This document shows, one piece after another, positions 1 through 64,000 of a stretch of 64,000 nucleotides of DNA. The notes under the pieces were generated by a model. It worked only from the letters and a program-made list of their open reading frames with translations. It had not been told where the DNA came from and did not search any database. The stretch is taken from positions 1 to 64,000 of the forward strand of contig NZ_QANS01000008.1 of the NCBI RefSeq assembly GCF_003052265.1, read 5' to 3'. This DNA comes from Stenotrophobium rhamnosiphilum (GTDB lineage Bacteria > Pseudomonadota > Gammaproteobacteria > Nevskiales > Nevskiaceae). How positions within the stretch are numbered: the stretch's first letter is position 1; every line of letters begins with the position of its first letter. A program made the translations under genes and the position numbers.

Positions 1-90
1 CACGGAAGCACCCACACAAATTACTTGCTTTGACTGTTAAAGATCTGGCTGTCGGCTCGCTTCAAAACTTCAAAGCGGCGTCAGCGGGGA
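1..90 (-). other. rRNA operon 5' leader with boxA; 16S gene lies beyond the left edge
   Basis: Read on the minus strand, this stretch contains AGATCTTTAACA at 46-35, a close match to the boxA antitermination element of rRNA leaders. It then reads AATTTGTGTGGGTGCTT down to position 4, the characteristic sequence just before mature 16S rRNA in gammaproteobacteria. The operon is therefore transcribed leftwards and the 16S gene starts outside the window. boxA recruits NusB/NusE to suppress Rho termination in untranslated rRNA. No part of mature 16S is claimed here. Confidence 0.75.
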
Positions 91-95
91 GGCGA

Positions 96-190
96 ATTCT
101 ACATAGGGCTGATAGGGCGTCAACAACCTTTTATGAAGAAAATATTAAACCAATGATTAATAACGAATTTTTAGTTTTAAAATGAGCATT
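96..190 (-). promoter_or_regulatory. rRNA operon promoter (P1-like) with AT-rich UP region
   Basis: On the minus strand a -35 TTGACG (123-118) and a -10 TAGAAT (101-96) are separated by 16 bp. The discriminator TCGCCTCCCC after the -10 is GC-rich, which is typical of stringently controlled rRNA promoters. Upstream (about 124-190) the DNA is strongly AT-rich, as expected for an UP element that binds the RNA polymerase alpha subunit. Transcription should begin near 88-90 and proceed left through the boxA leader. Confidence 0.8.
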
Positions 191-318
191 CAACAGGCCA
201 AATTGCGCAGAATTTCCACGTGCTTCAAATGGTAATTCTTCTATATTCGATCAAATTAAACATTTAACGGCTTAATTTTCGAATCTGCGGCATGCAAACA
301 GCAAAAACCAACTGCATA

Positions 319-347
319 AAAAATGCCCCGCAAAGCGGGGCATTTTT
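319..347 (-). terminator. Intrinsic terminator of tyrS
   Basis: A 13-bp perfect stem (AAAAATGCCCCGC at 319-331 and its complement at 335-347) has an AAA loop and an A tract on one side and a T tract on the other. It lies 19 bp past the tyrS stop codon and separates tyrS from the downstream rRNA promoter. Confidence 0.9.
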
Positions 348-366
348 AGTGACACTTTGAAAGCGC

Positions 367-1578
367 TTAACTATTCGCTTTAAGCACCGCACGTGCATAA
401 CGACGCGAACCCACTTGCAGGAGATAAGTCTTCCCCGGCAACAACGCCAGACCTTTGTCTTCTACACGCTGCTGATCCACGCGAACCGCCTTCTGCTCGA
501 TCATGCGATTGCCTTCTGTATTACTGGCCACAAGCCCCGCTTGCTTAAGAACGTGCGCCAATCCCATGCCAGCTGCAGGCACAGCGATCTCTACCTCTGG
601 AATATTCTCAGGAAGCTCTCCCTGACTGAACTGCGACACAAATTCTTTCTGCGCCGCCTCGCCCGCTGCAACACCATGGAAGCGCGCAACGATCTCCTGC
701 CCCAATGCAAATTTGATATCGCGTGGGTTGGCGCCCTGCTCAACGCTGGCACGCAAGCCCGCGATCTCGCTTAAGGGGCGGAACGACAGTAAGTCGTAAT
801 AGCGCCACATCAGCGTGTCGGAGATCTTCATGATCTTGCCGAACATCTCGCCCGGCGCATCATTGACACCAATGTAGTTGCCCAGAGACTTCGACATCTT
901 CTGAACGCCGTCCAAACCCTCAAGGATAGGCACCGTCATGATGCATTGCGGACGCTGTTGATGCGTCTGCTGCAAATGACGCCCGACTAGCAGATTGAAT
1001 TTCTGATCGGTGCCGCCCAGCTCCACATCCGCCTTCAAGGCCACGGAGTCGTAACCCTGCAATAAGGGATAGAGGAACTCATGCACGGCGATCGGCAAGC
1101 CTTCTTTGTAACGCTTGCTGAAATCATCACGCTCCATCATGCGCGCGACCGTATGCTGCGCAGCGAGACGGATCATGCCCTCAGCGCCCAGCTTGTCTAG
1201 CCAATGGCTATTAAACGCGATGGTGGTGCGCTCAGGATCCAGAATTTTGAAAACCTGATCCTTGTAGGTCTTTGCATTCTCTTCAACCTGCTCGCGCGTT
1301 AAAGGCTTGCGCGTTTCGTTCTTGCCCGTGGGGTCGCCGATCATGCCGGTGAAGTCGCCGATCAGGAAGATTGCCTCGTGCCCAGCCTCTTGAAACGCAC
1401 GCAACTTGTTGAGCAGCAGCGTATGTCCAAGGTGCAAATCTTTAGCTGTCGGGTCGAAGCCGGCCTTAATTCGTAGCTTTACACCTTTTTCCGCCGCTTC
1501 TTTAAGCCGCGTACGGAACTCTTCGCGAGGAATGATTTCTTCTGTACCGCGTTCGATTTCGGCGAGGTCAATTGTCAT
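367..1578 (-). CDS. tyrS: Tyrosyl-tRNA synthetase
   Basis: Cytoplasmic class I aminoacyl-tRNA synthetase that charges tRNA-Tyr with tyrosine. The 403-residue product has the HIGH-type signature as DLHLGH near residue 50, the KMSKS loop as [11 protein letters not shown] in the middle, and a C-terminal S4-like RNA-binding domain. Length and motif spacing fit the TyrS type 2 group of Pseudomonas and Xanthomonas. I chose the ATG at 1578 ([11 protein letters not shown]). The open frame continues 28 codons upstream, but that extension is not typical of the family. The gene runs divergently from the M23 peptidase and ends at a strong terminator in front of the rRNA operon. Confidence 0.97.
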
Positions 1579-1791
1579 GATTTTTGCTTGGACTTTGGTG
1601 AGGGCAAACCCTCGAGTGTTGTTTTGTTTAACTTTGTGACGGACACCAACAAGATAACCCAAGTGCTTGCGTCATATGAGAAATTATGTTCCCTTACGTC
1701 TTTGCTGCACCAAAAAAGACTTGAGTCACCCAAAAAACAGGGAGAGTGACTGCGCTCTAAGCGCGGCCCGTTTATCTTTTGGATCAAATAG

Positions 1792-3198
1792 ATGAAGCAA
1801 GATTATAGCTTAAGCACCGCGCCTCGCCGATTGGCAGCGTGGCGCTCGGTATTGATGGCCGGAATTTGCGCAGTAAGCCTCACAGCGTTGCTGACGCGTG
1901 AAGGTACTGCCAGCCGTCACACCGCAACACCGAACGAAGCGACAACTGCAATCACCACCACCGACGCCACCACGGGTGCTGCGTTCGATACTGCCGTTCA
2001 AGATTCCGTAAGCGACACCCTGCCCATTCCAAGCTCCACTGACTGGGTCACTGTAGAAGTCAAAGCAAACCAAACCATCTCTTCGATCATCGAAGGGCAA
2101 GGCATGGCCAAAGATGAATGGCTTGCTTTGATGGCGCTCGGCAAATCCACTTCGCGCCTCAAAAAGCTGCGCTCCGGTGACAAGATCAGCCTGCGCAAAA
2201 ACTCAGAAGGCGAACTCGAAGAACTGTCGTTCGAACTCGATCAGACGCACACGCTGCAAGTCCGTCGCGTTAACGACAAGCTAGAAGCAATCACCCTTGA
2301 AGCCGAACTTGAACGCCGCATTGCTCAAGCTGCCGGCACGATCACCCATTCACTATATGTAGACGGCGCTAAGGCCGGACTCAGCAAGCGTCAGATTTCA
2401 TCGTTTGTTTCGCTGTTCAACTATGACGTCGACTTTGCACTCGGCTTGAGCGACGGCGATCGCTTCGTCGTGATCTATGAAACGCTCTACAAAGAGAACG
2501 GCGAGAAAGTTCGTGACGGCGACATCATTGCCGCCTCACTGACCAGCCGCGGTCGCACCTACCGCTCGATGCGATACACCCGCGCTAACGGCACGTTCGC
2601 TTATTACGCACCAGATGGTCAGTCGCCTCGCAAAGCGTTTATCCGCACGCCAGTCGATTTTGCACGCATCAGCTCCGGCTTCAACCTCGCACGTCGCCAT
2701 CCCATCCTCAACATTATCCGCGCACACAAAGGCGTGGACTATGCTGCAGCGACTGGCACGCCAGTGAAGGCAACCGCCGACGGCAAAGTAGAGTTCAAAG
2801 GCATCAAGAGCGGCTACGGCAATGTGATCGTGCTCAAGCACGGCTCGAAGTACGAAACCGTTTACGCACATCTCTCGCGTTATCGCGAAGGCTTGCGCCA
2901 AGGCCAACCAGTCCGTCAGGGCCAGGTCATCGGCTATGTCGGTTCGACCGGTCTCGCAACCGCGCCGCACTTGCACTATGAATTCCACGTCAACGGGCAG
3001 TACAAGAATCCGCTGACTGTTGCGCTGCCACGCGCCAATCCGCTCTCGCGTTCACAGTTGGCAAAATGGCGTGCTGAGAATGCATTGGTCATCGCGATGA
3101 TGGATGAACTCAGCCCTGTCACTGCGTCGAACGACAAACAAGACACAACGAAAAGCCGCAAAGCGAAACTCAGCAAAGCTGCCAACACTCGCGGCTAA
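1792..3198 (+). CDS. M23 family murein endopeptidase with LysM/OapA-like domain
   Basis: Predicted cell-wall hydrolase that cuts peptide crosslinks of peptidoglycan in the periplasm, like E. coli MepM. The 468-residue product has an N-terminal membrane segment (about residues 15-36), a low-complexity Thr/Ala stretch and an OapA/LysM-like module (about 85-160). The C-terminal M23 (LytM) domain spans about 310-410. The zinc site is visible as HKGVDYA (about 315) and HLHYEFH (about 393), with the expected His and Asp ligands, so the enzyme should be active. It lies 14 bp upstream of anmK, and the pairing of a murein hydrolase with a murein-recycling kinase is a conserved arrangement in gammaproteobacteria. 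Confidence 0.92.
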   Translation: MKQDYSLSTAPRRLAAWRSVLMAGICAVSLTALLTREGTASRHTATPNEATTAITTTDATTGAAFDTAVQDSVSDTLPIPSSTDWVTVEVKANQTISSIIEGQGMAKDEWLALMALGKSTSRLKKLRSGDKISLRKNSEGELEELSFELDQTHTLQVRRVNDKLEAITLEAELERRIAQAAGTITHSLYVDGAKAGLSKRQISSFVSLFNYDVDFALGLSDGDRFVVIYETLYKENGEKVRDGDIIAASLTSRGRTYRSMRYTRANGTFAYYAPDGQSPRKAFIRTPVDFARISSGFNLARRHPILNIIRAHKGVDYAAATGTPVKATADGKVEFKGIKSGYGNVIVLKHGSKYETVYAHLSRYREGLRQGQPVRQGQVIGYVGSTGLATAPHLHYEFHVNGQYKNPLTVALPRANPLSRSQLAKWRAENALVIAMMDELSPVTASNDKQDTTKSRKAKLSKAANTRG

Positions 3199-3212
3199 TG
3201 TAGGTTAGCGAC

Positions 3213-4319
3213 ATGCGCGCTTTATATATTGGCGTCATGTCGGGAACCAGCATGGATGGCGTCGACGCGGCGCTATGCGAATTTGACGGTCTGATTTTTC
3301 GCAAACTCGTTGCGACACATACGCTGCAATACGAAGTCGCTCTCCGTGAGCGGCTTCTGCATTTACAGCGCCGCGAACCCAGCCTCACGCTGCGTGAATT
3401 TGTTGAGCTTGACCAGGGCGTAGCCAAAACATTTGCATCGGCCGTGCAAGAACTCATCGCGCAAGCTGGCGTGCAGCCTTCGCAAATCACCGCCATCGGC
3501 AGCCACGGCCAAACCATTTTTCATGATCCGCTGGTTCTTGGCAGCAGTCTGCAGCTAGGCAACCCCAGTCTGATCAGCGCGCACACCGACATCGATACCG
3601 TCGCTGATTTCCGCCGCAAAGACATGGCGCTCGGTGGTCATGGCGCGCCGCTTGTGCCTGCGTTTCACGAAGCAATCTTTGGCTCACGCAACGAAATGCG
3701 TTGCGCCGTAAATATCGGCGGCATTGCCAACATCACTGTGTTGCCATGCGACGAAAAACCAGTGCGCGGTTTTGATACCGGCCCTGGCAATGGATTGATG
3801 GACGAGTGGGCTGCGCGTCACTTACAGAAATCTTTCGATCACAACGGCGAATTCGCCGCCGCCGGCACGCTGAACCAAAACTTGCTCGACGCCCTGCTTG
3901 CCGATCCCTACTTCGCATTAACACCGCCAAAGAGCACAGGTCGTGGCGACTTTCATCTTGATTGGCTGGAACAGCGTTACCCGACACTGACGCAGCTGTC
4001 GCCTGCAGACGTGCAACGCACGCTGTGTGAACTCACTGCGCGCAGCATCGTCGATGCCATCGCTGCTCACGCTCCAACAACACATCGCATCATCGTCTGC
4101 GGTGGCGGCTCTAAAAATGGTTTCTTGATGCAGCGCTTGACCGCGCTCAGCGGAAAGCCGGTGGGCGTCAGCGATGACTATGGTCTGTCCAGCAGTTGGG
4201 TCGAGGCTGCAGCTTTTGCGTGGCTGGCCATGCGCACGATCAACAATCTGCCCGGCAATCTTCCCGCAGTCACCGGCGCCAGCGCGTCCAGCATTCTCGG
4301 TGGCATTTTCCGCGCTTGA
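3213..4319 (+). CDS. anmK: Anhydro-N-acetylmuramic acid kinase
   Basis: Converts 1,6-anhydro-MurNAc plus ATP to MurNAc-6-phosphate in the cytoplasm. This is the step that returns murein turnover sugar to metabolism. The 368-residue sequence starts with the family phosphate-binding motif GVMSGTSMDGVD and has the sugar/metal segment GFDTGPGNGLMDEW near residue 185. The C-terminal ASKHA-fold motif GGGSKN is present. The gene follows the M23 peptidase by 14 bp and is probably cotranscribed with it. Length and motifs are normal. Confidence 0.96.
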   Translation: MRALYIGVMSGTSMDGVDAALCEFDGLIFRKLVATHTLQYEVALRERLLHLQRREPSLTLREFVELDQGVAKTFASAVQELIAQAGVQPSQITAIGSHGQTIFHDPLVLGSSLQLGNPSLISAHTDIDTVADFRRKDMALGGHGAPLVPAFHEAIFGSRNEMRCAVNIGGIANITVLPCDEKPVRGFDTGPGNGLMDEWAARHLQKSFDHNGEFAAAGTLNQNLLDALLADPYFALTPPKSTGRGDFHLDWLEQRYPTLTQLSPADVQRTLCELTARSIVDAIAAHAPTTHRIIVCGGGSKNGFLMQRLTALSGKPVGVSDDYGLSSSWVEAAAFAWLAMRTINNLPGNLPAVTGASASSILGGIFRA

Positions 4320-4410
4320 AGCACATCAGCCTGCTTAGGCTGATTTTCTACTTCTGAGCGAGCAAAGCAGGTGATAGTTTGCCGCCCCCATTAGCGACTC
4401 AGAAAATCCA

Positions 4411-6096
4411 ATGCCTGCAATCAAGATCACGTCAGCCGCGAGCATTGGTTTAGCGATTTTCTTAACTGCTTGTGGCAGCAGCAGCCCCGTTGATCAGCAA
4501 GCTGCAACAAAGCCGCGTCCAGTCATCACCGATACCGGCCCCGCGTCTGGAACACGCACACTGCCCGACCCGCTCTGCGTCGACGATTACTTGGGCACTA
4601 CAGGCCTGCTCGCTTCGCTGCCGATTGATCACGGCTCACTAGGCCCCGATGCAATTGAAGGCGGTGCCGCTGCAGAACCCAGCATTGCCGTCACCCTGCC
4701 CGCGCGCGTACATCTGCGCGGCACGCGTGAAAGCTACACCGCCAAGCACTACGTCGCCGTGCGTGAAGGACGTTTGTTTGTAAAAGCCAATGAAGAAGTC
4801 ACTGGCACACAGGAGATGTGGCGCGAAATGCTGGTGCCGCGCTGCCTGCAAGGCAAAGTGAGCGAAGTCTCCGCCGACGGCACCGTCGTGCTCGCACTCA
4901 ATCAAGCCCGCGATATTTACAGCTGGGACAGCGCCAACTACGGGCCCGGTGCCAGCGGTTGGACGCGCCGCTGGGGCGCGCCGTTCTGGACTGACATGGG
5001 CGAAGCGATTCCCGCCGACGTGCGTGACTGGGCAACCTCGCACACTTCCGGCTCAAGCGACGACGTGAACTACATCGACTCCGCAGGCCGCGAACAAGCG
5101 ATCTACGGCATCCTCACCGTCTACGCGCTACGTGGCGATGGTCTGCGCATCACTTACATGGATCCTTGGCTGCCCAGCGACGAGAGCCGCGAAGTCTGCG
5201 GCCCTGAGCGCGGCACGGTGCCGATGGCGGGCCTCACTGGCAGCGGATCAACCGTGATGGTGGTTGGCCGCGACGGACGCATCTACACGCGCCTTTACGA
5301 GTTCGATGTATCCGGCGGCAACGCCGTGTTCTTTGATTACTCATGGCAAGACCAAGAAAACGTCGCCGCGCCGCTACTGCAACTCCCTGCGCCAGACTGG
5401 ATTGCACACAGCACGATCCCTGGCCGATTCACCAATCGCCTGAGCCTGCGCAAACTTCCGCCGGATACACGCCATCGCATCATGCGTGTAGAAGGCTGGG
5501 ACAGCAGTGGCCGCACGGGTTACTGGCAGAAAGATATTGCCGAAAGAAAATGGAAGTTCGTGCGCACTGACGAAGCGATTCGCGGCACTGAAATGCCCTT
5601 GCAAGACACCGCGCGCTATCTGCCAGAAGACAGCCGCTACAGCGGCAACATTGATGGCTACGCAGCAGAAGTACTCGACTTCAATCCTTACTGCTCACCC
5701 GCCACCTTGCGTCTGCAGATCGAAGGCAAGCCACTCGATCTCGTACTGCACAGCACCGACGGCCTTCGACAAGAACGCCGCGCGCGTGGCCTCGACGGCA
5801 ATCCGCATGTTTATCGTTCTGCGGTGGAAGTGCCTAAAGCAATCTGGAACAAGCTCGATACACAGCCGGCAGCCGTACAAACTTTCATTCGTGCGCACTT
5901 CGGCAGCAAACGCTTTCTCACCGGTCCGCTCTCGGCCACACCCGGCAAACTACAAATTGCGCAGCCGTGCTGGACGCTAAGACGCGATAGCGATGTTCTC
6001 GATTTGCCAGTGCCCTTTCCGGACGCAGGCATCATTGCGGCAGAAGTATTGGCCGCGCAGGAAGAAGGAAGACTACCAGCCGTCTGTCTCCCTTAA
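4411..6096 (+). CDS. Uncharacterised lipoprotein
   Basis: I do not recognise a family. The 561-residue product starts with a lipoprotein signal peptide ending in LTAC, so Cys21 should be lipidated and the protein exported. No transmembrane segment follows. The body is rich in Trp, Asp and Arg and looks like a soluble beta-rich periplasmic domain, but I see no catalytic motif. It lies 91 bp after anmK on the same strand and ends before a bidirectional terminator, so it may be the last gene of the murein endopeptidase-anmK unit. A cell-envelope role is inferred from export and position only. Confidence 0.8.
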   Translation: MPAIKITSAASIGLAIFLTACGSSSPVDQQAATKPRPVITDTGPASGTRTLPDPLCVDDYLGTTGLLASLPIDHGSLGPDAIEGGAAAEPSIAVTLPARVHLRGTRESYTAKHYVAVREGRLFVKANEEVTGTQEMWREMLVPRCLQGKVSEVSADGTVVLALNQARDIYSWDSANYGPGASGWTRRWGAPFWTDMGEAIPADVRDWATSHTSGSSDDVNYIDSAGREQAIYGILTVYALRGDGLRITYMDPWLPSDESREVCGPERGTVPMAGLTGSGSTVMVVGRDGRIYTRLYEFDVSGGNAVFFDYSWQDQENVAAPLLQLPAPDWIAHSTIPGRFTNRLSLRKLPPDTRHRIMRVEGWDSSGRTGYWQKDIAERKWKFVRTDEAIRGTEMPLQDTARYLPEDSRYSGNIDGYAAEVLDFNPYCSPATLRLQIEGKPLDLVLHSTDGLRQERRARGLDGNPHVYRSAVEVPKAIWNKLDTQPAAVQTFIRAHFGSKRFLTGPLSATPGKLQIAQPCWTLRRDSDVLDLPVPFPDAGIIAAEVLAAQEEGRLPAVCLP

Positions 6097-6107
6097 ACCT
6101 CAGACAC

Positions 6108-6135
6108 AAAAAAGCGGCCCGAAGGCCGCTTTTTT
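6108..6135. terminator. Bidirectional intrinsic terminator
   Basis: A 12-bp stem AAAAAAGCGGCC (6108-6119) pairs with its complement at 6124-6135 across a CGAA tetraloop. It sits between the convergent lipoprotein gene (plus) and erpA (minus), with a T tract for either direction. Confidence 0.92.
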
Positions 6136-6157
6136 GTTTGCGCAAATATTTACCAGA

Positions 6158-6523
6158 TCAAACCGAGAACGATGATCCGCAACCGCAGGTCGTGGAAGCA
6201 TTCGGATTGCGAATCACAAACTGCGAGCCCTCAACCGATTCCTTGTAGTCGATATCCGCACCAGTCAGATACTGGAGACTCATCGGATCGATCAACAACG
6301 TCACGCCGTTTTTCACGACAACCGTGTCATCTTCCTCGCTGTGCTCATCAAACTTGAATCCGTACTGAAATCCGGAGCAGCCACCGCCAGTGACAAACAC
6401 CCGCAGCATCTGCTCGGTATTAATTTCATCACTCAACAGCTCGCGCACTTTGTCCGCCGCTGAATCGGTGAAATTCACCAGTGGGAGTTCCTGCGCCTGC
6501 GCGTGGGTATCGTTCAAATCCAT
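6158..6523 (-). CDS. erpA: Iron-sulfur cluster insertion protein ErpA
   Basis: A-type carrier that delivers Fe-S clusters to apoproteins, including the isoprenoid enzymes IspG/IspH in E. coli. The 121-residue protein has the HesB/IscA fold with the three conserved cysteines, one in [11 protein letters not shown] and two in the C-terminal [11 protein letters not shown]. The N-terminal extension (about 18 residues) and the C-terminal CGCGSSF are those of ErpA rather than IscA or SufA. It is the last gene of the argC-DUF6776-bactofilin-erpA run, 20 bp after the bactofilin gene. Confidence 0.95.
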
Positions 6524-6543
6524 GACACAACCTCTGGGCTAAA

Positions 6544-6999
6544 TTAAAGCCCTTTTAAGCGGCGTGCTTCACGGAGTTCGTCCGTGTTGTCATCGCCAGA
6601 ATTCTGTAACGCAGGCGTTGCATGTCCGTCACCGGTTTCATGCACCAGCTGGCCATTAACTGCCGCGCCGCCTTCCATTTCCAGTATGCGGTAGTAGACA
6701 TTGCCCACCACGCGCGCTCTTGCTGCCAGTGTGATCTTGCCGGCGGCATGTACATCTCCGACAACCTGACCGTTCAACACTATATTGGGGACGCGAACGT
6801 CGCCTTCAATGCATCCCGACTCACTTACCGACAAAGAAGAGTTCTTGTCGCCCGATGAATCGACCTTGCCTTTGATCTTGCCGTCGATATGAAGGCCACC
6901 GGCAAAACGCACGTCACCGAGAATTTCGGTCTGACGGCCAATGAGGGTGTCGACGCTACCGCCCGTTTTGGCTGGGCTGCTTCCAAATAGTTTGCTCAT
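6544..6999 (-). CDS. Bactofilin family cytoskeletal protein
   Basis: Bactofilins polymerise without nucleotide into filaments built on a right-handed beta-helix, and often scaffold cell-wall enzymes. The 151-residue sequence shows the short repetitive turns of the domain, starting near residue 20 (TLIGRQTEILGDVRFAGG) and running through about residue 115 in a GxVxG-like rhythm. The termini look disordered. Its gene is 4 bp downstream of the membrane-anchored coiled-coil gene and 20 bp upstream of erpA, so cotranscription is likely. The nearby M23 endopeptidase gene fits the wall-scaffold role known for other bactofilins, but a direct partnership is inference. Confidence 0.9.
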   Translation of the reverse strand: MSKLFGSSPAKTGGSVDTLIGRQTEILGDVRFAGGLHIDGKIKGKVDSSGDKNSSLSVSESGCIEGDVRVPNIVLNGQVVGDVHAAGKITLAARARVVGNVYYRILEMEGGAAVNGQLVHETGDGHATPALQNSGDDNTDELREARRLKGL

Positions 7000-7003
7000 T
7001 TCC

Positions 7004-7753
7004 TTACTCTCGCTTCAGAACGATTTTGTTCCAGTCGAACTGATCCTCAACTGGCGGGGCTCCTTCCACATCTGTGACCAGCTTGGCGGTCACTCGCATC
7101 GGCTTAAATCCCTCGGGCAGATTCAACTCGCCGGAGAATTCTTCAAAGTACTTGAAGGAAAATAGCAGATTTTTAGTATCCCCAGTGGCGACATCTTCCC
7201 AACGCAGGGTTTGTTTGACGCCCAGTCGCGAGCCTTCGATCAACAAATTGATGCTGCCATCGATGCGACGGTCATGGCGCACGGACTGAATCAGGGCTAA
7301 TTCATAGCGAAACGCTCGTGGATTAGCCCCGGGAATCAATTTCATGTCATAAATTCGCACACCAGCGCGTGCAAGGTCAGGCGAAACGATGCCGCGATAA
7401 AACGCCAGCTGCTCGCGCAGATCTGACACTTCTTTCTGTAAACCACCGAGCGAGCCCTTCACCGTATCGCAGGCCTGGGTATCAATCTCGCCAGATTGCT
7501 GGGTGTAGACCACCTGATCTTTCAGCGTCGACACTTCTTTGAGCGCCGAGCGCAGATCGTGACTGAGCTGACGACGCTCATCGCGCAGCTGCTCGACCTC
7601 CAACTGCGAACGCGCGAAGTCAGACACCGTATGTGCACGCGTATAGCTGTAAAGCGCAAATGCGCCCAACGCCAACAGGGCAGCACCAGCCGCAACGAAA
7701 CCTGGCTTACGCCAAGGCCGGTGCTGCTGAATGATGATTTGGTGCTTCTTCAA
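7004..7753 (-). CDS. Membrane-anchored coiled-coil protein, DUF6776-like
   Basis: The 249-residue protein has a basic N-terminus, one transmembrane helix (about residues 20-38) and a long heptad-rich coiled coil (about 45-120). A C-terminal globular domain without recognisable catalytic residues follows. This architecture and its position between argC and a bactofilin gene match the DUF6776 family of gammaproteobacteria, a name I assign from memory of that gene order. The coiled coil probably lies in the periplasm. It is nearly contiguous with both neighbours (9 bp from argC, 4 bp to the bactofilin gene), which suggests translational coupling and perhaps a role as the membrane anchor of the bactofilin. 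Confidence 0.8.
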   Translation of the reverse strand: MKKHQIIIQQHRPWRKPGFVAAGAALLALGAFALYSYTRAHTVSDFARSQLEVEQLRDERRQLSHDLRSALKEVSTLKDQVVYTQQSGEIDTQACDTVKGSLGGLQKEVSDLREQLAFYRGIVSPDLARAGVRIYDMKLIPGANPRAFRYELALIQSVRHDRRIDGSINLLIEGSRLGVKQTLRWEDVATGDTKNLLFSFKYFEEFSGELNLPEGFKPMRVTAKLVTDVEGAPPVEDQFDWNKIVLKRE

Positions 7754-7762
7754 GAGATTCGC

Positions 7763-8794
7763 TTACGGCATCAAAGGCGGTGCTTTCAGACCCAATGTTT
7801 CATCGAGACCAAACATGAGATTCATACACTGCACAGCCTGGCCAGAAGCGCCCTTCACCAAGTTGTCGATCACCGACAGCACGACCACCGTCTTGGTGTC
7901 CGGTGCTTTGTGCACGGCAATACGGCAAACATTTCCGCCGCGCACCGAACGCGTTTCTGGGTGATCGCCCGCAGGCAATACATCCACAAACGGCTCGTTC
8001 TGATAACGCGCTTCAAACAACTTCTGCAGATCGACGGAGCGATCTTTCAGCCGCGCATAAGCCGTGACATGAATGCCACGAATCATCGGCGTCAGGTGCG
8101 GCACAAACGTCACGCCCACAGGGCCGCCAGCAACGATGCCGAGTTCCTGATCAATCTCAGACTGGTGACGATGTCCGGTCACGGCATAAGCCTTGAGCAT
8201 GTCGGCGGTCTCGCTATACATCGAGCCGAGCTTGAGTTCGCGACCCGCGCCCGAGATACCAGTCTTGCTGTCCGCAATGATGCCGTCGGTTTCAATTACG
8301 CCCGCAGCCAGCAGCGGCGCCAAAGCCAGCTGTGTAGCGGTGGCGTGGCAGCCGGGGTTGCCGATGACCCGCGCTTTGCGAATCTCGTCACGATGAAGTT
8401 CTGGCAAACCGTAAACCGCTTCGCTCAGCAGATCCGTCGCACTGTGGTCCATCTTGTACCAGTGCTTGAACTGCGCGGTGTCTTTCAAACGGAAGTCAGC
8501 CGACAGGTCGACGATCTTGACGCCCGCAGCCACCAGCTCCGGCGCCATCTGCATGGCGGTGCCGTGTGGCGTGGCAAAGAACACCACGTCGCAACCTTTC
8601 AGCGTGGCAACGTCAGGCGCGCTATAGCAAAGATCGGTATGGCCGCGCAGCGAAGGATAAAGCGCATCGGCGCGACGGCCGGCTTCCTGGCGCGAGGTGA
8701 GAACCTGAACCTGAACCTGCGGGTGCTGCGCGAGAATCCGCAGCAATTCGGCGCCGGTGTATCCGGTGCCGCCAACGATGCCTACCTTAATCAT
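7763..8794 (-). CDS. argC: N-acetyl-gamma-glutamyl-phosphate reductase
   Basis: NADPH-dependent third step of arginine biosynthesis, reducing N-acetylglutamyl phosphate to the semialdehyde. The 343-residue protein starts with the Rossmann motif [16 protein letters not shown]. The catalytic cysteine lies in [11 protein letters not shown] near residue 150, so this is the long (about 340 aa) type. I chose the ATG at 8794 because the Rossmann strand begins there. An in-frame start 21 codons upstream would add an unusual tail. The gene heads an operon with DUF6776-like, bactofilin and erpA genes and is divergent from hemJ. Confidence 0.96.
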
Positions 8795-8886
8795 CTCTTT
8801 TTCTGCCACTTCCAAAACCAAGGGCGCGATAATAGGCCTTCTGGACGCGCTAGTCATGCGTCTGCCCCTGCGTAAGGAAGGTTCTC

Positions 8887-9303
8887 GTGCTCTGGCTCAA
8901 AGCGTTTCACATCATCTTCATGGTCACTTGGTTCGCCGGCCTGTTCTATCTGCCGCGCTTGTTCGTGTACCACACGGAAGTCACTGACGAAGCTGGCCAT
9001 CAACGCTTTGTAACAATGGAACGCAAACTGTTCGCGATCATGAGCATCGGTATGCTCGGCACACTGGTCTGCGGCGTGCTGATGCTGATGAACAACACGG
9101 CATATATGCAGATGGGTTGGGTGCACGCCAAGTTGGGCCTCGCGTTGCTGCTGATCGGCTATCACCATTGGCTGATTGCGCCGATGAAGCGCTTCCGTAC
9201 CAAGACCAACACCAAGAGCGGGCGCTACTATCGGCTCATCAATGAAGTGCCAGCCTTCTTCTTGGTCACGATGGTGATCTTGGCGGTTGTGAAGCCGTTC
9301 TAA
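8887..9303 (+). CDS. hemJ: Protoporphyrinogen IX oxidase HemJ
   Basis: Integral membrane enzyme that oxidises protoporphyrinogen IX to protoporphyrin IX, the penultimate step of haem synthesis in bacteria lacking HemG or HemY. The 138-residue protein has four hydrophobic helices. It carries the family features [15 protein letters not shown] at the N-terminus (conserved His10) and GYHHW in the third helix. Start is GTG at 8887, preceded by a good ribosome-binding site AAGGAAGG at 8874-8881. It is divergent from argC and converges on the GNAT gene, overlapping it by 4 bp at the 3' ends. Confidence 0.93.
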
Positions 9304-9746
9304 AGCGCTTTACGCAAACGCAATCCGTCGCTGCCATCGTCGTAAAAAGCGGGCAGCGATTTTTCTTCGGCGTAACCCAGCTTGCGATACAGCGCCCTTG
9401 CGGCGCTGTTGTCTTGACGCACTTCGAGCGTGACCGCGCTTAAACCCAACTTGCGCGTTTGTGTTTCTGCAGCGGCGACCAACTTTGCAGCGAGTCCTTG
9501 CCCGCGCATCTGCGGTAGCACAATCACTGAATAGATACGCGCGCTGTGAACGCCCTTGCGCGTGAGCAAGACCAGCGAACCCACCAGTTCATTCGCTGCT
9601 TCGACGACCCAGACATGCGCACTCGGCGCACGCAGAAAATTCCGCACGGAACGTGCAGACATTCGGTCAGAAGGAAAATGCGATTCCATTTCCAAGATTG
9701 CTGCAGCGTCTTTTGCAGCGCCACGGCGAATCTTGATGGCGCTCAT
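9300..9746 (-). CDS. GNAT family N-acetyltransferase
   Basis: The 148-residue protein has the GNAT fold with the acetyl-CoA pyrophosphate loop seen as VLPQMRGQGLAAKLV (about residues 75-90). The RimI-like C-terminal pattern EVRQDNSAARALYRKLGY is also present. It overlaps the RimK-like gene by 4 bp (ATGA at 9743-9746), so the two are translationally coupled and probably act on the same substrate. In published amidoligase surveys GNAT enzymes accompany ATP-grasp peptide ligases, which suggests acetylation of a peptide-like product. The substrate is not known. Confidence 0.88.
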   Translation of the reverse strand: MSAIKIRRGAAKDAAAILEMESHFPSDRMSARSVRNFLRAPSAHVWVVEAANELVGSLVLLTRKGVHSARIYSVIVLPQMRGQGLAAKLVAAAETQTRKLGLSAVTLEVRQDNSAARALYRKLGYAEEKSLPAFYDDGSDGLRLRKAL

Positions 9747-11206
9747 GTCTTGGTGCGTGCTTCAAGACGTTTAAGAAAATACTCCATCACCTTTCGATAG
9801 AGCGTTTCCTTCAGAAACAAATCTTCAACGCCGAAATCGATATTCGGGTTGTCGTTAACCTCAATGACCTTCACGACTTTGCCGAACTGCTTGAGATCGA
9901 CACCGTAGAGACTGTTGCCGACAGCTCGCGCGGCTTGCACGGCAATGGTCAACACCTGCGCCGGAACATCTTTGATATCCAGCGTTTCGTGTTTGCCTTC
10001 TTGCTTGCCGCCGTTCTTGCCGCGCTTCACGACCTGCCAATGTTCTTTGGCCATGTAGTAGCGACAGGCGTAAAGCGGTTGGCCATCGAGCACGCCGACG
10101 CGCCAATCGTATTCAGTCGGTTCAAACGACTGCGCGATGATCAGATCAGAGCGCTCCAACATTTCGCGCGTCTGACGTTTGAGCTCGGCCTCGGTCTCAA
10201 CCTTGATCACGCCTTTCGAGAACTGCGAGTCCGGCTGCTTGAGCACGCAAGGGAAACCCAACTCACGCGCAACATGACTGACGTTGCCGCGATGAATCAA
10301 CAGTGTCTTCGGCTGCGGGATGCGGTGACGATCCATCAACTGTGCGAGGAATACTTTATTCGCTGCGCGCAAAATCGAAACCGGATCATCCACAACAATC
10401 AAACCTTCACGTGCGGCACGTCGTGCGAAGCGATAAGTGTGATGATTAACCGCCGTAGTCTCGCGAATGAATAGTGCATCGAACTCAGCAACGTGACCGT
10501 AGTCACCCTTGTCGAGAAACTCGACTTCAAAGCCAAGATCTTCTGCCGTTCTCTCAAATAGCTTGAGCGCTCGTGCATTCGACGGCGGCTCTTTCTCGTC
10601 TTCGTTAACCAGAATCGCTAAGTCGTAACGTGCAGATTCTTTCTTCGCACGCGGCGAGCGTTTGCGCGTGAAGTAGCCGCCGGCCGCTTGATACAAAATT
10701 TCGTGATGCGATGGCGGTACTTCGCCCAAAGCGATGGCACCCAAGGTATCGACGCGCCATTCGTCATCGCGATAAACAAACTTGGCTTGTAGCAAGGGCG
10801 CGGGATACAGATTGAACAACGCACGCGCGAGACGTTCGTGACGCTTGGCCAGCGATACGCCAAAGTAAACGTTCATCACGTACTCAGACGAACCGATACG
10901 CGCAAGACTCTGCTGAATCAGCTCTTCGATTTCATCATTGAGTACAGACGGTGATTCCGCCAGCTTCAAATCCTGAATTGTGGTGACTTCTGGCAGCGGC
11001 TTGTGTCCACGCGCACTCGCGAGCAGCGACACGTAATAGCCGGTGCTCTGATAACTAAACGAACGACAGAGGTTGTAGATGCGCGTCGTGCGCGGTGCGC
11101 GCGTATGCGTTTCGTGCGTGAGGTAATCCCAAGCAGTAACCACTTCAACGTCGGGAATATCGACGGGCCAGTCTGAGCGCTGGTCAACCACCACCACGCC
11201 GGTCAT
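9743..11206 (-). CDS. RimK-like ATP-grasp ligase with RLAN-type N-terminal domain
   Basis: Predicted carboxylate-amine/thiol ligase of the ATP-grasp superfamily. The 487-residue protein has an N-terminal region (about 1-190, containing CRSFSYQSTGYYVSLLA) of the RimK-like ATP-grasp N-terminal (RLAN) type. After a short basic linker comes the ATP-grasp domain (about 290-475). Lys in FPCVLKQPDSQFSKGV and the metal-binding segment VIEVNDNPNID are visible. It is larger than E. coli RimK (300 aa), which modifies ribosomal protein S6, so RimK activity should not be assumed. The coupled GNAT gene follows with a 4-bp overlap. Confidence 0.9.
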   Translation of the reverse strand: MTGVVVVDQRSDWPVDIPDVEVVTAWDYLTHETHTRAPRTTRIYNLCRSFSYQSTGYYVSLLASARGHKPLPEVTTIQDLKLAESPSVLNDEIEELIQQSLARIGSSEYVMNVYFGVSLAKRHERLARALFNLYPAPLLQAKFVYRDDEWRVDTLGAIALGEVPPSHHEILYQAAGGYFTRKRSPRAKKESARYDLAILVNEDEKEPPSNARALKLFERTAEDLGFEVEFLDKGDYGHVAEFDALFIRETTAVNHHTYRFARRAAREGLIVVDDPVSILRAANKVFLAQLMDRHRIPQPKTLLIHRGNVSHVARELGFPCVLKQPDSQFSKGVIKVETEAELKRQTREMLERSDLIIAQSFEPTEYDWRVGVLDGQPLYACRYYMAKEHWQVVKRGKNGGKQEGKHETLDIKDVPAQVLTIAVQAARAVGNSLYGVDLKQFGKVVKVIEVNDNPNIDFGVEDLFLKETLYRKVMEYFLKRLEARTKT

Positions 11207-11373
11207 AAGATCACGCCACGCAAATGCGCCGCGCTGCAGATGGCGGCATCAGTAGGGAAAGGCTCAGGTGAATCTTGCGCGTCGGGCATGTTTGGAGCGG
11301 TTGTTATGGGCTGCTACCGCGCGCGAATCCTAGCATGGCTTGCAGTGATCGCGGCCATACAAAATAATGCCGT

Positions 11374-12381
11374 ATGCGCTATACGATCCTGATCGGCCTG
11401 CTGGCCGCCGTCGCCCTGCCTGCACGTGCAGAAATTCCACTCGACGCTGCTGAAGTCATACAGCCCGCGCAGCTCATTCGTGACAATCGCACGACGGCAT
11501 TGCAAGTGCGTCAAACGCTGGCCGAAGGCGACATCATCAAAACCGGCGGCAGCCGCGCTTCGGTGACCATGCACTTTGCCCGCGACGGAATTCTCACACT
11601 CGGGACCTCCAGTCAGCTGCTTATTCATGGCGCATCACCAGCCAATCTCGGTCGCGGCGAAGTACTGCGGGCGCAACTGGTGCGCGGCGAACTAACGTTG
11701 GAGGCCTACCCCGCCAGCAATACCGTGCCCAAAGACTATCGCCTGAATGTCGGGCCACTTCAGGTGCGCGCGCTCGGCGCCGATATGTGGGCGTTCGCCA
11801 ACAGTGAAGGCGAAGCGGTATGCCTCCATCAAGGCGCACTCGAAATCACCGGTAGCGTAGGCGAGCAACGACTCGACTTTGCTGGAGATTGCCTGCGGCA
11901 CCGAACCGGAGGCCCGCTGCAATTTCTGCCGGGCGGCGAAACAGAGCTGAAAGATCGTCTGCTGACGGCTGAGCAAAGCACGGTCGATACCGCAGAAGCC
12001 GAGCTCCGTCCCGTCAATGTGACGACGCCTCCGAAGATCCAAGTAACGCCGGCGCCGGTAGTTGTCGCTGCAGTAGCTGCACCCGTATCCGCACCTGTGT
12101 CTACACCTGCGTCTGCACCCGCCCCACGCAAAGCCGTGAACACTTCTCCACAGTGGGTTGTGGTGATCGCCACGGCACGGAGCCGTGAGGCCGCAGAAGG
12201 CATCGCTTATAAGCTCGCAAAGCGAACCCTGAGAACCACGGTTCGCGAAACCGGCAAGCCGCAGGCCCCGTATAGCGTGACCTTTGGAAACTTTGCGACA
12301 CAGAAAGAAGCGACCCAATTTTCGAAGAAGCTTCAACGCAAATACCACCTGAAAGTGCTTCGCGTCGCGGCCTTGTCCTAA
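11374..12381 (+). CDS. FecR-domain and SPOR-domain periplasmic protein
   Basis: The 335-residue protein has a signal peptide (cleavage likely after ARA, residue 19) and a FecR-like beta domain (about 40-160, containing GGSRASVTMHFARDG). A Pro/Ala/Val-rich spacer (about 205-258) leads to a C-terminal SPOR domain (about 262-335) that begins PQWVVVIATARSREAAEG. SPOR domains bind denuded peptidoglycan at the division site. The FecR fold here is not associated with any FecI sigma factor or TonB receptor nearby, so iron signalling is unlikely. Septal or wall binding is the better inference. The following gene encodes a small exported protein. Confidence 0.82.
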   Translation: MRYTILIGLLAAVALPARAEIPLDAAEVIQPAQLIRDNRTTALQVRQTLAEGDIIKTGGSRASVTMHFARDGILTLGTSSQLLIHGASPANLGRGEVLRAQLVRGELTLEAYPASNTVPKDYRLNVGPLQVRALGADMWAFANSEGEAVCLHQGALEITGSVGEQRLDFAGDCLRHRTGGPLQFLPGGETELKDRLLTAEQSTVDTAEAELRPVNVTTPPKIQVTPAPVVVAAVAAPVSAPVSTPASAPAPRKAVNTSPQWVVVIATARSREAAEGIAYKLAKRTLRTTVRETGKPQAPYSVTFGNFATQKEATQFSKKLQRKYHLKVLRVAALS

Positions 12382-12490
12382 ACCTGCACGGCAGATAAAC
12401 GGCAGAAACATCACGCTTCGACGGAACGCCACTCCTCGCTAAGCCGCGCATGATTCCACACAGGACTTCCGAGTTCGTGTGGAGGCGGCA

Positions 12491-13174
12491 ATGCTTGACG
12501 ATGACATCCGTATTTTGGTCGCGCAATGGCGATCACTCGCGACGTATCCATTGCTGGTCGCCGCGCTCACTTGCAGTGCCAAATGCGCGCACGCAGCTGA
12601 CAACTCCACTGCCACGCCACGCTGGAATTATCGCGACTATCTGCTCTATAGCGCGCCGCCATCGCCCGCCATGTTTGGTCACCCGCAAAACATGACGCAG
12701 ATCAGCATCGGTCAGATTCTGCAGCAGCGCAACATCAACTCCGGCGGCGCCGCACGCAATTTATTGTTGTCAGCAGGCTTTGATACGCGCGCCGATTGGG
12801 AGTCGATCCGATACGGCCTAGGTTTCTTTACGAACCTGCCGGAAGCCGGCCAATTTCATTTCAATCTCTATGTGCGCGCCAACGCGAAGCGACCTGGTTT
12901 CCGATGGCAGTTGCAGCCGACAGGATTGCCGATCGTGTCGGAGTCTGGCCATCAAAACTGGTCAGTCGGTGGCTACGTCGATTACAGCCGTGCGCAGCGA
13001 GGGCAAAGCACCCGCGTCGGTGTGGCGCCACAACTCATTCTTAATCTCAGCCCAACGCTACACGTTCCGGGTGACGCACAAGCCAGCATTCAATACGCGT
13101 ATTGGCGCAGCACACTCGATGACGATGCTCCGCAGGGTCGTGCATTGCAGATGGCGCTGCGCTGGCGGTTTTAA
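12491..13174 (+). CDS. Exported hypothetical protein, possible outer-membrane beta-barrel
   Basis: I do not recognise a family. The 227-residue product has a signal peptide (about residues 1-36, ending AHA-AD). A body of alternating polar and aromatic residues follows and it ends in a C-terminal Phe (ALRWRF), the usual signature of an outer-membrane barrel. Start chosen at ATG 12491 because GGAGG at 12481-12485 lies 5 nt upstream. A GTG four codons earlier has no such site. It lies 109 bp after the FecR-SPOR gene on the same strand and is followed by a strong terminator, so the two may form a unit. Confidence 0.7.
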   Translation: MLDDDIRILVAQWRSLATYPLLVAALTCSAKCAHAADNSTATPRWNYRDYLLYSAPPSPAMFGHPQNMTQISIGQILQQRNINSGGAARNLLLSAGFDTRADWESIRYGLGFFTNLPEAGQFHFNLYVRANAKRPGFRWQLQPTGLPIVSESGHQNWSVGGYVDYSRAQRGQSTRVGVAPQLILNLSPTLHVPGDAQASIQYAYWRSTLDDDAPQGRALQMALRWRF

Positions 13175-13190
13175 TTCGATCCACAAATAC

Positions 13191-13218
13191 AAAAAGGGCC
13201 GCTTTCGCGGCCCTTTTT
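13191..13218. terminator. Bidirectional intrinsic terminator
   Basis: A 12-bp perfect stem (AAAAAGGGCCGC at 13191-13202, complement at 13207-13218) with a TTTC loop and T tracts either way. It serves the hypothetical barrel gene (plus) and typA (minus). Confidence 0.92.
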
Positions 13219-13232
13219 ATTTACGGCTTAAA

Positions 13233-15068
13233 TTAGCCGTCATTGCCCGAACGTTTACGCTCGTGCTCTTTCAAGAACTTCTTACGCACGCGGATCGACT
13301 GCGGAGTCAGTTCAACGAGTTCGTCGTTGTTGATGAATTCCAGAGCCTGTTCTAGCGAGAAGCGAACTGGCGGGGTGAGGATGATGTTTTCGTCCGAACC
13401 CGAGGCGCGCATGTTGGTGAGCTTCTTGCCCTTCAGTGCGTTCACAACGAGATCGTTTTCACGTGAGTGAATACCGACGATCTGGCCTTCGTAAACTTCA
13501 TCGCTAGGCGCTGCAATCATCTTGCCGCGTTCCTGCAGGTTGAAGAGTGCGTAACCGAGCACTTTGCCCTGTTCGTTGGAGATCATCACGCCGTTACGAC
13601 GTTCGCCGATGCCAGCAACTTCAGCCTTAGGACCGAAATGGTCGAAGTTGTGGAACAGCAAGCCGGTACCGGAGGTCATCGACATGAATTCCGTCTGGAA
13701 GCCGATCAGGCCGCGCGAAGGAATGATGTATTCCAAACGGACGCGACCGCGACCATCTGGAACCATGTTCTGCATCTTGCCGCCGCGCTCAGCGAGGCCG
13801 GTGATGGTGCCGCCCTGGTTCGCTTCTTCAACGTCTGCAATCAAAGTTTCGAACGGTTCGTGCATCACGCCGTCGACTTCTTTGAGAATAACCTGCGGAC
13901 GCGACACGCCAATTTCGTAGCCTTCGCGACGCATGTTTTCGAGCAACACGCCGAGGTGCAACAGGCCGCGGCCTGAAACCTTGAACTGGTCTGGGCTTGC
14001 GCCCTGCTCAACGCGCAGCGCGACGTTGGTTTTGAGTTCTTTCTGCAGACGGTCGCTGATCTGACGCGACGTTACGAACTTGCCTTCCTTACCAGCGAAG
14101 GGCGATTTGTTGACCTCGAAGGTCATGCTCATCGTTGGTTCGTCGACAACCAGTGTCGGCAGCGCTTCTGGATTCTTGGCGTCGCAAATCGTTTCGGAAA
14201 TGCCGAGTTCTTCGATACCCGTGATGGCGACGATATCGCCAGCCTGTGCTTCTGGAACTTCGACTTTGTCGAGGCCCATGAAGCCGAGAATCTGCAGAAC
14301 CTTACCCATGCGGACCTTGCCGTCACGGCCAACAACACTGACCTGCGTGTTGGATTTGATCTTGCCGCGCTTGATACGGCCGGTGCCGATAACACCGACG
14401 TAGCTGGAGTAAGCCAGCGACGTAACCTGCATCTGGAACGGACCATCAACGTCAACCTTCGGCGGCGGAACCTTGTCCACAATCATCTGGAACAATGGGT
14501 CCATGTCGCCTTCGCGGATGTCTGGATTGTCGCCAGCGTAACCGTTGAGTGCCGATGCGTAGATCACTGGGAAGTCGAGCTGCGTGTCGTTAGCGCCGAG
14601 CTTGTCGAACAGGTCAAACACCTGGTCCATAACCCAATGCGCGCGAGCGCCTGGGCGGTCAATTTTGTTGACGACGAGGATCGGGTTGAGGCCCATGTTG
14701 AAGGCCTTTTGCGTCACGAAGCGCGTCTGCGGCATTGGGCCGTCAGCAGCGTCAACGAGCAAGCAAACGCAATCAACCATCGACAGAACACGTTCCACTT
14801 CGCCGCCGAAGTCGGCGTGTCCGGGGGTGTCAACGATGTTGATGCGATATTCGATATTGGTGCGCTTATCCGTCCAGCGGATCGCGGTGTTCTTCGCAAG
14901 AATCGTAATGCCGCGCTCACGCTCCAGATCGTTGGAGTCCATGATGCGTTCGCCGAGCTCTTCGCGCTTGTCGAGGGTGCCAGACTGTCGCAGCAACTTG
15001 TCCACCAGGGTCGTTTTGCCGTGGTCAACGTGGGCGATAATGGCGATATTGCGGAGATTCTCAATCAT
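13233..15068 (-). CDS. typA: Ribosome-associated translational GTPase BipA/TypA
   Basis: Translation factor GTPase related to EF-G that acts in 50S assembly and stress or cold adaptation. The 611-residue protein shows the G1 loop [10 protein letters not shown] at residue 11, the G3 DTPGH, the G4 NKIDR, the EF-G-like domains II, III and V, and the BipA-specific C-terminal domain ending in the basic [11 protein letters not shown]. The length is standard for the family. It is monocistronic and its promoter region (15069-15196) is shared only with the downstream end of purT. Confidence 0.97.
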
Positions 15069-15196
15069 AGGAAATGATGCGGCGCAGCAAAAAATGGGTC
15101 GCGTAGTTTACGCGTATCCCCTCAGCCGCGATAGGGGCCTGATAGTTGTCATCTTTTACAGTTTTGTGGCGGCCGGTCAGACCACCACAAACCGGC

Positions 15197-16378
15197 TCAG
15201 CCCTGCTGATGAACCGCTGAGCCCGCCCGACGCGCCTTGGCGCGGGCCTCTTCAATCGTGTCACCCAGCGCTAAAGCCACGCCCATACGACGTTTTCCGA
15301 TGATTTCGGGTTTACCGAACAGACGCAATTGGGTGTCCGGCTCGGCCAAAGCTTGAGCCGAACCGACGAAAGCTGGCGCCTTGCGGTCGCCTTCCAACAG
15401 GATGGCGCTGGACGCTGCCGGACCGCGCTGGCGGATATTCGGGATCGGCAAACCCAGAATCGCGCGGACGTGTAGCGCAAATTGAGGCAAATCCTGCGAA
15501 ATCAGGGTGACAAGGCCGGTGTCATGCGGACGCGGTGAAACCTCACTAAAGATGACGTCTTCGCCACGAACGAACAGTTCCACACCAAACAGACCGCGCC
15601 CACCGAGCGCAGTGGTGATTTTTTCAGCAATCTCTTCTGACTTGCGCTGCACCGTCGCCGACATCGGCTGCGGCTGCCAGGACTCGCGATAGTCGCCATC
15701 AACCTGAAGATGACCAATCGGCGCACAGAAACTTGTGCCGCCCACATGGCGCACGGTCAGCAAAGTGATTTCGTAATCGAAAGGCACAAAGCCTTCGACG
15801 ATCACGCGGCCCGCACCGGTGCGTCCGCCATGCTGGGCGTATTCCCAAGCATGCGCGATATCAGCCTCTGACTTGATCGTGCTCTGCCCTTTGCCGGATG
15901 ACGACATCACCGGCTTGATCACGCAGGGAATTCCGACGACTTTTACCGCTTCGCGGAAGTCGGCTTCGTTATCGGCAAAGCGATATGGCGAGGTCGGCAG
16001 CTTCAGCTCTTCGGCGGCAAGGCGGCGAATGCCTTCGCGATCCATTGTCAGACGCGCAGCCAGCGCAGTCGGGATCACGGTGTAGCCTTCTTTTTCCAAC
16101 TCGATCAGCGTCGGCGTATGAATCGCCTCAATCTCCGGCACGATGTAGTGCGGTTTTTCGAGTTCGATCACGCGGCGGATCTCTGCGCCATCCAGCATGT
16201 TGATCACATGACTGCGATGCGCAACCTGCATCGCAGGCGCGTTGGCATAGCGATCCACGGCAATGCACTCCACACCGTAACGCTGCGCTTCGATGACGAC
16301 TTCTTTACCCAGCTCACCGCTACCCAACATCAGCAAGCGAACGGCATTGCCGCTGAGCGGCGTTCCCAAAATAGTCAT
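15197..16378 (-). CDS. purT: Formate-dependent phosphoribosylglycinamide formyltransferase
   Basis: ATP-grasp enzyme of purine synthesis that formylates GAR with formate and ATP, giving a folate-independent alternative to PurN. The 393-residue sequence has the PurT/PurK-type N-terminal Rossmann fold ([21 protein letters not shown], truncated here at 20: [20 protein letters not shown]). The ATP-grasp core carries [15 protein letters not shown], and the metal-binding motif is [13 protein letters not shown]. The gene is divergent from pyk. Confidence 0.96.
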
Positions 16379-16490
16379 AAATAATCTTTTCGTGGTCCAG
16401 ATTCAGTTCAACTTCGATAAAAGTTTGTGCGGGAATCAACACAGCTTCATCGAGCGGTAGTAAGCTAATTCTATCTGGAGAAAACACGCA

Positions 16491-17915
16491 ATGCGCCGCC
16501 GCACCAAAATCGTCGCCACCCTTGGCCCCGCCACCGACAGCCCCGAAGTTCTGAAACGCCTGATTGCTGCTGGCGTTGATGTGGTCAGACTTAATTTTTC
16601 ACACGGCAAAGCCGAAGATCATCAGCGCCGCGCCATGGCTGTCCGCGCTGCCGCCGCTGAACTCAAGCGCGATGTCGGCATTTTGGCTGACCTGCAAGGT
16701 CCAAAGATTCGCATCGAAAGCTTTGCCGATGGCCCGGTCGATCTGCAGGAAGGCCAAGCCTTCACGCTCGATACCGCGCTCGGCACCAACGCGGGCGATA
16801 TCACTGTCGTCGGCTGTGCTTATGAAGAGCTTCCGCAAGACGTTGCGCCCGGCGATGTTCTGCTGCTCAACGACGGCGCCATCACCATGCTGGTCGACAA
16901 GATCGAAGGCACGCGCATTGTCTGTAGCGTGCTCGTAGGCGGCATTCTGTCGAATCGCAAAGGCATCAATAAGCAAGGCGGCGGCCTATCCGCTGCTGCG
17001 CTGACCGACAAAGATAAAGAAGACCTGCGCACTGCCGTTGCGCTCGATGTCGACTTCATCGCCGTCTCCTTCCCTCGCTCTGCTGCGGATATGGAAGAAG
17101 CGCGCACATTGGTCAAAGAAGCGGGTGGCACACAGCTTCTCGTCTCAAAGATTGAACGCGCAGAAGCGCTGGTCAATCTTGAAGAAATTGTTAAAGCATC
17201 AGATGTAGTGATGGTTGCTCGCGGCGATCTCGGCGTTGAGATTGGCGACGCTGAATTGCCCGGCTGGCAAAAACGCATCATCGCCGTCTCGCGCGAACAG
17301 AATCGTTTGGTGATCACCGCAACTCAGATGATGGAGTCGATGATCAGCAGCCCGATTCCAACGCGCGCGGAAGTGCTCGACGTTGCCAACGCAGTTATGG
17401 ATGGCACCGACGCCGTCATGCTCTCGGCCGAAACCGCTGCCGGCAAATATCCGATCAAGACCGTAGAAGCGATGGCACGTGTTTGCATTGGCGCAGAGTC
17501 CAGCGCCGTCAGTCACTACCGCCGCGACTCACTGCGCTTCGACACCCACTTTGCGCACACTGACGAAGCTATCGCTATGGCCACCGCGTGGACTGCACGT
17601 CATATGCAAGCGCAAGCGATTCTCGCGCTGACGGAGTCCGGCAACACCGCGCTACTGATGTCGCGCAGCGGCATTCGCATTCCGATTTATGCGATGACGC
17701 AACACGAACGCACGCGCCGCAAGATGTCTTTGTGCCGCGGCGTTTTCCCAGTTGCGTTTTCGCCGATTGATTCTCTCAAGCCATCAGAAGAAGCCATTAC
17801 AACACTCGCTGCCTGCGCCACACTCAAATCTGGCGAGCGCGTGCTTGTGACCAAAGGCGACTTCGATGGTTTTGCGGGCGGCACCAATAGCCTCAAGATT
17901 TTGATAGTGCCTTAA
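16491..17915 (+). CDS. pyk: Pyruvate kinase
   Basis: Last step of glycolysis, converting phosphoenolpyruvate and ADP to pyruvate and ATP. The 474-residue protein has the full (beta/alpha)8 core. RRTKIVATLGPATDSP is at the N-terminus, the catalytic Lys lies in LLVSKIER, the PEP/Mg site is MVARGDLGVEIG, and ATQMMESM follows. A C-terminal allosteric domain is present. A ribosome-binding site (TGGAG) lies 10 nt before the ATG. The stop codon is followed by a perfect 26-bp palindrome and then, 62 bp on, the glycerophosphodiesterase gene. Confidence 0.96.
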   Translation: MRRRTKIVATLGPATDSPEVLKRLIAAGVDVVRLNFSHGKAEDHQRRAMAVRAAAAELKRDVGILADLQGPKIRIESFADGPVDLQEGQAFTLDTALGTNAGDITVVGCAYEELPQDVAPGDVLLLNDGAITMLVDKIEGTRIVCSVLVGGILSNRKGINKQGGGLSAAALTDKDKEDLRTAVALDVDFIAVSFPRSAADMEEARTLVKEAGGTQLLVSKIERAEALVNLEEIVKASDVVMVARGDLGVEIGDAELPGWQKRIIAVSREQNRLVITATQMMESMISSPIPTRAEVLDVANAVMDGTDAVMLSAETAAGKYPIKTVEAMARVCIGAESSAVSHYRRDSLRFDTHFAHTDEAIAMATAWTARHMQAQAILALTESGNTALLMSRSGIRIPIYAMTQHERTRRKMSLCRGVFPVAFSPIDSLKPSEEAITTLAACATLKSGERVLVTKGDFDGFAGGTNSLKILIVP

Positions 17916-17925
17916 AACGTTTAGC

Positions 17926-17951
17926 CCTCTCTTCTGCATGCAGAAGAGAGG
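17926..17951 (+). repeat. Perfect 26-bp palindrome after pyk
   Basis: Positions 17926-17938 are exactly complementary to 17939-17951 (each arm CCTCTCTTCTGCA). A transcript would fold into a stem with a small loop at TGCATG. No T tract follows, so it is not a classic intrinsic terminator. It may protect the pyk mRNA 3' end or bind a dimeric protein. Confidence 0.7.
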
Positions 17952-17977
17952 CGCATTAAAGCCGCTGGAGGTGTGCG

Positions 17978-18685
17978 ATGGAATCGAATAACCCTTCACG
18001 AGAATTCACTGTCATCGGCCATCGCGGCGCGCGTGGTCACGCCCCAGAAAACACTCTGCTCGGCTTTGATGCCGCGCTATGTCTCGGCGCGCATTGGGTG
18101 GAGTTTGATGTGCAACTCCATGATGGCGAACTGCTGCTGATGCACGACCTGCGACTGGAACGTACAACCAACGGCAAAGGTCGGCTCGACGAACACACGT
18201 TTGCACAACTGCGAACGCTTGATGCTGGCAAAGGCCAACAGATTCCTACGCTGCAAGAAGCGCTATCGCTGATTGACCAACGCATCGGCGTCAACATCGA
18301 ACTTAAAACTTGGAACGGCACGGGTGCAGCCGTCGCGAATGTTTTACGTGAGGTTGTCGCGCAAGGCTGGCCACTGGATAAAATCCAAGTGTCGTCATTC
18401 CACTTGCCCGAGCTTTATGAATTCCACGATCTCGCACCAGAAATTCCGATCGGCGTTCTGCTCTGTGGCGTACCGCTGGACTGGGCCGGTTGCGCAGTTG
18501 AGCTTGGCGCCGGCTCGCTCAATATCTCAGATGAATTTATTGACGAACGTCTGATCGCTGATGCTCACGCGCGTGATCTCAAAGTATTTGTCTACACCGT
18601 CAATCACCCCGACGAAATTACGCGCATGAAAGCAATCGGCGTTGACGGCATCTTCACCGACTATCCCGATCGCGCACTCGCTTAA
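17978..18685 (+). CDS. Glycerophosphodiester phosphodiesterase
   Basis: Hydrolyses glycerophosphodiesters from phospholipid turnover to glycerol-3-phosphate and an alcohol. The 235-residue protein has no signal peptide, so it resembles cytoplasmic UgpQ. The family motifs are visible: [15 protein letters not shown] (catalytic His14 and metal site), [10 protein letters not shown], and NIELKTWNG. The C-terminal [10 protein letters not shown] is typical. GGAGG (17968-17972) gives a strong ribosome-binding site. It is followed 17 bp later by a GST gene and the two are probably cotranscribed. Confidence 0.93.
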
Positions 18686-18702
18686 CTTCACACGGAACCA
18701 CC

Positions 18703-19362
18703 ATGATCACGCTCTTCACGGCGCCCACGCCGAATGGCCACAAAGCTTCGATCATGCTCGAAGAACTCGGCGTTCCTTACAAAGTGCAACTCGTGAACAT
18801 CGGCATTGGCGACCAAAAAAAGCCCGACTACGTAAAGCTCAATCCCAATGGCCGCATTCCAACCATTGTTGATCACGAGAATGGCGACTTCGCCGTATTT
18901 GAATCCGGCGCCATCCTGATTTATCTCGCCGAGAAGTACGGCAAGCTTTTGCCGAGTGACGTCAAAGGCCGTTCAGAAGTCATTCAGTGGGTGATGTTTC
19001 AAATGGGCGGATTAGGGCCGATGCAAGGCCAAGCCAATGTTTTCTTCCGCTACTGGCCAGAAAAATATCAGCCGGGCATTGATCGCTATCAGAAGGAAAC
19101 GCGCCGCATCTACGAAGTGCTCAACGCGCGCTTAGAAGGCCGTGAGTTTCTTTGCGACGAATATTCCATCGCGGATATCGCGACTTATCCTTGGGTAAAG
19201 ATTCACGCTTGGGCAGGCGTAGAAGTTGAAGGCCTGCCGCATCTGAAAGCATGGATGACGCGCATGTGGGAGCGCCCCGCAGTTCAGCGCGGCCTCGCAG
19301 TGCCAGGCAAAGTGGATCCAGAAGCAATTTTGAAGTCCGCACAGAGCATTGTTGTACGCTAG
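18703..19362 (+). CDS. Glutathione S-transferase family protein (YfcG/YghU-like)
   Basis: A 219-residue GST with an N-terminal thioredoxin-fold domain (1-80; [18 protein letters not shown], cis-Pro in GRIPTIVD, and [11 protein letters not shown] for glutathione binding) and an all-alpha C-terminal domain. The TPNG motif near the N-terminus is that of the Nu class, whose members (E. coli YfcG, YghU) act as GSH-dependent disulfide reductases. The upstream phosphodiesterase gene is 17 bp away, but no shared pathway is evident. Confidence 0.88.
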
Positions 19363-19377
19363 TGCACGACTAAAGAA

Positions 19378-21468
19378 TCAACTCTGAGATTCTTCCAGTA
19401 GCTTGATCTGCACGCCCTTGCCTTCCGGCTTTTCAGCGCGCTTATAGACGCCATCGGCGTGCAAGAACCAACTCTGCGCGGTGTCTGCTAGATAAGACTG
19501 CAGCTGATCGATGATGCGTTCGCGGATTTTCTTGTCGAGTACTGGGAATGCGATTTCCACACGACGGAACAAGTTACGTTCCATCCAGTCAGCACTCGAT
19601 AAATACACTTCTGGCTCTTCGCCATTCTGAAAATACAGTACGCGCTGGTGCTCAAGGAAACGACCAACGATCGAACGTACGCGAATATTTTCAGACAAAC
19701 CTTTCACGCCCGGACGCAGTGCGCACATGCCGCGCACGATCAGATCAATCTGCACGCCCGCCTGTGACGCCTTGTACAAGGACTGAATTATTTCCGGCTC
19801 TACCAAGCCATTCATCTTGGCGATGATGCTTGCGGGCTTGCCCTTCTTCGCATTCTCCGCTTCGCGTTCAATCTTGGCGTGCATACCTTTTGATAAGGTA
19901 AACGGAGACTGCAACAGATATTTAAGCTTGCTAACTTTGCCGAGGCTGGTGAGCTGCAAAAACACAGCATGCACGTCCTTGCACATTGCAGCATCAGCGG
20001 TGAACAAACCGTAGTCGGTATACATGCGCGCAGTGCGCGGATGGTAGTTGCCGGTACCAAGGTGGGCGTAATGCCGCAGGCCGGTTTCTTCGCGACGAAC
20101 GACCAAGCACATCTTGGCGTGCGTCTTATAACCGACGACGCCGTACACAACATGCGCACCAACATCCTGCATTTTTTCAGCGAGATCGATGTTGTCGGCT
20201 TCATCAAAACGCGCACGCAGTTCAATCACTACCGTAACTTCTTTGCCTGCGCGAGCCGCTTCAATCAGCGCATCAACCACAAGCGACTTTGCGCCCGTGC
20301 GATACAGCGTCTGTTTGATCGCAAGAACTTTAGGATCTCTTGCCGCCTGACGCAGAAACTCTACAACCGGCATGAACGAGTCGTAAGGATGCTGCAGCAA
20401 CACATCGCGTTCACGCACGACGCTGAAAATATCGCCACCAGCGAGCGCCTTAGGAATACGCGGCGTGAACGTCGGATACTTGAGGTCAGGACGATCCACC
20501 ATGTCCGGAATCGCCATCAGGCGCATCAGGTTCACAGGACCGTTCACCGAATACACATCGGCTGGCGTGAGCTGCAGAACGTCCATCAGGTATTGCGACA
20601 TTTGCTCTGGGCAATTGTGCGCAACTTCGAGGCGAACCGTGTCGCCCCACTGGCGCTGCGACAACTCGCCTTCCAGTGCAGCGATTAAATCTTCGGCTTC
20701 TTCTTCATCAACCAACAAATCGGAATTGCGCGTAACACGGAACTGATAACAGCCACTCGCTTCCATGCCTGGGAATAGATCATCGACGTAAGCATGGATA
20801 ACTGAAGACAGGAAAACAAAATCGTGCGGGCCAGTGCCTGCAACATCTTTAGGAATCTGAATCAGGCGCGGCAATGCACGCGGCGCCTGCACCACTGCAA
20901 ATGCCGTGTTGCGACCAAAGGCATCTTTGCCTGAGAGCGACACAATAAAGTTGAGTGATTTATTCAGAATGCGTGGAAACGGATGCGCTGGATCCAGCCC
21001 CATTGGTGACAGCACTGGCAGCAATTCATCGCTGAAATATTTACGCAGCCATGAGTCCTGCTCCTGCGTCCATTCCGAACGACGCAAGAAGCGCACGCGC
21101 TCTTTTTCCAACTCAGGAACGATCACATCGTTGAACACGCGGTATTGCTCATCAACCAACGCATGCGCGCGCACGCTGATCGCGCCTAGCATTTCCTGCG
21201 GCATGATGCCGTCAGGCAGGCGCTGGTTGGGATTGAGCTCGACCATCTGCTGCAGGCCAGCAACACGAATCTCGAAGAACTCATCGAGATTGGAGCTAGC
21301 AATGCAAAGAAACTTCAAACGTTCCAACAAAGGAACAGTTTCATCTTTGGACTGTTCAAGCACGCGGCGATTGAATTCGAGCAGCGACAACTCTCGATTC
21401 AAGAAAAGATCAGCGGGCTGCAATTCCATTTCGGGCGGATTCTGGCTCATAGACCGTCTAGTAGACAC
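19378..21468 (-). CDS. ppk1: Polyphosphate kinase 1
   Basis: Reversibly polymerises the gamma phosphate of ATP into polyphosphate at the inner membrane. The 696-residue protein has the four PPK1 domains. It starts near LFLNRELSLLEFNRRVLEQ and carries the phosphohistidine region YKTHAKMCLV (autophosphorylated His in KTHAK) with YAHLGTGNYH next to it. The start is uncertain. The GTG at 21468 has AAGGA nearly touching it, and an ATG six codons downstream (21450) is the alternative. The PAP2 phosphatase gene upstream is on the same strand with a 47-bp gap. Confidence 0.95.
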   Translation of the reverse strand: MSTRRSMSQNPPEMELQPADLFLNRELSLLEFNRRVLEQSKDETVPLLERLKFLCIASSNLDEFFEIRVAGLQQMVELNPNQRLPDGIMPQEMLGAISVRAHALVDEQYRVFNDVIVPELEKERVRFLRRSEWTQEQDSWLRKYFSDELLPVLSPMGLDPAHPFPRILNKSLNFIVSLSGKDAFGRNTAFAVVQAPRALPRLIQIPKDVAGTGPHDFVFLSSVIHAYVDDLFPGMEASGCYQFRVTRNSDLLVDEEEAEDLIAALEGELSQRQWGDTVRLEVAHNCPEQMSQYLMDVLQLTPADVYSVNGPVNLMRLMAIPDMVDRPDLKYPTFTPRIPKALAGGDIFSVVRERDVLLQHPYDSFMPVVEFLRQAARDPKVLAIKQTLYRTGAKSLVVDALIEAARAGKEVTVVIELRARFDEADNIDLAEKMQDVGAHVVYGVVGYKTHAKMCLVVRREETGLRHYAHLGTGNYHPRTARMYTDYGLFTADAAMCKDVHAVFLQLTSLGKVSKLKYLLQSPFTLSKGMHAKIEREAENAKKGKPASIIAKMNGLVEPEIIQSLYKASQAGVQIDLIVRGMCALRPGVKGLSENIRVRSIVGRFLEHQRVLYFQNGEEPEVYLSSADWMERNLFRRVEIAFPVLDKKIRERIIDQLQSYLADTAQSWFLHADGVYKRAEKPEGKGVQIKLLEESQS

Positions 21469-21515
21469 TTCCTTTGCTACGGTTATATGACAACGCTAAC
21501 ACCAAAAATGTTCGA

Positions 21516-22412
21516 TCAGGCGCTCTGTTCCTGCATTTCAATCTCGCCGGCCATTCTTGACCGTTCATAAAGATACGCCGTTGATACGCCAATCGCAGCA
21601 ATAACGACGCCTCCGAGCAGATCAACGACATAGTGATAGCGCAGGTAAACCGTCGACACCCACAAGGCAATGCACGGCAGTAGCAGCCACCAGAAGCGGC
21701 GACGGTAATGGCGGAAATCAAAAATCAGCAGGTACAGTGAAGCCGCGCAGTGAATGCTCGGGAACACATCAACGCCGTTACTGCCCTGATTCACCATCGG
21801 CAACATTGCTTGCGTGAGCCAACCACCATCAAGCGGCGGCAGGTCCGTCATGCTCAAGTGCGGGCCACCAGCGGGTAGCAAGGTGTAACCCATAAAGCCC
21901 AATGCATACGTGGTGAAGAGTCCGACGATGCAAGCGCGGAAGCGCGTTAGATCGTTCACGCAATACCAGCCCGGGCCGACGATCAAAATGTAGAAAAAGA
22001 ATAGATAAGCCGCGACCATTAGATCGGTGAACCACGGCAGATGCACCGCTGTTAACGCAACCGCTGGCGTAAGGCCCAACAAGGAATGATCAAGTTGCGC
22101 CAGCAATGCATCCGCAGATGAAACGCCGAGTAAAGGCACTGCTGTTGCGAGTGTGTAAAACGAAAGCCCCATCACACTGGGATACCACAGCAAGCGAACG
22201 CGCCAAGCGATAGAGCTAGGTGCGCGACCACTCGCCGCAACTGCGACGACGCAACCGAATGTAAATGCGAAGAAGGCGAGCGTGTGCCAGTCGGAAAAAC
22301 CGACGCTCATAGCCAAGCGCACTGCAGTCAGCGCGAGAAATCCGCCGAAGGCCCACTCGTGGGGCAATACGTGACGCTTGTTGGTGACGCTTTCGCTCAA
22401 GCCTTGCTCCAA
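21516..22412 (-). CDS. PAP2 superfamily membrane phosphatase (Aur1-like)
   Basis: The 298-residue protein has about six hydrophobic helices and the PAP2 signature motifs. FPSIHCAAS carries the catalytic-pair His, and YLRYHYVVDLLGG carries the H-x3-D nucleophile. Enzymes of this branch dephosphorylate lipid phosphates or transfer phosphoalcohol head groups, as in inositol-phosphorylceramide synthase. It lies between glnA and ppk1 on the minus strand. A polyphosphate connection with ppk1 is possible but unsupported. Confidence 0.85.
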   Translation of the reverse strand: MEQGLSESVTNKRHVLPHEWAFGGFLALTAVRLAMSVGFSDWHTLAFFAFTFGCVVAVAASGRAPSSIAWRVRLLWYPSVMGLSFYTLATAVPLLGVSSADALLAQLDHSLLGLTPAVALTAVHLPWFTDLMVAAYLFFFYILIVGPGWYCVNDLTRFRACIVGLFTTYALGFMGYTLLPAGGPHLSMTDLPPLDGGWLTQAMLPMVNQGSNGVDVFPSIHCAASLYLLIFDFRHYRRRFWWLLLPCIALWVSTVYLRYHYVVDLLGGVVIAAIGVSTAYLYERSRMAGEIEMQEQSA

Positions 22413-22416
22413 TAGA

Positions 22417-22443
22417 AAACGCCCCGGGGCAACCGGGGCGTTT
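22417..22443 (-). terminator. Intrinsic terminator of glnA
   Basis: An 11-bp perfect stem (22417-22427 with 22433-22443, AAACGCCCCGG arms) has a 5-nt loop. On the minus strand it ends in a T run. It lies 48 bp past the glnA stop and just upstream of the PAP2 start. Confidence 0.85.
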
Positions 22444-22490
22444 AAGTTTACTGCACGTTAACTGCGCGCTAAATACGCGCGGTTGGCGTC

Positions 22491-23900
22491 TTAGAGCGAG
22501 TAGTACATTTCGAACTCGATCGGATGGGTCGTCATGCGGAAACGCGTGACTTCCTGCATCTTCAGTTCGATGTAAGCGTCGATCAGTTCGTCGGTGAAAA
22601 CGCCGCCCTTGGTCAAGAACTCGCGGTTCTTGTCGAGGTGTTCCAGCGCCATGTCCAACGAGTGGCAAACGCGTGGAATCTTTGCATCTTCTTCTGGTGG
22701 CAGATGGTAGAGATCCTTGTCCGAAGCTTCGCCCGGGTGAATCTTGTTCTGAATGCCGTCCAGACCAGCCATCAACATCGCGGTGAACGCGAGGTAAGGG
22801 TTGGCGGTCGAGTCAGGGAAACGCACTTCGATACGGCGGCCCTTAGGGTTCGCAACGTAAGGAATACGGATCGAAGCCGAACGGTTACGAGCCGAGTAAG
22901 CGAGCATCACAGGCGCTTCAAAGCCTGGAACCAAACGCTTGTAGCTGTTGGTGCCTGGGTTGGTGAACGCGTTCAGCGTCTTGGCGTGCTTAAGGATACC
23001 GCCGATGTAGTACAAAGCGGTTTCGGAGAGACCGCCGTAGCCGTCGCCGGAGAACAGGTTCTTGCCGCCCTTAGCGAGCGACATGTGAACGTGCATACCG
23101 GAACCGTTGTCGCCAACGATTGGCTTAGGCATAAACGTTGCTGTCTTGCCGAAGCTGTGAGCAACGTTCTGCACCACGTACTTCAGTTTGAGAACGTCGT
23201 CAGCCTTCTGCACGAGCGTGCCGAACTTAACGCCGATTTCGCACTGGCCAGCGGTAGCAACTTCATGGTGATGCACTTCGCATTCCATGCCAACGTCTTC
23301 CAACGTCGTGACCATTGCCGAACGGATGTCCTGCAGCGCGTCAACGGGTGGAACTGGGAAGTAACCACCCTTAACAGCAGGACGGTGACCGGTGTTGCCG
23401 GCTTCGTAATGCTTGCCGGAGTTCCAAGCTGCGTTTTCAGCGTCGATTTCAACGAAGCAGCCCTTCAGGCCTGAGTCGAAGCGGATGCTGTCGAAAATGA
23501 AGAATTCATTTTCAGGGCCGAAGAAAGCGGTGTCGGCAATGCCGGTGCTCTTCAGATATTCCTGAGCGCGCTTCGCGAGTGAACGCGGATCGCGGCTGTA
23601 GCCCTGCATGGTTGCAGGTTCAATAACGTCGCAGGTGATGACCAGAGTTGGGTCATCAAAGAACGGGTCCATAAAGGCGGTGGACGCGTCCGGCATCAAA
23701 ATCATGTCGGATTCGTTGATGCCCTTCCAGCCAGCGATCGACGAACCGTCGAACATCTTGCCTTCGGTGAACAGCGCTTCATCAATGGTGTGAGCCGGCA
23801 CGGTTACGTGCTGCTCTTTGCCCTTGGTGTCGCAAAAGCGGAAGTCAACGAACTTCACGCCCTTTTCTTCGATAGTCTTCAGTACGTCTTTACCCGACAT
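22491..23900 (-). CDS. glnA: Glutamine synthetase, type I
   Basis: Dodecameric enzyme that makes glutamine from glutamate, ammonia and ATP. The 469-residue length is that of GSI-beta. The family motifs [23 protein letters not shown] and [16 protein letters not shown] are visible. The adenylylation tyrosine is present in [12 protein letters not shown], so regulation by GlnE is expected. I chose the ATG at 23900 because AGGAG stands 6 nt upstream and the protein begins with the usual [12 protein letters not shown]. The open frame runs 36 codons further without homology. A sigma-54 promoter lies 67-82 bp upstream of this start. Confidence 0.97.
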
Positions 23901-23966
23901 GGGTGTCTCCTGCAGGAACGGTGGATAGGGTCGCCAGCAATCATGACCAGCGATGCGCCAAAATGC

Positions 23967-23982
23967 AGCATGAACTGTGCCA
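23967..23982 (-). promoter_or_regulatory. Sigma-54 promoter of glnA
   Basis: On the minus strand the sequence TGGCACAGTTCATGCT has GG and GC dinucleotides separated by exactly 10 bp, matching the -24/-12 consensus TGGCAC-N5-TTGC with one mismatch (ATGC). Transcription would start near 23957, about 57 nt before the glnA ATG. glnA is a classic RpoN/NtrC target. I could not find a convincing NtrC palindrome by eye. Confidence 0.72.
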
Positions 23983-24107
23983 AGAAAGACCACAAAAGCG
24001 GCGCACATGATACCCGGAAACCTACGCAGCTAGATTCGATAAATCAGAACAAACCGGGCCTTACGATGCTTTTACTACTGCGCCCCAATATTCGCCCTCA
24101 ATAAATA

Positions 24108-24142
24108 AGGCCCACTCCCCTTATAGATAGAGGAGTGGGCCT
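24108..24142 (-). terminator. Terminator of psiF
   Basis: An 11-bp perfect stem (AGGCCCACTCC at 24108-24118, complement at 24132-24142) with a 13-nt loop, followed on the minus strand by TTATTTATTG. It lies 14 bp beyond the psiF stop. Confidence 0.8.
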
Positions 24143-24156
24143 GATCCAGCAGCGGC

Positions 24157-24501
24157 TTAGTCTTTCAGGCAGTCCTTCATAAACGTCTTTCGCTCGGCTT
24201 TTTTAAGCCCCTGCGTCTTGGCCTCGGCATTACAGGTTTTCATCTTGGCCTTGCGTGCCGCCTTCTTTTCGGCCTTTTCGGCGTTCTCAGCCGCGCTGAA
24301 CTTGCCCATGCACTGCTTCACAAAGGCTTTGCGCTTTTCCTTTTTTAGGCCCTGCTGTTTGGCCTCCGCACCGCAGTCCTTTCGCTTCTGCTGCTTATCG
24401 GTCAGCTCCTTGCCGGTCTTTGGACTTACATCGTTAGCGTGCACCACCTGCGTCATCGACATCAGCGAAAGGCAGGACGCTGCGAGTAACATTTTCCACA
24501 T
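24157..24501 (-). CDS. psiF: PsiF repeat-containing exported protein
   Basis: Small secreted protein of unknown function, named after a phosphate-starvation-inducible E. coli gene. The 114-residue product has a signal peptide (cleavage after VHA, about residue 22). Two copies of the PsiF repeat follow, each built as C-x-A-E-A-K-x-Q-G-L-K-K-x-x-R-K-x-F-x-K-x-C, at about 42-63 and 88-110, separated by a Lys/Ala-rich linker. Start chosen at ATG 24501 with AGGAGG 7 nt upstream. No clear Pho box was found, so phosphate control is not shown here. Confidence 0.88.
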   Translation of the reverse strand: MWKMLLAASCLSLMSMTQVVHANDVSPKTGKELTDKQQKRKDCGAEAKQQGLKKEKRKAFVKQCMGKFSAAENAEKAEKKAARKAKMKTCNAEAKTQGLKKAERKTFMKDCLKD

Positions 24502-24818
24502 GTAAACCTCCTGATTTATTGTTTTATTAGCGCCATCCATCGATCCGTTGAGGTGACGCAAAACAACTCTATCGAGGCCTTACAGTGCAAGACTGTGATG
24601 CACTCCCGATACGCTTTTAGGTTTGTTTTAATTTATACAATTAATAATTTATAAAGTTTTTAATAAAACACCTTCCTCTAGGCAAACGGTCATCGCCGCT
24701 CACACGCAATCCGGCTTAAAAGCCTTGATTCGCTATACTCGCGCAGCTTTTTTACTCGCTGCCGCCCAATAGCTCGCGAACAGGGCGGCAATACAGATTT
24801 CATTGGACATTTGGCGTC
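24502..24818. promoter_or_regulatory. Divergent promoter region psiF / glyQ
   Basis: This 317-bp gap holds no gene. It has a very AT-rich tract at about 24620-24670. A likely -10 element TATACT stands at 24734-24739 on the plus strand, 80 bp before glyQ, without a good -35. No T-box leader, riboswitch or Pho box is recognisable. Confidence 0.5.
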
Positions 24819-25715
24819 ATGACTTTTCAGAACCTCATCCTCGCGCTTCAACAGTATTGGGCCAGCCACGGCTGCGTCATCGTTCAACCACTGGACATGG
24901 AAGTGGGCGCCGGCACCTTCCACCCCGCTACCTTCTTGCGCGCAATTGGTCCTGAAGCCTGGAATGCCGCTTACGTGCAGCCGAGCCGCCGCCCAACCGA
25001 TGGCCGCTATGGCGACAACCCCAATCGTCTCCAGCACTACTACCAATTCCAAGTGCTGATGAAGCCCTCGCCGCCCAACATCCAACAACTCTATTTGGAC
25101 TCGCTGCGCATGCTCGGCTTCGACCCGCTCACGCATGACATCCGCTTTGTTGAAGACAACTGGGAATCGCCAACCCTCGGCGCCTGGGGCCTCGGCTGGG
25201 AAGTCTGGCTCAACGGTATGGAAGTCACGCAGTTCACTTACTTCCAGCAAGTCGGCGGCATCGAATGCAAACCCGTCGCTGGCGAAATCACCTACGGTTT
25301 AGAGCGCCTCGCGATGTATATCCAAGGCAAAGAGAGCATCTACGACCTCGTGTGGTCTGACGTCGGCGGCAAGATCGTGACTTACGGTGACGTCTATCAC
25401 CAGAACGAAGTCGAACAGTCCGCTTACAACTTCGAGCACGCAGACACCGCAGCATTGTTTGAGCGTTTTGCCAAGGCAGAAGCTGAATGCCAGCATTTGT
25501 TGGCACTGCCAACGCCATTGCCGCTACCCGCCTACGAGCGCGTGCTGCAAGCCTCGCACTCGTTCAATCTGCTGGATGCACGTTCAGCGATCAGCGTCAC
25601 CGAACGTCAAGGCTACATCCTGCGCGTGCGTACGCTCGCCAAGGGTTGTGCCGAGGCGTACTACAACGCCCGCGCCAAGATCGTTGGCTTTGCACCGCTA
25701 AAAGCCGCTGCATGA
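24819..25715 (+). CDS. glyQ: Glycine--tRNA ligase alpha subunit
   Basis: Catalytic alpha subunit of the bacterial alpha2beta2 glycyl-tRNA synthetase. The 298-residue protein is full length and shows [12 protein letters not shown] at the N-terminus. The class II signature segments [29 protein letters not shown] (here [14 protein letters not shown]) and [12 protein letters not shown] are present. Unusually, glyS does not follow. The stop codon overlaps the ATG of a lipoprotein gene (ATGA at 25712-25715), and glyS lies 4.4 kb further on. Confidence 0.97.
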
Positions 25716-26434
25716 ATATCCGCTCGATCAGCCGCGCGGCGCTGCTCACCATTACAGCAACGCTGATTGGTTGCGTTCAGGCCGGCGGAGAACGTGCAGG
25801 CTTGGTACCGGGTGCCAAAATTGGAATCGTGAACCTAGTGGGTGCTCAGCCCAGAAATGTCCATGTTGGCACGACAATATTCAACAACTTCGACGAACCT
25901 TACACCTCAACTTTCGATTTTCGAGGGTTCATCGAGCGTGAACTTATTCAAGCGCTCACATACAACGCGGCCTACCGGCCAGAAGTCGTCGCGCTGACCC
26001 CAACGCTCAACAATGCTGTTGGCGTCGTAGAGTGCTCAACTTGGACCGGCCCACTAAGCGACGAGATCAAAAGCGAGCTTTCTCGGATTGCAGCGCATCA
26101 ACGAATCGACATGTTTGTTGTCGCTGTTTCCGGCTGCAGTACGGTGGGGAGCAACGTCAAAATCACAGGGTACGGACTTCATACCCATAGCCTTCTCGCG
26201 CTTGACCGCGCCTATGCGTATTCATCCATCCTTTACCTACGCGTCATGCCCGATGGAGAGGCTCTACTCCCATACGGGGCGCCCAAAACAGCGGCGATGA
26301 TTCCATTTGAAAGCGCAGTGATCAGCGATGGGCAGATGCGAAACCTTCCTCAACCAGAACTTCAGCGCATTGATCTTATGGTGCAGAACCTGATGCGCAA
26401 TCAGATCTACGGTGTCGCCCTCTTAGTCAGATGA
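25712..26434 (+). CDS. Hypothetical lipoprotein coupled to glyQ
   Basis: I do not recognise a family. The 240-residue product has a lipoprotein signal peptide with the lipobox LIGC (Cys at about residue 20), so it should be attached to a membrane outside the cytoplasm. The body has mixed alpha/beta character without an obvious catalytic motif. The gene overlaps the glyQ stop and the start of the next GST gene by ATGA in both cases. Translation of all three is therefore likely coupled, although an exported lipoprotein has no evident role in tRNA charging. Confidence 0.8.
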
Positions 26435-27066
26435 ATATCCTAATTGGCATGTTCGATTCCCCCTTCGTGCGCCGCGTTGCGGTCAGCATGAAGTTGCTCG
26501 ACATGCCGTTTGAACATCGCAATTGGTCTGTCGGCAAAGACCAAGCCGATATCCGTCGCTACAACCCACTGGGCCGCGTGCCGACCTTAGTGTTGGGCGA
26601 TGGCGAAACGCTGATTGAGTCGAGTTCGATTCTTGATTTCCTCGACGAAACTGTTGGCGCAGAACGCGCGTTGCTCCCACGCAGTGGCGCTGAACGCAGA
26701 CTCGCACTGAAGCTGATGGCAATTGCCAGTGGCATTGCCGACAAAGGCGTCTCGCAACTCTACGAAGGCGCGTTTCGCCCCGCAGAAAAGCGTCACGAGC
26801 CGTGGGTTGAGCGTTGCCGCTCACAGATGGATGAAGGCCTCGCAGAACTTGATCGCTATGCCACGACGCTGGATGGCAATGGCTGGCTGATCGGCACGCG
26901 CATGACGCAGGCTGATATCACCGTCGCTTGTGCAACAACCTTTGTGCACGAAGCATTGAGCCTTGATGCCACTCGTTATCCATCGTTGATGCGACAGGTT
27001 GCGCGTTGCGAAGAACTGCCAGTGTTCCGCGAAATTCATCTGCCCTTCTTCACGCCGCAGTCATAA
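26431..27066 (+). CDS. Glutathione S-transferase family protein
   Basis: A 211-residue GST. The N-terminal thioredoxin-like domain begins ILIGMFDSPFVRRVAVSMKL (Ser in FDSPF at the usual catalytic position). It has the cis-Pro loop GRVPTLVL and the glutathione gamma-glutamyl site ESSSILDFLDE. The helical C-terminal domain carries the N-capping box GTRMTQADITVA. It is the third gene of the coupled glyQ-lipoprotein-GST unit and ends 0 bp before a terminator. The substrate is unknown. The nearby ohr and katG genes make a redox or detoxification role plausible. Confidence 0.88.
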   Translation: MNILIGMFDSPFVRRVAVSMKLLDMPFEHRNWSVGKDQADIRRYNPLGRVPTLVLGDGETLIESSSILDFLDETVGAERALLPRSGAERRLALKLMAIASGIADKGVSQLYEGAFRPAEKRHEPWVERCRSQMDEGLAELDRYATTLDGNGWLIGTRMTQADITVACATTFVHEALSLDATRYPSLMRQVARCEELPVFREIHLPFFTPQS

Positions 27067-27096
27067 AAAAAGCCGCCAGAATCTGGCGGCTTTTTT
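27066..27096. terminator. Bidirectional intrinsic terminator
   Basis: The stem GCCGCCA (27072-27078) / TGGCGGC (27084-27090) is extended by A and T tracts to 27066-27096. It separates the glyQ-lipoprotein-GST unit (plus) from ohr (minus). Confidence 0.9.
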
Positions 27097-27115
27097 GTTT
27101 ACAGCCTACGCAAAA

Positions 27116-27544
27116 TCAAACCACGATCGTCTTGAGTCCAACTTCAACATTGCCGCGCGTCGCTTTCGAATACGGACAGAACTGATGCCCGCCTTCGACA
27201 ATTTTCTGCGCGTCAGCTTCTGAGAGGCCACTGACCCAGGCGGTGATATCGACCTTCAATCCAAAGCCCGTCGGATCCTTGCCAATGCCGACTGCCACTT
27301 CGATTTCCAACGAAGTCGGTTTGAGCTTGGCTTGCGTCGCGACGTAATCCACCGCGCCCGCAAAACACGCTGCATAACCCGCGGCAAAAAGATCTTCTGG
27401 CGTGGTGGTGCCGGGCTTGCCGGGGCCACCCATAGCCTTGGGTACAGACAAATCCGCCTTGACCAAACCATCACGCGTTTCGGTATGACCGTTACGACCA
27501 CCTGATGCCACTGCGTGAGCGGTGTAGAGCACTTCAACTGACAT
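27116..27544 (-). CDS. ohr: Organic hydroperoxide resistance protein (Ohr/OsmC family)
   Basis: Thiol peroxidase that reduces organic and lipid hydroperoxides. The 142-residue protein carries both family cysteines, in GYAACFAGAV (peroxidatic) and HQFCPYSKATRGN (resolving), and the Ohr-type N-terminus VEVLYTAHAVASGGRNG. I place the start at the second ATG (27544), which is 7 nt from AGGAG. The first ATG (27550) is only 1 nt from it. No OhrR regulator gene is adjacent. The katG gene lies just upstream on the same strand with a 39-bp gap. Confidence 0.93.
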   Translation of the reverse strand: MSVEVLYTAHAVASGGRNGHTETRDGLVKADLSVPKAMGGPGKPGTTTPEDLFAAGYAACFAGAVDYVATQAKLKPTSLEIEVAVGIGKDPTGFGLKVDITAWVSGLSEADAQKIVEGGHQFCPYSKATRGNVEVGLKTIVV

Positions 27545-27583
27545 ATCCATTCTCCTGTTGATGATTGGTCAAGGCTTGCGCCA

Positions 27584-30142
<2,559 letters not shown>

Positions 30143-32191
30143 ATGTCTGCTCAACCGCTCCTGATTGAAATTGGCACCGAAGATTTGCCGGCGCGTTATG
30201 TCGTGCCGCTCGCTAGCGCGCTGGCCAACGGCATTGCCGGCGGCCTGAGCAAGCGCGGCGTGGAGCCGGGTGCGCAGACAATCTTTGCAACACCACGCCG
30301 CATCGCTGTGCTGATTGATGGCGTTGCCACACAGCAGCCCGATCAGCTCGTGAAGCGCGACGGTCCCGCCGTTGCCGCTGCTTACAAAGACGGCAAGCCG
30401 ACGCCTGCAGCACTGGGCTTCGCAAAGTCTTGCGGCGTCGAGTTTTCAGAACTCGTCGAGAAAGACGGCAAGCTGCACTTCTCCAAGAGCGCGCCGGGCA
30501 AAGCCACGGCCTCGCTGATTCCAGAAATTTTTGAAGAAACGCTCAAGCAGATGGACGAGCTCGTCCCCAAGCGCATGCGCTGGGGCTCGGGCGAAGAAAC
30601 ATTTGTGCGTCCGGTGCAGTGGTTGGTCGCGCTGCTCGGCAACGACATCGTTCCACTCCATCGCTTTGGTTTGGACAGCGGCCGCGTCACGTACGGCCAT
30701 CGCTTTCACGCGCCTGCGCCTGTCTCGCTCGCATCGCCTGCTGCTTACCCGGATGCACTGAAGGCCGCGAAGATTTGGGCCGACGTTGCCAGCCGTAAAG
30801 CAGAGATCGAACGTCAGATCAAAGCCGAAGCCAAGAAGCTTGGTGGCGACGCCCGCATTGATGACGGTTTGCTGGACGAAGTCACCGCACTGGTTGAATG
30901 GCCCGTCGTGATCTCCGGCCGCATGGAAGATCGCTTCATGCAGCTGCCACCAGAAGTCATCATCGCCACCGTCGAAACCAACCAGCGTTACTTCACCGTG
31001 TTCGACGCGCAGAAAAAACTGCTGCCGGTGTTCATCACCATCAGCAACATCGAATCGAAAGATCCTTCGCAAGTGATTGAAGGCAACGAGCGCGTTGTGC
31101 GCCCGCGCCTTACGGATGCGCTGTTCTTCTGGGAACAGGATCTCAAGCAATCGCTTGAAGCCTACGGCGAGAAACTCTCGACCGTGACCTTCCAGAAAGA
31201 TCTCGGCAGCATCGGCGATAAAGTCAGCCGTATTCGCAAACTCTCAGTCGCCATCGCTGATTTACTCAAGAGCGACAGCAAAGCCGCTGACCGCGCCGCC
31301 GCACTGAGCAAGAACGATCTCGTCACCAAAATGGTTTACGAGTTCCCAGAGCTGCAAGGCTTGATGGGCGGTTACTACGCCGAGAAATCTGGCGAATCCG
31401 CAGCGATTGCGACAGCCATTCGCGAACACTATTTGCCAACGCAACAAGGCACGCCGATTCCTTCGACCCGCGAAGGTCAGATCGTTGCACTCGCTGACAA
31501 ACTCGACACCCTCGCAGGCATTTTCGCGATTGGTCAAAAGCCAACCGCAAGCAAAGATCCCTTCGCATTGCGTCGCGCTGCACTCGGCGCGCTGCGCATT
31601 TGTATTGAAGGCGCGCTGTCGCTCGATATCGCAGTCGTGTTGAAAGCTGCACTCGATGCACAGCCTGCTGGCAAGCGCGATGACAAGACGCTAACCGAAC
31701 TCACCGAGTTCGTTCTCGAACGTCTGCGCGCTTACTACAGCGAACAGAATCTCCCAGTAGAAATGTTCGAAGCCGTAAAAAGCCTCGGCATCACCAGCCC
31801 GCTGGACTTCAATACGCGTGTGCAAGCACTTCGCAGTTTCTGGGCACTGCCCGAAGCAAAGAACCTCGCCGCCGCACACAAACGCGTGCGCAACATTCTC
31901 AAACAGGCTGGCGACGTCGCGCAGACGGCTATCGACGCCAAGTTGTTTGAACACGAATCAGAAGGCGCGCTGCACTCGCAGCTCACACAGCTCTCAAGCA
32001 CCAACGCAAACGCTGATGGCGAAACCAAGCTGCGTAGCCTCGCAACATTGCGCGCACCTGTTGATGCGTTCTTCGAAGGCGTGATGGTCAACGCAGAAAA
32101 TCCCGCCGTGCGCGCCAATCGCCTCGCCTTGTTGCATGCGCTTGATGTAGCGTGTCGTGAAGTGGCAGATATTTCCTGCCTGCCGGGCTAA
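30143..32191 (+). CDS. glyS: Glycine--tRNA ligase beta subunit
   Basis: tRNA-binding beta subunit of glycyl-tRNA synthetase. The 682-residue protein begins with the family signature LLIEIGTEDLPARYV. It carries the B3/B4-like and HD-like domains (YAEKSGESAAIATAIREHYLP within the middle part, shown in part: MGGYYAEKSGE) and a C-terminal DALR-type anticodon-binding domain. It is complete, so the enzyme should be functional despite separation from glyQ. It must be transcribed from its own promoter in the katG-glyS gap. The PH-domain and GmhB-like genes follow at 11-bp and 9-bp intervals. Confidence 0.96.
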   Translation: MSAQPLLIEIGTEDLPARYVVPLASALANGIAGGLSKRGVEPGAQTIFATPRRIAVLIDGVATQQPDQLVKRDGPAVAAAYKDGKPTPAALGFAKSCGVEFSELVEKDGKLHFSKSAPGKATASLIPEIFEETLKQMDELVPKRMRWGSGEETFVRPVQWLVALLGNDIVPLHRFGLDSGRVTYGHRFHAPAPVSLASPAAYPDALKAAKIWADVASRKAEIERQIKAEAKKLGGDARIDDGLLDEVTALVEWPVVISGRMEDRFMQLPPEVIIATVETNQRYFTVFDAQKKLLPVFITISNIESKDPSQVIEGNERVVRPRLTDALFFWEQDLKQSLEAYGEKLSTVTFQKDLGSIGDKVSRIRKLSVAIADLLKSDSKAADRAAALSKNDLVTKMVYEFPELQGLMGGYYAEKSGESAAIATAIREHYLPTQQGTPIPSTREGQIVALADKLDTLAGIFAIGQKPTASKDPFALRRAALGALRICIEGALSLDIAVVLKAALDAQPAGKRDDKTLTELTEFVLERLRAYYSEQNLPVEMFEAVKSLGITSPLDFNTRVQALRSFWALPEAKNLAAAHKRVRNILKQAGDVAQTAIDAKLFEHESEGALHSQLTQLSSTNANADGETKLRSLATLRAPVDAFFEGVMVNAENPAVRANRLALLHALDVACREVADISCLPG

Positions 32192-32202
32192 AGAGAAAAA
32201 AC

Positions 32203-32640
32203 ATGGACGCGCAAGAAACATTGATCTGGGAAGGCTCACCGTCACAGTGGACCAATTTCAAGCTGTTCTTTATTTGCGGCCTGCTCGCCTTTTTAATCGT
32301 GCCAATCTTCATCGCACTGTGGCGTTGGTTGGAAACCCGCAAACACGTTTATCGCGTCACCACTCAGCGCATCATCATCACGCAGGGCGTGCTGACGCGC
32401 CGCACCGATCAGCTTGAACTGTATCGCGCCAAAGACGCCTCGATGCTGGAGCCATTCTGGCTACGCATCTTCAAACTCGGCCATGTTGACTTGGTCACGT
32501 CCGACCCAACGACGCCGACACTACGTCTACAAGCCGTTCCCAACGCCGCTTCGCTGCGTGAACAACTGCGCAACGTCATCGAAACACTGCGCGTAAGCAA
32601 AGGCATTCGCGAACTGGATCTCGGCGAAGTTCGACTCTAA
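32203..32640 (+). CDS. PH-domain (bPH2/YdbS-like) membrane protein
   Basis: The 145-residue protein has a short N-terminal strand (ETLIWEGSPSQW) and a hydrophobic hairpin (about residues 22-45). A bacterial pleckstrin-homology type 2 domain follows (about 50-120), with the typical VYRVTTQRIIITQGVLTRR start. Function is not established for most such proteins, and some influence membrane or envelope properties. It lies 11 bp after glyS and 9 bp before the GmhB-like gene, so it probably forms one transcript with them. Confidence 0.85.
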   Translation: MDAQETLIWEGSPSQWTNFKLFFICGLLAFLIVPIFIALWRWLETRKHVYRVTTQRIIITQGVLTRRTDQLELYRAKDASMLEPFWLRIFKLGHVDLVTSDPTTPTLRLQAVPNAASLREQLRNVIETLRVSKGIRELDLGEVRL

Positions 32641-32649
32641 AGGCTTGAT

Positions 32650-33186
32650 ATGAAACTCGTGATTCTTGATCGCAGTGGCGTCATCAACGAAGAGTCCGAC
32701 GAGAACATGAAAGCGATTGCCGAATGGCGGCCGATTCCCGGCAGTCTTGAAGCCATCGCCCGCCTTTGCCAAGCCGGCTACCGCGTCTTTATCGCCAGCA
32801 ACCAATCCGGCATCGGCCGCGGCTTTTACGATTACGACGCCCTGTTCGCCATGAACGACCGCCTGCAAAAGATGGTCGGCGAGTTCGGCGGCCGCATCGA
32901 CGGCATCGAGTTCGCCCCCGATAGCCCGGACGAACCCAGCGAAATGCGCAAACCAAGTCCCGGCATGCTCAAAGACCTCGCCCGCCGCTTTCAGGTCAGC
33001 CTGGAAGACGTCTCTTTTGTCGGCGACTCCGCCCCAGACCTCCTCGCTGCACGATCAGCGGGCGCACGCCCTGTTTTAGTGCGAACCGGCAAGGGTTCAC
33101 GCACTGAAATAGAGCATGAACTGCATGGGGCTGCGGTTTATGACGATCTGGCGGCGTTTGTTCGGGTTACGTTGGCCGCGCATTGA
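32650..33186 (+). CDS. GmhB-like HAD protein, probably altered catalysis
   Basis: Related to D-glycero-D-manno-heptose-1,7-bisphosphate 7-phosphatase of LPS heptose synthesis, and at the usual GmhB locus after glyS. The 178-residue product keeps the nucleophile Asp7, SNQSGIGRG (motif II region), the RKPSPGML lysine loop and GDSAPDLLAA (motif IV). The first motif reads LDRSGVIN, so the +2 Asp that serves as general acid/base is Ser9. The usual zinc-binding Cys/His loop is replaced by FAPDSPDEPSEMRKP with no cysteine. It may be inactive, slow, or have a new role. I therefore give no gene symbol. Confidence 0.85.
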   Translation: MKLVILDRSGVINEESDENMKAIAEWRPIPGSLEAIARLCQAGYRVFIASNQSGIGRGFYDYDALFAMNDRLQKMVGEFGGRIDGIEFAPDSPDEPSEMRKPSPGMLKDLARRFQVSLEDVSFVGDSAPDLLAARSAGARPVLVRTGKGSRTEIEHELHGAAVYDDLAAFVRVTLAAH

Positions 33187-33485
33187 TGAGCAGATGGAGC
33201 AGGCCACTTTCGGGGCTAGCACTTTTCTCCGCAGCGCTTTCAATTGCTGCTGCCATATTTGGCGATCTGACGATTGAAGGCTTAGCAGCCTACCTTTTGA
33301 TAAACGTTTATTCCTATATACAACTGCGACAGTTCTTGTTGGACAAAAATATGATCGCAGGCATGGGTAGCACCATGCGAGCCGACAACCGAGAAGATAC
33401 TTTAGTGAGGAAAGCCTATGCCGCCATGTTCATTGCGGCGCTTGCAGCACAAATAGCATTCTCAATTGCATCACTGATCAAGTGA
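33186..33485 (+). CDS. Small hypothetical membrane protein
   Basis: I do not recognise a family. The 99-residue product has hydrophobic segments at about residues 7-25, 28-45 and 75-95, so it is probably an inner-membrane protein with three helices. The start codon overlaps the stop of the GmhB-like gene by one base (TGATG), with a TTG one codon earlier as an alternative start. Nearby intergenic hairpin repeats follow immediately, so this is likely the last gene of the glyS transcript. Confidence 0.65.
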   Translation: MSRWSRPLSGLALFSAALSIAAAIFGDLTIEGLAAYLLINVYSYIQLRQFLLDKNMIAGMGSTMRADNREDTLVRKAYAAMFIAALAAQIAFSIASLIK

Positions 33486-33486
33486 C

Positions 33487-33598
33487 GTAGCCCGGGTGAA
33501 ACCCGGCTTTTTCATTTATGGAGAGGCGCTTCCCGGGTTTCACCCGGGCTACAAATTGGCGCACTTGTAGGCTGGGTTGGAGCGTAGCGAAACCCAGC
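33487..33598. repeat. Intergenic hairpin repeats (two families)
   Basis: A perfect 20-bp inverted repeat, 33487-33506 and 33533-33552, surrounds 26 bp (arms GTAGCCCGGGTGAAACCCGG). It is followed by a second hairpin, GCTGGGTT-N12-AACCCAGC at 33571-33598, of the family also seen at 59622-59751. Such elements are widespread between bacterial genes and may act as mRNA ends. Confidence 0.85.
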
Positions 33599-33617
33599 AA
33601 ATCTAATCGGCACTTCG

Positions 33618-34634
33618 TTAGGCCGCTAAACCCTTCGCATTCCTAAACTCCCCAGGCGAAACCCCAGTCCAACGCTTAAACGCACGCGTGAAACTGCTTT
33701 GGTCTGAGAAGCCTAGACGGAAGGTGACGTCGCACACCGTGAGCTGTCGCTCGCTCAAATATTGCTTGGCGAGTTCGCTACGGGTTTCGTCGAGAACTTG
33801 TTGGTAGTTGGTGTCTTCGTCGCGCAGTCGACGTTGCAGTGTTTTTTCGCTCATGTTCAACACGCCAGCAACATCGGCACGTGCGGGTTCGCCTGCTGGC
33901 AAACGTGAGATCAATTCGGCGCGGACTTTTTCGCTGATGCGTGCGCCGTCGAAGCGGCGCAGATATTCCATCACCACGCGATCGTTCTGCCGCGCGAGTT
34001 CCGGGTTGGCCATCGGCAGTGGCAAACTCATCATCTCATGTGGCACCAGCAATGAATTTTCCTCTGCGCGGAATTCAACTGAGCAGCCAAAAAACTTTTC
34101 GAACTCGGCGCGCGTTGCTTCGGTGCCACCACGACGCAAGCGAATTTCGACGGGCAGTTTCTCTACGCCCGTGAGCATGCGACCAAGCTTGAGCGTTGAG
34201 GCCATGAACAGATCGATGCCCTCATCAACCGTCGGTACGCCATCCAGAAAGCGCACCACTTCTTTGATGCCGCGCGGCGTGCGTTCAATCACCACATCGA
34301 CGGCATTACTGACGATGCGCGAGAAGCGCGCAGTGCGCAGAAGCGCGTCTTCAAGATTCAGACTGGCCATCATCGCCAGACCGAGGCTATGGAACGTAGC
34401 GGGCTGCACATAGGCCGAAGCCTTGAGTGCAAAACAGGGGTCGCCAGTTTCCGCTACCGCCAAGCGCCAGAGCTTGGCCATTTTAGAAACGGGGTAACGA
34501 CCATTCGGGTCGCGCAGGATTTGCGGATCCAAGCCCACCTGCGCAAACAGGCGCTCGCTATCTAACCCGTTCGCATCCAGCGTTCGGGAAATCGCGATTG
34601 CCCATGTGTTCAGCGTGGTGGCTTCTCTCGCCAT
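33618..34634 (-). CDS. AraC family transcriptional regulator
   Basis: The 338-residue protein has an N-terminal effector-binding domain of the Arabinose_bd type (about 20-210, LDANGLDSERLFAQVGLDP onward). A C-terminal AraC helix-turn-helix pair follows (about 240-332), with LNMSEKTLQRRL and VTFRLGFSDQSSFTRAFKRW. Regulators with this N-terminal domain often control catabolic operons. The gene is divergent from the long GST-like gene across a 111-bp gap, and it is the only regulator near the 34.7-49.5 kb cluster, so it is the best candidate for its control. Confidence 0.92.
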   Translation of the reverse strand: MAREATTLNTWAIAISRTLDANGLDSERLFAQVGLDPQILRDPNGRYPVSKMAKLWRLAVAETGDPCFALKASAYVQPATFHSLGLAMMASLNLEDALLRTARFSRIVSNAVDVVIERTPRGIKEVVRFLDGVPTVDEGIDLFMASTLKLGRMLTGVEKLPVEIRLRRGGTEATRAEFEKFFGCSVEFRAEENSLLVPHEMMSLPLPMANPELARQNDRVVMEYLRRFDGARISEKVRAELISRLPAGEPARADVAGVLNMSEKTLQRRLRDEDTNYQQVLDETRSELAKQYLSERQLTVCDVTFRLGFSDQSSFTRAFKRWTGVSPGEFRNAKGLAA

Positions 34635-34745
34635 TTCTGATGGCCCTGTCCTTATATGCTCAGAGCTTGTCCTCTAAAGACAAGATTATCAGACTGATGA
34701 GGGCTAAGGTCGCTTAAATCTTTTGCGCCTATGAGTCGGGGGACC

Positions 34746-35843
34746 ATGAGCAAACCTTACATTCACTACGCTTGGCACCTGTCGTATTTCAGCGGCAAGT
34801 CGCGCAGCTATCTGCTCTACAAAGACATTCCGCATGTAGAGAAGGCGATCGACTTCTACACCTTCAGCGTGCGCGCCAAAAAGAAAACCAATGCGGCGGT
34901 GATGCCGATTGTGGTGACGCCAGAAGGCGAATGGCTGCAAGACACCAGTCACATCATTGATCAACTGGAGCAGCGATTCCCGACTGCGCCTGTTGTGCCG
35001 ACAACACCGGTGCAGCGCATTGCGTCCTACCTGATGGAAATGTGGGGAGATGAATGGTGGTTGGTGGTGGCGATGTACACGCGCTGGTTTCATTCAGAAA
35101 ACTACGTGGTTTTTCAGCGCGATGCGGGCCGTGGTTTGCTGCCCTACTTTCCGAGCTTCATTCAGAACAAAGTCGCGGCCAAAGCGGCGAATCAGATGCG
35201 TGGACATTTACCTTCGCTCGGCCTAGTGCCGGGACCGCAGATTGATCTCATCGCAAAGTGGACGCGTGACACGCTGGATCTACTCGACGCGCACTTCGCA
35301 AAACATAAATTCTTATTCGGCGACAAACCTTCCATCGGCGATTTCGGTTTGATCGGCCCGCTCTACGCCCACTTGGGTCGCGACCCTTGGAGTAAGCGTG
35401 AGTTGATTGATCCGCGTCCCAATGTGCGTGCTTGGGTTGATCGCATGAACAAACCGAAGCCACTGTCTGGTGCGTTTCTGCCGCAGGATCAAATTCCAGA
35501 AACATTGACACCGATTTTCCAAACGATGTTCAGTGAATTTCTGCCAATGATTGAAGCCATTCTGGCTGAAGTAAAAGCTGCATTGCCCAAATGCGCGCCG
35601 GGCAAATCATTGCCACGTGGCTTGGGCGAAGTGGAATTTCCGATGGGCAACGGTCGTTATCGTCGTGCAGCGATTCCGTACATCGTGTGGATGACGCAGC
35701 GAATTCTCGATGTCTATCACAGCATGAACTCGCGCGACCAAGCGAGCGTACGCGCATGGCTCACGGGATTAGGCGGAGAAGCTTTACTCGACATGGAGAT
35801 TCCGCGTTTGCGCCGCGTTGGACTTCGTGTGGCGGCGGCATAA
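34746..35843 (+). CDS. Long GST-like protein with C-terminal extension
   Basis: A 365-residue protein whose first 80 residues resemble a GST thioredoxin domain (YIHYAWHLSYFSGKSRSYLL, then a cis-Pro-like region VMPIVVTPEGEW). A helical GST C-terminal domain with the N-cap motif GDKPSIGDFGL follows near residue 195. About 130 further residues have no recognised match. I chose the ATG at 34746, with GGGGGA just upstream, over one five codons earlier. It is related to the 392-residue protein at 46520, and the two bracket the cluster. Glutathione-dependent modification of a hydrophobic substrate is inferred. Confidence 0.82.
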   Translation: MSKPYIHYAWHLSYFSGKSRSYLLYKDIPHVEKAIDFYTFSVRAKKKTNAAVMPIVVTPEGEWLQDTSHIIDQLEQRFPTAPVVPTTPVQRIASYLMEMWGDEWWLVVAMYTRWFHSENYVVFQRDAGRGLLPYFPSFIQNKVAAKAANQMRGHLPSLGLVPGPQIDLIAKWTRDTLDLLDAHFAKHKFLFGDKPSIGDFGLIGPLYAHLGRDPWSKRELIDPRPNVRAWVDRMNKPKPLSGAFLPQDQIPETLTPIFQTMFSEFLPMIEAILAEVKAALPKCAPGKSLPRGLGEVEFPMGNGRYRRAAIPYIVWMTQRILDVYHSMNSRDQASVRAWLTGLGGEALLDMEIPRLRRVGLRVAAA

Positions 35844-35986
35844 GCAAAGCGATAAATCCAATTCCTCACAGCTATAAGCTAAGAAAACCGATGCTGAGGT
35901 CGTAACAAACCAAGTCTCGCGCAATAAAATTTAAAAGATAAATCATGACCGCCACAGGCGGCAGATAATGGCAGGGAGAGAAGCTG

Positions 35987-38083
35987 ATGACTCGTTTTGC
36001 ACTAACTCGTATCGTGTGGCTTGCTGCTGCAATGGTCAGCGTTTCAGCGCAGGCACAAGACCTCAAATACGAGATCGGCGAATTGCAAATGGGGTTCACG
36101 GCGAGCGTCACTTCCGGCATCGCGATACGCACACAAGATCGCAATCTCAATCTTATCGGCAAGCTCAACGTACCGGGCCAGCAAAATCTTTGCACCGCAG
36201 ACGATTGCATGTCGCTCTCCGGCGATCCTGCACCAAATCTTCGTCTGGTGAATGCCAAAGGTTCGTATAGCGGCGGCAACACGGACAACGGCAATCTCAA
36301 CTACGACAAATACGACATCGTTCAAGCCTCAACGCGCCTGACGCCGACGCTGGCTTTTTCTTACGGCGACTGGAGCGGCAGAGTCCGCGGCATTTTGTTT
36401 TACGACCCGGTTAACGACGGCTTCGAAGAAACCCACCCCAACACGCGCTTCCAACCCGCACACACCAAACGACCAGACGGAGTGTCAGGTCGCTTTGCAC
36501 GCGGCGGGCAATTGCGTGATGCCTATATCTCCAACGTGCTTCATGTTGCCGATCGCGACGTCACGATTACCTTTGGCAATCAGCGTCTGACCTGGGGCGA
36601 ATCATTCTTAACGCCGCTGAACACGCTCAACACACTGGGCCCACCAGATGCCGTGCTCGCACGCATGCCGGGCTTTGAACTTCGCGAACTTTATCGCGCA
36701 GTACCCGCACTCTCGATCGCCACAGAAATTGTCGACGGGCTTTCAGCAGATGTGTTTTATCAATGGCGCTGGAACCCAGCGAATGCGGAACCTGTCGGCA
36801 GCTTTTTCTCGACCAATGATTTCATTGGTGGCGGTCACTACATCACGCTGGGCTTAGGCCAATATGCGGAAGACCCAGACAGAAAATTCCGTCCAGCAGG
36901 TATCAGCGGCCAGATCAGCCATTCTTCCCGCACCATTGAGTTGCTGTCAGAAAACTACGGCCGTCCAAAAAACGGCGGGCAGTACGGCATCCAGCTCAAG
37001 TATTACGCCGACAGCTTGTTCGGCGGCACCGAACTCGGCGCCTACTACGCCAACTATCACAGCCGCCTGCCACATATTTCTGTGATCAGCGCGAATGCCT
37101 CATGCACGCGCCAAGGACAAGCGGGCAGTTTCGTATCAGCGCTTGCGGTGTGTCAGGGTTTCAAGATTAATCCAAATGGCCTCGAACCCGTGCCGACCGA
37201 CTCGATGAAAGCCTTCCTCGATTATCCAGAAGACATTCACATGCTCGGCCTGAGCTTCAGCTCCAACCTCGGCCCGTTCTCGCTCTCGGGTGAATATGCC
37301 TATCGCCCGAATATGCCTTTGCAGGTTCATGCAACGGATGTGATTTACGCAGGCCTTGCACCGGCGTTTCCAGAAGAAGACATCAATATTCCTGCGGATC
37401 TCTCGATTCTCGGACTCGATTCGCCTTTCACAATTCCCGGCCACCGCCACATCGCACCAGATTTCTTGAGCGTGTATCGCGGCATGGGCACGACAGGTTA
37501 TGGCCCCAATCAAGTCATCCGCGGTTACGAGCGTTTCAAAGTAGGACAGTTCTCGCTTCTCGGCATTCACGTGTTCGGCCCCAACGATAACTACATTGGC
37601 GCGGATCAACTTCAGTTCTTGTTAGAAGTCAGCGGCACGCAAATTTTTGGTCTGCCAGAACTCAGCGAGCTACAACTTGAAGGCACTGGCAATCGCTCGC
37701 ATTACAGCGAAGGCGCTGATGGCACCGGCTCGCCAACAGGACAAGTCGATTCTCTGCACATCAATCCAACGCAACAGAAAGATGGCGCAGCAACCTCGTT
37801 CTCCTACGGCTATCGCGTTGCGCTCAAAGGCCAATACAGCCGCGCCATTGGCGATATCAGTCTGTATCCAACGATCTTGTGGTTCCACGATCTCGGCGGC
37901 ATTTCGCCTGCGACGATTGATAACTACGTAGCTGGACGCCAACAACTCAGCGCTCAGCTCGATGCCGAAATCACCCAAAGCATCGGTGCGGGCATGCAGT
38001 ACCAGATCTTTACCGGTGGCGGTCGTAATAACCAACGCAGCGACCGCGACAACCTTGGCATGTACGTGCGTTACAGCTTCTAA
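35987..38083 (+). CDS. DUF1302 family outer-membrane protein
   Basis: The 698-residue product has a signal peptide (ending SVSAQAQD, about residue 24). A long beta-rich region starts with the DUF1302 pattern FTASVTSGIAIRTQDRNLNLIG and ends with a terminal Phe (YVRYSF), the barrel signature. DUF1302 proteins are linked in several proteobacteria to degradation or uptake of aromatic or steroid compounds, often with DUF1329 and RND transporters. Neither partner is visible here. A ribosome-binding site GGGAG lies 8 nt before the ATG. The position directly downstream of the GST-like gene suggests it is the outer-membrane entry for the cluster substrate. Confidence 0.85.
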   Translation: MTRFALTRIVWLAAAMVSVSAQAQDLKYEIGELQMGFTASVTSGIAIRTQDRNLNLIGKLNVPGQQNLCTADDCMSLSGDPAPNLRLVNAKGSYSGGNTDNGNLNYDKYDIVQASTRLTPTLAFSYGDWSGRVRGILFYDPVNDGFEETHPNTRFQPAHTKRPDGVSGRFARGGQLRDAYISNVLHVADRDVTITFGNQRLTWGESFLTPLNTLNTLGPPDAVLARMPGFELRELYRAVPALSIATEIVDGLSADVFYQWRWNPANAEPVGSFFSTNDFIGGGHYITLGLGQYAEDPDRKFRPAGISGQISHSSRTIELLSENYGRPKNGGQYGIQLKYYADSLFGGTELGAYYANYHSRLPHISVISANASCTRQGQAGSFVSALAVCQGFKINPNGLEPVPTDSMKAFLDYPEDIHMLGLSFSSNLGPFSLSGEYAYRPNMPLQVHATDVIYAGLAPAFPEEDINIPADLSILGLDSPFTIPGHRHIAPDFLSVYRGMGTTGYGPNQVIRGYERFKVGQFSLLGIHVFGPNDNYIGADQLQFLLEVSGTQIFGLPELSELQLEGTGNRSHYSEGADGTGSPTGQVDSLHINPTQQKDGAATSFSYGYRVALKGQYSRAIGDISLYPTILWFHDLGGISPATIDNYVAGRQQLSAQLDAEITQSIGAGMQYQIFTGGGRNNQRSDRDNLGMYVRYSF

Positions 38084-38195
38084 ATCGTACTCATCGCGAC
38101 GGTTGTCCTGCGATGCATAAGTAATGTCCGGCGCGGCATAGACCGTTCGTCCACGCAGGACTAGCGTGTGATACCGATAAGACGAGGAGAAAATA

Positions 38196-38879
38196 ATGTC
38201 AGCGGTGACCGAATATCTGCGGCGTGCTGTTGCACCACGTCTGGTGGTGGGCTTGTCGCGTAAGCGTGGCTTGCAGCAATTGCGCGCTGCATTTCGACGT
38301 GCCTTGGGACTGCGGACAAATATCGAACTCTTCTTTGCGTTTGATGATCCTTATGCCGCGATTGCGCTGCCCGGCCTGATCGAAATCGCTGCCGCACACA
38401 ATGCAAAGCTGAATCTACTCCCGCTGATCGCGCGTGGCATTGATGGTGATCCTGCCGCCACTCAACGCAGCGTGCACGCCATCACGGATAGCCGCCGACT
38501 GGCACAACGCAATGGCCGCACATTAGCTCGTAACACACCACTCGCGGCAGAAGATTGTGCATTTCTTGCCGCTTGGACTATCGCAGCAGCGCAACATCCA
38601 AACCTGAATAGCTTTGTTGCCGACGCACTGGCACAACTCTGGTTCGGCTCCGACGCACTTCCAAGCGCAGATACTTACGCTGCGATTTATCAGCAACACA
38701 TCGGCGCCCTGCCTCCGGCGGTAACAGCAGAACATCGCGCATCGCTCGCCAGCAATACGGCGCTTCTGAAAAAACTAGGCCATTGGGAATCACCCGCCGC
38801 ACGCGTTGCTGGCGAGTGGTACTTCGCGCATGAGCGTCTTGTACAAATTGATGCGCATCTGCGCGCACTGGGTGCTTAA
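38196..38879 (+). CDS. Divergent DsbA/HCCA-isomerase-like protein
   Basis: A 227-residue protein with no signal peptide. Its core begins IELFFAFDDPYAAIALPGLI, which lines up with LEYFFSFRSPYSYISGPRAF at the start of the next gene's product, so the two look like ancient tandem paralogues. The catalytic Ser of the HCCA/GST-kappa active site (FRSPYSY) is replaced (FDDPYAA), and the cis-Pro loop near the end is weak. It may bind rather than transform substrate. The GAGGAG ribosome-binding site is good, and the next start is 3 bp away. Confidence 0.72.
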   Translation: MSAVTEYLRRAVAPRLVVGLSRKRGLQQLRAAFRRALGLRTNIELFFAFDDPYAAIALPGLIEIAAAHNAKLNLLPLIARGIDGDPAATQRSVHAITDSRRLAQRNGRTLARNTPLAAEDCAFLAAWTIAAAQHPNLNSFVADALAQLWFGSDALPSADTYAAIYQQHIGALPPAVTAEHRASLASNTALLKKLGHWESPAARVAGEWYFAHERLVQIDAHLRALGA

Positions 38880-38882
38880 GCC

Positions 38883-39494
38883 ATGCGCGATACGCTCGAA
38901 TATTTTTTCTCTTTCCGCAGCCCTTATTCCTACATCTCCGGGCCACGCGCATTTGATCTGGCCAAGCGTTACAACATTGAATTGGTCTGGCGCGGCGTTC
39001 GCCCGATGGCGATGCGTGGCCAACCTCTGCCACGCAGCAAACAGTTTTACATCTTGCGTGACACCGCACGCGAAGCGGATCGCCTCGGCATGCCTTTCGG
39101 CAAGATTCATGATCCGCTTGGCGAAGGTGTATGGCGCTGTCTGACGATTGCTGAACTCGCCAAGGCTCAGGGTCGCCTATCTGAGTTTGTACTCGCTGCC
39201 AGTCGCGCCAGCTGGGCCGAAGGCATTGATGTGAATCTTGATGCGCCGCTGCGTGCGATCTGCGAGAAAGTCGGCCTCAATTGGAATGACTGCGTTGCCG
39301 CGATTGCTAACGCCGAATTCCGTCAACGCGTCGAAGAAAACACCGCGCGTCTCTCGCAACTCGGACAGTGGGGCGTTCCCACATTCCTGTTCCGCGGCGA
39401 AGCCTTCTGGGGCCAGGACCGCATTCAAGATCTTGAAGCCGTACTCACTGCCGCCGGTTTGGCTGCGCCTAACGCAGGAACCATCGCCAAATGA
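38883..39494 (+). CDS. 2-hydroxychromene-2-carboxylate isomerase-like (DsbA/GST-kappa family)
   Basis: A 203-residue thioredoxin-fold protein with FRSPYSYI at the N-terminus (Ser in place of the CxxC of DsbA), the cis-Pro loop WGVPTFLFRGEAFWGQDRI near residue 170, and a helical insert between them. These are the marks of the HCCA isomerase/GST-kappa branch, whose members use glutathione to isomerise products of aromatic ring cleavage. It follows its divergent paralogue by 3 bp and its stop overlaps the next start (ATGA at 39491-39494). A role in aromatic or polycyclic degradation is inference. Confidence 0.87.
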   Translation: MRDTLEYFFSFRSPYSYISGPRAFDLAKRYNIELVWRGVRPMAMRGQPLPRSKQFYILRDTAREADRLGMPFGKIHDPLGEGVWRCLTIAELAKAQGRLSEFVLAASRASWAEGIDVNLDAPLRAICEKVGLNWNDCVAAIANAEFRQRVEENTARLSQLGQWGVPTFLFRGEAFWGQDRIQDLEAVLTAAGLAAPNAGTIAK

Positions 39495-40543
39495 AACGCT
39501 CCCACTTCATCCTGATTGCACTTGTCGTTATCGCTGGCGCGATTTACGCCCAGCGTGGCCCACTGCTCGAAAGAATTATCACGCGACAAATTGATAAAAC
39601 GCTGCAGCGTGTCGACAACAGCCTGATGACCGACGGCAAGCTGCACGTGATTCTCTGCGGCACCGCTGCGGCATTGCCAGACCCAGATCGCGCTGGCCCT
39701 TGCACAGCCATCATTGCTGGCGATCAATTCTGGTTGGTGGATGTAGGCCCCAGTTCATGGCGCAATGTGGATCAGTTGAACCTGCCGATCTCTAAACTCA
39801 GCGGCGTGCTGATCACGCATTTCCATTCGGATCACATTAATGATCTCGGCGAAGCCATCACACAAAGCTGGATTGCAGGACGCAGCAAACCGCTGGATGT
39901 TTACGGCCCGCAAGGCATTAGCGATGTGGTCGGCGGATTCCAAAAAGCCTTCTCCCATGACAAGCAATATCGCGTCGATCATCACGGCGCCGATTACATG
40001 CCGCCGTCAGGCGCAGAAGCCGTGGCACACGCACTTCCCACGCCGAAAGGGATTGAAGCCGAGCCTGTACTTGAACCGAACGGGCTCAAGATCAGCGTGT
40101 TCCGCGTCGATCACGCACCAATTGATATTGCCTTTGGTTACCGCTTTGAATATCGCGGCCGCAGCGTCGTCATCAGCGGTGACACCAAAAAGACAGAATC
40201 GGTCATCCACAACGCAAAAGATGCTGATCTGCTGATTCACGAAGCCTTGGCCTCGCACATGACCAAGCGCGCGACAGCCAGAGCCAAGGAACTTGGCATT
40301 ACTCGCATCGCCAAACTTGCAGACGATGTGCGCAACTATCACGCCACACCAGTAGAAGCCGCAGAAGTCGCCGAAGCGGCGCATGCGAAGAAGCTCGTGC
40401 TGACTCACATCTTTCCGCCACTCGCCAATGGAGTGGCACGCCACTTGTTCTTGCAAGGCACCAGCGATGCTTACAAAGGTCCGATCATTCTCGGCGCTGA
40501 TGGCACCCGCATTGATATCGACACTCAAGGAGCAAACCCATGA
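39491..40543 (+). CDS. Metallo-beta-lactamase fold hydrolase, membrane-anchored or exported
   Basis: A 350-residue protein with an N-terminal hydrophobic segment (residues 5-20, FILIALVVIAGAIYA) that is either a signal peptide or an anchor. The MBL fold follows. The zinc motif THFHSDHINDLGE (about residue 115), the GDT loop in VVISGDTKKTES, and the final His in VLTHIFPP are all present, resembling the RNase Z/arylsulfatase-like branch. Four-base overlaps with both neighbours (39491-39494 and 40540-40543) show tight coupling. As it is likely periplasmic, a small-molecule ester or sulfate-ester hydrolase is more likely than tRNA processing. Confidence 0.87.
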   Translation: MKRSHFILIALVVIAGAIYAQRGPLLERIITRQIDKTLQRVDNSLMTDGKLHVILCGTAAALPDPDRAGPCTAIIAGDQFWLVDVGPSSWRNVDQLNLPISKLSGVLITHFHSDHINDLGEAITQSWIAGRSKPLDVYGPQGISDVVGGFQKAFSHDKQYRVDHHGADYMPPSGAEAVAHALPTPKGIEAEPVLEPNGLKISVFRVDHAPIDIAFGYRFEYRGRSVVISGDTKKTESVIHNAKDADLLIHEALASHMTKRATARAKELGITRIAKLADDVRNYHATPVEAAEVAEAAHAKKLVLTHIFPPLANGVARHLFLQGTSDAYKGPIILGADGTRIDIDTQGANP

Positions 40544-42297
40544 AAAAAAAAACCAATCAGACCGATCCTAGTCGTCGTCGCGTTCTAAAAGCGATCAGCG
40601 TCGGCGGCGCAGCACTAGCCGCTGGCGGCGTCATGAACAGCAATGTTTTTGGTGCTCAGGCGCCAACGATTGTTAAACGCAAACGTCCCAACATTCTGCT
40701 GATCATGTCGGATCAGGAACGTGGCTGGGCAGATCTGCCATCCAACCTTGGCCTCAACGCGCACGAGTGGTTGATGGAGCGCGGCGTTCATCTCGAGAAT
40801 TTCAACGTCAACACCACGCCCTGCTCGCCATCACGCTCCAACATCTACACCGGCCAGCACACGCAGCTGACCAAGATGACGACTAACGTTGGCGCACCGC
40901 CGTTCCCTGAACTGGCAACGGATGTTCCAACCATTGGCCACATGCTACGCAAGGAAGGCTATTACACCGCTTACAAAGGCAAATGGCATTTGTCCGATAT
41001 CTCATCGGAAGATCGCGTGCGCTATGGCCACAACAAGAGTTCACGCGATGCGTTGGAGCCTTATGGCTTCTCCGATAACAGCGATTACACGATTGCCGAC
41101 GGCGCAACGTGGAGCGGCTATCGTCTTGACGGCCAGGTTGCATCCGAAGCCAGTCAATGGCTGAGCGAACAAGGCACGACCGTGAAGAACCCTTGGTTCC
41201 TCGCCGTAAACTTTGTGAATCCGCATGACATCGTTTTTTTCGATGACGTCGACCACCAACAATCACGCACGCGTCTTGATCGCGATTTTCTATCGCCGCT
41301 GTTGCCGCCGCCGGTTAATGGCCTCTACGCCAAGTATTGGGACGTGCCGATGCCCAAGAGTTTTTATGCCGACGACTTGAGCGGCAAACCTTGGGCGCAA
41401 ACTTCTTACGTTGATTTCTGCAATGCCTGCTACGGCAAACTCGACCCCAAGGACGAACGCCGCTGGCGCAAGTATCAGAGCTATTACTTCAACTGCATCC
41501 GCGATGTCGACTCGCATGTGTTGACGGTTCTGCAAACGCTGGAGAACCTCAAGCTCGATCGCGAAACCATCATCATCTACACCGCTGATCATGGCGACAT
41601 GCTGGGCGCACACCAGCTGCGTCAGAAAGGGCCGTTCATGTACAAAGAGAACGTGCGCGTGCCGTTCTTCGTGGCGCATCCGGATGTACGTGGCGGCACC
41701 ACTTCGCAATCACTCGGTAGCGCGATTGATATCGCGCCGACCATTCTCGGCTTCGCTGGCGTCAAAGATTCTGAGCGTGCTGAACGCTATCCCGCACTCA
41801 AGGGCGTCAACCTTGCGCCAGTCATTCAGGATCCCAAGGCGCGTACTGCGCGTGATACCAAGGGCCATCTCTACGATTACAACAGCACACTTTATGTTGA
41901 TCCAGACACCGCCAAGGCGCTGATGATCAATAAAGAAAATGCGACCTTCTGGAATCTGCTCAAGCACAACTTGGCGCGTGGCAACCTTGGCCCTGTGATG
42001 ACGCATCCCGGTTTGTTCCGCGGCGTGTTCGATGGTCGCTACAAACTGGCGCGCTACTTTGCGCCGAATAGCCATCACATTCCGAAGGATTGGGACACGC
42101 TGCTCAAACACAATCAGCTGGAGCTTTACGACACGCTAAATGATCCGAACGAGATCGTGAATCTTGCCGCCAAGCCTGAGCAGCACAAGGAACTGATCTT
42201 GTCGCTCAATAAAAAGATCAATGCACTGATCATGGATGAGATTGGCTTTGACGATGGCCGCGAGCACGCGGGTCCAACGTTCTTGTACCAACTCTGA
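40540..42297 (+). CDS. Tat-exported Cys-type sulfatase
   Basis: Type I sulfatase that hydrolyses sulfate esters using formylglycine. The 585-residue protein has a twin-arginine signal (DPSRRRVLKAISVGGAAL). The alkaline-phosphatase-fold start is RPNILLIMSDQERGW, and the maturation motif is PCSPSRSNIYTG with Cys95. The metal-binding ADHGDMLGAH appears later, near residue 350. A Cys at the modification site means an FGE-type or AtsB-type maturase is required before export, and none is encoded in this window. The start overlaps the MBL gene by 4 bp, and the parvulin-like gene follows after 8 bp. Confidence 0.92.
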   Translation: MKKKTNQTDPSRRRVLKAISVGGAALAAGGVMNSNVFGAQAPTIVKRKRPNILLIMSDQERGWADLPSNLGLNAHEWLMERGVHLENFNVNTTPCSPSRSNIYTGQHTQLTKMTTNVGAPPFPELATDVPTIGHMLRKEGYYTAYKGKWHLSDISSEDRVRYGHNKSSRDALEPYGFSDNSDYTIADGATWSGYRLDGQVASEASQWLSEQGTTVKNPWFLAVNFVNPHDIVFFDDVDHQQSRTRLDRDFLSPLLPPPVNGLYAKYWDVPMPKSFYADDLSGKPWAQTSYVDFCNACYGKLDPKDERRWRKYQSYYFNCIRDVDSHVLTVLQTLENLKLDRETIIIYTADHGDMLGAHQLRQKGPFMYKENVRVPFFVAHPDVRGGTTSQSLGSAIDIAPTILGFAGVKDSERAERYPALKGVNLAPVIQDPKARTARDTKGHLYDYNSTLYVDPDTAKALMINKENATFWNLLKHNLARGNLGPVMTHPGLFRGVFDGRYKLARYFAPNSHHIPKDWDTLLKHNQLELYDTLNDPNEIVNLAAKPEQHKELILSLNKKINALIMDEIGFDDGREHAGPTFLYQL

Positions 42298-42305
42298 AGT
42301 CATTC

Positions 42306-43145
42306 ATGGCTAACGCACGTCGCACCGTAACGTTTAGCGCGATCTCCTTTGTCGCAGGTATTGGGCTCACGCTGGGCTGGGTGCGCACGCATGAGCCAGC
42401 ACCGGCGGTGACAGAAGTCAGCAACATTATTGCGATTGCGCCACCACTGAAAGCCACCTTAGAAAAAGCTGACGCATTGCAACGCTGGATCGACAACGAA
42501 ATTCTATTTCGCGAAGCCCTCAAGCGCGGTTATGCCTTGGATGATTTGATCGTGCGCAATCAATTGCAGCAGCGCATCCGTCAGGCGATTCAGCATGAGT
42601 CGTCTCAGGCGCACCCGAGCTATGCACAGCTACAGACTTTCTTGCAGCAGAACCTCACGCTGTACCAGAGCAAGCCACGTTGGAGCTTTGAGCAGATTTA
42701 TCTCAGCCGCGGCGCTCATGGTGATCGTCTGGTGACAGATGCGGCCGCTATCGCTGCGCAGCTACAAAAATCAGCTGAAGATAAAAATCTAGGCGATCCA
42801 TTTCCAGCAGGTCGCGTTATCAGTAATGCGCCCGCTGTAGCGATCACCCGTGATTTCGGATCGGCTTTTACACAACAACTCTCCAGCTTGCCGCTGAATA
42901 GTTGGCAGGGCCCGATTGAATCATCGCTGGGCCTGCACTTTGTCCGTGTAACGGCGATGCAGCCCGGACGCCCAATGGCATTCGAAGAAATCCGTACACG
43001 TCTCGTCATCGATTGGCGCGAAGCGCAAAAGCAACAAGCATTAGAACTGGTGCTGACCGATCTTCGGCCGCGCTACAAAGTGGCCTCTCGCGTCGGCGAC
43101 ACAACAACGCCGATGCACGATATCCACGAAGAGGAAACACCGTGA
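42306..43145 (+). CDS. Parvulin-like peptidyl-prolyl isomerase, membrane-anchored
   Basis: A 279-residue protein with an N-terminal anchor (about residues 8-25), a SurA/PpiD-like helical chaperone region, and a C-terminal parvulin-like domain. Recognisable parvulin features include the PLNSWQGPIESSLGLHFVRV segment near residue 205. It should fold exported partners in the periplasm, and its placement between the sulfatase and the DUF3604 lipoprotein suggests a dedicated foldase for one of them. The GTG start of the next gene overlaps its TGA stop (GTGA at 43142-43145). Confidence 0.8.
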   Translation: MANARRTVTFSAISFVAGIGLTLGWVRTHEPAPAVTEVSNIIAIAPPLKATLEKADALQRWIDNEILFREALKRGYALDDLIVRNQLQQRIRQAIQHESSQAHPSYAQLQTFLQQNLTLYQSKPRWSFEQIYLSRGAHGDRLVTDAAAIAAQLQKSAEDKNLGDPFPAGRVISNAPAVAITRDFGSAFTQQLSSLPLNSWQGPIESSLGLHFVRVTAMQPGRPMAFEEIRTRLVIDWREAQKQQALELVLTDLRPRYKVASRVGDTTTPMHDIHEEETP

Positions 43146-45406
43146 CCTTCAAACATCTCTCGGCGCTAGCGCTGCTTGCGTTGCTTGCGGCCTGTAGCCG
43201 CAGCTCGTCGCCAGACACTGCGGCCGGCGGCAACAGCGGCACGCCGTTCAACGAAAAGGTGGATTGCACCGGCACACAAGCTGATCGCAAGAATGCTTAC
43301 TTTGGTGATCTGCACGTTCACACGCTTTATTCCGTCGACGCATATTTCTTCAACGGCCTCAATGGTCCGCGCGAAGCGTTTCGCATTGGCAAAGGCGAAG
43401 TTGGAAATCTGCCTACTGGCGAGACTGACGCCTACACCGCTGGACGCACCATTCAGTTGGATCGCCCTTTGGATTTTGCAGCAACCAGCGATCACTCTGA
43501 CTTTCTCGGCAACTGGCGTTTGCTGTGCCAAGTCAATGGCACGCTACCGATTGGCGTGAATCCCGCCTGCAATCTGGTTGGCGATTATCTGCGTCAGAAC
43601 ATCACCACCATCATTAACGGCGGTCAGCCACCTGCATTTACTGCACTCACCGCTGGCGTCAGCGAACTGCCGACGACCGCGTCGCCGTGGCAAGACGAGC
43701 TGCGTATTTCCGATGAAGAGAATGTGCCTTGCACGTTCAGCACCTTTGTCGGCTACGAGTGGACCTCGCAGAAGTTCGATCAAATGATTCATCGCAACGT
43801 CTATTACACCGGCAGCAATCTGCCGCAAGACGTGCCACATGTTGCAACGCTTGAAGACCTTATCGCGATAGCGACAGGCCAAGGAACGTCGAGCAATATG
43901 AACGACGACTGGCGTCTCTACGATTATCTGGAACAGAACTGCGACCCTGCGCAAGGCTGCAAGAGCATCGCGATTCCGCACAATCCGAATCAGAGTAGCG
44001 GCGGCATGTATCTGGCGCGCGATCCTGCGACGGGCTTGCCACCGGGCCGTGATGGGGCACCGCTGACTTTGGCTGATGCCAAGCTGCGCGCGAAGTACGA
44101 CAACGTCATCGAAATCTTTCAGCACAAGGGAAATTCCGAATGCGCTGTAGGCCTCGGCCCTTACGAAACCAAGTTTGATCCAGCCTGTACGCTCGAGTTG
44201 GCGAAGAATGTTTGCGTTGGCTCTCCGCAAGATCCGCCGGAATGTAAGAAGGTTTGTACCGGCAATCCCGCAACCGATCCGGACTTCTGCTCGCTCACTA
44301 CTGTTGCAACCGGCGTGTGCGAACAAGCGGGCCGTGACGGCACATCAGGCCCTGTGCACAAATGCGTCGCACCACTCGACATGGCGCGCAACATTCTTGC
44401 TGACGGTCTCGCGATTCGCGACACGCTTGGCGTGAATCCGATGCGCATGGGTTTCATCGGCTCATCCGATACGCACAACGGCGATCCTGGCAATGTCGGC
44501 GAAAACGGATTCCCCGGCCACGGTGGCGTGCTCGACAACGGCCCACGCACGCAGCTCGGTTACTGGACTTGCGATGGTCAGAATCAAGATCCAACCAATC
44601 CCGCGAATTGCAGCAACCGCCAGTTCCTAGATCGCGCACGCTTGTTTAATCCCGGCGGTCTCGCCGGTGCATGGGCACCCGAGAACACTCGCGAAGCCAT
44701 TTGGAGCGCGATGAAGCGTGGCGAAACTTTTGCAACATCGGGTCCGCGTATTCGCATTCGTACCTTGGCGATGTGGACCAAACCGCCAGCTGATATCTGC
44801 GATCAACTTTCGGCAGGACACAATCCCGTCGACGCGGGCGAGATCGCAGGCGCGGTGATGGGCGGCAACTTGCCTGACAACCCAACGCCTGCAGCGCCTT
44901 ATATCGTGGTGTGGGCGCAGCAAGATCCGGGCGGCGCAACACCGGGGCTGCCACTACAGAAACTCGATCTGATTAAAGGCTGGAGCGATGCGAGCGGTCA
45001 ACCGCACGTCAAAGTGTTTGATGCGATCGCTAAAACTTCTTCGAAGGTTTCGATGCCATCAAGCGCGGACTGCAGTGTGAAACCTGCGGGCCATCCGGAG
45101 CGTTTATGCACGGTTTGGCGCGATCCAAAGTTCAATCCACGCGAGCAGGCTTATTACTACGCACGCGCTTTTGAGATCCCGAGCTGCCGTTGGAGCACAC
45201 GCCTCTGCACCAAGAACAACGTCGATTGTTCCAAGCTCGACCCCGCCAATGGCATATTCCCAGCCGACAGCGGCATGCAAGGCTTTGAAGGTTGCTGCGG
45301 CATCACTGGAACAGTGGGCAGCTTTAGCGGACGCAATAGGTTCAGTACGATTACGGAACGCGCTTGGGCCTCACCTGTTTGGTTTGTGCCGAAAGCCCAG
45401 CCTTAA
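43142..45406 (+). CDS. DUF3604 (PHP-like) lipoprotein
   Basis: A 754-residue exported protein with lipobox LLAAC (Cys at about residue 17). The DUF3604 domain starts with the metal-binding AYFGDLHVHTLYSVDA (H-x-H, as in PHP phosphoesterases). It continues with ATSDHSDFLG and a later GFIGSSDTHNGDPG, further His/Asp ligands. The region at about residues 330-405 contains many cysteines (at least nine), perhaps disulfide-bonded. The GTG start at 43142 overlaps the preceding stop. The catalysed reaction is not known. A metal-dependent hydrolase acting on an envelope-accessible substrate is the best reading. Confidence 0.88.
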   Translation: MTFKHLSALALLALLAACSRSSSPDTAAGGNSGTPFNEKVDCTGTQADRKNAYFGDLHVHTLYSVDAYFFNGLNGPREAFRIGKGEVGNLPTGETDAYTAGRTIQLDRPLDFAATSDHSDFLGNWRLLCQVNGTLPIGVNPACNLVGDYLRQNITTIINGGQPPAFTALTAGVSELPTTASPWQDELRISDEENVPCTFSTFVGYEWTSQKFDQMIHRNVYYTGSNLPQDVPHVATLEDLIAIATGQGTSSNMNDDWRLYDYLEQNCDPAQGCKSIAIPHNPNQSSGGMYLARDPATGLPPGRDGAPLTLADAKLRAKYDNVIEIFQHKGNSECAVGLGPYETKFDPACTLELAKNVCVGSPQDPPECKKVCTGNPATDPDFCSLTTVATGVCEQAGRDGTSGPVHKCVAPLDMARNILADGLAIRDTLGVNPMRMGFIGSSDTHNGDPGNVGENGFPGHGGVLDNGPRTQLGYWTCDGQNQDPTNPANCSNRQFLDRARLFNPGGLAGAWAPENTREAIWSAMKRGETFATSGPRIRIRTLAMWTKPPADICDQLSAGHNPVDAGEIAGAVMGGNLPDNPTPAAPYIVVWAQQDPGGATPGLPLQKLDLIKGWSDASGQPHVKVFDAIAKTSSKVSMPSSADCSVKPAGHPERLCTVWRDPKFNPREQAYYYARAFEIPSCRWSTRLCTKNNVDCSKLDPANGIFPADSGMQGFEGCCGITGTVGSFSGRNRFSTITERAWASPVWFVPKAQP

Positions 45407-45436
45407 ACTCACAATTTCATAACAAGGACGAAATCA

Positions 45437-45709
45437 ATGCAAAACAAGAAATCTTTTTGGGGCGTACAGATGGCACTCATCAGCCTCGTCTACATTTTCG
45501 CAGCGTTTAAAGCATTGAGCGGTGATTTCTCTCATCCGACTGTGCTGATCTCTGCGCTTCTGCTCGCTGCGCATGCGCTTGAAATCCCCGTTGCGTTCTA
45601 CGCATTGAAAGGCCGCTCGGCTTCTGTGCCACGCGTTCTGCTTCTGTGCCTGCTGTTTGGATTGGTCTGGTGGGTTCCGGCGCGCCGCGGCGTGTTCGCG
45701 GTCAATTAA
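45437..45709 (+). CDS. Small membrane protein, three helices
   Basis: I do not recognise a family with confidence. The 90-residue product has three hydrophobic stretches (about 8-26, 33-52 and 63-83). In length and topology it resembles the DUF1145 type of small membrane protein, but this is weak. The ribosome-binding site AAGGACG lies 8-9 nt before the ATG. The next gene starts 2 bp after its stop, so it belongs to the same transcript. Confidence 0.68.
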   Translation: MQNKKSFWGVQMALISLVYIFAAFKALSGDFSHPTVLISALLLAAHALEIPVAFYALKGRSASVPRVLLLCLLFGLVWWVPARRGVFAVN

Positions 45710-45711
45710 GA

Positions 45712-46515
45712 ATGAAATCGTTCAAAAATAAAGTCGCGCTAATTACCGGCGCCAGCAGCGGCATTGGCGAATCCATCGCGTTGGCACTCGCAGCAGAAGG
45801 CGCCAAGCTTGAACTGGTCGCACGCGATCGTGAACGTCTTGAGCATGTGCGCGATCTTTGCGTGGCCAAAGGCGTTGAAGTGCATCTGCACTTTGCCGAT
45901 GTTGCTGACGAAGCGCAGATGAACAAGGTGGCAGACGACGTGCACGCACGTCACGCCGCGATTGATGTGCTGGTCAATAACGCCGGCGTTGTCATGGGCG
46001 GCTTCACTTGGGAAGTCGAAACCGCGGATTGGCGCAGACTGCACGACGTCAACGTGATGGGCGTAGTGCATGGCATCCGCGCTTTCCTGCCGCAGATGAT
46101 CGAGCGTCGTCAAGGTGGCCATGTCGTCAACATCTCCTCGGTATCGGGTTTGGTTGGCGTGCGCGGAATGGGCACTTACAGCGCCAGCAAGTTCGCGGTG
46201 GTGGGCTTGTCAGAATCACTGCGCATGGAAATGCACCGATTCAACATCGGCGTCAGCGTGATCTGTCCGGGCTATGTGAAAACGCCGATTCAGAGCAAAG
46301 TGAAAATGGTCGGCACACTATCGAGCCCTGATGCACGTGCTCGCGTTGAGAAAGAATTTTCGAAGACAAATCTGATGCCAGAGACTGTTGCACAGCGCAC
46401 GCTGCAAGCGATTCGCCGCAACGAGTTCATCGCATCAATCGGTCGCGAAGCCGTGATGGTGCGCATCTTCAAGCGTTGGGCACCAGGCCTGCTCGAACGC
46501 TCGCTACGAGGCTAA
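45712..46515 (+). CDS. Short-chain dehydrogenase/reductase
   Basis: A 267-residue NAD(P)-dependent oxidoreductase of the classical SDR type. Cofactor motif ALITGASSGIGESIA is at the N-terminus, NNAGV follows, and the catalytic Ser/Tyr/Lys are in NISSVSGL and YSASKFAVVG. The substrate is not predictable, but C-terminal length and the absence of a KR-type signature suggest alcohol/ketone interconversion on a hydrophobic compound. I chose the ATG at 45712, since an upstream in-frame start would overlap the membrane protein gene. It is followed 4 bp later by the second long GST-like gene. Confidence 0.92.
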   Translation: MKSFKNKVALITGASSGIGESIALALAAEGAKLELVARDRERLEHVRDLCVAKGVEVHLHFADVADEAQMNKVADDVHARHAAIDVLVNNAGVVMGGFTWEVETADWRRLHDVNVMGVVHGIRAFLPQMIERRQGGHVVNISSVSGLVGVRGMGTYSASKFAVVGLSESLRMEMHRFNIGVSVICPGYVKTPIQSKVKMVGTLSSPDARARVEKEFSKTNLMPETVAQRTLQAIRRNEFIASIGREAVMVRIFKRWAPGLLERSLRG

Positions 46516-46519
46516 AACG

Positions 46520-47698
46520 ATGGCTTCGCCGTACACGCTCTATGTTTTTCACATTTCCTACTTCAGCGGAAAGATGCAGGCCTACCTGCGTTACAAGGAG
46601 ATTGCGCACGAGACCATAGAGCCCAAGTGGGGCGGCGATCTGCTCAATACCATTTACCCGAATACCGGTTTGATGAAAGTACCGGTGGTGAAGACGCCTG
46701 CTGGTGAATGGCTCGCGGATTCGACGCCGATGATTGATTGGTTCGAAGCCAAGCATCCACAAGGCGCTGTGATTCCAAGCGATCCTCTGCAAGTTTTCTT
46801 CAGCCGCCTGCTGGAAGACTATGCCGACGAATGGCTGTGGCGCCCTGCGCTGCACTATCGCTGGAGTTACGCCACTGATGCACACGCCGCATCACGTCGC
46901 TTCGCCGAAACATTCATGAGCACGCAGCCTATGCCCAAGGCGATGACGGCCGCTACGCTGCGTGAACGCCAGCATCGTATTTATGTTGCAGGCGATGGAG
47001 TCACCGAAGACACCTGGGCGCATGTGGAGTCGGTTTATTTAAATACGCTGGATCGTCTGCAAGCGATCTTTGAGAAGCAGCCCTTTCTGCTTGGCGGCAA
47101 ACCGAGTCTTGCTGATTTTGGTTTCTTCGCTTCCATGTTCCGCCACTTCAGTCTCGACCCCACACCGAGCCTGATCATGCAGGAGCGCGCACCAGCCGTA
47201 TTCGAATGGGTGGCACGCCTTTGGAACAGCCGTCATTCCACCAATACAGGAGCTTGGGCAGAAGCCGGAACTTTGCCTAGCGGATGGACGCCGATTCTTC
47301 GCGACATTGGCGAGGCGTATCTCCCGTACCTGCACGCCAATGCTGTGGCGTGGCGCGAAGGCCGTAAGACTTTCGACTTTGAAGTGCAAGGCGTGCAGTA
47401 CAAGAAGTTGCCAGTAGTTCAATACCGCGTCTGGTGCCGCGAGCGTCTGCAAGAACATTTGGCCGCTGTGCCGGAAGCCTCTCCCGCCGCAGTCGAAAAT
47501 ATTCTGCGCGATGCAGGTGCATTGGAGCCGCTGATGCGTGATGGCCACATTGCATCCAATTTGCATACGGCAGATGCGCCGCCGTTATGCCGACCACGCA
47601 AAGTCGCGCTGGGTGACAAGCTCTCGCGTTATCTCATCGGTACGCATTGGCATGCACCGAAGGCCACGCTACAGGCTGGCCAAAAGAAGTCCTCATGA
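46520..47698 (+). CDS. Long GST-like protein, second copy
   Basis: A 392-residue relative of the product at 34746. Both start with a (Y)xxHxSYFSGK pattern, here YVFHISYFSGKMQAYL. They share the TPAGEW/TPEGEW turn and have the helical N-cap GGKPSLADFGFF. The C-terminal 150 residues extend beyond a normal GST, with no recognised domain. The HisxSer pattern near the N-terminus might be functional, since neither protein keeps a clear catalytic Cys. Function is inferred to be glutathione-linked. The SdsA-like gene follows after 52 bp. Confidence 0.8.
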   Translation: MASPYTLYVFHISYFSGKMQAYLRYKEIAHETIEPKWGGDLLNTIYPNTGLMKVPVVKTPAGEWLADSTPMIDWFEAKHPQGAVIPSDPLQVFFSRLLEDYADEWLWRPALHYRWSYATDAHAASRRFAETFMSTQPMPKAMTAATLRERQHRIYVAGDGVTEDTWAHVESVYLNTLDRLQAIFEKQPFLLGGKPSLADFGFFASMFRHFSLDPTPSLIMQERAPAVFEWVARLWNSRHSTNTGAWAEAGTLPSGWTPILRDIGEAYLPYLHANAVAWREGRKTFDFEVQGVQYKKLPVVQYRVWCRERLQEHLAAVPEASPAAVENILRDAGALEPLMRDGHIASNLHTADAPPLCRPRKVALGDKLSRYLIGTHWHAPKATLQAGQKKSS

Positions 47699-47750
47699 TT
47701 TTTTGCGCGCTCTGAAACGTGCAGCGCTCACGCTTACGGAATCTTTTTCC

Positions 47751-49490
47751 ATGCTTCGATACGCACGCTTTGTTTTAACCAGCTGCCTCACTGCAGCATT
47801 AGTGATCGCCGCTGGCTGCGGGCGCACATCCTCCTCAGCGCCCGCTGAAGCCACCGCACCAACGCCGCAAGCACTGATTGCGCATAGCGAAGAATTCAAG
47901 CGCGGCGTTGAGAAGGTCACCGAAGGCGTTTATGTCGCGATGGGCTTTGGCATCGCCAATTCGATCATGTTGGTTGGCACTGACGGCATCATCATTGTCG
48001 ACACCACCGAAACCGTCGAAGCCGCACGCGAAGTGCTGGCCGAGTTCCGCAAGATCACCGACAAACCCGTGAAGGCGATTGTCTACACGCACTCGCATCC
48101 GGATCACATTGGTGGCGCTTCAGTCTTTGCCAATAGCGCGAACGTGCCGATCTACGCGCAAGAAGATGTCGCAAAGAACATGGACAAGCTCGCCACCGAA
48201 CTGCGCCCCATCATCACGCAGCGCTCGATGCGCATGTACGGCACTCAGCTCACGCCGGAGCAACGGCCGAACATTGGTGTGGGCGGTTATCTGGCGGTGA
48301 ATGCAGACAGCACGTTCGGCGTGATTCGTCCAACCAAAACTTTCCGCGATACGCTGGAAGACACCGTTGCGGGCGTTCACTTTCAACTCGTACATGCACC
48401 GGGCGAGACCGACGATCATTTGTTTGTGTGGCTGCCTGAGAGCAAGGTGCTGCTGCCCGGCGACAACATCTACAAATCATTTCCGAATCTCTACACCATC
48501 CGCGGCACGGGATATCGCAGTCCGAAAGCTTGGGCGGCGTCTGTCGACAAGATGCGCGCGCTGCATGCCGAAATTCTGGTGCCGAGTCATTCTCGTCCTT
48601 TGATTGGCGCTGCAAAGATTGATGCAATCCTGACTGACTATCGCGATGCGATTCGCTATGTCTACGATCAAAGTATTCGCTTGATGAACCAAGGATTGGT
48701 GCCAGACCAAATCGCCGCGCGCATTCGCTTGCCTGCGCATCTAGCTCAGTCTCCTTACCTGCAAGAGTTTTACGGCAAGGCCACGTGGAGTGCGAAAACT
48801 GTTTTCGACGGCAACCTCGGTTGGTTTGATGGCGACCCAGCGCATCTGCAACCACTGCCGCCTGAGGATGAAGCGCAGCGCATGGTTGCACTGGCTGGTG
48901 GCGCTGCCGCGCTCGACGACAAGATTGAAGCCGCAGCGAAAAGTGGTGATACGCAGTGGGCGCTGCAGCTCACGGGCTACGCCTTGCGTGTCAACGCAGA
49001 TGATAAGCGCGCCAAGCAAGTGCGTATCGATGCGCTGCGCAAACTGGGCTACGCAGAAACCAATGCGCCCGCGCGTGACTACTACTTGATGTCCGCAGGC
49101 GAACTCGCAGGTGAGTTCAGACCGATTGAAGAAGCAGCCAAGCCGACGCCTGCGATGCTGGCTGAGATGCCGATGTCGCTGTACTTCGACGGCATGGCGG
49201 TGAATCTGCATGCAGAAGATTGCCTCGATAAAGTCATCAAGGTTGGTTTTGATTTCACCGATAGCAAAGAGCAATACACCTACATCGTGCGCCGCGGCGT
49301 CTCTGAAGTTATCAAAGGTATCGCGCCAGATGCCGACATCGTTGCGCGTGTGCCTGCGCAAACGTTCAAGGAAAGTCTGGCCAAGCTGCGTAATCCGGCG
49401 ATCACCATGGTCAAGGATGTTGAAGTGACCAAGGAAAGCAAACTGGAGTTCTTAAGCTTCATGGCCTTGTTCAAGCCGCCGAATCAATAG
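47751..49490 (+). CDS. SdsA-like MBL alkylsulfatase lipoprotein
   Basis: Predicted type III sulfatase that hydrolyses alkyl sulfates by a zinc mechanism. The 579-residue protein has a lipobox AAGC (Cys at about residue 23), then the MBL motif YTHSHPDHIGGA near residue 115. Next come APGETDDHLFVW and GDNIYKSF, a helical dimerisation domain (about 360-440), and a C-terminal SCP2-like lipid-binding domain (about 470-575) as in Pseudomonas SdsA1. Start chosen at ATG 47751, where the signal peptide begins. It is last in the cluster, before a repeat and a terminator. The paired Cys-type sulfatase at 40540 makes sulfate-ester catabolism a plausible theme. Confidence 0.9.
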   Translation: MLRYARFVLTSCLTAALVIAAGCGRTSSSAPAEATAPTPQALIAHSEEFKRGVEKVTEGVYVAMGFGIANSIMLVGTDGIIIVDTTETVEAAREVLAEFRKITDKPVKAIVYTHSHPDHIGGASVFANSANVPIYAQEDVAKNMDKLATELRPIITQRSMRMYGTQLTPEQRPNIGVGGYLAVNADSTFGVIRPTKTFRDTLEDTVAGVHFQLVHAPGETDDHLFVWLPESKVLLPGDNIYKSFPNLYTIRGTGYRSPKAWAASVDKMRALHAEILVPSHSRPLIGAAKIDAILTDYRDAIRYVYDQSIRLMNQGLVPDQIAARIRLPAHLAQSPYLQEFYGKATWSAKTVFDGNLGWFDGDPAHLQPLPPEDEAQRMVALAGGAAALDDKIEAAAKSGDTQWALQLTGYALRVNADDKRAKQVRIDALRKLGYAETNAPARDYYLMSAGELAGEFRPIEEAAKPTPAMLAEMPMSLYFDGMAVNLHAEDCLDKVIKVGFDFTDSKEQYTYIVRRGVSEVIKGIAPDADIVARVPAQTFKESLAKLRNPAITMVKDVEVTKESKLEFLSFMALFKPPNQ

Positions 49491-49499
49491 TGAACCAAC

Positions 49500-49560
49500 G
49501 TAGGAGCGCCTCTTAGGCGCGATGGCTTTTGTGCCAATCGCGCCTAAGAGGCGCTCCTAC
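49500..49560. repeat. Intergenic inverted repeat (24-bp arms)
   Basis: Positions 49500-49523 are exactly complementary to 49537-49560, with a 13-bp spacer. The arms begin GTAGGAGCGCC, a head typical of a repeat family common between genes in gammaproteobacteria. It lies just after the last cluster gene and just before a terminator. Confidence 0.9.
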
Positions 49561-49563
49561 AGA

Positions 49564-49590
49564 AAAATGCCCTCTTCGCGAGGGCATTTT
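49564..49590 (+). terminator. Intrinsic terminator ending the accessory cluster
   Basis: An 11-bp stem (AAAATGCCCTC at 49564-49574, complement at 49580-49590) has a TTCGC loop and ends in a T run. It closes the transcript that ends with the SdsA-like gene. Confidence 0.85.
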
Positions 49591-49663
49591 CATTGAGGGA
49601 TCAGACGTCATCACGCGGTTTCTGAGAAAATCCGCGGAATGACTCTCCGAATGCTCGCTCCTT

Positions 49664-50722
49664 ATGTCTCTTGATCTCGCCGACGAGGCGCTGAACACGC
49701 TATTCCAGCCCCTTGCCGAAGGCCTACTCGACTGGCCGACCGAAGGTGGCGTGCTGTTCTTGCGCGCGCGTACAGGTCACGCGCTGCAACAGTCCTCCCA
49801 CCTCGGCTTAATCTGCGAGCAGGAGTTCAAACCATCCGCTGATGCGCTGACGAATGCGGGGCTGACGACCGTCGAACTGGATTCTCTGGAGCCATCACGT
49901 CGATTCGCACTGGTGCTGGTACTGCCGCCAAGACAGCGCGAAGAGGCGCGTGCGCTGCTGGCACAGGCGGTCGCGCGTTGCGCGCCAGGTGGACGAGTGC
50001 TGGCCAGCATGCGTAACGACGAAGGCGCACGCACGGGCGAAGACGATCTGGCACTCCTCGCTGGCGGAATCAGCAACCTGTCGCGACGCAAATGCCGCGC
50101 GTTCTGGACCGCAGCACTGCAAGGGCCCGCTGATCTAGAGCTGGCAGATAAGTGGGCCAAGCTCGACGCGCCGCGCGCAATCCTCGACGGCCGTTTTATT
50201 AGTCGACCCGGCGTGTTCGCCTGGGATCGCATCGATCCAGCGTCGGAACTTCTCGCAGCGCATCTGCCAAAGAATCTTGCAGGCCACGCAGCGGATCTTG
50301 GCGCTGGTTACGGTTATCTCTCCACAGAACTGCTGACACGTTGCCCACAGATCACGACGATTGATCTATACGAAGCGCAGTCGCGCGCGCTGGCGATGGC
50401 TCGTGAAAATCTGCGCGATGCGCGCGTGCCATGTGAATTCTCTTGGCATGACGTCACGGCAGGTCTGTCGCGCCACTACGACGTAATCGTCAGCAATCCG
50501 CCGTTTCATGCACAGAGCCGCGAAGATCGGCCCGACCTCGGCCGCCGCTTCATCTCGGTTGCTGCGCAATCGCTGAATGCGAACGGCTCATTCTGGATGG
50601 TCGCCAACCGTCACCTCGCTTATGAGTACACCTTGAACGAATGCTTTGCGGAAATCCGTAGCGTTGCCCAAAAAGGCGGATTCAAAGTAATCGAAGCGCG
50701 CGGCCCGAGGCAGCAGGCATGA
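49664..50722 (+). CDS. rsmC: 16S rRNA m2G1207 methyltransferase RsmC-like
   Basis: A 352-residue protein with an N-terminal degenerate methyltransferase-like half (about 1-175) and a C-terminal Rossmann methyltransferase half. The SAM motif DLGAGYGYLSTELL and the catalytic NPPFH are present, as in RsmC/RlmG N2-guanine methyltransferases. RsmC acts on G1207 of 16S rRNA, and RlmG would act on 23S G1835. Length and the downstream small-subunit pseudouridine synthase favour RsmC. The stop overlaps the rsuA start (ATGA at 50719-50722). Confidence 0.87.
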   Translation: MSLDLADEALNTLFQPLAEGLLDWPTEGGVLFLRARTGHALQQSSHLGLICEQEFKPSADALTNAGLTTVELDSLEPSRRFALVLVLPPRQREEARALLAQAVARCAPGGRVLASMRNDEGARTGEDDLALLAGGISNLSRRKCRAFWTAALQGPADLELADKWAKLDAPRAILDGRFISRPGVFAWDRIDPASELLAAHLPKNLAGHAADLGAGYGYLSTELLTRCPQITTIDLYEAQSRALAMARENLRDARVPCEFSWHDVTAGLSRHYDVIVSNPPFHAQSREDRPDLGRRFISVAAQSLNANGSFWMVANRHLAYEYTLNECFAEIRSVAQKGGFKVIEARGPRQQA

Positions 50723-51435
50723 CGCTGATCAGGCTACTCGCCAACCTCGGCTACGGCAGTCGCAAAGCAGTGACAGCGATGTTCCGTGAAGGCCGCATCA
50801 CCGACGCTGCAGGCGAAGTGCTGTATGCCGATGATCGCGTTGCGCACTCCGTAATCCACGTTGATGGCGAGCCGCTGGATCCTCCAGCCGGACTGACGCT
50901 GATACTGCACAAACCAACCGGCTATACCTGCTCAACCAAAGATTCCGGCCGCATCATTTATGACCTGCTGCCGCCGCGTTTCATGTTGCGCTCACCTCTG
51001 CTCGCGTCCGTCGGGCGACTCGATCGCGAGACCAGTGGCCTGTTGCTGATGACAGACGACGGCGGCTTGCTGCACCGAATCGTTTCACCAAAAGCCGCAC
51101 TCGGCAAAATCTATGAAGCCAAGCTCGCAGAGGACCTGCGCGGTGACGAAGCGGAAATCTTCGCCAGCGGAACATTGATGTTGGAATCGGAAAACACCCC
51201 GCTCGCGCCAGTGCGAATGGAAACGCTGGGACCACGTGAAGCACGCTTAGAACTCACGGAAGGGCGCTATCACCAAGTACGTCGCATGTTCGTTGCTGTG
51301 GGCAATCATGTGAACACGCTGCACCGCGCGCGGATTGGCGGATTGTCGTTAGGCGATTTGCCTAGTGGGCATTGGCGAGTGTTGGGCGCGGATGATTTGG
51401 AGACGCTGTTTCGACGCGGCTCGGAATCTTATTGA
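50719..51435 (+). CDS. rsuA: Small-subunit pseudouridine synthase RsuA-like
   Basis: A 238-residue protein with an N-terminal S4-type RNA-binding domain (about 1-60) and the RsuA-family catalytic domain. The catalytic Asp is in SVGRLDRETSGLLLMTDDG, and the motif YHQVRRMF is present. The family modifies U516 of 16S rRNA. Related RluE/RluB/RluF act on 23S, so the exact target is inferred. It is translationally coupled to rsmC. Confidence 0.87.
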   Translation: MTLIRLLANLGYGSRKAVTAMFREGRITDAAGEVLYADDRVAHSVIHVDGEPLDPPAGLTLILHKPTGYTCSTKDSGRIIYDLLPPRFMLRSPLLASVGRLDRETSGLLLMTDDGGLLHRIVSPKAALGKIYEAKLAEDLRGDEAEIFASGTLMLESENTPLAPVRMETLGPREARLELTEGRYHQVRRMFVAVGNHVNTLHRARIGGLSLGDLPSGHWRVLGADDLETLFRRGSESY

Positions 51436-51446
51436 TGAGCCAGTGC

Positions 51447-51841
51447 GCCGCCTTGCGGCGTAAAACTTCCTGCTCTGCTTTGACATCGTGTGTTCCGCGC
51501 TGTGGCGCGGGTAACTTTCTTTGATTAACGTCAAAGAAAGTCACCAAAGAAAACGTTTCTAAAAGCAAAGCCACTCTTGCTGTTACTTGAGCGAAGGGTC
51601 AGCACGACAACCGACTCTATTCCTGAGCATGTAAAAAGTGATGGCGGCACTTTTTCCTCGCATCGGAAACAGCAGCCAGATAACGTTTGTGCGCTAAAAG
51701 CTGAAAGACACAAGTGGCTTTGCTTCTAAGGGTGCTTTCTTTGGGTTACGTTTCTTTGCACCGGCAAAGAAAGGTAACTCGCGCCACAGCGCGAAACACG
51801 CCATCTCAATCAGCACAGGCAGTTTTACGCCGCAAGGCGGC
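51447..51841. repeat. 395-bp palindromic element with 21-bp terminal inverted repeats
   Basis: The ends are perfect 21-bp inverted repeats (51447-51467 and 51821-51841, reading GCCGCCTTGCGGCGTAAAAC and its complement). Inside, imperfect inverted repeats continue. GCGCTGTGGCGCG near 51500 pairs with CGCGCCACAGCGC near 51780. CTTTCTTTG blocks face CAAAGAAAG blocks on both sides, and the core is AT-richer. No transposase-sized frame is present. It fills the 446-bp gap between rsuA and folB. It is MITE-like or an extended REP element, and I see no gene in this gap. Confidence 0.8.
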
Positions 51842-51881
51842 TAACTAAAACCTCAACGTTGCGAGTCAAGCCACTCGAAAT

Positions 51882-52259
51882 TTATCGAGCTCCACAAACC
51901 GCGTAATCCCCACGCTGCCGCTCAATCTCCACACCAACCGCATCCACCCCTGGAACCGCACCAGGCTTGGCAATACGCAGCTCAAGCGTGTCAATCGGAA
52001 ATTCCGCAAACAGAAAACGTGCAAGACGTTCCGCCATGGTTTCCAGCAAATGTACGTTCTCGCCTTTAACGAAAGCCATCACCGCATCGCTAATCGCGTG
52101 GTAATTCACCGCGTCACGAATATTGTCGCTGGCTGCTGCAGCACGCGTGTCAACACCGACCACGATGTCGATAATCAATGGACGTTCAGCACGCTGCTCC
52201 CAATCGTAAATACCGATCACGGTGTGTGCTTGCAGTCCACGAATAAAAACTTTGTCCAT
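51882..52259 (-). CDS. folB: Dihydroneopterin aldolase
   Basis: Folate pathway enzyme that cleaves dihydroneopterin to 6-hydroxymethyl-dihydropterin and glycolaldehyde. The 125-residue protein shows the family start MDKVFIRGLQAHTVIGIYDWE (first 20 given: MDKVFIRGLQAHTVIGIYDW). The active-site NYHAISDAVM region and the Lys of RIAKPGAVPG near residue 100 are present. It starts 2 bp after the tsaD stop, so the two are cotranscribed. Confidence 0.95.
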   Translation of the reverse strand: MDKVFIRGLQAHTVIGIYDWEQRAERPLIIDIVVGVDTRAAAASDNIRDAVNYHAISDAVMAFVKGENVHLLETMAERLARFLFAEFPIDTLELRIAKPGAVPGVDAVGVEIERQRGDYAVCGAR

Positions 52260-52261
52260 GC

Positions 52262-53269
52262 TTAAACGGTTTCCAACTCAGTAATCGGCCAACGCGGACG
52301 CGCTAGCAATGTGTGCGTGTGTTGCCCTTGCGAGCGACGCGCCCAACCAACGTAGGCAATCATTGCCGCGTTATCGGTGCAGAACTCGTGTCGCGGGAAA
52401 TGCAGCGAGATGTTGTTCTTGCGTGCGAACTCGCCAAGACGTTCACGCAAACGAAGATTCGCGCCGACACCACCAGCCACCACCAACGCAGGAAATCCGG
52501 TTTGCTCAATCGCACGCGCGCATTTGATTGCGAGCGTTTCAGTCACTGCTTCTTGAAAGCCGTGCGCGATATCCGCTTTGTCTTGATCCGTCGCGCCTTT
52601 AGGCAGCGCAGTGAGCACCGCGGTTTTGAGGCCGCTGAAACTAAAGTCGAGGCCCGGGCGATCCGTCATCGGGCGCGGAAATTTGTAGCGGCCCGGTGTG
52701 CCCAGCTGAGCGAGTTTGGCCAGATGCGGGCCGCCGGGATACGGCAGTCCCATCATCTTGGCGGTCTTGTCGAAGGCCTCACCGACGGCGTCATCGAGGC
52801 TTTCGCCGAGAATTTCGTAGTCGCCAATTCCGCGAACAGCCACCAACAAGGTGTGTCCGCCGGAAACCAAAAGAGCCATGAACGGGAATTGTGGGCGGTC
52901 CGCTTCCAGCATCGGCGCCAGCAAATGGCCTTCCATGTGGTGGACTGGAATCAGCGGCAGATTGTGGGCGGCTGCCATACCCGCGGCCACCGCCCCGCCT
53001 ACCATCAGCGCCCCAACCAGACCCGGGCCGGCGGTGTAGGCCACGCCTGTTAGTTGATCTGGACGCAGATTAGCACGCGCTAAAACCTCACGAATCAATG
53101 GGTTAATTCGCGCCACGTGGTCGCGCGAGGCTAATTCCGGCACTACGCCGCCGTACTCGGCATGCAGGGCAACCTGACTATATAAGGCGTGCGCCAATAG
53201 CCCGCGCTCGCCGTCATAGATGGCGGCAGCGGTTTCGTCACAGGAGGTTTCGATGCCAAGAACGGGCAT
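52262..53269 (-). CDS. tsaD: tRNA threonylcarbamoyladenosine biosynthesis protein TsaD
   Basis: Transfers the threonylcarbamoyl group to A37 of ANN-decoding tRNAs, with TsaB and TsaE. The 335-residue protein starts with [18 protein letters not shown]. It contains the metal-binding [10 protein letters not shown] (His pair) and the ATP-binding [11 protein letters not shown] chose the ATG at 53269, where the conserved sequence begins. The open frame continues much further upstream through the intergenic dyad and is not coding. The order tsaD-folB divergent from rpsU is typical for gammaproteobacteria. Confidence 0.96.
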
Positions 53270-53359
53270 AGGACTGATGGTGTTAAGGGAATTCTTTAAT
53301 GAATAGTCCGAGGCAAGGACGCCTCGGAACCCAGACAGGGACGTCGACACTCCCCGGCA

Positions 53360-53408
53360 CGCGATTCTAAGCGGATTGCGCCAAAGGCGCGAACCGCTTA
53401 GAATCGCG
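53360..53408. promoter_or_regulatory. 49-bp dyad with divergent promoters of tsaD and rpsU
   Basis: The arms CGCGATTCTAAGCGG (53360-53374) and its complement (53394-53408) are perfect 15-bp repeats. The middle can extend the hairpin through GCGCC-AAA-GGCGC. Each arm holds a TAGAAT -10 element. On plus it is at 53399-53404, with TTGCGC 17 bp upstream (53376-53381) and a GC-rich discriminator. On minus it is at 53369-53364, with a poor -35. The plus promoter would drive rpsU and the minus one tsaD. Confidence 0.6.
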
Positions 53409-53459
53409 GCCCTTTTACTGGGCGTGTGCCCCTTCGCTGTATCCTGAGAGTTCTGAATA

Positions 53460-53675
53460 ATGCCAACTGTACGTGTCCGTGATAACGAGCCGTTTGAAGT
53501 CGCCCTGCGCCGTTTTAAGCGCACTTGCGAAAAAGCCGGAGTCCTCACCGACGTTCGTAAGAAGGAATTCTTCGAAAAGCCGAGCCAGGAACAGAAGCGT
53601 AAGCGCGCAGCTGCCGTGAAGCGTCAGCAGAAGAAAGTATCTCGCGAAGCGACCCGTCGTACTCGCCTGTACTAA
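53460..53675 (+). CDS. rpsU: 30S ribosomal protein S21
   Basis: Small ribosomal subunit protein needed for initiation. The 71-residue sequence shows the family start [18 protein letters not shown] and the basic tail [13 protein letters not shown]. It heads the macromolecular synthesis operon with yqeY, dnaG and rpoD, here interrupted by several terminator-like hairpins. The GC-rich discriminator of its promoter suggests growth-rate control. Confidence 0.97.
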
Positions 53676-53689
53676 GAGCCGGTAAATAG

Positions 53690-53718
53690 GCCGGCACATT
53701 TCAATATTGTGCCGGCCT
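53690..53718 (+). terminator. Hairpin after rpsU
   Basis: A 10-bp perfect stem (GGCCGGCACA at 53690-53699, complement at 53709-53718) lies 14 bp past the rpsU stop. The following sequence TGCTCTTCAAG is not a good T tract, so it may be a partial terminator or an mRNA-stabilising hairpin that raises S21 over the downstream genes. Confidence 0.6.
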
Positions 53719-53770
53719 GCTCTTCAAGTCCGTCACAGCTCCCTGTAGCTCATCAAGACGGACTCTAAAA

Positions 53771-54223
53771 ATGTCACAAGACCTCAAAACCCGCGTTCTT
53801 GAAGACGTCAAAACTGCGATGCGTGCGCAAGAAAAACTGCGCCTGTCAGTTTTGCGCATGCTCACTGCTGAAATGAAACAACGCGAAGTCGTTGATAGCG
53901 TCGAACTCACCGACGCCGTAGTCAGCGCCGCCATCGAAAAGATGATCAAGCAGCGCCGCGATTCCGAAAAGCAGTACACCGATGGTGGCCGCCCTGAACT
54001 CGCCGCCAAAGAAGCCGAAGAAATCAAAATCCTGATGGTTTATCTGCCCGAGCAGCTGACGGCCGATGAACTCGTGGCCCTTGTGAAACAGGCCGTTGCC
54101 GAAACCGGCGCGGTTGAAGGCAAGGACATGGGCAAGGTGATGGCCTGGATCAAACCCAAGGCACAGGGCCGCACTGATATGGGCAAGGTCTCGGGCCTGA
54201 TCAAAGCACAATTGGCGGGCTAA
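53771..54223 (+). CDS. yqeY: GatB/YqeY domain protein
   Basis: A 150-residue protein made entirely of the YqeY helical domain, which is also the C-terminal domain of amidotransferase subunit GatB. The family features VLRMLTAEMKQREVVD and the C-terminal GKVMAWIKPKAQGRTDMGKV are visible. Its function is uncertain, with a tRNA-related role suspected. It sits between rpsU and dnaG, a common place for it, and is followed by repeats and a strong terminator. Confidence 0.92.
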   Translation: MSQDLKTRVLEDVKTAMRAQEKLRLSVLRMLTAEMKQREVVDSVELTDAVVSAAIEKMIKQRRDSEKQYTDGGRPELAAKEAEEIKILMVYLPEQLTADELVALVKQAVAETGAVEGKDMGKVMAWIKPKAQGRTDMGKVSGLIKAQLAG

Positions 54224-54232
54224 GTCCGGCTT

Positions 54233-54378
54233 GTCATCCCCGCGCAGGCGGGGATCCAGTTTTCGTTCCAATTTGCACCAGCGCTAGAACTGGATGACTC
54301 GCTACGCTCGCCCTTCGGGCGCCCAAAAATGGGCGTTCAACGCGCTAAGCGCTTTTGTCCCGCCTCCGCGGGAATGAC
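54233..54378. repeat. Composite intergenic repeat (GTCATCCCCGC family)
   Basis: The left end reads GTCATCCCCGCGCAGGCGGG (54233 on) and the right end carries its near complement ending at GGGAATGAC (54378). Between them lie further self-complementary pieces, including CCAGTT facing AACTGG. This family of dispersed palindromes is common in proteobacterial intergenic DNA. It sits between yqeY and the terminator. Confidence 0.75.
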
Positions 54379-54396
54379 GACAAACAGCTGAACTCC

Positions 54397-54432
54397 AATC
54401 CCTCTCCCGACCGAGAGGGATTTTATTTTTTG
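54397..54432 (+). terminator. Strong terminator between yqeY and dnaG
   Basis: A 10-bp stem (AATCCCTCTC at 54397-54406, complement at 54413-54422) has a CCGACC loop and is followed by TTATTTTTTG. It should stop most transcription from the rpsU promoter before dnaG, so dnaG depends on read-through or a local promoter. Confidence 0.82.
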
Positions 54433-54469
54433 TTAGTGCCATCCCAAGTTGACCCGCTAAACTCTGATC

Positions 54470-56236
54470 GTGGCCGGCCGAATTCCTGAATCGTTTATCC
54501 AAGATCTCCTCGCACGAACGGATATCGTCGAGGTGATTAGCTCGCGCGTGGAACTTAAACGCGCTGGCCGGGAATATCGCGGGCTCTCGCCGTTCACACA
54601 CGAAAAATCGCCGTCGTTCTTCGTCAATCCAGCGAAGCAAATGTTCTTCGACTTCAGCTCGGGCAAGAACGGTAACGTCATTGGTTTCTTGATGGAGTTC
54701 GATCGCCTCACTTACGTTGAAGCGATTGAAGACCTCGCACGCAATGCAGGCCTAGAGGTGCCGCGCGAAGGCGGACACCACACTGATCGTCTCGTGCTTG
54801 ATGGCCCACTCGATGCCTCGGCCGCTGCAGAACGATTCTTCCGTGAGCAGCTACGCAAGTATCAACCTGCGATTGATTACCTGAAGAAGCGCGGCGTCAG
54901 TGGCGAAACTGCCAAGACTTTCGGCATTGGCTACGCACCGGAATCATGGGACGCGCTAACCAAATTTTTCCAAGACACCGGGCATGCAGTTGATGCAGGA
55001 CTACTGATCAAACGTGACGACGGTAGCGGCGTCTACGATCGCTTCCGTAATCGCGTGATGTTCCCGATTCGCGATACACGTGGCCGCACAATTGCCTTCG
55101 GTGGTCGCACGCTCGGCAACGATCCTGCGAAATATTTGAACTCGCCAGAAACACCGCTCTTCCATAAAGGCAGAAATCTTTTCGGCCTCTACGAAGCGAA
55201 ACAATCCGATTCGAAGCTGCCCTACCTGATCGTTGTCGAAGGCTATATGGACGTCGTCATGCTCGCGCAGCACGGCATTCAAGAAGCTGTTGCGACGCTG
55301 GGTACAGCAACCACGCAAGATCATCTGCATCTGCTGTTCAAATCAACCAGCAAAGTCGTGTTCTCCTTCGATGGTGATCGCGCTGGCCGCGCCGCTGCAT
55401 GGCGTGCGCTCGAACAAGCATTGCCGGAAGTCTACGAAGGCCGCGAGTGCGTCTTCATGTTCTTGCCGGACGGTCACGACCCCGACACGCTGGTGCAGGA
55501 AATTGGCGCTGACGAATTCCGCAGACGCATTGGCGAAGCACTTTCGCTCTCGCAATTCTTGCTCGGTGAACTCGCTAAGCAAGTGAATCTCGGCACCATG
55601 GATGGCCGCGCGCGTCTCGCTGCATTAGCTCGTCCGCATATTGAAAAATTACGCGAAGGCCCACTGCGCGCATTGATTCTCGACGAGCTCTCTCGCCTCA
55701 CGCGTCTGTCGCGCGCAGACATGGAAGCGACTCTGAATCGCCCTCAAGCTAACGGCGGCTCTACTCAATCCAGCTACGCACAAAACGTATCGCCCGGCCC
55801 AGGCAAAGCAGAAACCGGCGCAAGTCGTCCGATCAAACGCGCGATGCAACTTTTGCTAGAACGTCCTTCGCTGGCCGAACGCGTCGAGCACTTTGAATTG
55901 CTGGCGCAGAGCGACGCGCCCGGCGTGGAGTATCTGATCGAGATGATCGATTTCTTCCATGCACATCCAGAAGCACACGCCGCACAATTGCTTGAATTTT
56001 GGCGTGACACTCCCAAATCAAAGGCATTGGAAAGGCTGCTCCAGCAGGAAGTTAACGTGGATGAAACCACGCTGGAACGTGAATTTTTGGAGACGATTAC
56101 GCACCTTTTGCAGAAGGGTTTGCGTGCGCGAGTTCAGAACCTGCTGGCCGAAGCCCGCCTACGCCCGCTGACGATTGCTGAAACCCGAGAAATTGAAAGC
56201 ATTACCAGAGACTTAGCCACCAAAGCACAGTCCTGA
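54470..56236 (+). CDS. dnaG: DNA primase lacking the CHC2 zinc ligands
   Basis: Synthesises RNA primers at the replication fork. The 588-residue protein starts at GTG 54470 with the canonical MAGRIPESFIQDLLARTDIV. Domains: CHC2-like N-terminal domain (1-100), the Toprim core (VVEGYMDVVML near 260 and SFDGDRAGRAA near 300), and a C-terminal DnaB-binding helical domain. In E. coli numbering the zinc ligands Cys40, His43, Cys61 and Cys64 are here Ser40, Thr43, Asp61 and Ser64 (GLSPFTHEKSPSF and FFDFSSGKNGN). The Toprim acidic residues are intact. No Shine-Dalgarno sequence is visible, in line with low expression. Confidence 0.95.
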   Translation: MAGRIPESFIQDLLARTDIVEVISSRVELKRAGREYRGLSPFTHEKSPSFFVNPAKQMFFDFSSGKNGNVIGFLMEFDRLTYVEAIEDLARNAGLEVPREGGHHTDRLVLDGPLDASAAAERFFREQLRKYQPAIDYLKKRGVSGETAKTFGIGYAPESWDALTKFFQDTGHAVDAGLLIKRDDGSGVYDRFRNRVMFPIRDTRGRTIAFGGRTLGNDPAKYLNSPETPLFHKGRNLFGLYEAKQSDSKLPYLIVVEGYMDVVMLAQHGIQEAVATLGTATTQDHLHLLFKSTSKVVFSFDGDRAGRAAAWRALEQALPEVYEGRECVFMFLPDGHDPDTLVQEIGADEFRRRIGEALSLSQFLLGELAKQVNLGTMDGRARLAALARPHIEKLREGPLRALILDELSRLTRLSRADMEATLNRPQANGGSTQSSYAQNVSPGPGKAETGASRPIKRAMQLLLERPSLAERVEHFELLAQSDAPGVEYLIEMIDFFHAHPEAHAAQLLEFWRDTPKSKALERLLQQEVNVDETTLEREFLETITHLLQKGLRARVQNLLAEARLRPLTIAETREIESITRDLATKAQS

Positions 56237-56297
56237 AATGAGCCCAAAACAGGGGGCTTTACTGGCGGCTTTTGAGCGGATTTTTGGGTCGAATGTG

Positions 56298-56339
56298 TAT
56301 AATTAGCAGCACATGACGGCCTTTTTTGGCCGCTTTTTT
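56298..56339 (+). promoter_or_regulatory. rpoD internal promoter -10 followed by a leader hairpin
   Basis: A perfect -10 hexamer TATAAT lies at 56298-56303, 57 bp before rpoD, without a clear -35 at 17 bp. Downstream, CGGCC (56317-56321) pairs with GGCCG (56328-56332) around a T6 loop and is followed by CTTTTTTG. This has the shape of an intrinsic terminator placed in the rpoD leader, 20 bp before the ATG. It could end dnaG transcripts, attenuate rpoD, or both. Confidence 0.55.
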
Positions 56340-56359
56340 GTTACAGAGTTCAGCCGAAT

Positions 56360-58216
56360 ATGACCGTGAATCCTTCCGTCGCTGATAAACAATCCCAGAT
56401 CAAAGCCCTGATTGCGCAAGGTAAGGAAAAAGGATTTCTGACTTACGCTGAAGTTGCTGACCATCTACCTGAAATCGTAGATGCGGAGCAGATCGAAGAC
56501 ATCATCAGCATGATTCAGGCGATGGGTATTCCGGTTCACGAAGAAGCACCGGATACCGAATCACAGTTGTTCGCAGAACCCGCTGTTGTCGCCACGGCTG
56601 AAGAAGAAGAAGACGCCGCTGAAGAAGCGATCACCAACGCCACGGTAGACGATCAGTTCGGTCGCACCACCGATCCAGTGCGCATGTACATGCGCGAAAT
56701 GGGCAGCGTTGAACTGTTGAATCGCGAAGGCGAAATCCGCATCGCAAAGCGCATCGAAGAAGGCCTCAACGAGGCCATGTACGCGATGGCGCAGTACCCC
56801 GAGACCGTTGCCATCCTGCTCGAATCATTCGAGCTGCATAAGGCTGGCAAGAAGCGTCTCGCAGAAATTGTTACCGGCTTCTTTGATCCTAATGCTGAAG
56901 AAGCTCCGCCTCCGCCGCCTCCACCAGAAGTGGAAGAAGACGATGAAGCAGAACTCGACGTTGTTGCTGGCGCCGAAGAGGAAGAAGAAGCAGTCGACAC
57001 GGGTCCTGATCCAGTTCTGACCGCAGAAAAATTTGCTGAACTCCAGAGCCTGTATGACAAGGCTTGGGACTCGTTGCTCAAACTCGGCAGCGCCAACAAG
57101 AAGACTCAACAGAATCGCGCAGCAGTTGCCGAGCTGATCATGACCTTCAAGCTGTCACCGAAGATGGTCGACGAAATCACGCGCAACCTGCGTGCTCGCG
57201 TTGATCAGGTTCGCAGCACTGAGAAGTCGATCATGCGCATCTGCGTCATTGACGCTGGCATGCCGCGTGACGAATTCCTTCGCATGTACAAAGAAGGCGG
57301 CGCGACCAGTGAAGACTGGATCGTTAAAGCGATTCGCGGCAAGCGTAAATATTCTTCCGAGCTGAATACGCGCAAAGAAGAAATCTTTGAATTCCAGGCC
57401 AACCTTCGCAAGATGGAAGGCGACAACCTGCTCACGCTGGACGAAATCAAAGACATCAACCGTCGCATGAACGTTGGCGATGCCAAGGCTCGTCGCGCGA
57501 AGAAGGAAATGGTGGAAGCCAACCTTCGTCTCGTGATCTCGATTGCGAAGAAGTACACCAACCGCGGCTTGCAGTTCCTCGACTTGATTCAGGAAGGCAA
57601 TATCGGTTTGATGAAAGCTGTCGACAAGTTTGAATATCGTCGCGGTTATAAATTCTCAACGTACGCGACGTGGTGGATTCGTCAGGCCATTACGCGTTCG
57701 ATCGCCGATCAGGCACGCACCATTCGTATTCCGGTGCACATGATCGAAACGATCAACAAGCTCAACCGTATTTCGCGCCAGATGCTGCAGGAAATGGGCC
57801 GCGAACCAACGCCGGAAGAGTTGGCTGTGAAGATGGAAATGCCGGAAGACAAAATCCGCAAAGTACTGAAGATCGCTAAAGAACCGATCTCGATGGAAAC
57901 GCCAATCGGCGACGACGAAGATTCGCACTTGGGCGATTTCATCGAAGACGTTATGGCAGTTTCGCCTTTGGAATCGGCAACGTCATCATCACTCGCAGAA
58001 GCCACCCACCAGATCCTCGCCAGTCTCACCCCGCGTGAAGCCAAAGTTCTGCGCATGCGCTTCGGCATCGACATGAACACCGACCACACGCTGGAAGAAG
58101 TCGGCAAACAATTCGACGTCACGCGTGAGCGCATTCGTCAGATAGAGGCTAAAGCGCTGCGTAAGTTGCGCCATCCTAGCCGTGCGAACTATTTGCGTTC
58201 GTTCTTGGACGAGTAA
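56360..58216 (+). CDS. rpoD: RNA polymerase primary sigma factor
   Basis: Housekeeping sigma-70. The 618-residue protein has region 1.1 at the N-terminus, region 1.2 ([20 protein letters not shown]) and the long non-conserved region with an acidic, Pro-rich patch (about 185-205). Region 2 carries [14 protein letters not shown], followed by region 3. The region 4 helix-turn-helix reads [20 protein letters not shown]. It is full length with all core-binding and promoter-binding segments. It is last in the macromolecular synthesis operon, with its own promoter and a strong terminator. Confidence 0.98.
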
Positions 58217-58224
58217 GCAACACG

Positions 58225-58267
58225 CGACAAATAAAAAGCCCCGCAATGCGGGGCTTTTTATTTGTCG
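58225..58267. terminator. Intrinsic terminator of rpoD
   Basis: A 20-bp perfect stem, 58225-58244 with 58248-58267, has an AAT loop. Its core is AAAAAGCCCCGC and the complement, with T runs on both sides. It starts 8 bp past the rpoD stop. Confidence 0.95.
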
Positions 58268-58334
58268 TAGGGTGCGCCGTGCGCACCGAGGGTTCGTGCA
58301 AAAACCACCAACGCGTGCGCACAGCGCACCCTAC
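58267..58334. repeat. Intergenic inverted repeat (GTAGGGTGCGC family)
   Basis: GTAGGGTGCGC at 58267-58277 faces its complement at 58324-58334, with further GTGCGCAC-like pieces inside. This is a recognised style of dispersed hairpin repeat. It directly abuts the rpoD terminator and ends just before the rppH stop codon. Confidence 0.8.
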
Positions 58335-58338
58335 AACT

Positions 58339-58836
58339 TTATGCAGAGGGCGTCGGTTTCGGCGCTGCCCCAATCAACGGCCCCAACTCATTCAAAGCCC
58401 TGTCATAAACATCGCGCTTGAACTCAACCACTTCCGTCAGCGGGTGCCAGTACTCCACCCAACGCCAACCATCAAACTCCGGCGTCTCGCTCGCTGCAAA
58501 GTGCACTTTAGATTCTTCCGCAATCAGTCGCAGCGCAAACCACTTTTGCTTTTGACCAATGCACACACGCCCGCGACGGCGGCGAATGTAGCGGCTCGGA
58601 AGTTTGTAGCGCAGCCAGTCCTTGGTCACGCCCAGCACTTCAACGTGCTCGCGCACCAAGCCTAGTTCCTCATGCAGCTCGCGGAACAGCGCATCTTCGG
58701 GCGTCTCGCCGTGTTTGATGCCGCCTTGCGGAAATTGCCAAGCTTGCTGGCCGATACGTTTAGCCCACAAGACCTGTCCGGTACCACTGATGAGGATGAT
58801 GCCCACATTGGGGCGGTAACCATCCCGGTCTATCAC
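58339..58836 (-). CDS. rppH: RNA pyrophosphohydrolase (Nudix)
   Basis: Removes pyrophosphate from the 5' end of mRNA to trigger RNase E decay. The 165-residue protein has the Nudix box, GGIKHGE followed eight residues later by RELHEELGL, and the family start [15 protein letters not shown] chose the GTG at 58836, which aligns with that start. A GTG 13 codons upstream (58875) is an alternative. Neither has a clear ribosome-binding site. It is divergent from the HAD phosphatase gene. Confidence 0.93.
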
Positions 58837-58948
58837 GTGAAGGTGAATTAAGAAGATTTGTCCCGATTCTTCCACATGCGGCGCGACTCAACAATGCGAA
58901 TTCCGCAAAATCGCTACGTAAAGATGCGCTGTCACATAAAATAGCAGT

Positions 58949-59617
58949 ATGAACCTCGCGATCTTCGACCTCGATAACACCCTGCTTGCAGGCGATAGTG
59001 ACTACCTCTGGGGCCAGTTTCTGGTCGAACAGGGCCTCGTCGATGGCAGCAGCTACGAGGAAGCGAACCATCGTTTTTACGATCAGTACAAAGCCGGCAC
59101 GCTCGATATCTACGAATTCTGCGCATTCAGCATGGGTCCACTGACCCAATACGAACCCGCGCAACTCTACGCATGGCGCGCGCAATTCGTTCGCGAAAAG
59201 ATTGAGCCGATTGTTGCAGCTGGCACGCCCGCTCTACTCGAACGTCATCGCGCACAAGGCGATCGCCTGTTGATTATGACCGCTACCAATCGCTTCATCA
59301 CCGAACCGATTGCTGAGCTGCTCAACATCGGCGACTTGATCGCGACTGATCCAGAAATGAAAGACGGCCGCTACACCGGCCGCGTTGCAGGCATTCCTAA
59401 TTTTCAGGATGGCAAAGTGCAGCGCTTAGAACTCTGGCGCGCAGAACAAACCGAAAAATTTGCACACACCTATTTCTACAGCGATTCACGCAACGACATT
59501 CCACTGCTGCTGAAAGCAGATACGGCAGTGGCGGTGGATGCGGATGAGGTGTTGTTGGCTGAAGCAACCAAGCGTGGCTGGCCAGTGATTACCTTGCGCG
59601 GGCCACAACCCGACTAA
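58949..59617 (+). CDS. HAD-IB family phosphatase
   Basis: A 222-residue phosphatase of the HAD subfamily IB (SerB-like). The nucleophile motif AIFDLDNTLLAGDSD has both catalytic Asp residues. Motif II is MTATNR, and motif IV is SDSRNDIPLL. A helical cap lies between the first and second motifs. The substrate is unknown; relatives act on phosphoserine, histidinol phosphate or similar small phosphates. It is divergent from rppH and followed by a hairpin repeat. Confidence 0.88.
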   Translation: MNLAIFDLDNTLLAGDSDYLWGQFLVEQGLVDGSSYEEANHRFYDQYKAGTLDIYEFCAFSMGPLTQYEPAQLYAWRAQFVREKIEPIVAAGTPALLERHRAQGDRLLIMTATNRFITEPIAELLNIGDLIATDPEMKDGRYTGRVAGIPNFQDGKVQRLELWRAEQTEKFAHTYFYSDSRNDIPLLLKADTAVAVDADEVLLAEATKRGWPVITLRGPQPD

Positions 59618-59621
59618 ACTT

Positions 59622-59751
59622 GTAGGCTGGGTTAGTTTCATCAACCCAGCATGTCTTGCTTGTTAGATAGATGCTGGGTTTCGCTCGGCAACTGCTCCTG
59701 CGTTGCTCTACCTCGGGCATCCATGCCCTCGTACGCTTCAACCCAGCCTAC
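59622..59751. repeat. Intergenic inverted repeat (GTAGGCTGGGTT family)
   Basis: GTAGGCTGGGTT at 59622-59633 and its complement at 59740-59751 form the ends. An internal GCTGGGTT and AACCCAGC pair occurs within. The same core is present at 33571-33598. No gene lies in it, although short frames run through it. Confidence 0.82.
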
Positions 59752-59769
59752 GGACTGATTAGTGCACGT

Positions 59770-60114
59770 TCAACCGCCAATCAGGAAATCAGCAGCTTGC
59801 TGAAACACGCTGGCTTTTCCGTGATACAGCTCGCTGAACTTACAGCGCACACAAACGACCGCTGTAAATCTTTGGTTCTGAAGATTGAATGCTGCACTCA
59901 GAAAACCGCCGGAACTACGCAGCTGGACTAGCTCACACTCAGCGTGACCACACTTTCCGCATTTGTAATTGAGGTTAGGCACTCGAGTTTGCATTTCTGC
60001 TTCTAGCACGGGGATCACTTCTCGATACTCCTCGCTATTAATCCGAGCCAGCCGAATGTGCTCCGCAAGCGCTTCGAATGAAAGCGCAGGAATTTGGTCA
60101 ATCGTAGGCTTCAT
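59770..60114 (-). CDS. Zinc-ribbon protein, COG3478-like
   Basis: A 114-residue protein with two CxxC pairs, CGKCGH (about residues 52-57) and CVRC (about 88-91), that form a zinc ribbon. The spacing and the segment GGFLSAAFNLQNQRFTAVVC resemble the YpzJ/COG3478 nucleic-acid-binding type. The N-terminal half is helical and unmatched. Function unknown. GGAG lies 8 nt before the ATG. It follows the patatin gene's start region in the same orientation with a 29-bp gap to the next gene's end. Confidence 0.75.
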   Translation of the reverse strand: MKPTIDQIPALSFEALAEHIRLARINSEEYREVIPVLEAEMQTRVPNLNYKCGKCGHAECELVQLRSSGGFLSAAFNLQNQRFTAVVCVRCKFSELYHGKASVFQQAADFLIGG

Positions 60115-60143
60115 CTCTTAGGCTCCAAAGCCAAATCAGATTT

Positions 60144-61922
60144 CTATTTAAGCAACGAATCCCGCAACGGCGTGAGCTGTTCCATCGCATGCCGATAGCC
60201 ACGCTCAACCACTTCATCCATCTTTTTCCAATCAAATAGCGCGATGCCTGTGACAGGCATACGCACGTAAGCATCAGCACGTGCTGCACGCGCTGCGGTG
60301 CCACTTTCGCTAGTGAGGGTGGCGGTGCGGAAGATGATGCTGAACAGGCCTGGGCGCTTCGCTGGTGCGTTCCAGCGCAGCAGGCCTTCTGGGTCTGGGC
60401 CTTCAATACCGGGCGCGCTTAGGTCGCCGCCTGCGGTGCTGACGTCTGATGCGACGATAGGGCCGCGGCGCATGGCTTGCATTACGTCTGTTGGCAGGCT
60501 GTTGATGACAGCGCCATCGACAAACAACTCATTGCGATACGCAATCGGCGGCGCAACACCGGGCACGCACATGCTGCAGGCCAGCCACATATAGAGCGGC
60601 CCACGGTCGTGCACCATCGGCGTACCGCGGGTGAGATTGGTTGAGACACAGAAGAATGGCATGCGTAGATGTTCGATCTGGCGCTCACCAAAAACATCGT
60701 GCAGCCGATTTACAAATTTGCGGCCGCGAATCAGTGCAACCATCGGCAGCATGTAATCGTTGAGATAGTTGTGCGAAACAAAAGTTTCTCGCGCGATTTC
60801 GGCGATTTCGTTGTAGTCGTAACCACAAGCAACCAACGCTGCGAAGAAGCCGCCCATGCTTGAGCCGCCGGTTAAATCGACCGGGATTTTTAATTCATGC
60901 AGCGCGCGCAGCAGGCCGATATGCGCAAAGCCACGTGCGCCACCGCCGCCGAGCACTAAGCCGATGCCGCGCCCCGTGAGCTGTCGCACCATCTTCTCTA
61001 GATCATCCGCATTGCCGGGGCGCAAAAAATAATGCGCGCTGGCGTGCGTGCATTCACGCCATGTCAGCACGTTGCCTGCGTCAGCACCTTCTGGGCGCAG
61101 CAATACAAGATCAACCGGAACACGCGCGCTGCCGCCGCTGCGCAAACGCTCGAGCATCGGCGTCATCTGCGGTTCTTTTGATGCATCAACAACGACGATG
61201 ATGCGATCTGCCTGACGCATGCAGCGCCGTGCCCAAGAATCCGTTTCACCGCCAGCGGCATAGACCAGATAACGATGCTTGCTCTCAATATCGCCCAGCA
61301 TGGTCATCATGCGAGCGTTGGCTTCATCTTCCTGAAAGGGCTTGCGTGAGGAACCGTATCCGAGTTCCGCATCAATTAGCACGTCATCAATCAGTTTGAC
61401 GGTGTCGTGCTGCGCGAGAGCCTGACTGAAGCGCTCTGCAAAATCGTGGGCATCGACGTCACCGCTGGCTGGAATCACTGCGAAGGTATGAACGCTGCGT
61501 GCGCTTTCCAAAGCCTTGTCGCGACTCGCTTGTCGCATGCGCGCAATCATCACGCGCGACATCTCGATCAGTGCCTTGGGGTGCGTCGAAATAAAGCGGA
61601 TTAAATCAGCACGTACCAGCTTCAGAAGAATCGAATCACGCACGGCATGCACCGTGGCGCTGCGGCTTTCATCAGCGATGATTCCAATCTCGCCAACCGG
61701 TTCATAACGACCGATATCGCCAATCACTTCGCCACTGTCCAATACCGCGCGCAGACGGCCGGTTGCAACGATATACATGCAATCGGAGATATCGCCTTCA
61801 TTGAAAAGCACGCCACCGCTTTTGATTTCTCGCACGGTGATGTGTTTGATCAGTGCGTCCATTGCCGTCGGCGTAAGCCGCGAGAACAAGCTGCACTGAT
61901 AGAGGATCGGCTGTAAGTCCAT
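60144..61922 (-). CDS. Cyclic-nucleotide-binding patatin-like phospholipase (NTE family)
   Basis: A 592-residue protein with an N-terminal cNMP-binding-like domain (about 10-130). A middle region of the neuropathy-target-esterase type follows (about 145-300), then a patatin domain (about 310-490). The oxyanion hole GLVLGGGGARGFAHIG, the nucleophile GGSSMGG and the catalytic Asp in FVDGAVINSLP are all present. It likely hydrolyses lysophospholipids or neutral lipids at the membrane. The cNMP domain is degenerate in places, so nucleotide binding is not certain. Confidence 0.9.
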   Translation of the reverse strand: MDLQPILYQCSLFSRLTPTAMDALIKHITVREIKSGGVLFNEGDISDCMYIVATGRLRAVLDSGEVIGDIGRYEPVGEIGIIADESRSATVHAVRDSILLKLVRADLIRFISTHPKALIEMSRVMIARMRQASRDKALESARSVHTFAVIPASGDVDAHDFAERFSQALAQHDTVKLIDDVLIDAELGYGSSRKPFQEDEANARMMTMLGDIESKHRYLVYAAGGETDSWARRCMRQADRIIVVVDASKEPQMTPMLERLRSGGSARVPVDLVLLRPEGADAGNVLTWRECTHASAHYFLRPGNADDLEKMVRQLTGRGIGLVLGGGGARGFAHIGLLRALHELKIPVDLTGGSSMGGFFAALVACGYDYNEIAEIARETFVSHNYLNDYMLPMVALIRGRKFVNRLHDVFGERQIEHLRMPFFCVSTNLTRGTPMVHDRGPLYMWLACSMCVPGVAPPIAYRNELFVDGAVINSLPTDVMQAMRRGPIVASDVSTAGGDLSAPGIEGPDPEGLLRWNAPAKRPGLFSIIFRTATLTSESGTAARAARADAYVRMPVTGIALFDWKKMDEVVERGYRHAMEQLTPLRDSLLK

Positions 61923-62075
61923 TTGGTCGATTCTGCGATTTGTTCGAGTCTAACGGATGCGCTATTGATCGCGTAAGCCATTGACTCCAGAACTGACAGC
62001 CTGCGCTACAGGGCTAAGAAGCCCCGCTCCTGCGCATCCATGCGCCCGAGGGGTGCCGTACATCCTGTACATAAA

Positions 62076-62098
62076 AGCGGCGCAATCCTTGCGCCGCT
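62076..62098 (-). terminator. Intrinsic terminator of the M2 peptidase gene
   Basis: The stem AGCGGCGCAA (62076-62085) pairs with its complement at 62089-62098, with a TCC loop. On the minus strand it is followed by TTTTAT. It lies about 30 bp after the peptidase stop codon. Confidence 0.8.
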
Positions 62099-62128
62099 AA
62101 GTACCCTGATGCCGCTCCCTTCCCCCAA

Positions 62129-64000
62129 TTATTCGGTCACTGCAGGCGCCTCTGGCACCTTATCCGCAGCAGGCTCCCAGCCACAGCTTTGGTTTTGATT
62201 CTGCTGCTTCATATACGCCATCAGCGGCGTGAAGTATTCGATGATCGCTGACGCATCCATCTGGCGTGTGCCGGTCAGTTTCTCCAGCGTTTCCTGCCAA
62301 GGCTTGGATGCGCCGGTGCTGAGCATGTCCATAAACTTCTTGCCCGCATCCTTGTTGCCGTAGATATCGCATTCATACAGCGGACCCTTGAAGCCGGCCG
62401 CATCGCATAGCGCTTTCTGGAACTGGAACTGGATGATGAAGCTGAGGAAGTAACGCGTGTATGGCGTGTTGCCGGGCACGTGATATTTAGCGCCCGGATC
62501 AAAGTCTTCTTCGCTGCGTGGCAATGGCGGTGAAATGCCTTGGTACTGCTCACGCAGCTTCCACCAGCCTTCGTTGTATTGCGCGGGCGTAATCTCGCCG
62601 GAGAAAACCTTCCAGCGCCATTGATCAATCAACTTGCCGAATGGCAGGAAGGCGATCTTGTCGAGCGCCACTCGCATCTGTGTATTGATTGTCGCCTTCG
62701 GATCTTCTTTCTGCGACGACGCCAAACCCAGCTTGGCCAAATGCGCAGGCGTCAGTGACAAGGTGATGGTGTCGCCGATGGCCTCGTGGAAACCATCATG
62801 CGCCGCGCCTTGGAATAGCGGCGTCAGCGGGTTGTACATCAGGTCGTAATAGATGTGACCCAACTCGTGATGGATGGTCTCCAGACTTTCAGCATCAGGA
62901 TCAATACACATCTTGATGCGCACATCGCCCTTCATGTCCATGTCCCATGCGCTGGCGTGACAAACCACATCGCGATCACGCGGGCGCAACAACATCGATT
63001 TTTCGTAAAAGGATTTCGGCAACGGAGGAAAGCCAACCGAGGTGTAGAAATCTTCTGCGATCTTGGTCATGCGCACGGCTTGAGCGGCGTCAGCCTGATG
63101 CTCAAGGTCGGAACGCTGCATCGGCGTTGGTGTGCCTTTGAACGCCTTGAGCAATTTGCGCAGCTCTTCATCGCGTTGTTTCTTCAGCGCTGGCGTCACA
63201 TCAACACTGCGTACGCCTTTATACGGCTCGACCTGATCGTAGATATTGCTCCACTGCTGCGCCCACATATTGCCGAGCAGCTGCGCAGGGATGGTGCCGT
63301 TCTTCGACACCACCGCATCGCCATATTTCGCATTGAGCTTGCCGCGCACATAGCAGTGCAGTTCTTCATAGAGCGGCTTGACCTGCGCCCAAAGACGATC
63401 CGTTTCCTTCTCGAAATCTGCGGGACTCATGTCATAGCCGGAGCGCCACATTTCGCCAGTGTTGGCGAAACCCATTTCCTTGGCGCCTTGGTTGGTCAAC
63501 TCGACAAAGCGTTGGTAATCCTTGCGGATGGATTTAGAAGTGGCGTGCCAACCGGCCCAAGCTTCTGCACGTGCTTGTGGCGTCTGCTTCGGATCGTTAA
63601 GGATTTTTTCAATCTGATTGAGGTTGAGACATTCCTCTTTGCCGTCGACGGGTCGGCACCATTTTCCGGAGCCATAATTCGCCTCCATGCTCGAAGCCAG
63701 TTTGGCGAGCTCTTCACGCTTGGCCGCATCACTTGGCGGTGGCATTGCGGTGCTGAGTTTGAGCAAGCGCATGCTGCGCTCCGTATCTCGCGACATCTCA
63801 ACGCTATTGAATCGCTTGGCGTCTTCAATGGTCTTGCCGAGATATTCCATCCACTGCTCATTGGCGGTGGAGGACAACAGCTCTGTGTCGTCAGTGATGT
63901 AAGTGGATTGCACCCACTGCGCTGAATTCAGAAACGGCATCTTCTTGCGTAGATCAGCGTTTACATCGGCGATGAACTTGTCGGCATCAATCGCTGTGGG
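62129..64000 (-). CDS. M2 family peptidyl-dipeptidase (ACE-like), 5' part outside window
   Basis: Zinc dipeptidyl carboxypeptidase related to angiotensin-converting enzyme. At least 623 residues are visible and the frame remains open to the right edge. The upstream residues in frame ([20 protein letters not shown]) match the ACE N-terminal helix, so the start codon and probable signal peptide lie outside. The zinc motif [13 protein letters not shown] is seen near the middle, and the downstream Glu ligand region GFHEAIGDT follows. The role is likely peptide catabolism in the periplasm or outside the cell. Confidence 0.93.

Follow-up and report, generated by a model that had tools for sequence, protein, structure and literature searches.

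The closest described systems combine glutathione transferases (GSTs) with a short-chain dehydrogenase/reductase (SDR). In the lignin beta-etherase module the SDR LigD acts with the GSTs LigE and LigF, and the isoprene (isoGHIJ) and styrene (StyI/StyJ) pathways place two GSTs and an SDR in each cluster. Several other families are recognized by their motifs: the serine of the SPY motif has a catalytic role in the HCCA isomerase family, PHP proteins bind metal through HxH, DH, PH and DxH, and the motif GGSYLC...YC is diagnostic of FGE. A passage of PMC10057887 gives IsoI, IsoH and IsoJ as a GST-SDR-GST precedent. In type III alkylsulfatases, according to an excerpt of PMC5426288, Glu or Asp replaces the B1 His ligand and Glu replaces the B1 Cys ligand.

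Here we describe a gene run at 34746-49490 of a 64,000-nt window, meaning the whole stretch of DNA that was analyzed, from Stenotrophobium rhamnosiphilum (Nevskiaceae; assembly GCF_003052265.1, contig NZ_QANS01000008.1, positions 1-64,000 of the forward strand). Like the isoprene, styrene and beta-etherase systems, the locus brings GSTs together with an SDR, but the isoprene and styrene pathways have no counterpart of its exported hydrolases. No description of a gene cluster with an HCCA isomerase, a GST and a sulfatase was found in open-access papers, and within that literature the gene set appears to be undescribed. The term DUF3604 is nearly absent from the same literature, its lone match, as far as the retrieved text goes, being apparently a Chlamydia transposon study; the HupE matches in the retrieved part of PMC11446756 are to an author name only.

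Gene Organization

The gene run is real and is not a chance assembly. Read directly from the sequence, its genes form a single run on one strand (Table 1), as an earlier note on this DNA had described, and the family calls made there agree with Pfam for DUF1302, DUF3604 (390.4 bits), the sulfatase (PF00884, 143 bits), the alkyl-sulfatase dimerization domain (148.3 bits) and DsbA (88 bits). The overlaps of starts with stops that it listed are 4 bp each (39491/39494, 40540/40543 and 43142/43145, the last with a GTG start). Its gaps of 2 to 8 bp at the other junctions hold generally (3 bp between orf227 and the HCCA-like gene, 8 bp between sulfatase and parvulin, 2 bp between the 90-aa open reading frame and the SDR gene, 4 bp between SDR and GST2), with the single exception of 30 bp between DUF3604 and the 90-aa frame. 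Because the GST1 and DUF1302 genes are detached by gaps of 143 and 112 bp and 52 bp separate GST2 from the SdsA-like gene, tight coupling is confined to 38196-47698. For GST1, the ATG at 34746 seems to suit the relatives better than a start at 34731.

Table 1. Features of the S. rhamnosiphilum locus, in window positions
Feature	Position	Strand	Basis
AraC-type regulator (Arabinose_bd + HTH_18), divergent	33618..34634	-	Pfam
GST1, long glutathione transferase	34746..35843	+	Pfam, GST tree
DUF1302 protein	35987..38083	+	PF06980
orf227, apparent degenerate N-terminal half of two-domain HCCA-isomerase/DsbA-like protein	38196..38879	+	Profile comparison
HCCA-isomerase/DsbA-like protein, C-terminal half of pair, FSFRSPYSY motif	38883..39494	+	Pfam, motif alignment
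Metallo-beta-lactamase (MBL)-fold hydrolase, RNase Z-like, N-terminal anchor	39491..40543	+	Pfam, curated models, motifs
Type I (Cys/formylglycine) sulfatase, Tat-exported (by eye), CSPSR motif	40540..42297	+	Pfam, motif
PpiC-type (parvulin) peptidyl-prolyl isomerase, N-terminal anchor	42306..43145	+	Pfam; anchor by eye
DUF3604 lipoprotein, GTG start, lipobox LAAC (by eye), predicted PHP-type fold	43142..45406	+	Pfam, structure model
90-aa membrane protein	45437..45709	+	Open reading frame, homologues
Classical SDR, TGASSGIG, NNAG, YSASK	45712..46515	+	Pfam, motifs
GST2, long glutathione transferase, ~150-aa C-terminal extension	46520..47698	+	Pfam, tree, structure model
SdsA-like lipoprotein (by eye), MBL + alkyl-sulfatase dimerization + C-terminal domain, noncanonical metal ligands	47751..49490	+	Pfam, alignment
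Terminator-like hairpin AAAATGCCCTC-TTCG-CGAGGGCATTTT	49564..49590	+	Read directly from sequence

Signals at both ends of the run had been proposed as well. The divergent AraC-type regulator at its head is present, and AraC-type relatives stand at the same cluster border in four genomes (G019, G013, G037 and G025). The proposed terminator is present as a hairpin by direct reading, with a long inverted repeat upstream of it at 49500-49560, and was not among the sites of the terminator scan; promoter and terminator scans were no richer than shuffled sequences (5 versus a mean of 8.3, and 14 versus 20.4). Judged by eye from lipoboxes, N-terminal anchors and the Tat motif, the exported or membrane-bound products appear to number 7 of 12, which lets extracytoplasmic and cytoplasmic products be separated as the earlier note had done. 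The 90-aa membrane protein, not named there, belongs to no Pfam family and has homologues at the equivalent place in three genomes (G037, G022 and G025).

Conservation in Relatives

If the genes had rarely co-occurred, the idea of a dedicated cluster would have failed by its own proposed check; they do co-occur across relatives. Of the 22 DUF3604 places that score best in Nevskiaceae, 18 are accompanied by a long GST at no more than 20 kb, compared with 0.27 expected, and chance assembly is rejected on the basis of this count. It covers DUF3604 places of at least 322 bits and GST places with E <= 1e-29, excluding lower-scoring rows of both, and uses start-to-start distances, with one genome (G049) narrowly inside the limit at 19.9 kb; the corresponding P of 3e-32 overstates the evidence, since related genomes were treated as independent. 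More independent support for linkage comes from two sampled genomes outside Nevskiaceae in which parts of the locus recur, in the order DUF3604-PpiC-HupE-MBL-GST2-TetR (G082) and sulfatase-PpiC-HupE-DUF3604-alpha/beta hydrolase-MBL (G095).

Within Nevskiaceae the locus recurs in two layouts, A and B, with a common core of DUF1302, the HCCA-like pair (split or fused), the RNase Z-like MBL protein, parvulin, DUF3604, SDR and long GSTs; genes in relatives were called with a codon-bias script that performed poorly on G013 and G009. Members of a P450 family occur in three layout-B loci. The usual position of HupE/UreJ in relatives is between parvulin and DUF3604, and no such gene was found in the source genome, a loss that had been overlooked.

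Farther afield, in an alphaproteobacterial locus (L106), a homologous sulfatase (613 bits) is joined by a fused HCCA-like protein, a long GST and a haloalkane dehalogenase (469 bits versus a cutoff of 265). Locus L110 holds HCCA-like, GST, dehalogenase (436 bits) and GST2 genes, and L150 and L154 combine SDR, GST2, MBL, a fused HCCA-like protein and two acyl-CoA dehydrogenase-cluster genes, both Pfam confirmed in L154. Among five alpha/beta hydrolases near GST2 or DUF3604 loci, those of L106 and L110 exceed the dehalogenase cutoff and those of L092, L117 and G095 fall under it. As a member of the Nevskiaceae pathway the haloalkane dehalogenase was rejected: it occurs in 16 of 58 genomes without tracking the locus, is found in only one (G025) of nine layout-A or hybrid genomes, and has no representative of its family in the source genome.

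Hydrolases and Exported Proteins

By domain and motif, the Cys-type sulfatase deserves its label. The CSPSR motif, which fits C-x-P-S-R, is present in the window protein and in all 11 aligned rows (7 other genomes or loci, of which four contribute two rows each), and the source genome encodes an FGE-like protein (PF03781, 237.7 bits at C18) with the GGSYLC...YC motif, although no curated FGE model matched it. Unlike known type I formylglycine sulfatases, with which it shares these features, the window protein scores below the cutoff of every curated sulfatase model listed, e.g., choline sulfatase. Close homologues occur in 7 of 58 Nevskiaceae genomes, and in all 7 they adjoin genes of the locus; they are absent from the locus of a genome of the same genus (G057) and from nine layout-B loci that retain much of the core. 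Sulfatase-superfamily genes are found in the G095 and L149 loci as well. The enzyme, its function predicted from motifs, is an accessory of the locus.

The SdsA-like protein has the three-domain layout (PF00753, PF14863 and PF14864) and the HxHxDH motif of type III alkylsulfatases such as SdsA1, SdsAP and Pisa1, but it looks like a lipoprotein and both zinc-ligand glutamates are replaced, by His and Asp in the window protein and by Gln and Asp in relatives from seven other genomes of the same layout. Taking these glutamates as defining, following the excerpt of PMC5426288, we reject its membership among SdsA-type alkylsulfatases; it could cleave some ester. In 19 of 27 Nevskiaceae genomes, its homologues are encoded elsewhere. 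The MBL-fold hydrolase of the core carries HxHxDH and additional His/Asp motifs, and its 155.4 bits against a cutoff of 363 place it outside RNase Z proper.

A structure model of DUF3604 (mean pLDDT, 69) best matched 3e38 (Z 14.7 over 228 residues) and 2anu (Z 14.6), with seven PHP entries on top and the next rows at Z 6.4, and the His/Asp residues of all four metal motifs are invariant in 17 aligned rows. DUF3604 thus has a predicted PHP metal-dependent phosphoesterase fold, an assignment that is new here. Set apart from PHP phosphoesterases by its long insertions and many conserved cysteines, it is an exported lipoprotein of 750 residues. The earlier note had passed over this fold.

DUF1302, at 458.6 bits against a cutoff of 23.2, is a clear PF06980 member; the family is associated with the outer membrane and with uptake and is linked to steroids or aromatics.

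Glutathione-Related Proteins

The product of orf227 matches no Pfam family and appears, from profile comparison, to correspond to the degenerate N half of an HCCA-isomerase-like protein that is fused elsewhere, a correspondence new to this work. Its family profile prefers N halves over C halves both in fused layout-B proteins and in fused proteins outside Nevskiaceae (65.6 versus 46.8 and 107.6 versus 70.5). Single-sequence matches split by set: against layout-B proteins the N half stays under 15 bits and the C half is higher in 7 of 8, and against eight fused proteins from outside the family the N half is higher in 7. Asp replaces the Ser of SPY in 9 of 9 aligned rows of orf227, and only the second protein of the pair combines the DsbA fold with the SPY serine of HCCA isomerases. 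The pair thereby resembles the HCCA isomerase/kappa-class GST family in fold and, in its second member, in the SPYSY motif, but here that member stands beside a degenerate partner, compared with a single fused chain in layout B and elsewhere. That the pair is split had been overlooked.

GST1 groups in a clade of layout-B GST1 proteins, in a tree restricted to proteins of 280-480 aa (which drops the GST1 of G057) and without the second copies of family loci (L083-L087 and L091). StyI, from the styrene glutathione pathway, heads the solved structures that resemble the GST2 model (Z 18.4 over 227 residues at 3.0 A), in a tie with 4kf9 and prostaglandin E synthase 2, which score within 1 Z of it; LigF is among the matches at Z 15.3, and the C-terminal extension lies outside the coverage of the solved structures compared. 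Both GSTs have IsoI as their top curated model, but at 36.4 (GST1) and 33.3 bits (GST2) against a cutoff of 300, and with some 150 extra residues, they fall far outside the IsoI/StyI epoxide GSTs; beta-etherase scores of 22.4 and 24.8 bits against a cutoff of 440 likewise place them outside LigE/LigF. The isoprene and styrene pathways set a monooxygenase and a CoA transferase beside their GSTs and SDR; by Pfam, the 19 proteins of 30143-53548 include no monooxygenase, CoA transferase or aldehyde dehydrogenase.

Discussion

We give a probability of about 50% to the reading that the locus specifies the glutathione-dependent catabolism, in two stages, of a hydrophobic compound bearing an electrophilic carbon, e.g., an epoxide, enone or halide. 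What is established of this proposal is which genes are present and in what order, their conserved linkage, the conserved motifs and the predicted folds; its chemistry would run as follows. Outside the cytoplasm, DUF1302 would handle or admit the compound, hydrolysis of its ester groups would fall to the sulfatase exported by Tat, to DUF3604 as a PHP-fold lipoprotein and to both MBL-fold proteins, and the parvulin would fold DUF3604. In the cytoplasm, a long GST may add glutathione, the SDR may oxidize the conjugate, and the second GST and the HCCA-like pair may isomerize it or remove glutathione, in the manner proposed for isoprene and styrene. The AraC protein would control the locus. The linkage across Nevskiaceae and in G082 and G095, the gene content of L106, L110, L150 and L154, the P450 family of layout B, the StyI match of GST2 and the IsoI/IsoH/IsoJ precedent argue for this catabolic route, as do seventeen DUF1329 genes over cutoff and a gshB-type gene in the source genome. 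The low IsoI and beta-etherase scores and the lack of monooxygenase, CoA transferase and aldehyde dehydrogenase genes among the 19 proteins scanned argue against it, as do the haloalkane dehalogenase, absent from the source genome and not tracking the locus, and the presence of long GSTs in many other settings (in 71 of the 80 top-ranked related loci, the stretch covered shows no DUF3604-, PpiC- or HupE-like gene).

The earlier note had proposed a pathway dedicated to a sulfated or surfactant-like compound, with its sulfate stripped first by sulfatases of two chemistries. Its gene co-occurrence and its formylglycine sulfatase stand, and the intact CSPSR enzyme with a Tat signal by eye, the FGE-like protein, the placement of sulfatase homologues beside locus genes wherever Nevskiaceae have them, their position next to HCCA-like and GST2 genes in L106, and the superfamily members of the G095 and L149 loci are all consistent with such a pathway. 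The two-sulfatase theme does not stand: neither diagnostic glutamate is present in the SdsA-like protein, whose homologues lie elsewhere in most genomes compared, and the Cys-type enzyme is missing from the G057 locus and from layout B. We regard a pathway dedicated to sulfated compounds as possible but doubtful.

It is unlikely that the locus instead makes or remodels an envelope lipid of the cell itself, with the lipoproteins, parvulin and HupE serving the envelope while the SDR and GSTs modify a lipid precursor. The many exported or membrane-bound products fit such a role, as do a saccharopine-dehydrogenase-like gene (G042) and SDRs of other motifs in layout B, but catabolism is the better fit to AraC and TetR regulators, DUF1302 and DUF1329, P450, haloalkane dehalogenases and acyl-CoA dehydrogenases among relatives, and a patchy spread (29 of the 58 Nevskiaceae genomes hold DUF3604 relatives) fits an optional pathway. 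A detoxification or stress island, in which GSTs and hydrolases guard against hydrophobic toxicants with no carbon fed into metabolism, would account for several GST paralogues and MBL hydrolases kept together in a genome with a gshB-type gene, but is very improbable, as an operon so long, ordered and conserved, with an SDR and an uptake-type DUF1302, would exceed what detoxification needs.

In the best reading, the substrate of the putative two-stage route would be desulfated in some lineages. The joint presence of a homologous sulfatase, haloalkane dehalogenase, fused HCCA-like protein and long GST in L106 hints at a far more specific version, to which we give little chance: a glutathione-based pathway consuming sulfated lipids with halide or epoxide groups, in which DUF3604 would represent a novel kind of exported PHP-type ester hydrolase and the two HCCA-like proteins would form an obligate heterodimer, one subunit active and the other degenerate. 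Chlorosulfolipids, which occur in freshwater algae, are a candidate substrate; this is our own guess, for a source genome without such a dehalogenase, and the word is absent among the matches listed in open-access papers.

Two named cultured strains, Solimonas aquatica DSM 25927 and Hydrocarboniphaga daqingensis CGMCC 1.7049, carry the locus, which makes substrate screens possible. The SdsA-like protein illustrates that the label "SdsA-type sulfatase" can break down at the active site. For DUF3604, the analysis supplies a predicted fold, four conserved metal motifs, frequent partners in parvulin and HupE, and a likely metabolic setting.

Conservation of the locus in Nevskiaceae

The co-occurrence of these genes, which the earlier note left to a gene-neighbourhood search, holds up in the family. 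A long GST gene lies within 20 kb of the DUF3604 gene at 18 of the 22 best DUF3604 places (at least 322 bits) against 0.27 expected by chance, in a count that treats related genomes as independent; the exceptions are G045 (32 kb apart), two genomes with short contigs (G009 and G004), and a second DUF3604 copy in G056. DUF3604 relatives occur in 29 of 58 family genomes and relatives of the second long GST, GST2, in 36, counting weak ones. Other relatives include a Nevskia MAG and the cultured Solimonas aquatica and Hydrocarboniphaga daqingensis.

Two layouts were found. Layout A combines an AraC-type regulator, the split HCCA pair (orf227 and its HCCA-isomerase-like neighbour), an RNase Z-like MBL, a sulfatase, PpiC, in places HupE, DUF3604, a small ORF, an SDR, GSTs, and an SdsA-like protein, and is whole or partial in the window, G057, G019, G013, G022, G037, G005, and G025. 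In G057, of the same genus, the locus lacks the sulfatase and its contig measures 30,217 bases, no PpiC or DUF3604 was seen in G025, and the G022 contig is cut. In layout B (G049, G051, G048, G042, G033, G052, G056, G053, and G001), long GSTs and DUF1302 are joined by one or two PpiC-HupE-DUF3604 sets. Most of these loci also carry an SDR, most a fused HCCA-like protein, and some an MBL, and DUF1302 is accompanied by DUF1329 in part of them; neither the close sulfatase nor an SdsA-like gene was found in the fetched stretches of these nine loci. G045 is a hybrid. HupE separates PpiC from DUF3604 in G057, G037, G005, and those layout-B loci with a contig extending that far; the window, G019, G013, and G045 have no space for it at the locus, and a search of the whole S. 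rhamnosiphilum genome found none.

The two layouts can occupy one chromosomal site, and because the same methyltransferase and pseudouridine synthase genes flank both (in layout B, G051 and G048), one ancestral site is suggested. A family of ~470-aa lipoproteins also recurs in or around the loci (L063, L082, L173, and L170); the one member scanned had no Pfam match.

Gene run in the window

The one-strand run described earlier comprises 12 plus-strand genes within 34746-49490; its start/stop overlaps at 39491, 40540, and 43142 are each 4 bp, and the divergent AraC-type gene at its head and the hairpin behind it are present. Gaps of 2-8 bp between 38196 and 47698 are the general rule, broken once by 30 bp before a membrane ORF that the earlier note did not name. 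Gaps of 143 and 112 bp follow GST1 and the DUF1302 gene, and 52 bp separate the end of GST2 from the SdsA-like gene. Because sites in promoter and terminator scans of the window did not rise above shuffles, we only infer a single transcript. Ahead of the terminator-like hairpin, 3' of the SdsA-like gene, lies a near-perfect long inverted repeat (GTAGGAGCGCCTCTTAGGCGCGAT ... ATCGCGCCTAAGAGGCGCTCCTAC) of REP-like appearance; its end motif has no second occurrence in the window.

The genome (3.96 Mb, 99.7% complete; window on contig G000:C14) encodes a gshB-type gene. Seventeen DUF1329 genes above the cut-off are spread over many of its contigs (L193-L200), seemingly a large number for ~4 Mb.

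Coordinates of features in the window and in related loci
Feature	Sequence	Position	Strand
AraC-type gene	window	33618-34634	
90-aa membrane ORF	window	45437-45709	+
Inverted repeat	window	49500-49560	
Hairpin	window	49564-49590	
Methyltransferase/pseudouridine synthase flank (genes at 49664 and 50719, 3' of cluster)	window	49664-51435	
Same flank	L074	7719-9478	
Same flank	L075	11400-13186	
~470-aa lipoprotein	L063	14191-15585	
~470-aa lipoprotein	L082	4630-6108	
Extra long GST	G000:C15	783815-784798	
Same, fetched locus	L181	9795-10811	
Extra long GST (G057:C5)	L182	10025-11020	

Sulfatase-type genes

Both sulfatase-type genes are accessory to the locus. The window sulfatase keeps CSPSR and its remaining motifs, and the genome encodes an FGE-like protein. 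Of the 58 family genomes, 7 have a close sulfatase, counting this one, with 65-71% identity in the remaining six, and it always adjoins genes of this locus; two further family genomes hold remote ones (35-38%), and none was found in the other 273 class genomes at E <= 1e-120. SdsA-like genes occur in 27 family genomes, 8 within the locus and 19 elsewhere; some of the latter genomes lack the locus, and in G056 one copy and the second DUF3604 are 18 kb apart.

The label "SdsA-type" did not survive alignment. Expected fold domains are present, but the sites of the two glutamate ligands hold His and Asp, and in SdsA-like relatives from seven genomes Gln and Asp; Comamonadaceae homologues keep both Glu. 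A published comparison calls zinc-adjacent glutamate unique to the three alkylsulfatases compared, the first site being Asp in one of them (PMC5426288). In three Comamonadaceae/Comamonas loci (L128, L133, and L140), a GST2 relative stands directly 3' of an SdsA-like gene, and because the SdsA-like protein there keeps both canonical glutamates, these may be true alkylsulfatase-GST pairs.

DUF3604, the split HCCA pair, and the long GSTs

As a term, DUF3604 turned up in a single paper of the open-access literature searched. Its predicted model (mean pLDDT 69) matches the PHP phosphoesterases 3e38 (Z 14.7, 228 residues, 3.5 Å) and 2anu (Z 14.6, 206 residues, 3.4 Å), against Z 6.4 in the first rows for other folds; plain Foldseek gave only E 1.8e-3. 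Metal-type His/Asp of HxH, DH, PH, and DxH are invariant in a 17-row alignment.

No Pfam match was found for orf227, and its single-sequence matches to fused HCCA-like proteins are weak and mixed. Its family profile scores 65.6 on the N-terminal halves of layout-B fusions and 107.6 on those of eight loci outside the family, with lower scores on C-terminal halves (46.8 and 70.5); its neighbour's profile scores 274 and 322 on C-terminal versus 39 and 135 on N-terminal halves. The neighbour keeps SPYS, whose Ser is replaced by Asp in orf227 and relatives.

The GST2 model is confident (pLDDT 90). Residues 1-240 form a GST whose top match, StyI (Z 18.4), is tied with two others, 4kf9 at 18.1 and, at 17.9, prostaglandin E synthase 2; solved structures barely match the last 150 residues. 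A FastTree phylogeny built from 127 long GSTs places window GST1 inside the layout-B GST1 clade (support 0.999), to which a separate clade (1.0) of the GSTs adjoining GST2 in other layout-A loci is joined at 0.673. Window GST2 groups with its layout-A counterparts (1.0). The GST2 proteins of the two layouts are not sisters, though deep supports are modest (0.55-0.92). On this phylogeny, the simplest inference is that GSTs were swapped or independently recruited into one functional slot. Outside the locus, both genomes of the genus carry an extra long GST of another clade, adjoining large unidentified genes.

Beyond the family

Close DUF3604 is rare, with 4 of 274 class genomes, this one included, in an even sample at E <= 1e-100. 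In G082 it accompanies PpiC, HupE, MBL, a long GST, and TetR, and in G095 it stands with PpiC, HupE, and MBL as well as an alpha/beta hydrolase and a sulfatase (only 48 bits against that of the window); G286, the third, is on a 4-kb contig uninformative for neighbourhood. GST2 relatives are broad, and because 8 of the best 80 loci listed hold a DUF3604-like gene (Nevskiaceae L083-L087 and L091; deltaproteobacterial/Myxococcales MAGs L112 and L151), a GST alone is no marker of the locus. In alphaproteobacterial L106, a homologue of the sulfatase (613 bits) is grouped with a long GST, DUF1330, a haloalkane dehalogenase above its cut-off, and a fused HCCA-like protein; in L110, a fused HCCA-like gene is followed by GST, dehalogenase, and GST2. 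In Myxococcota/Deltaproteobacteria, L134, L136, L141, and L144 share another conserved GST2 neighbourhood, which comprises an SDR, a 571-aa FAD-linked oxidase family, and two acyl-CoA dehydrogenase-cluster genes.

Function and precedent

The earlier note knew of no described system with the full gene set, and the combination was likewise not found in the open-access literature searched. The GST-SDR-GST set resembles IsoI-IsoH-IsoJ, in which one GST opens an epoxide and the resulting conjugate is oxidised by an SDR; removal of glutathione is the predicted role of the second GST (PMC10057887). Because scores at the locus are far below those of IsoI-IsoH-IsoJ-type models, the likeness is one of working, with no membership. 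Electrophile chemistry with degradation as the next step would suit the dehalogenases, P450, alpha/beta hydrolases, and acyl-CoA dehydrogenases that neighbour related loci. We put at about one half the probability that these genes would form a glutathione-dependent catabolic locus for some hydrophobic electrophilic compound.
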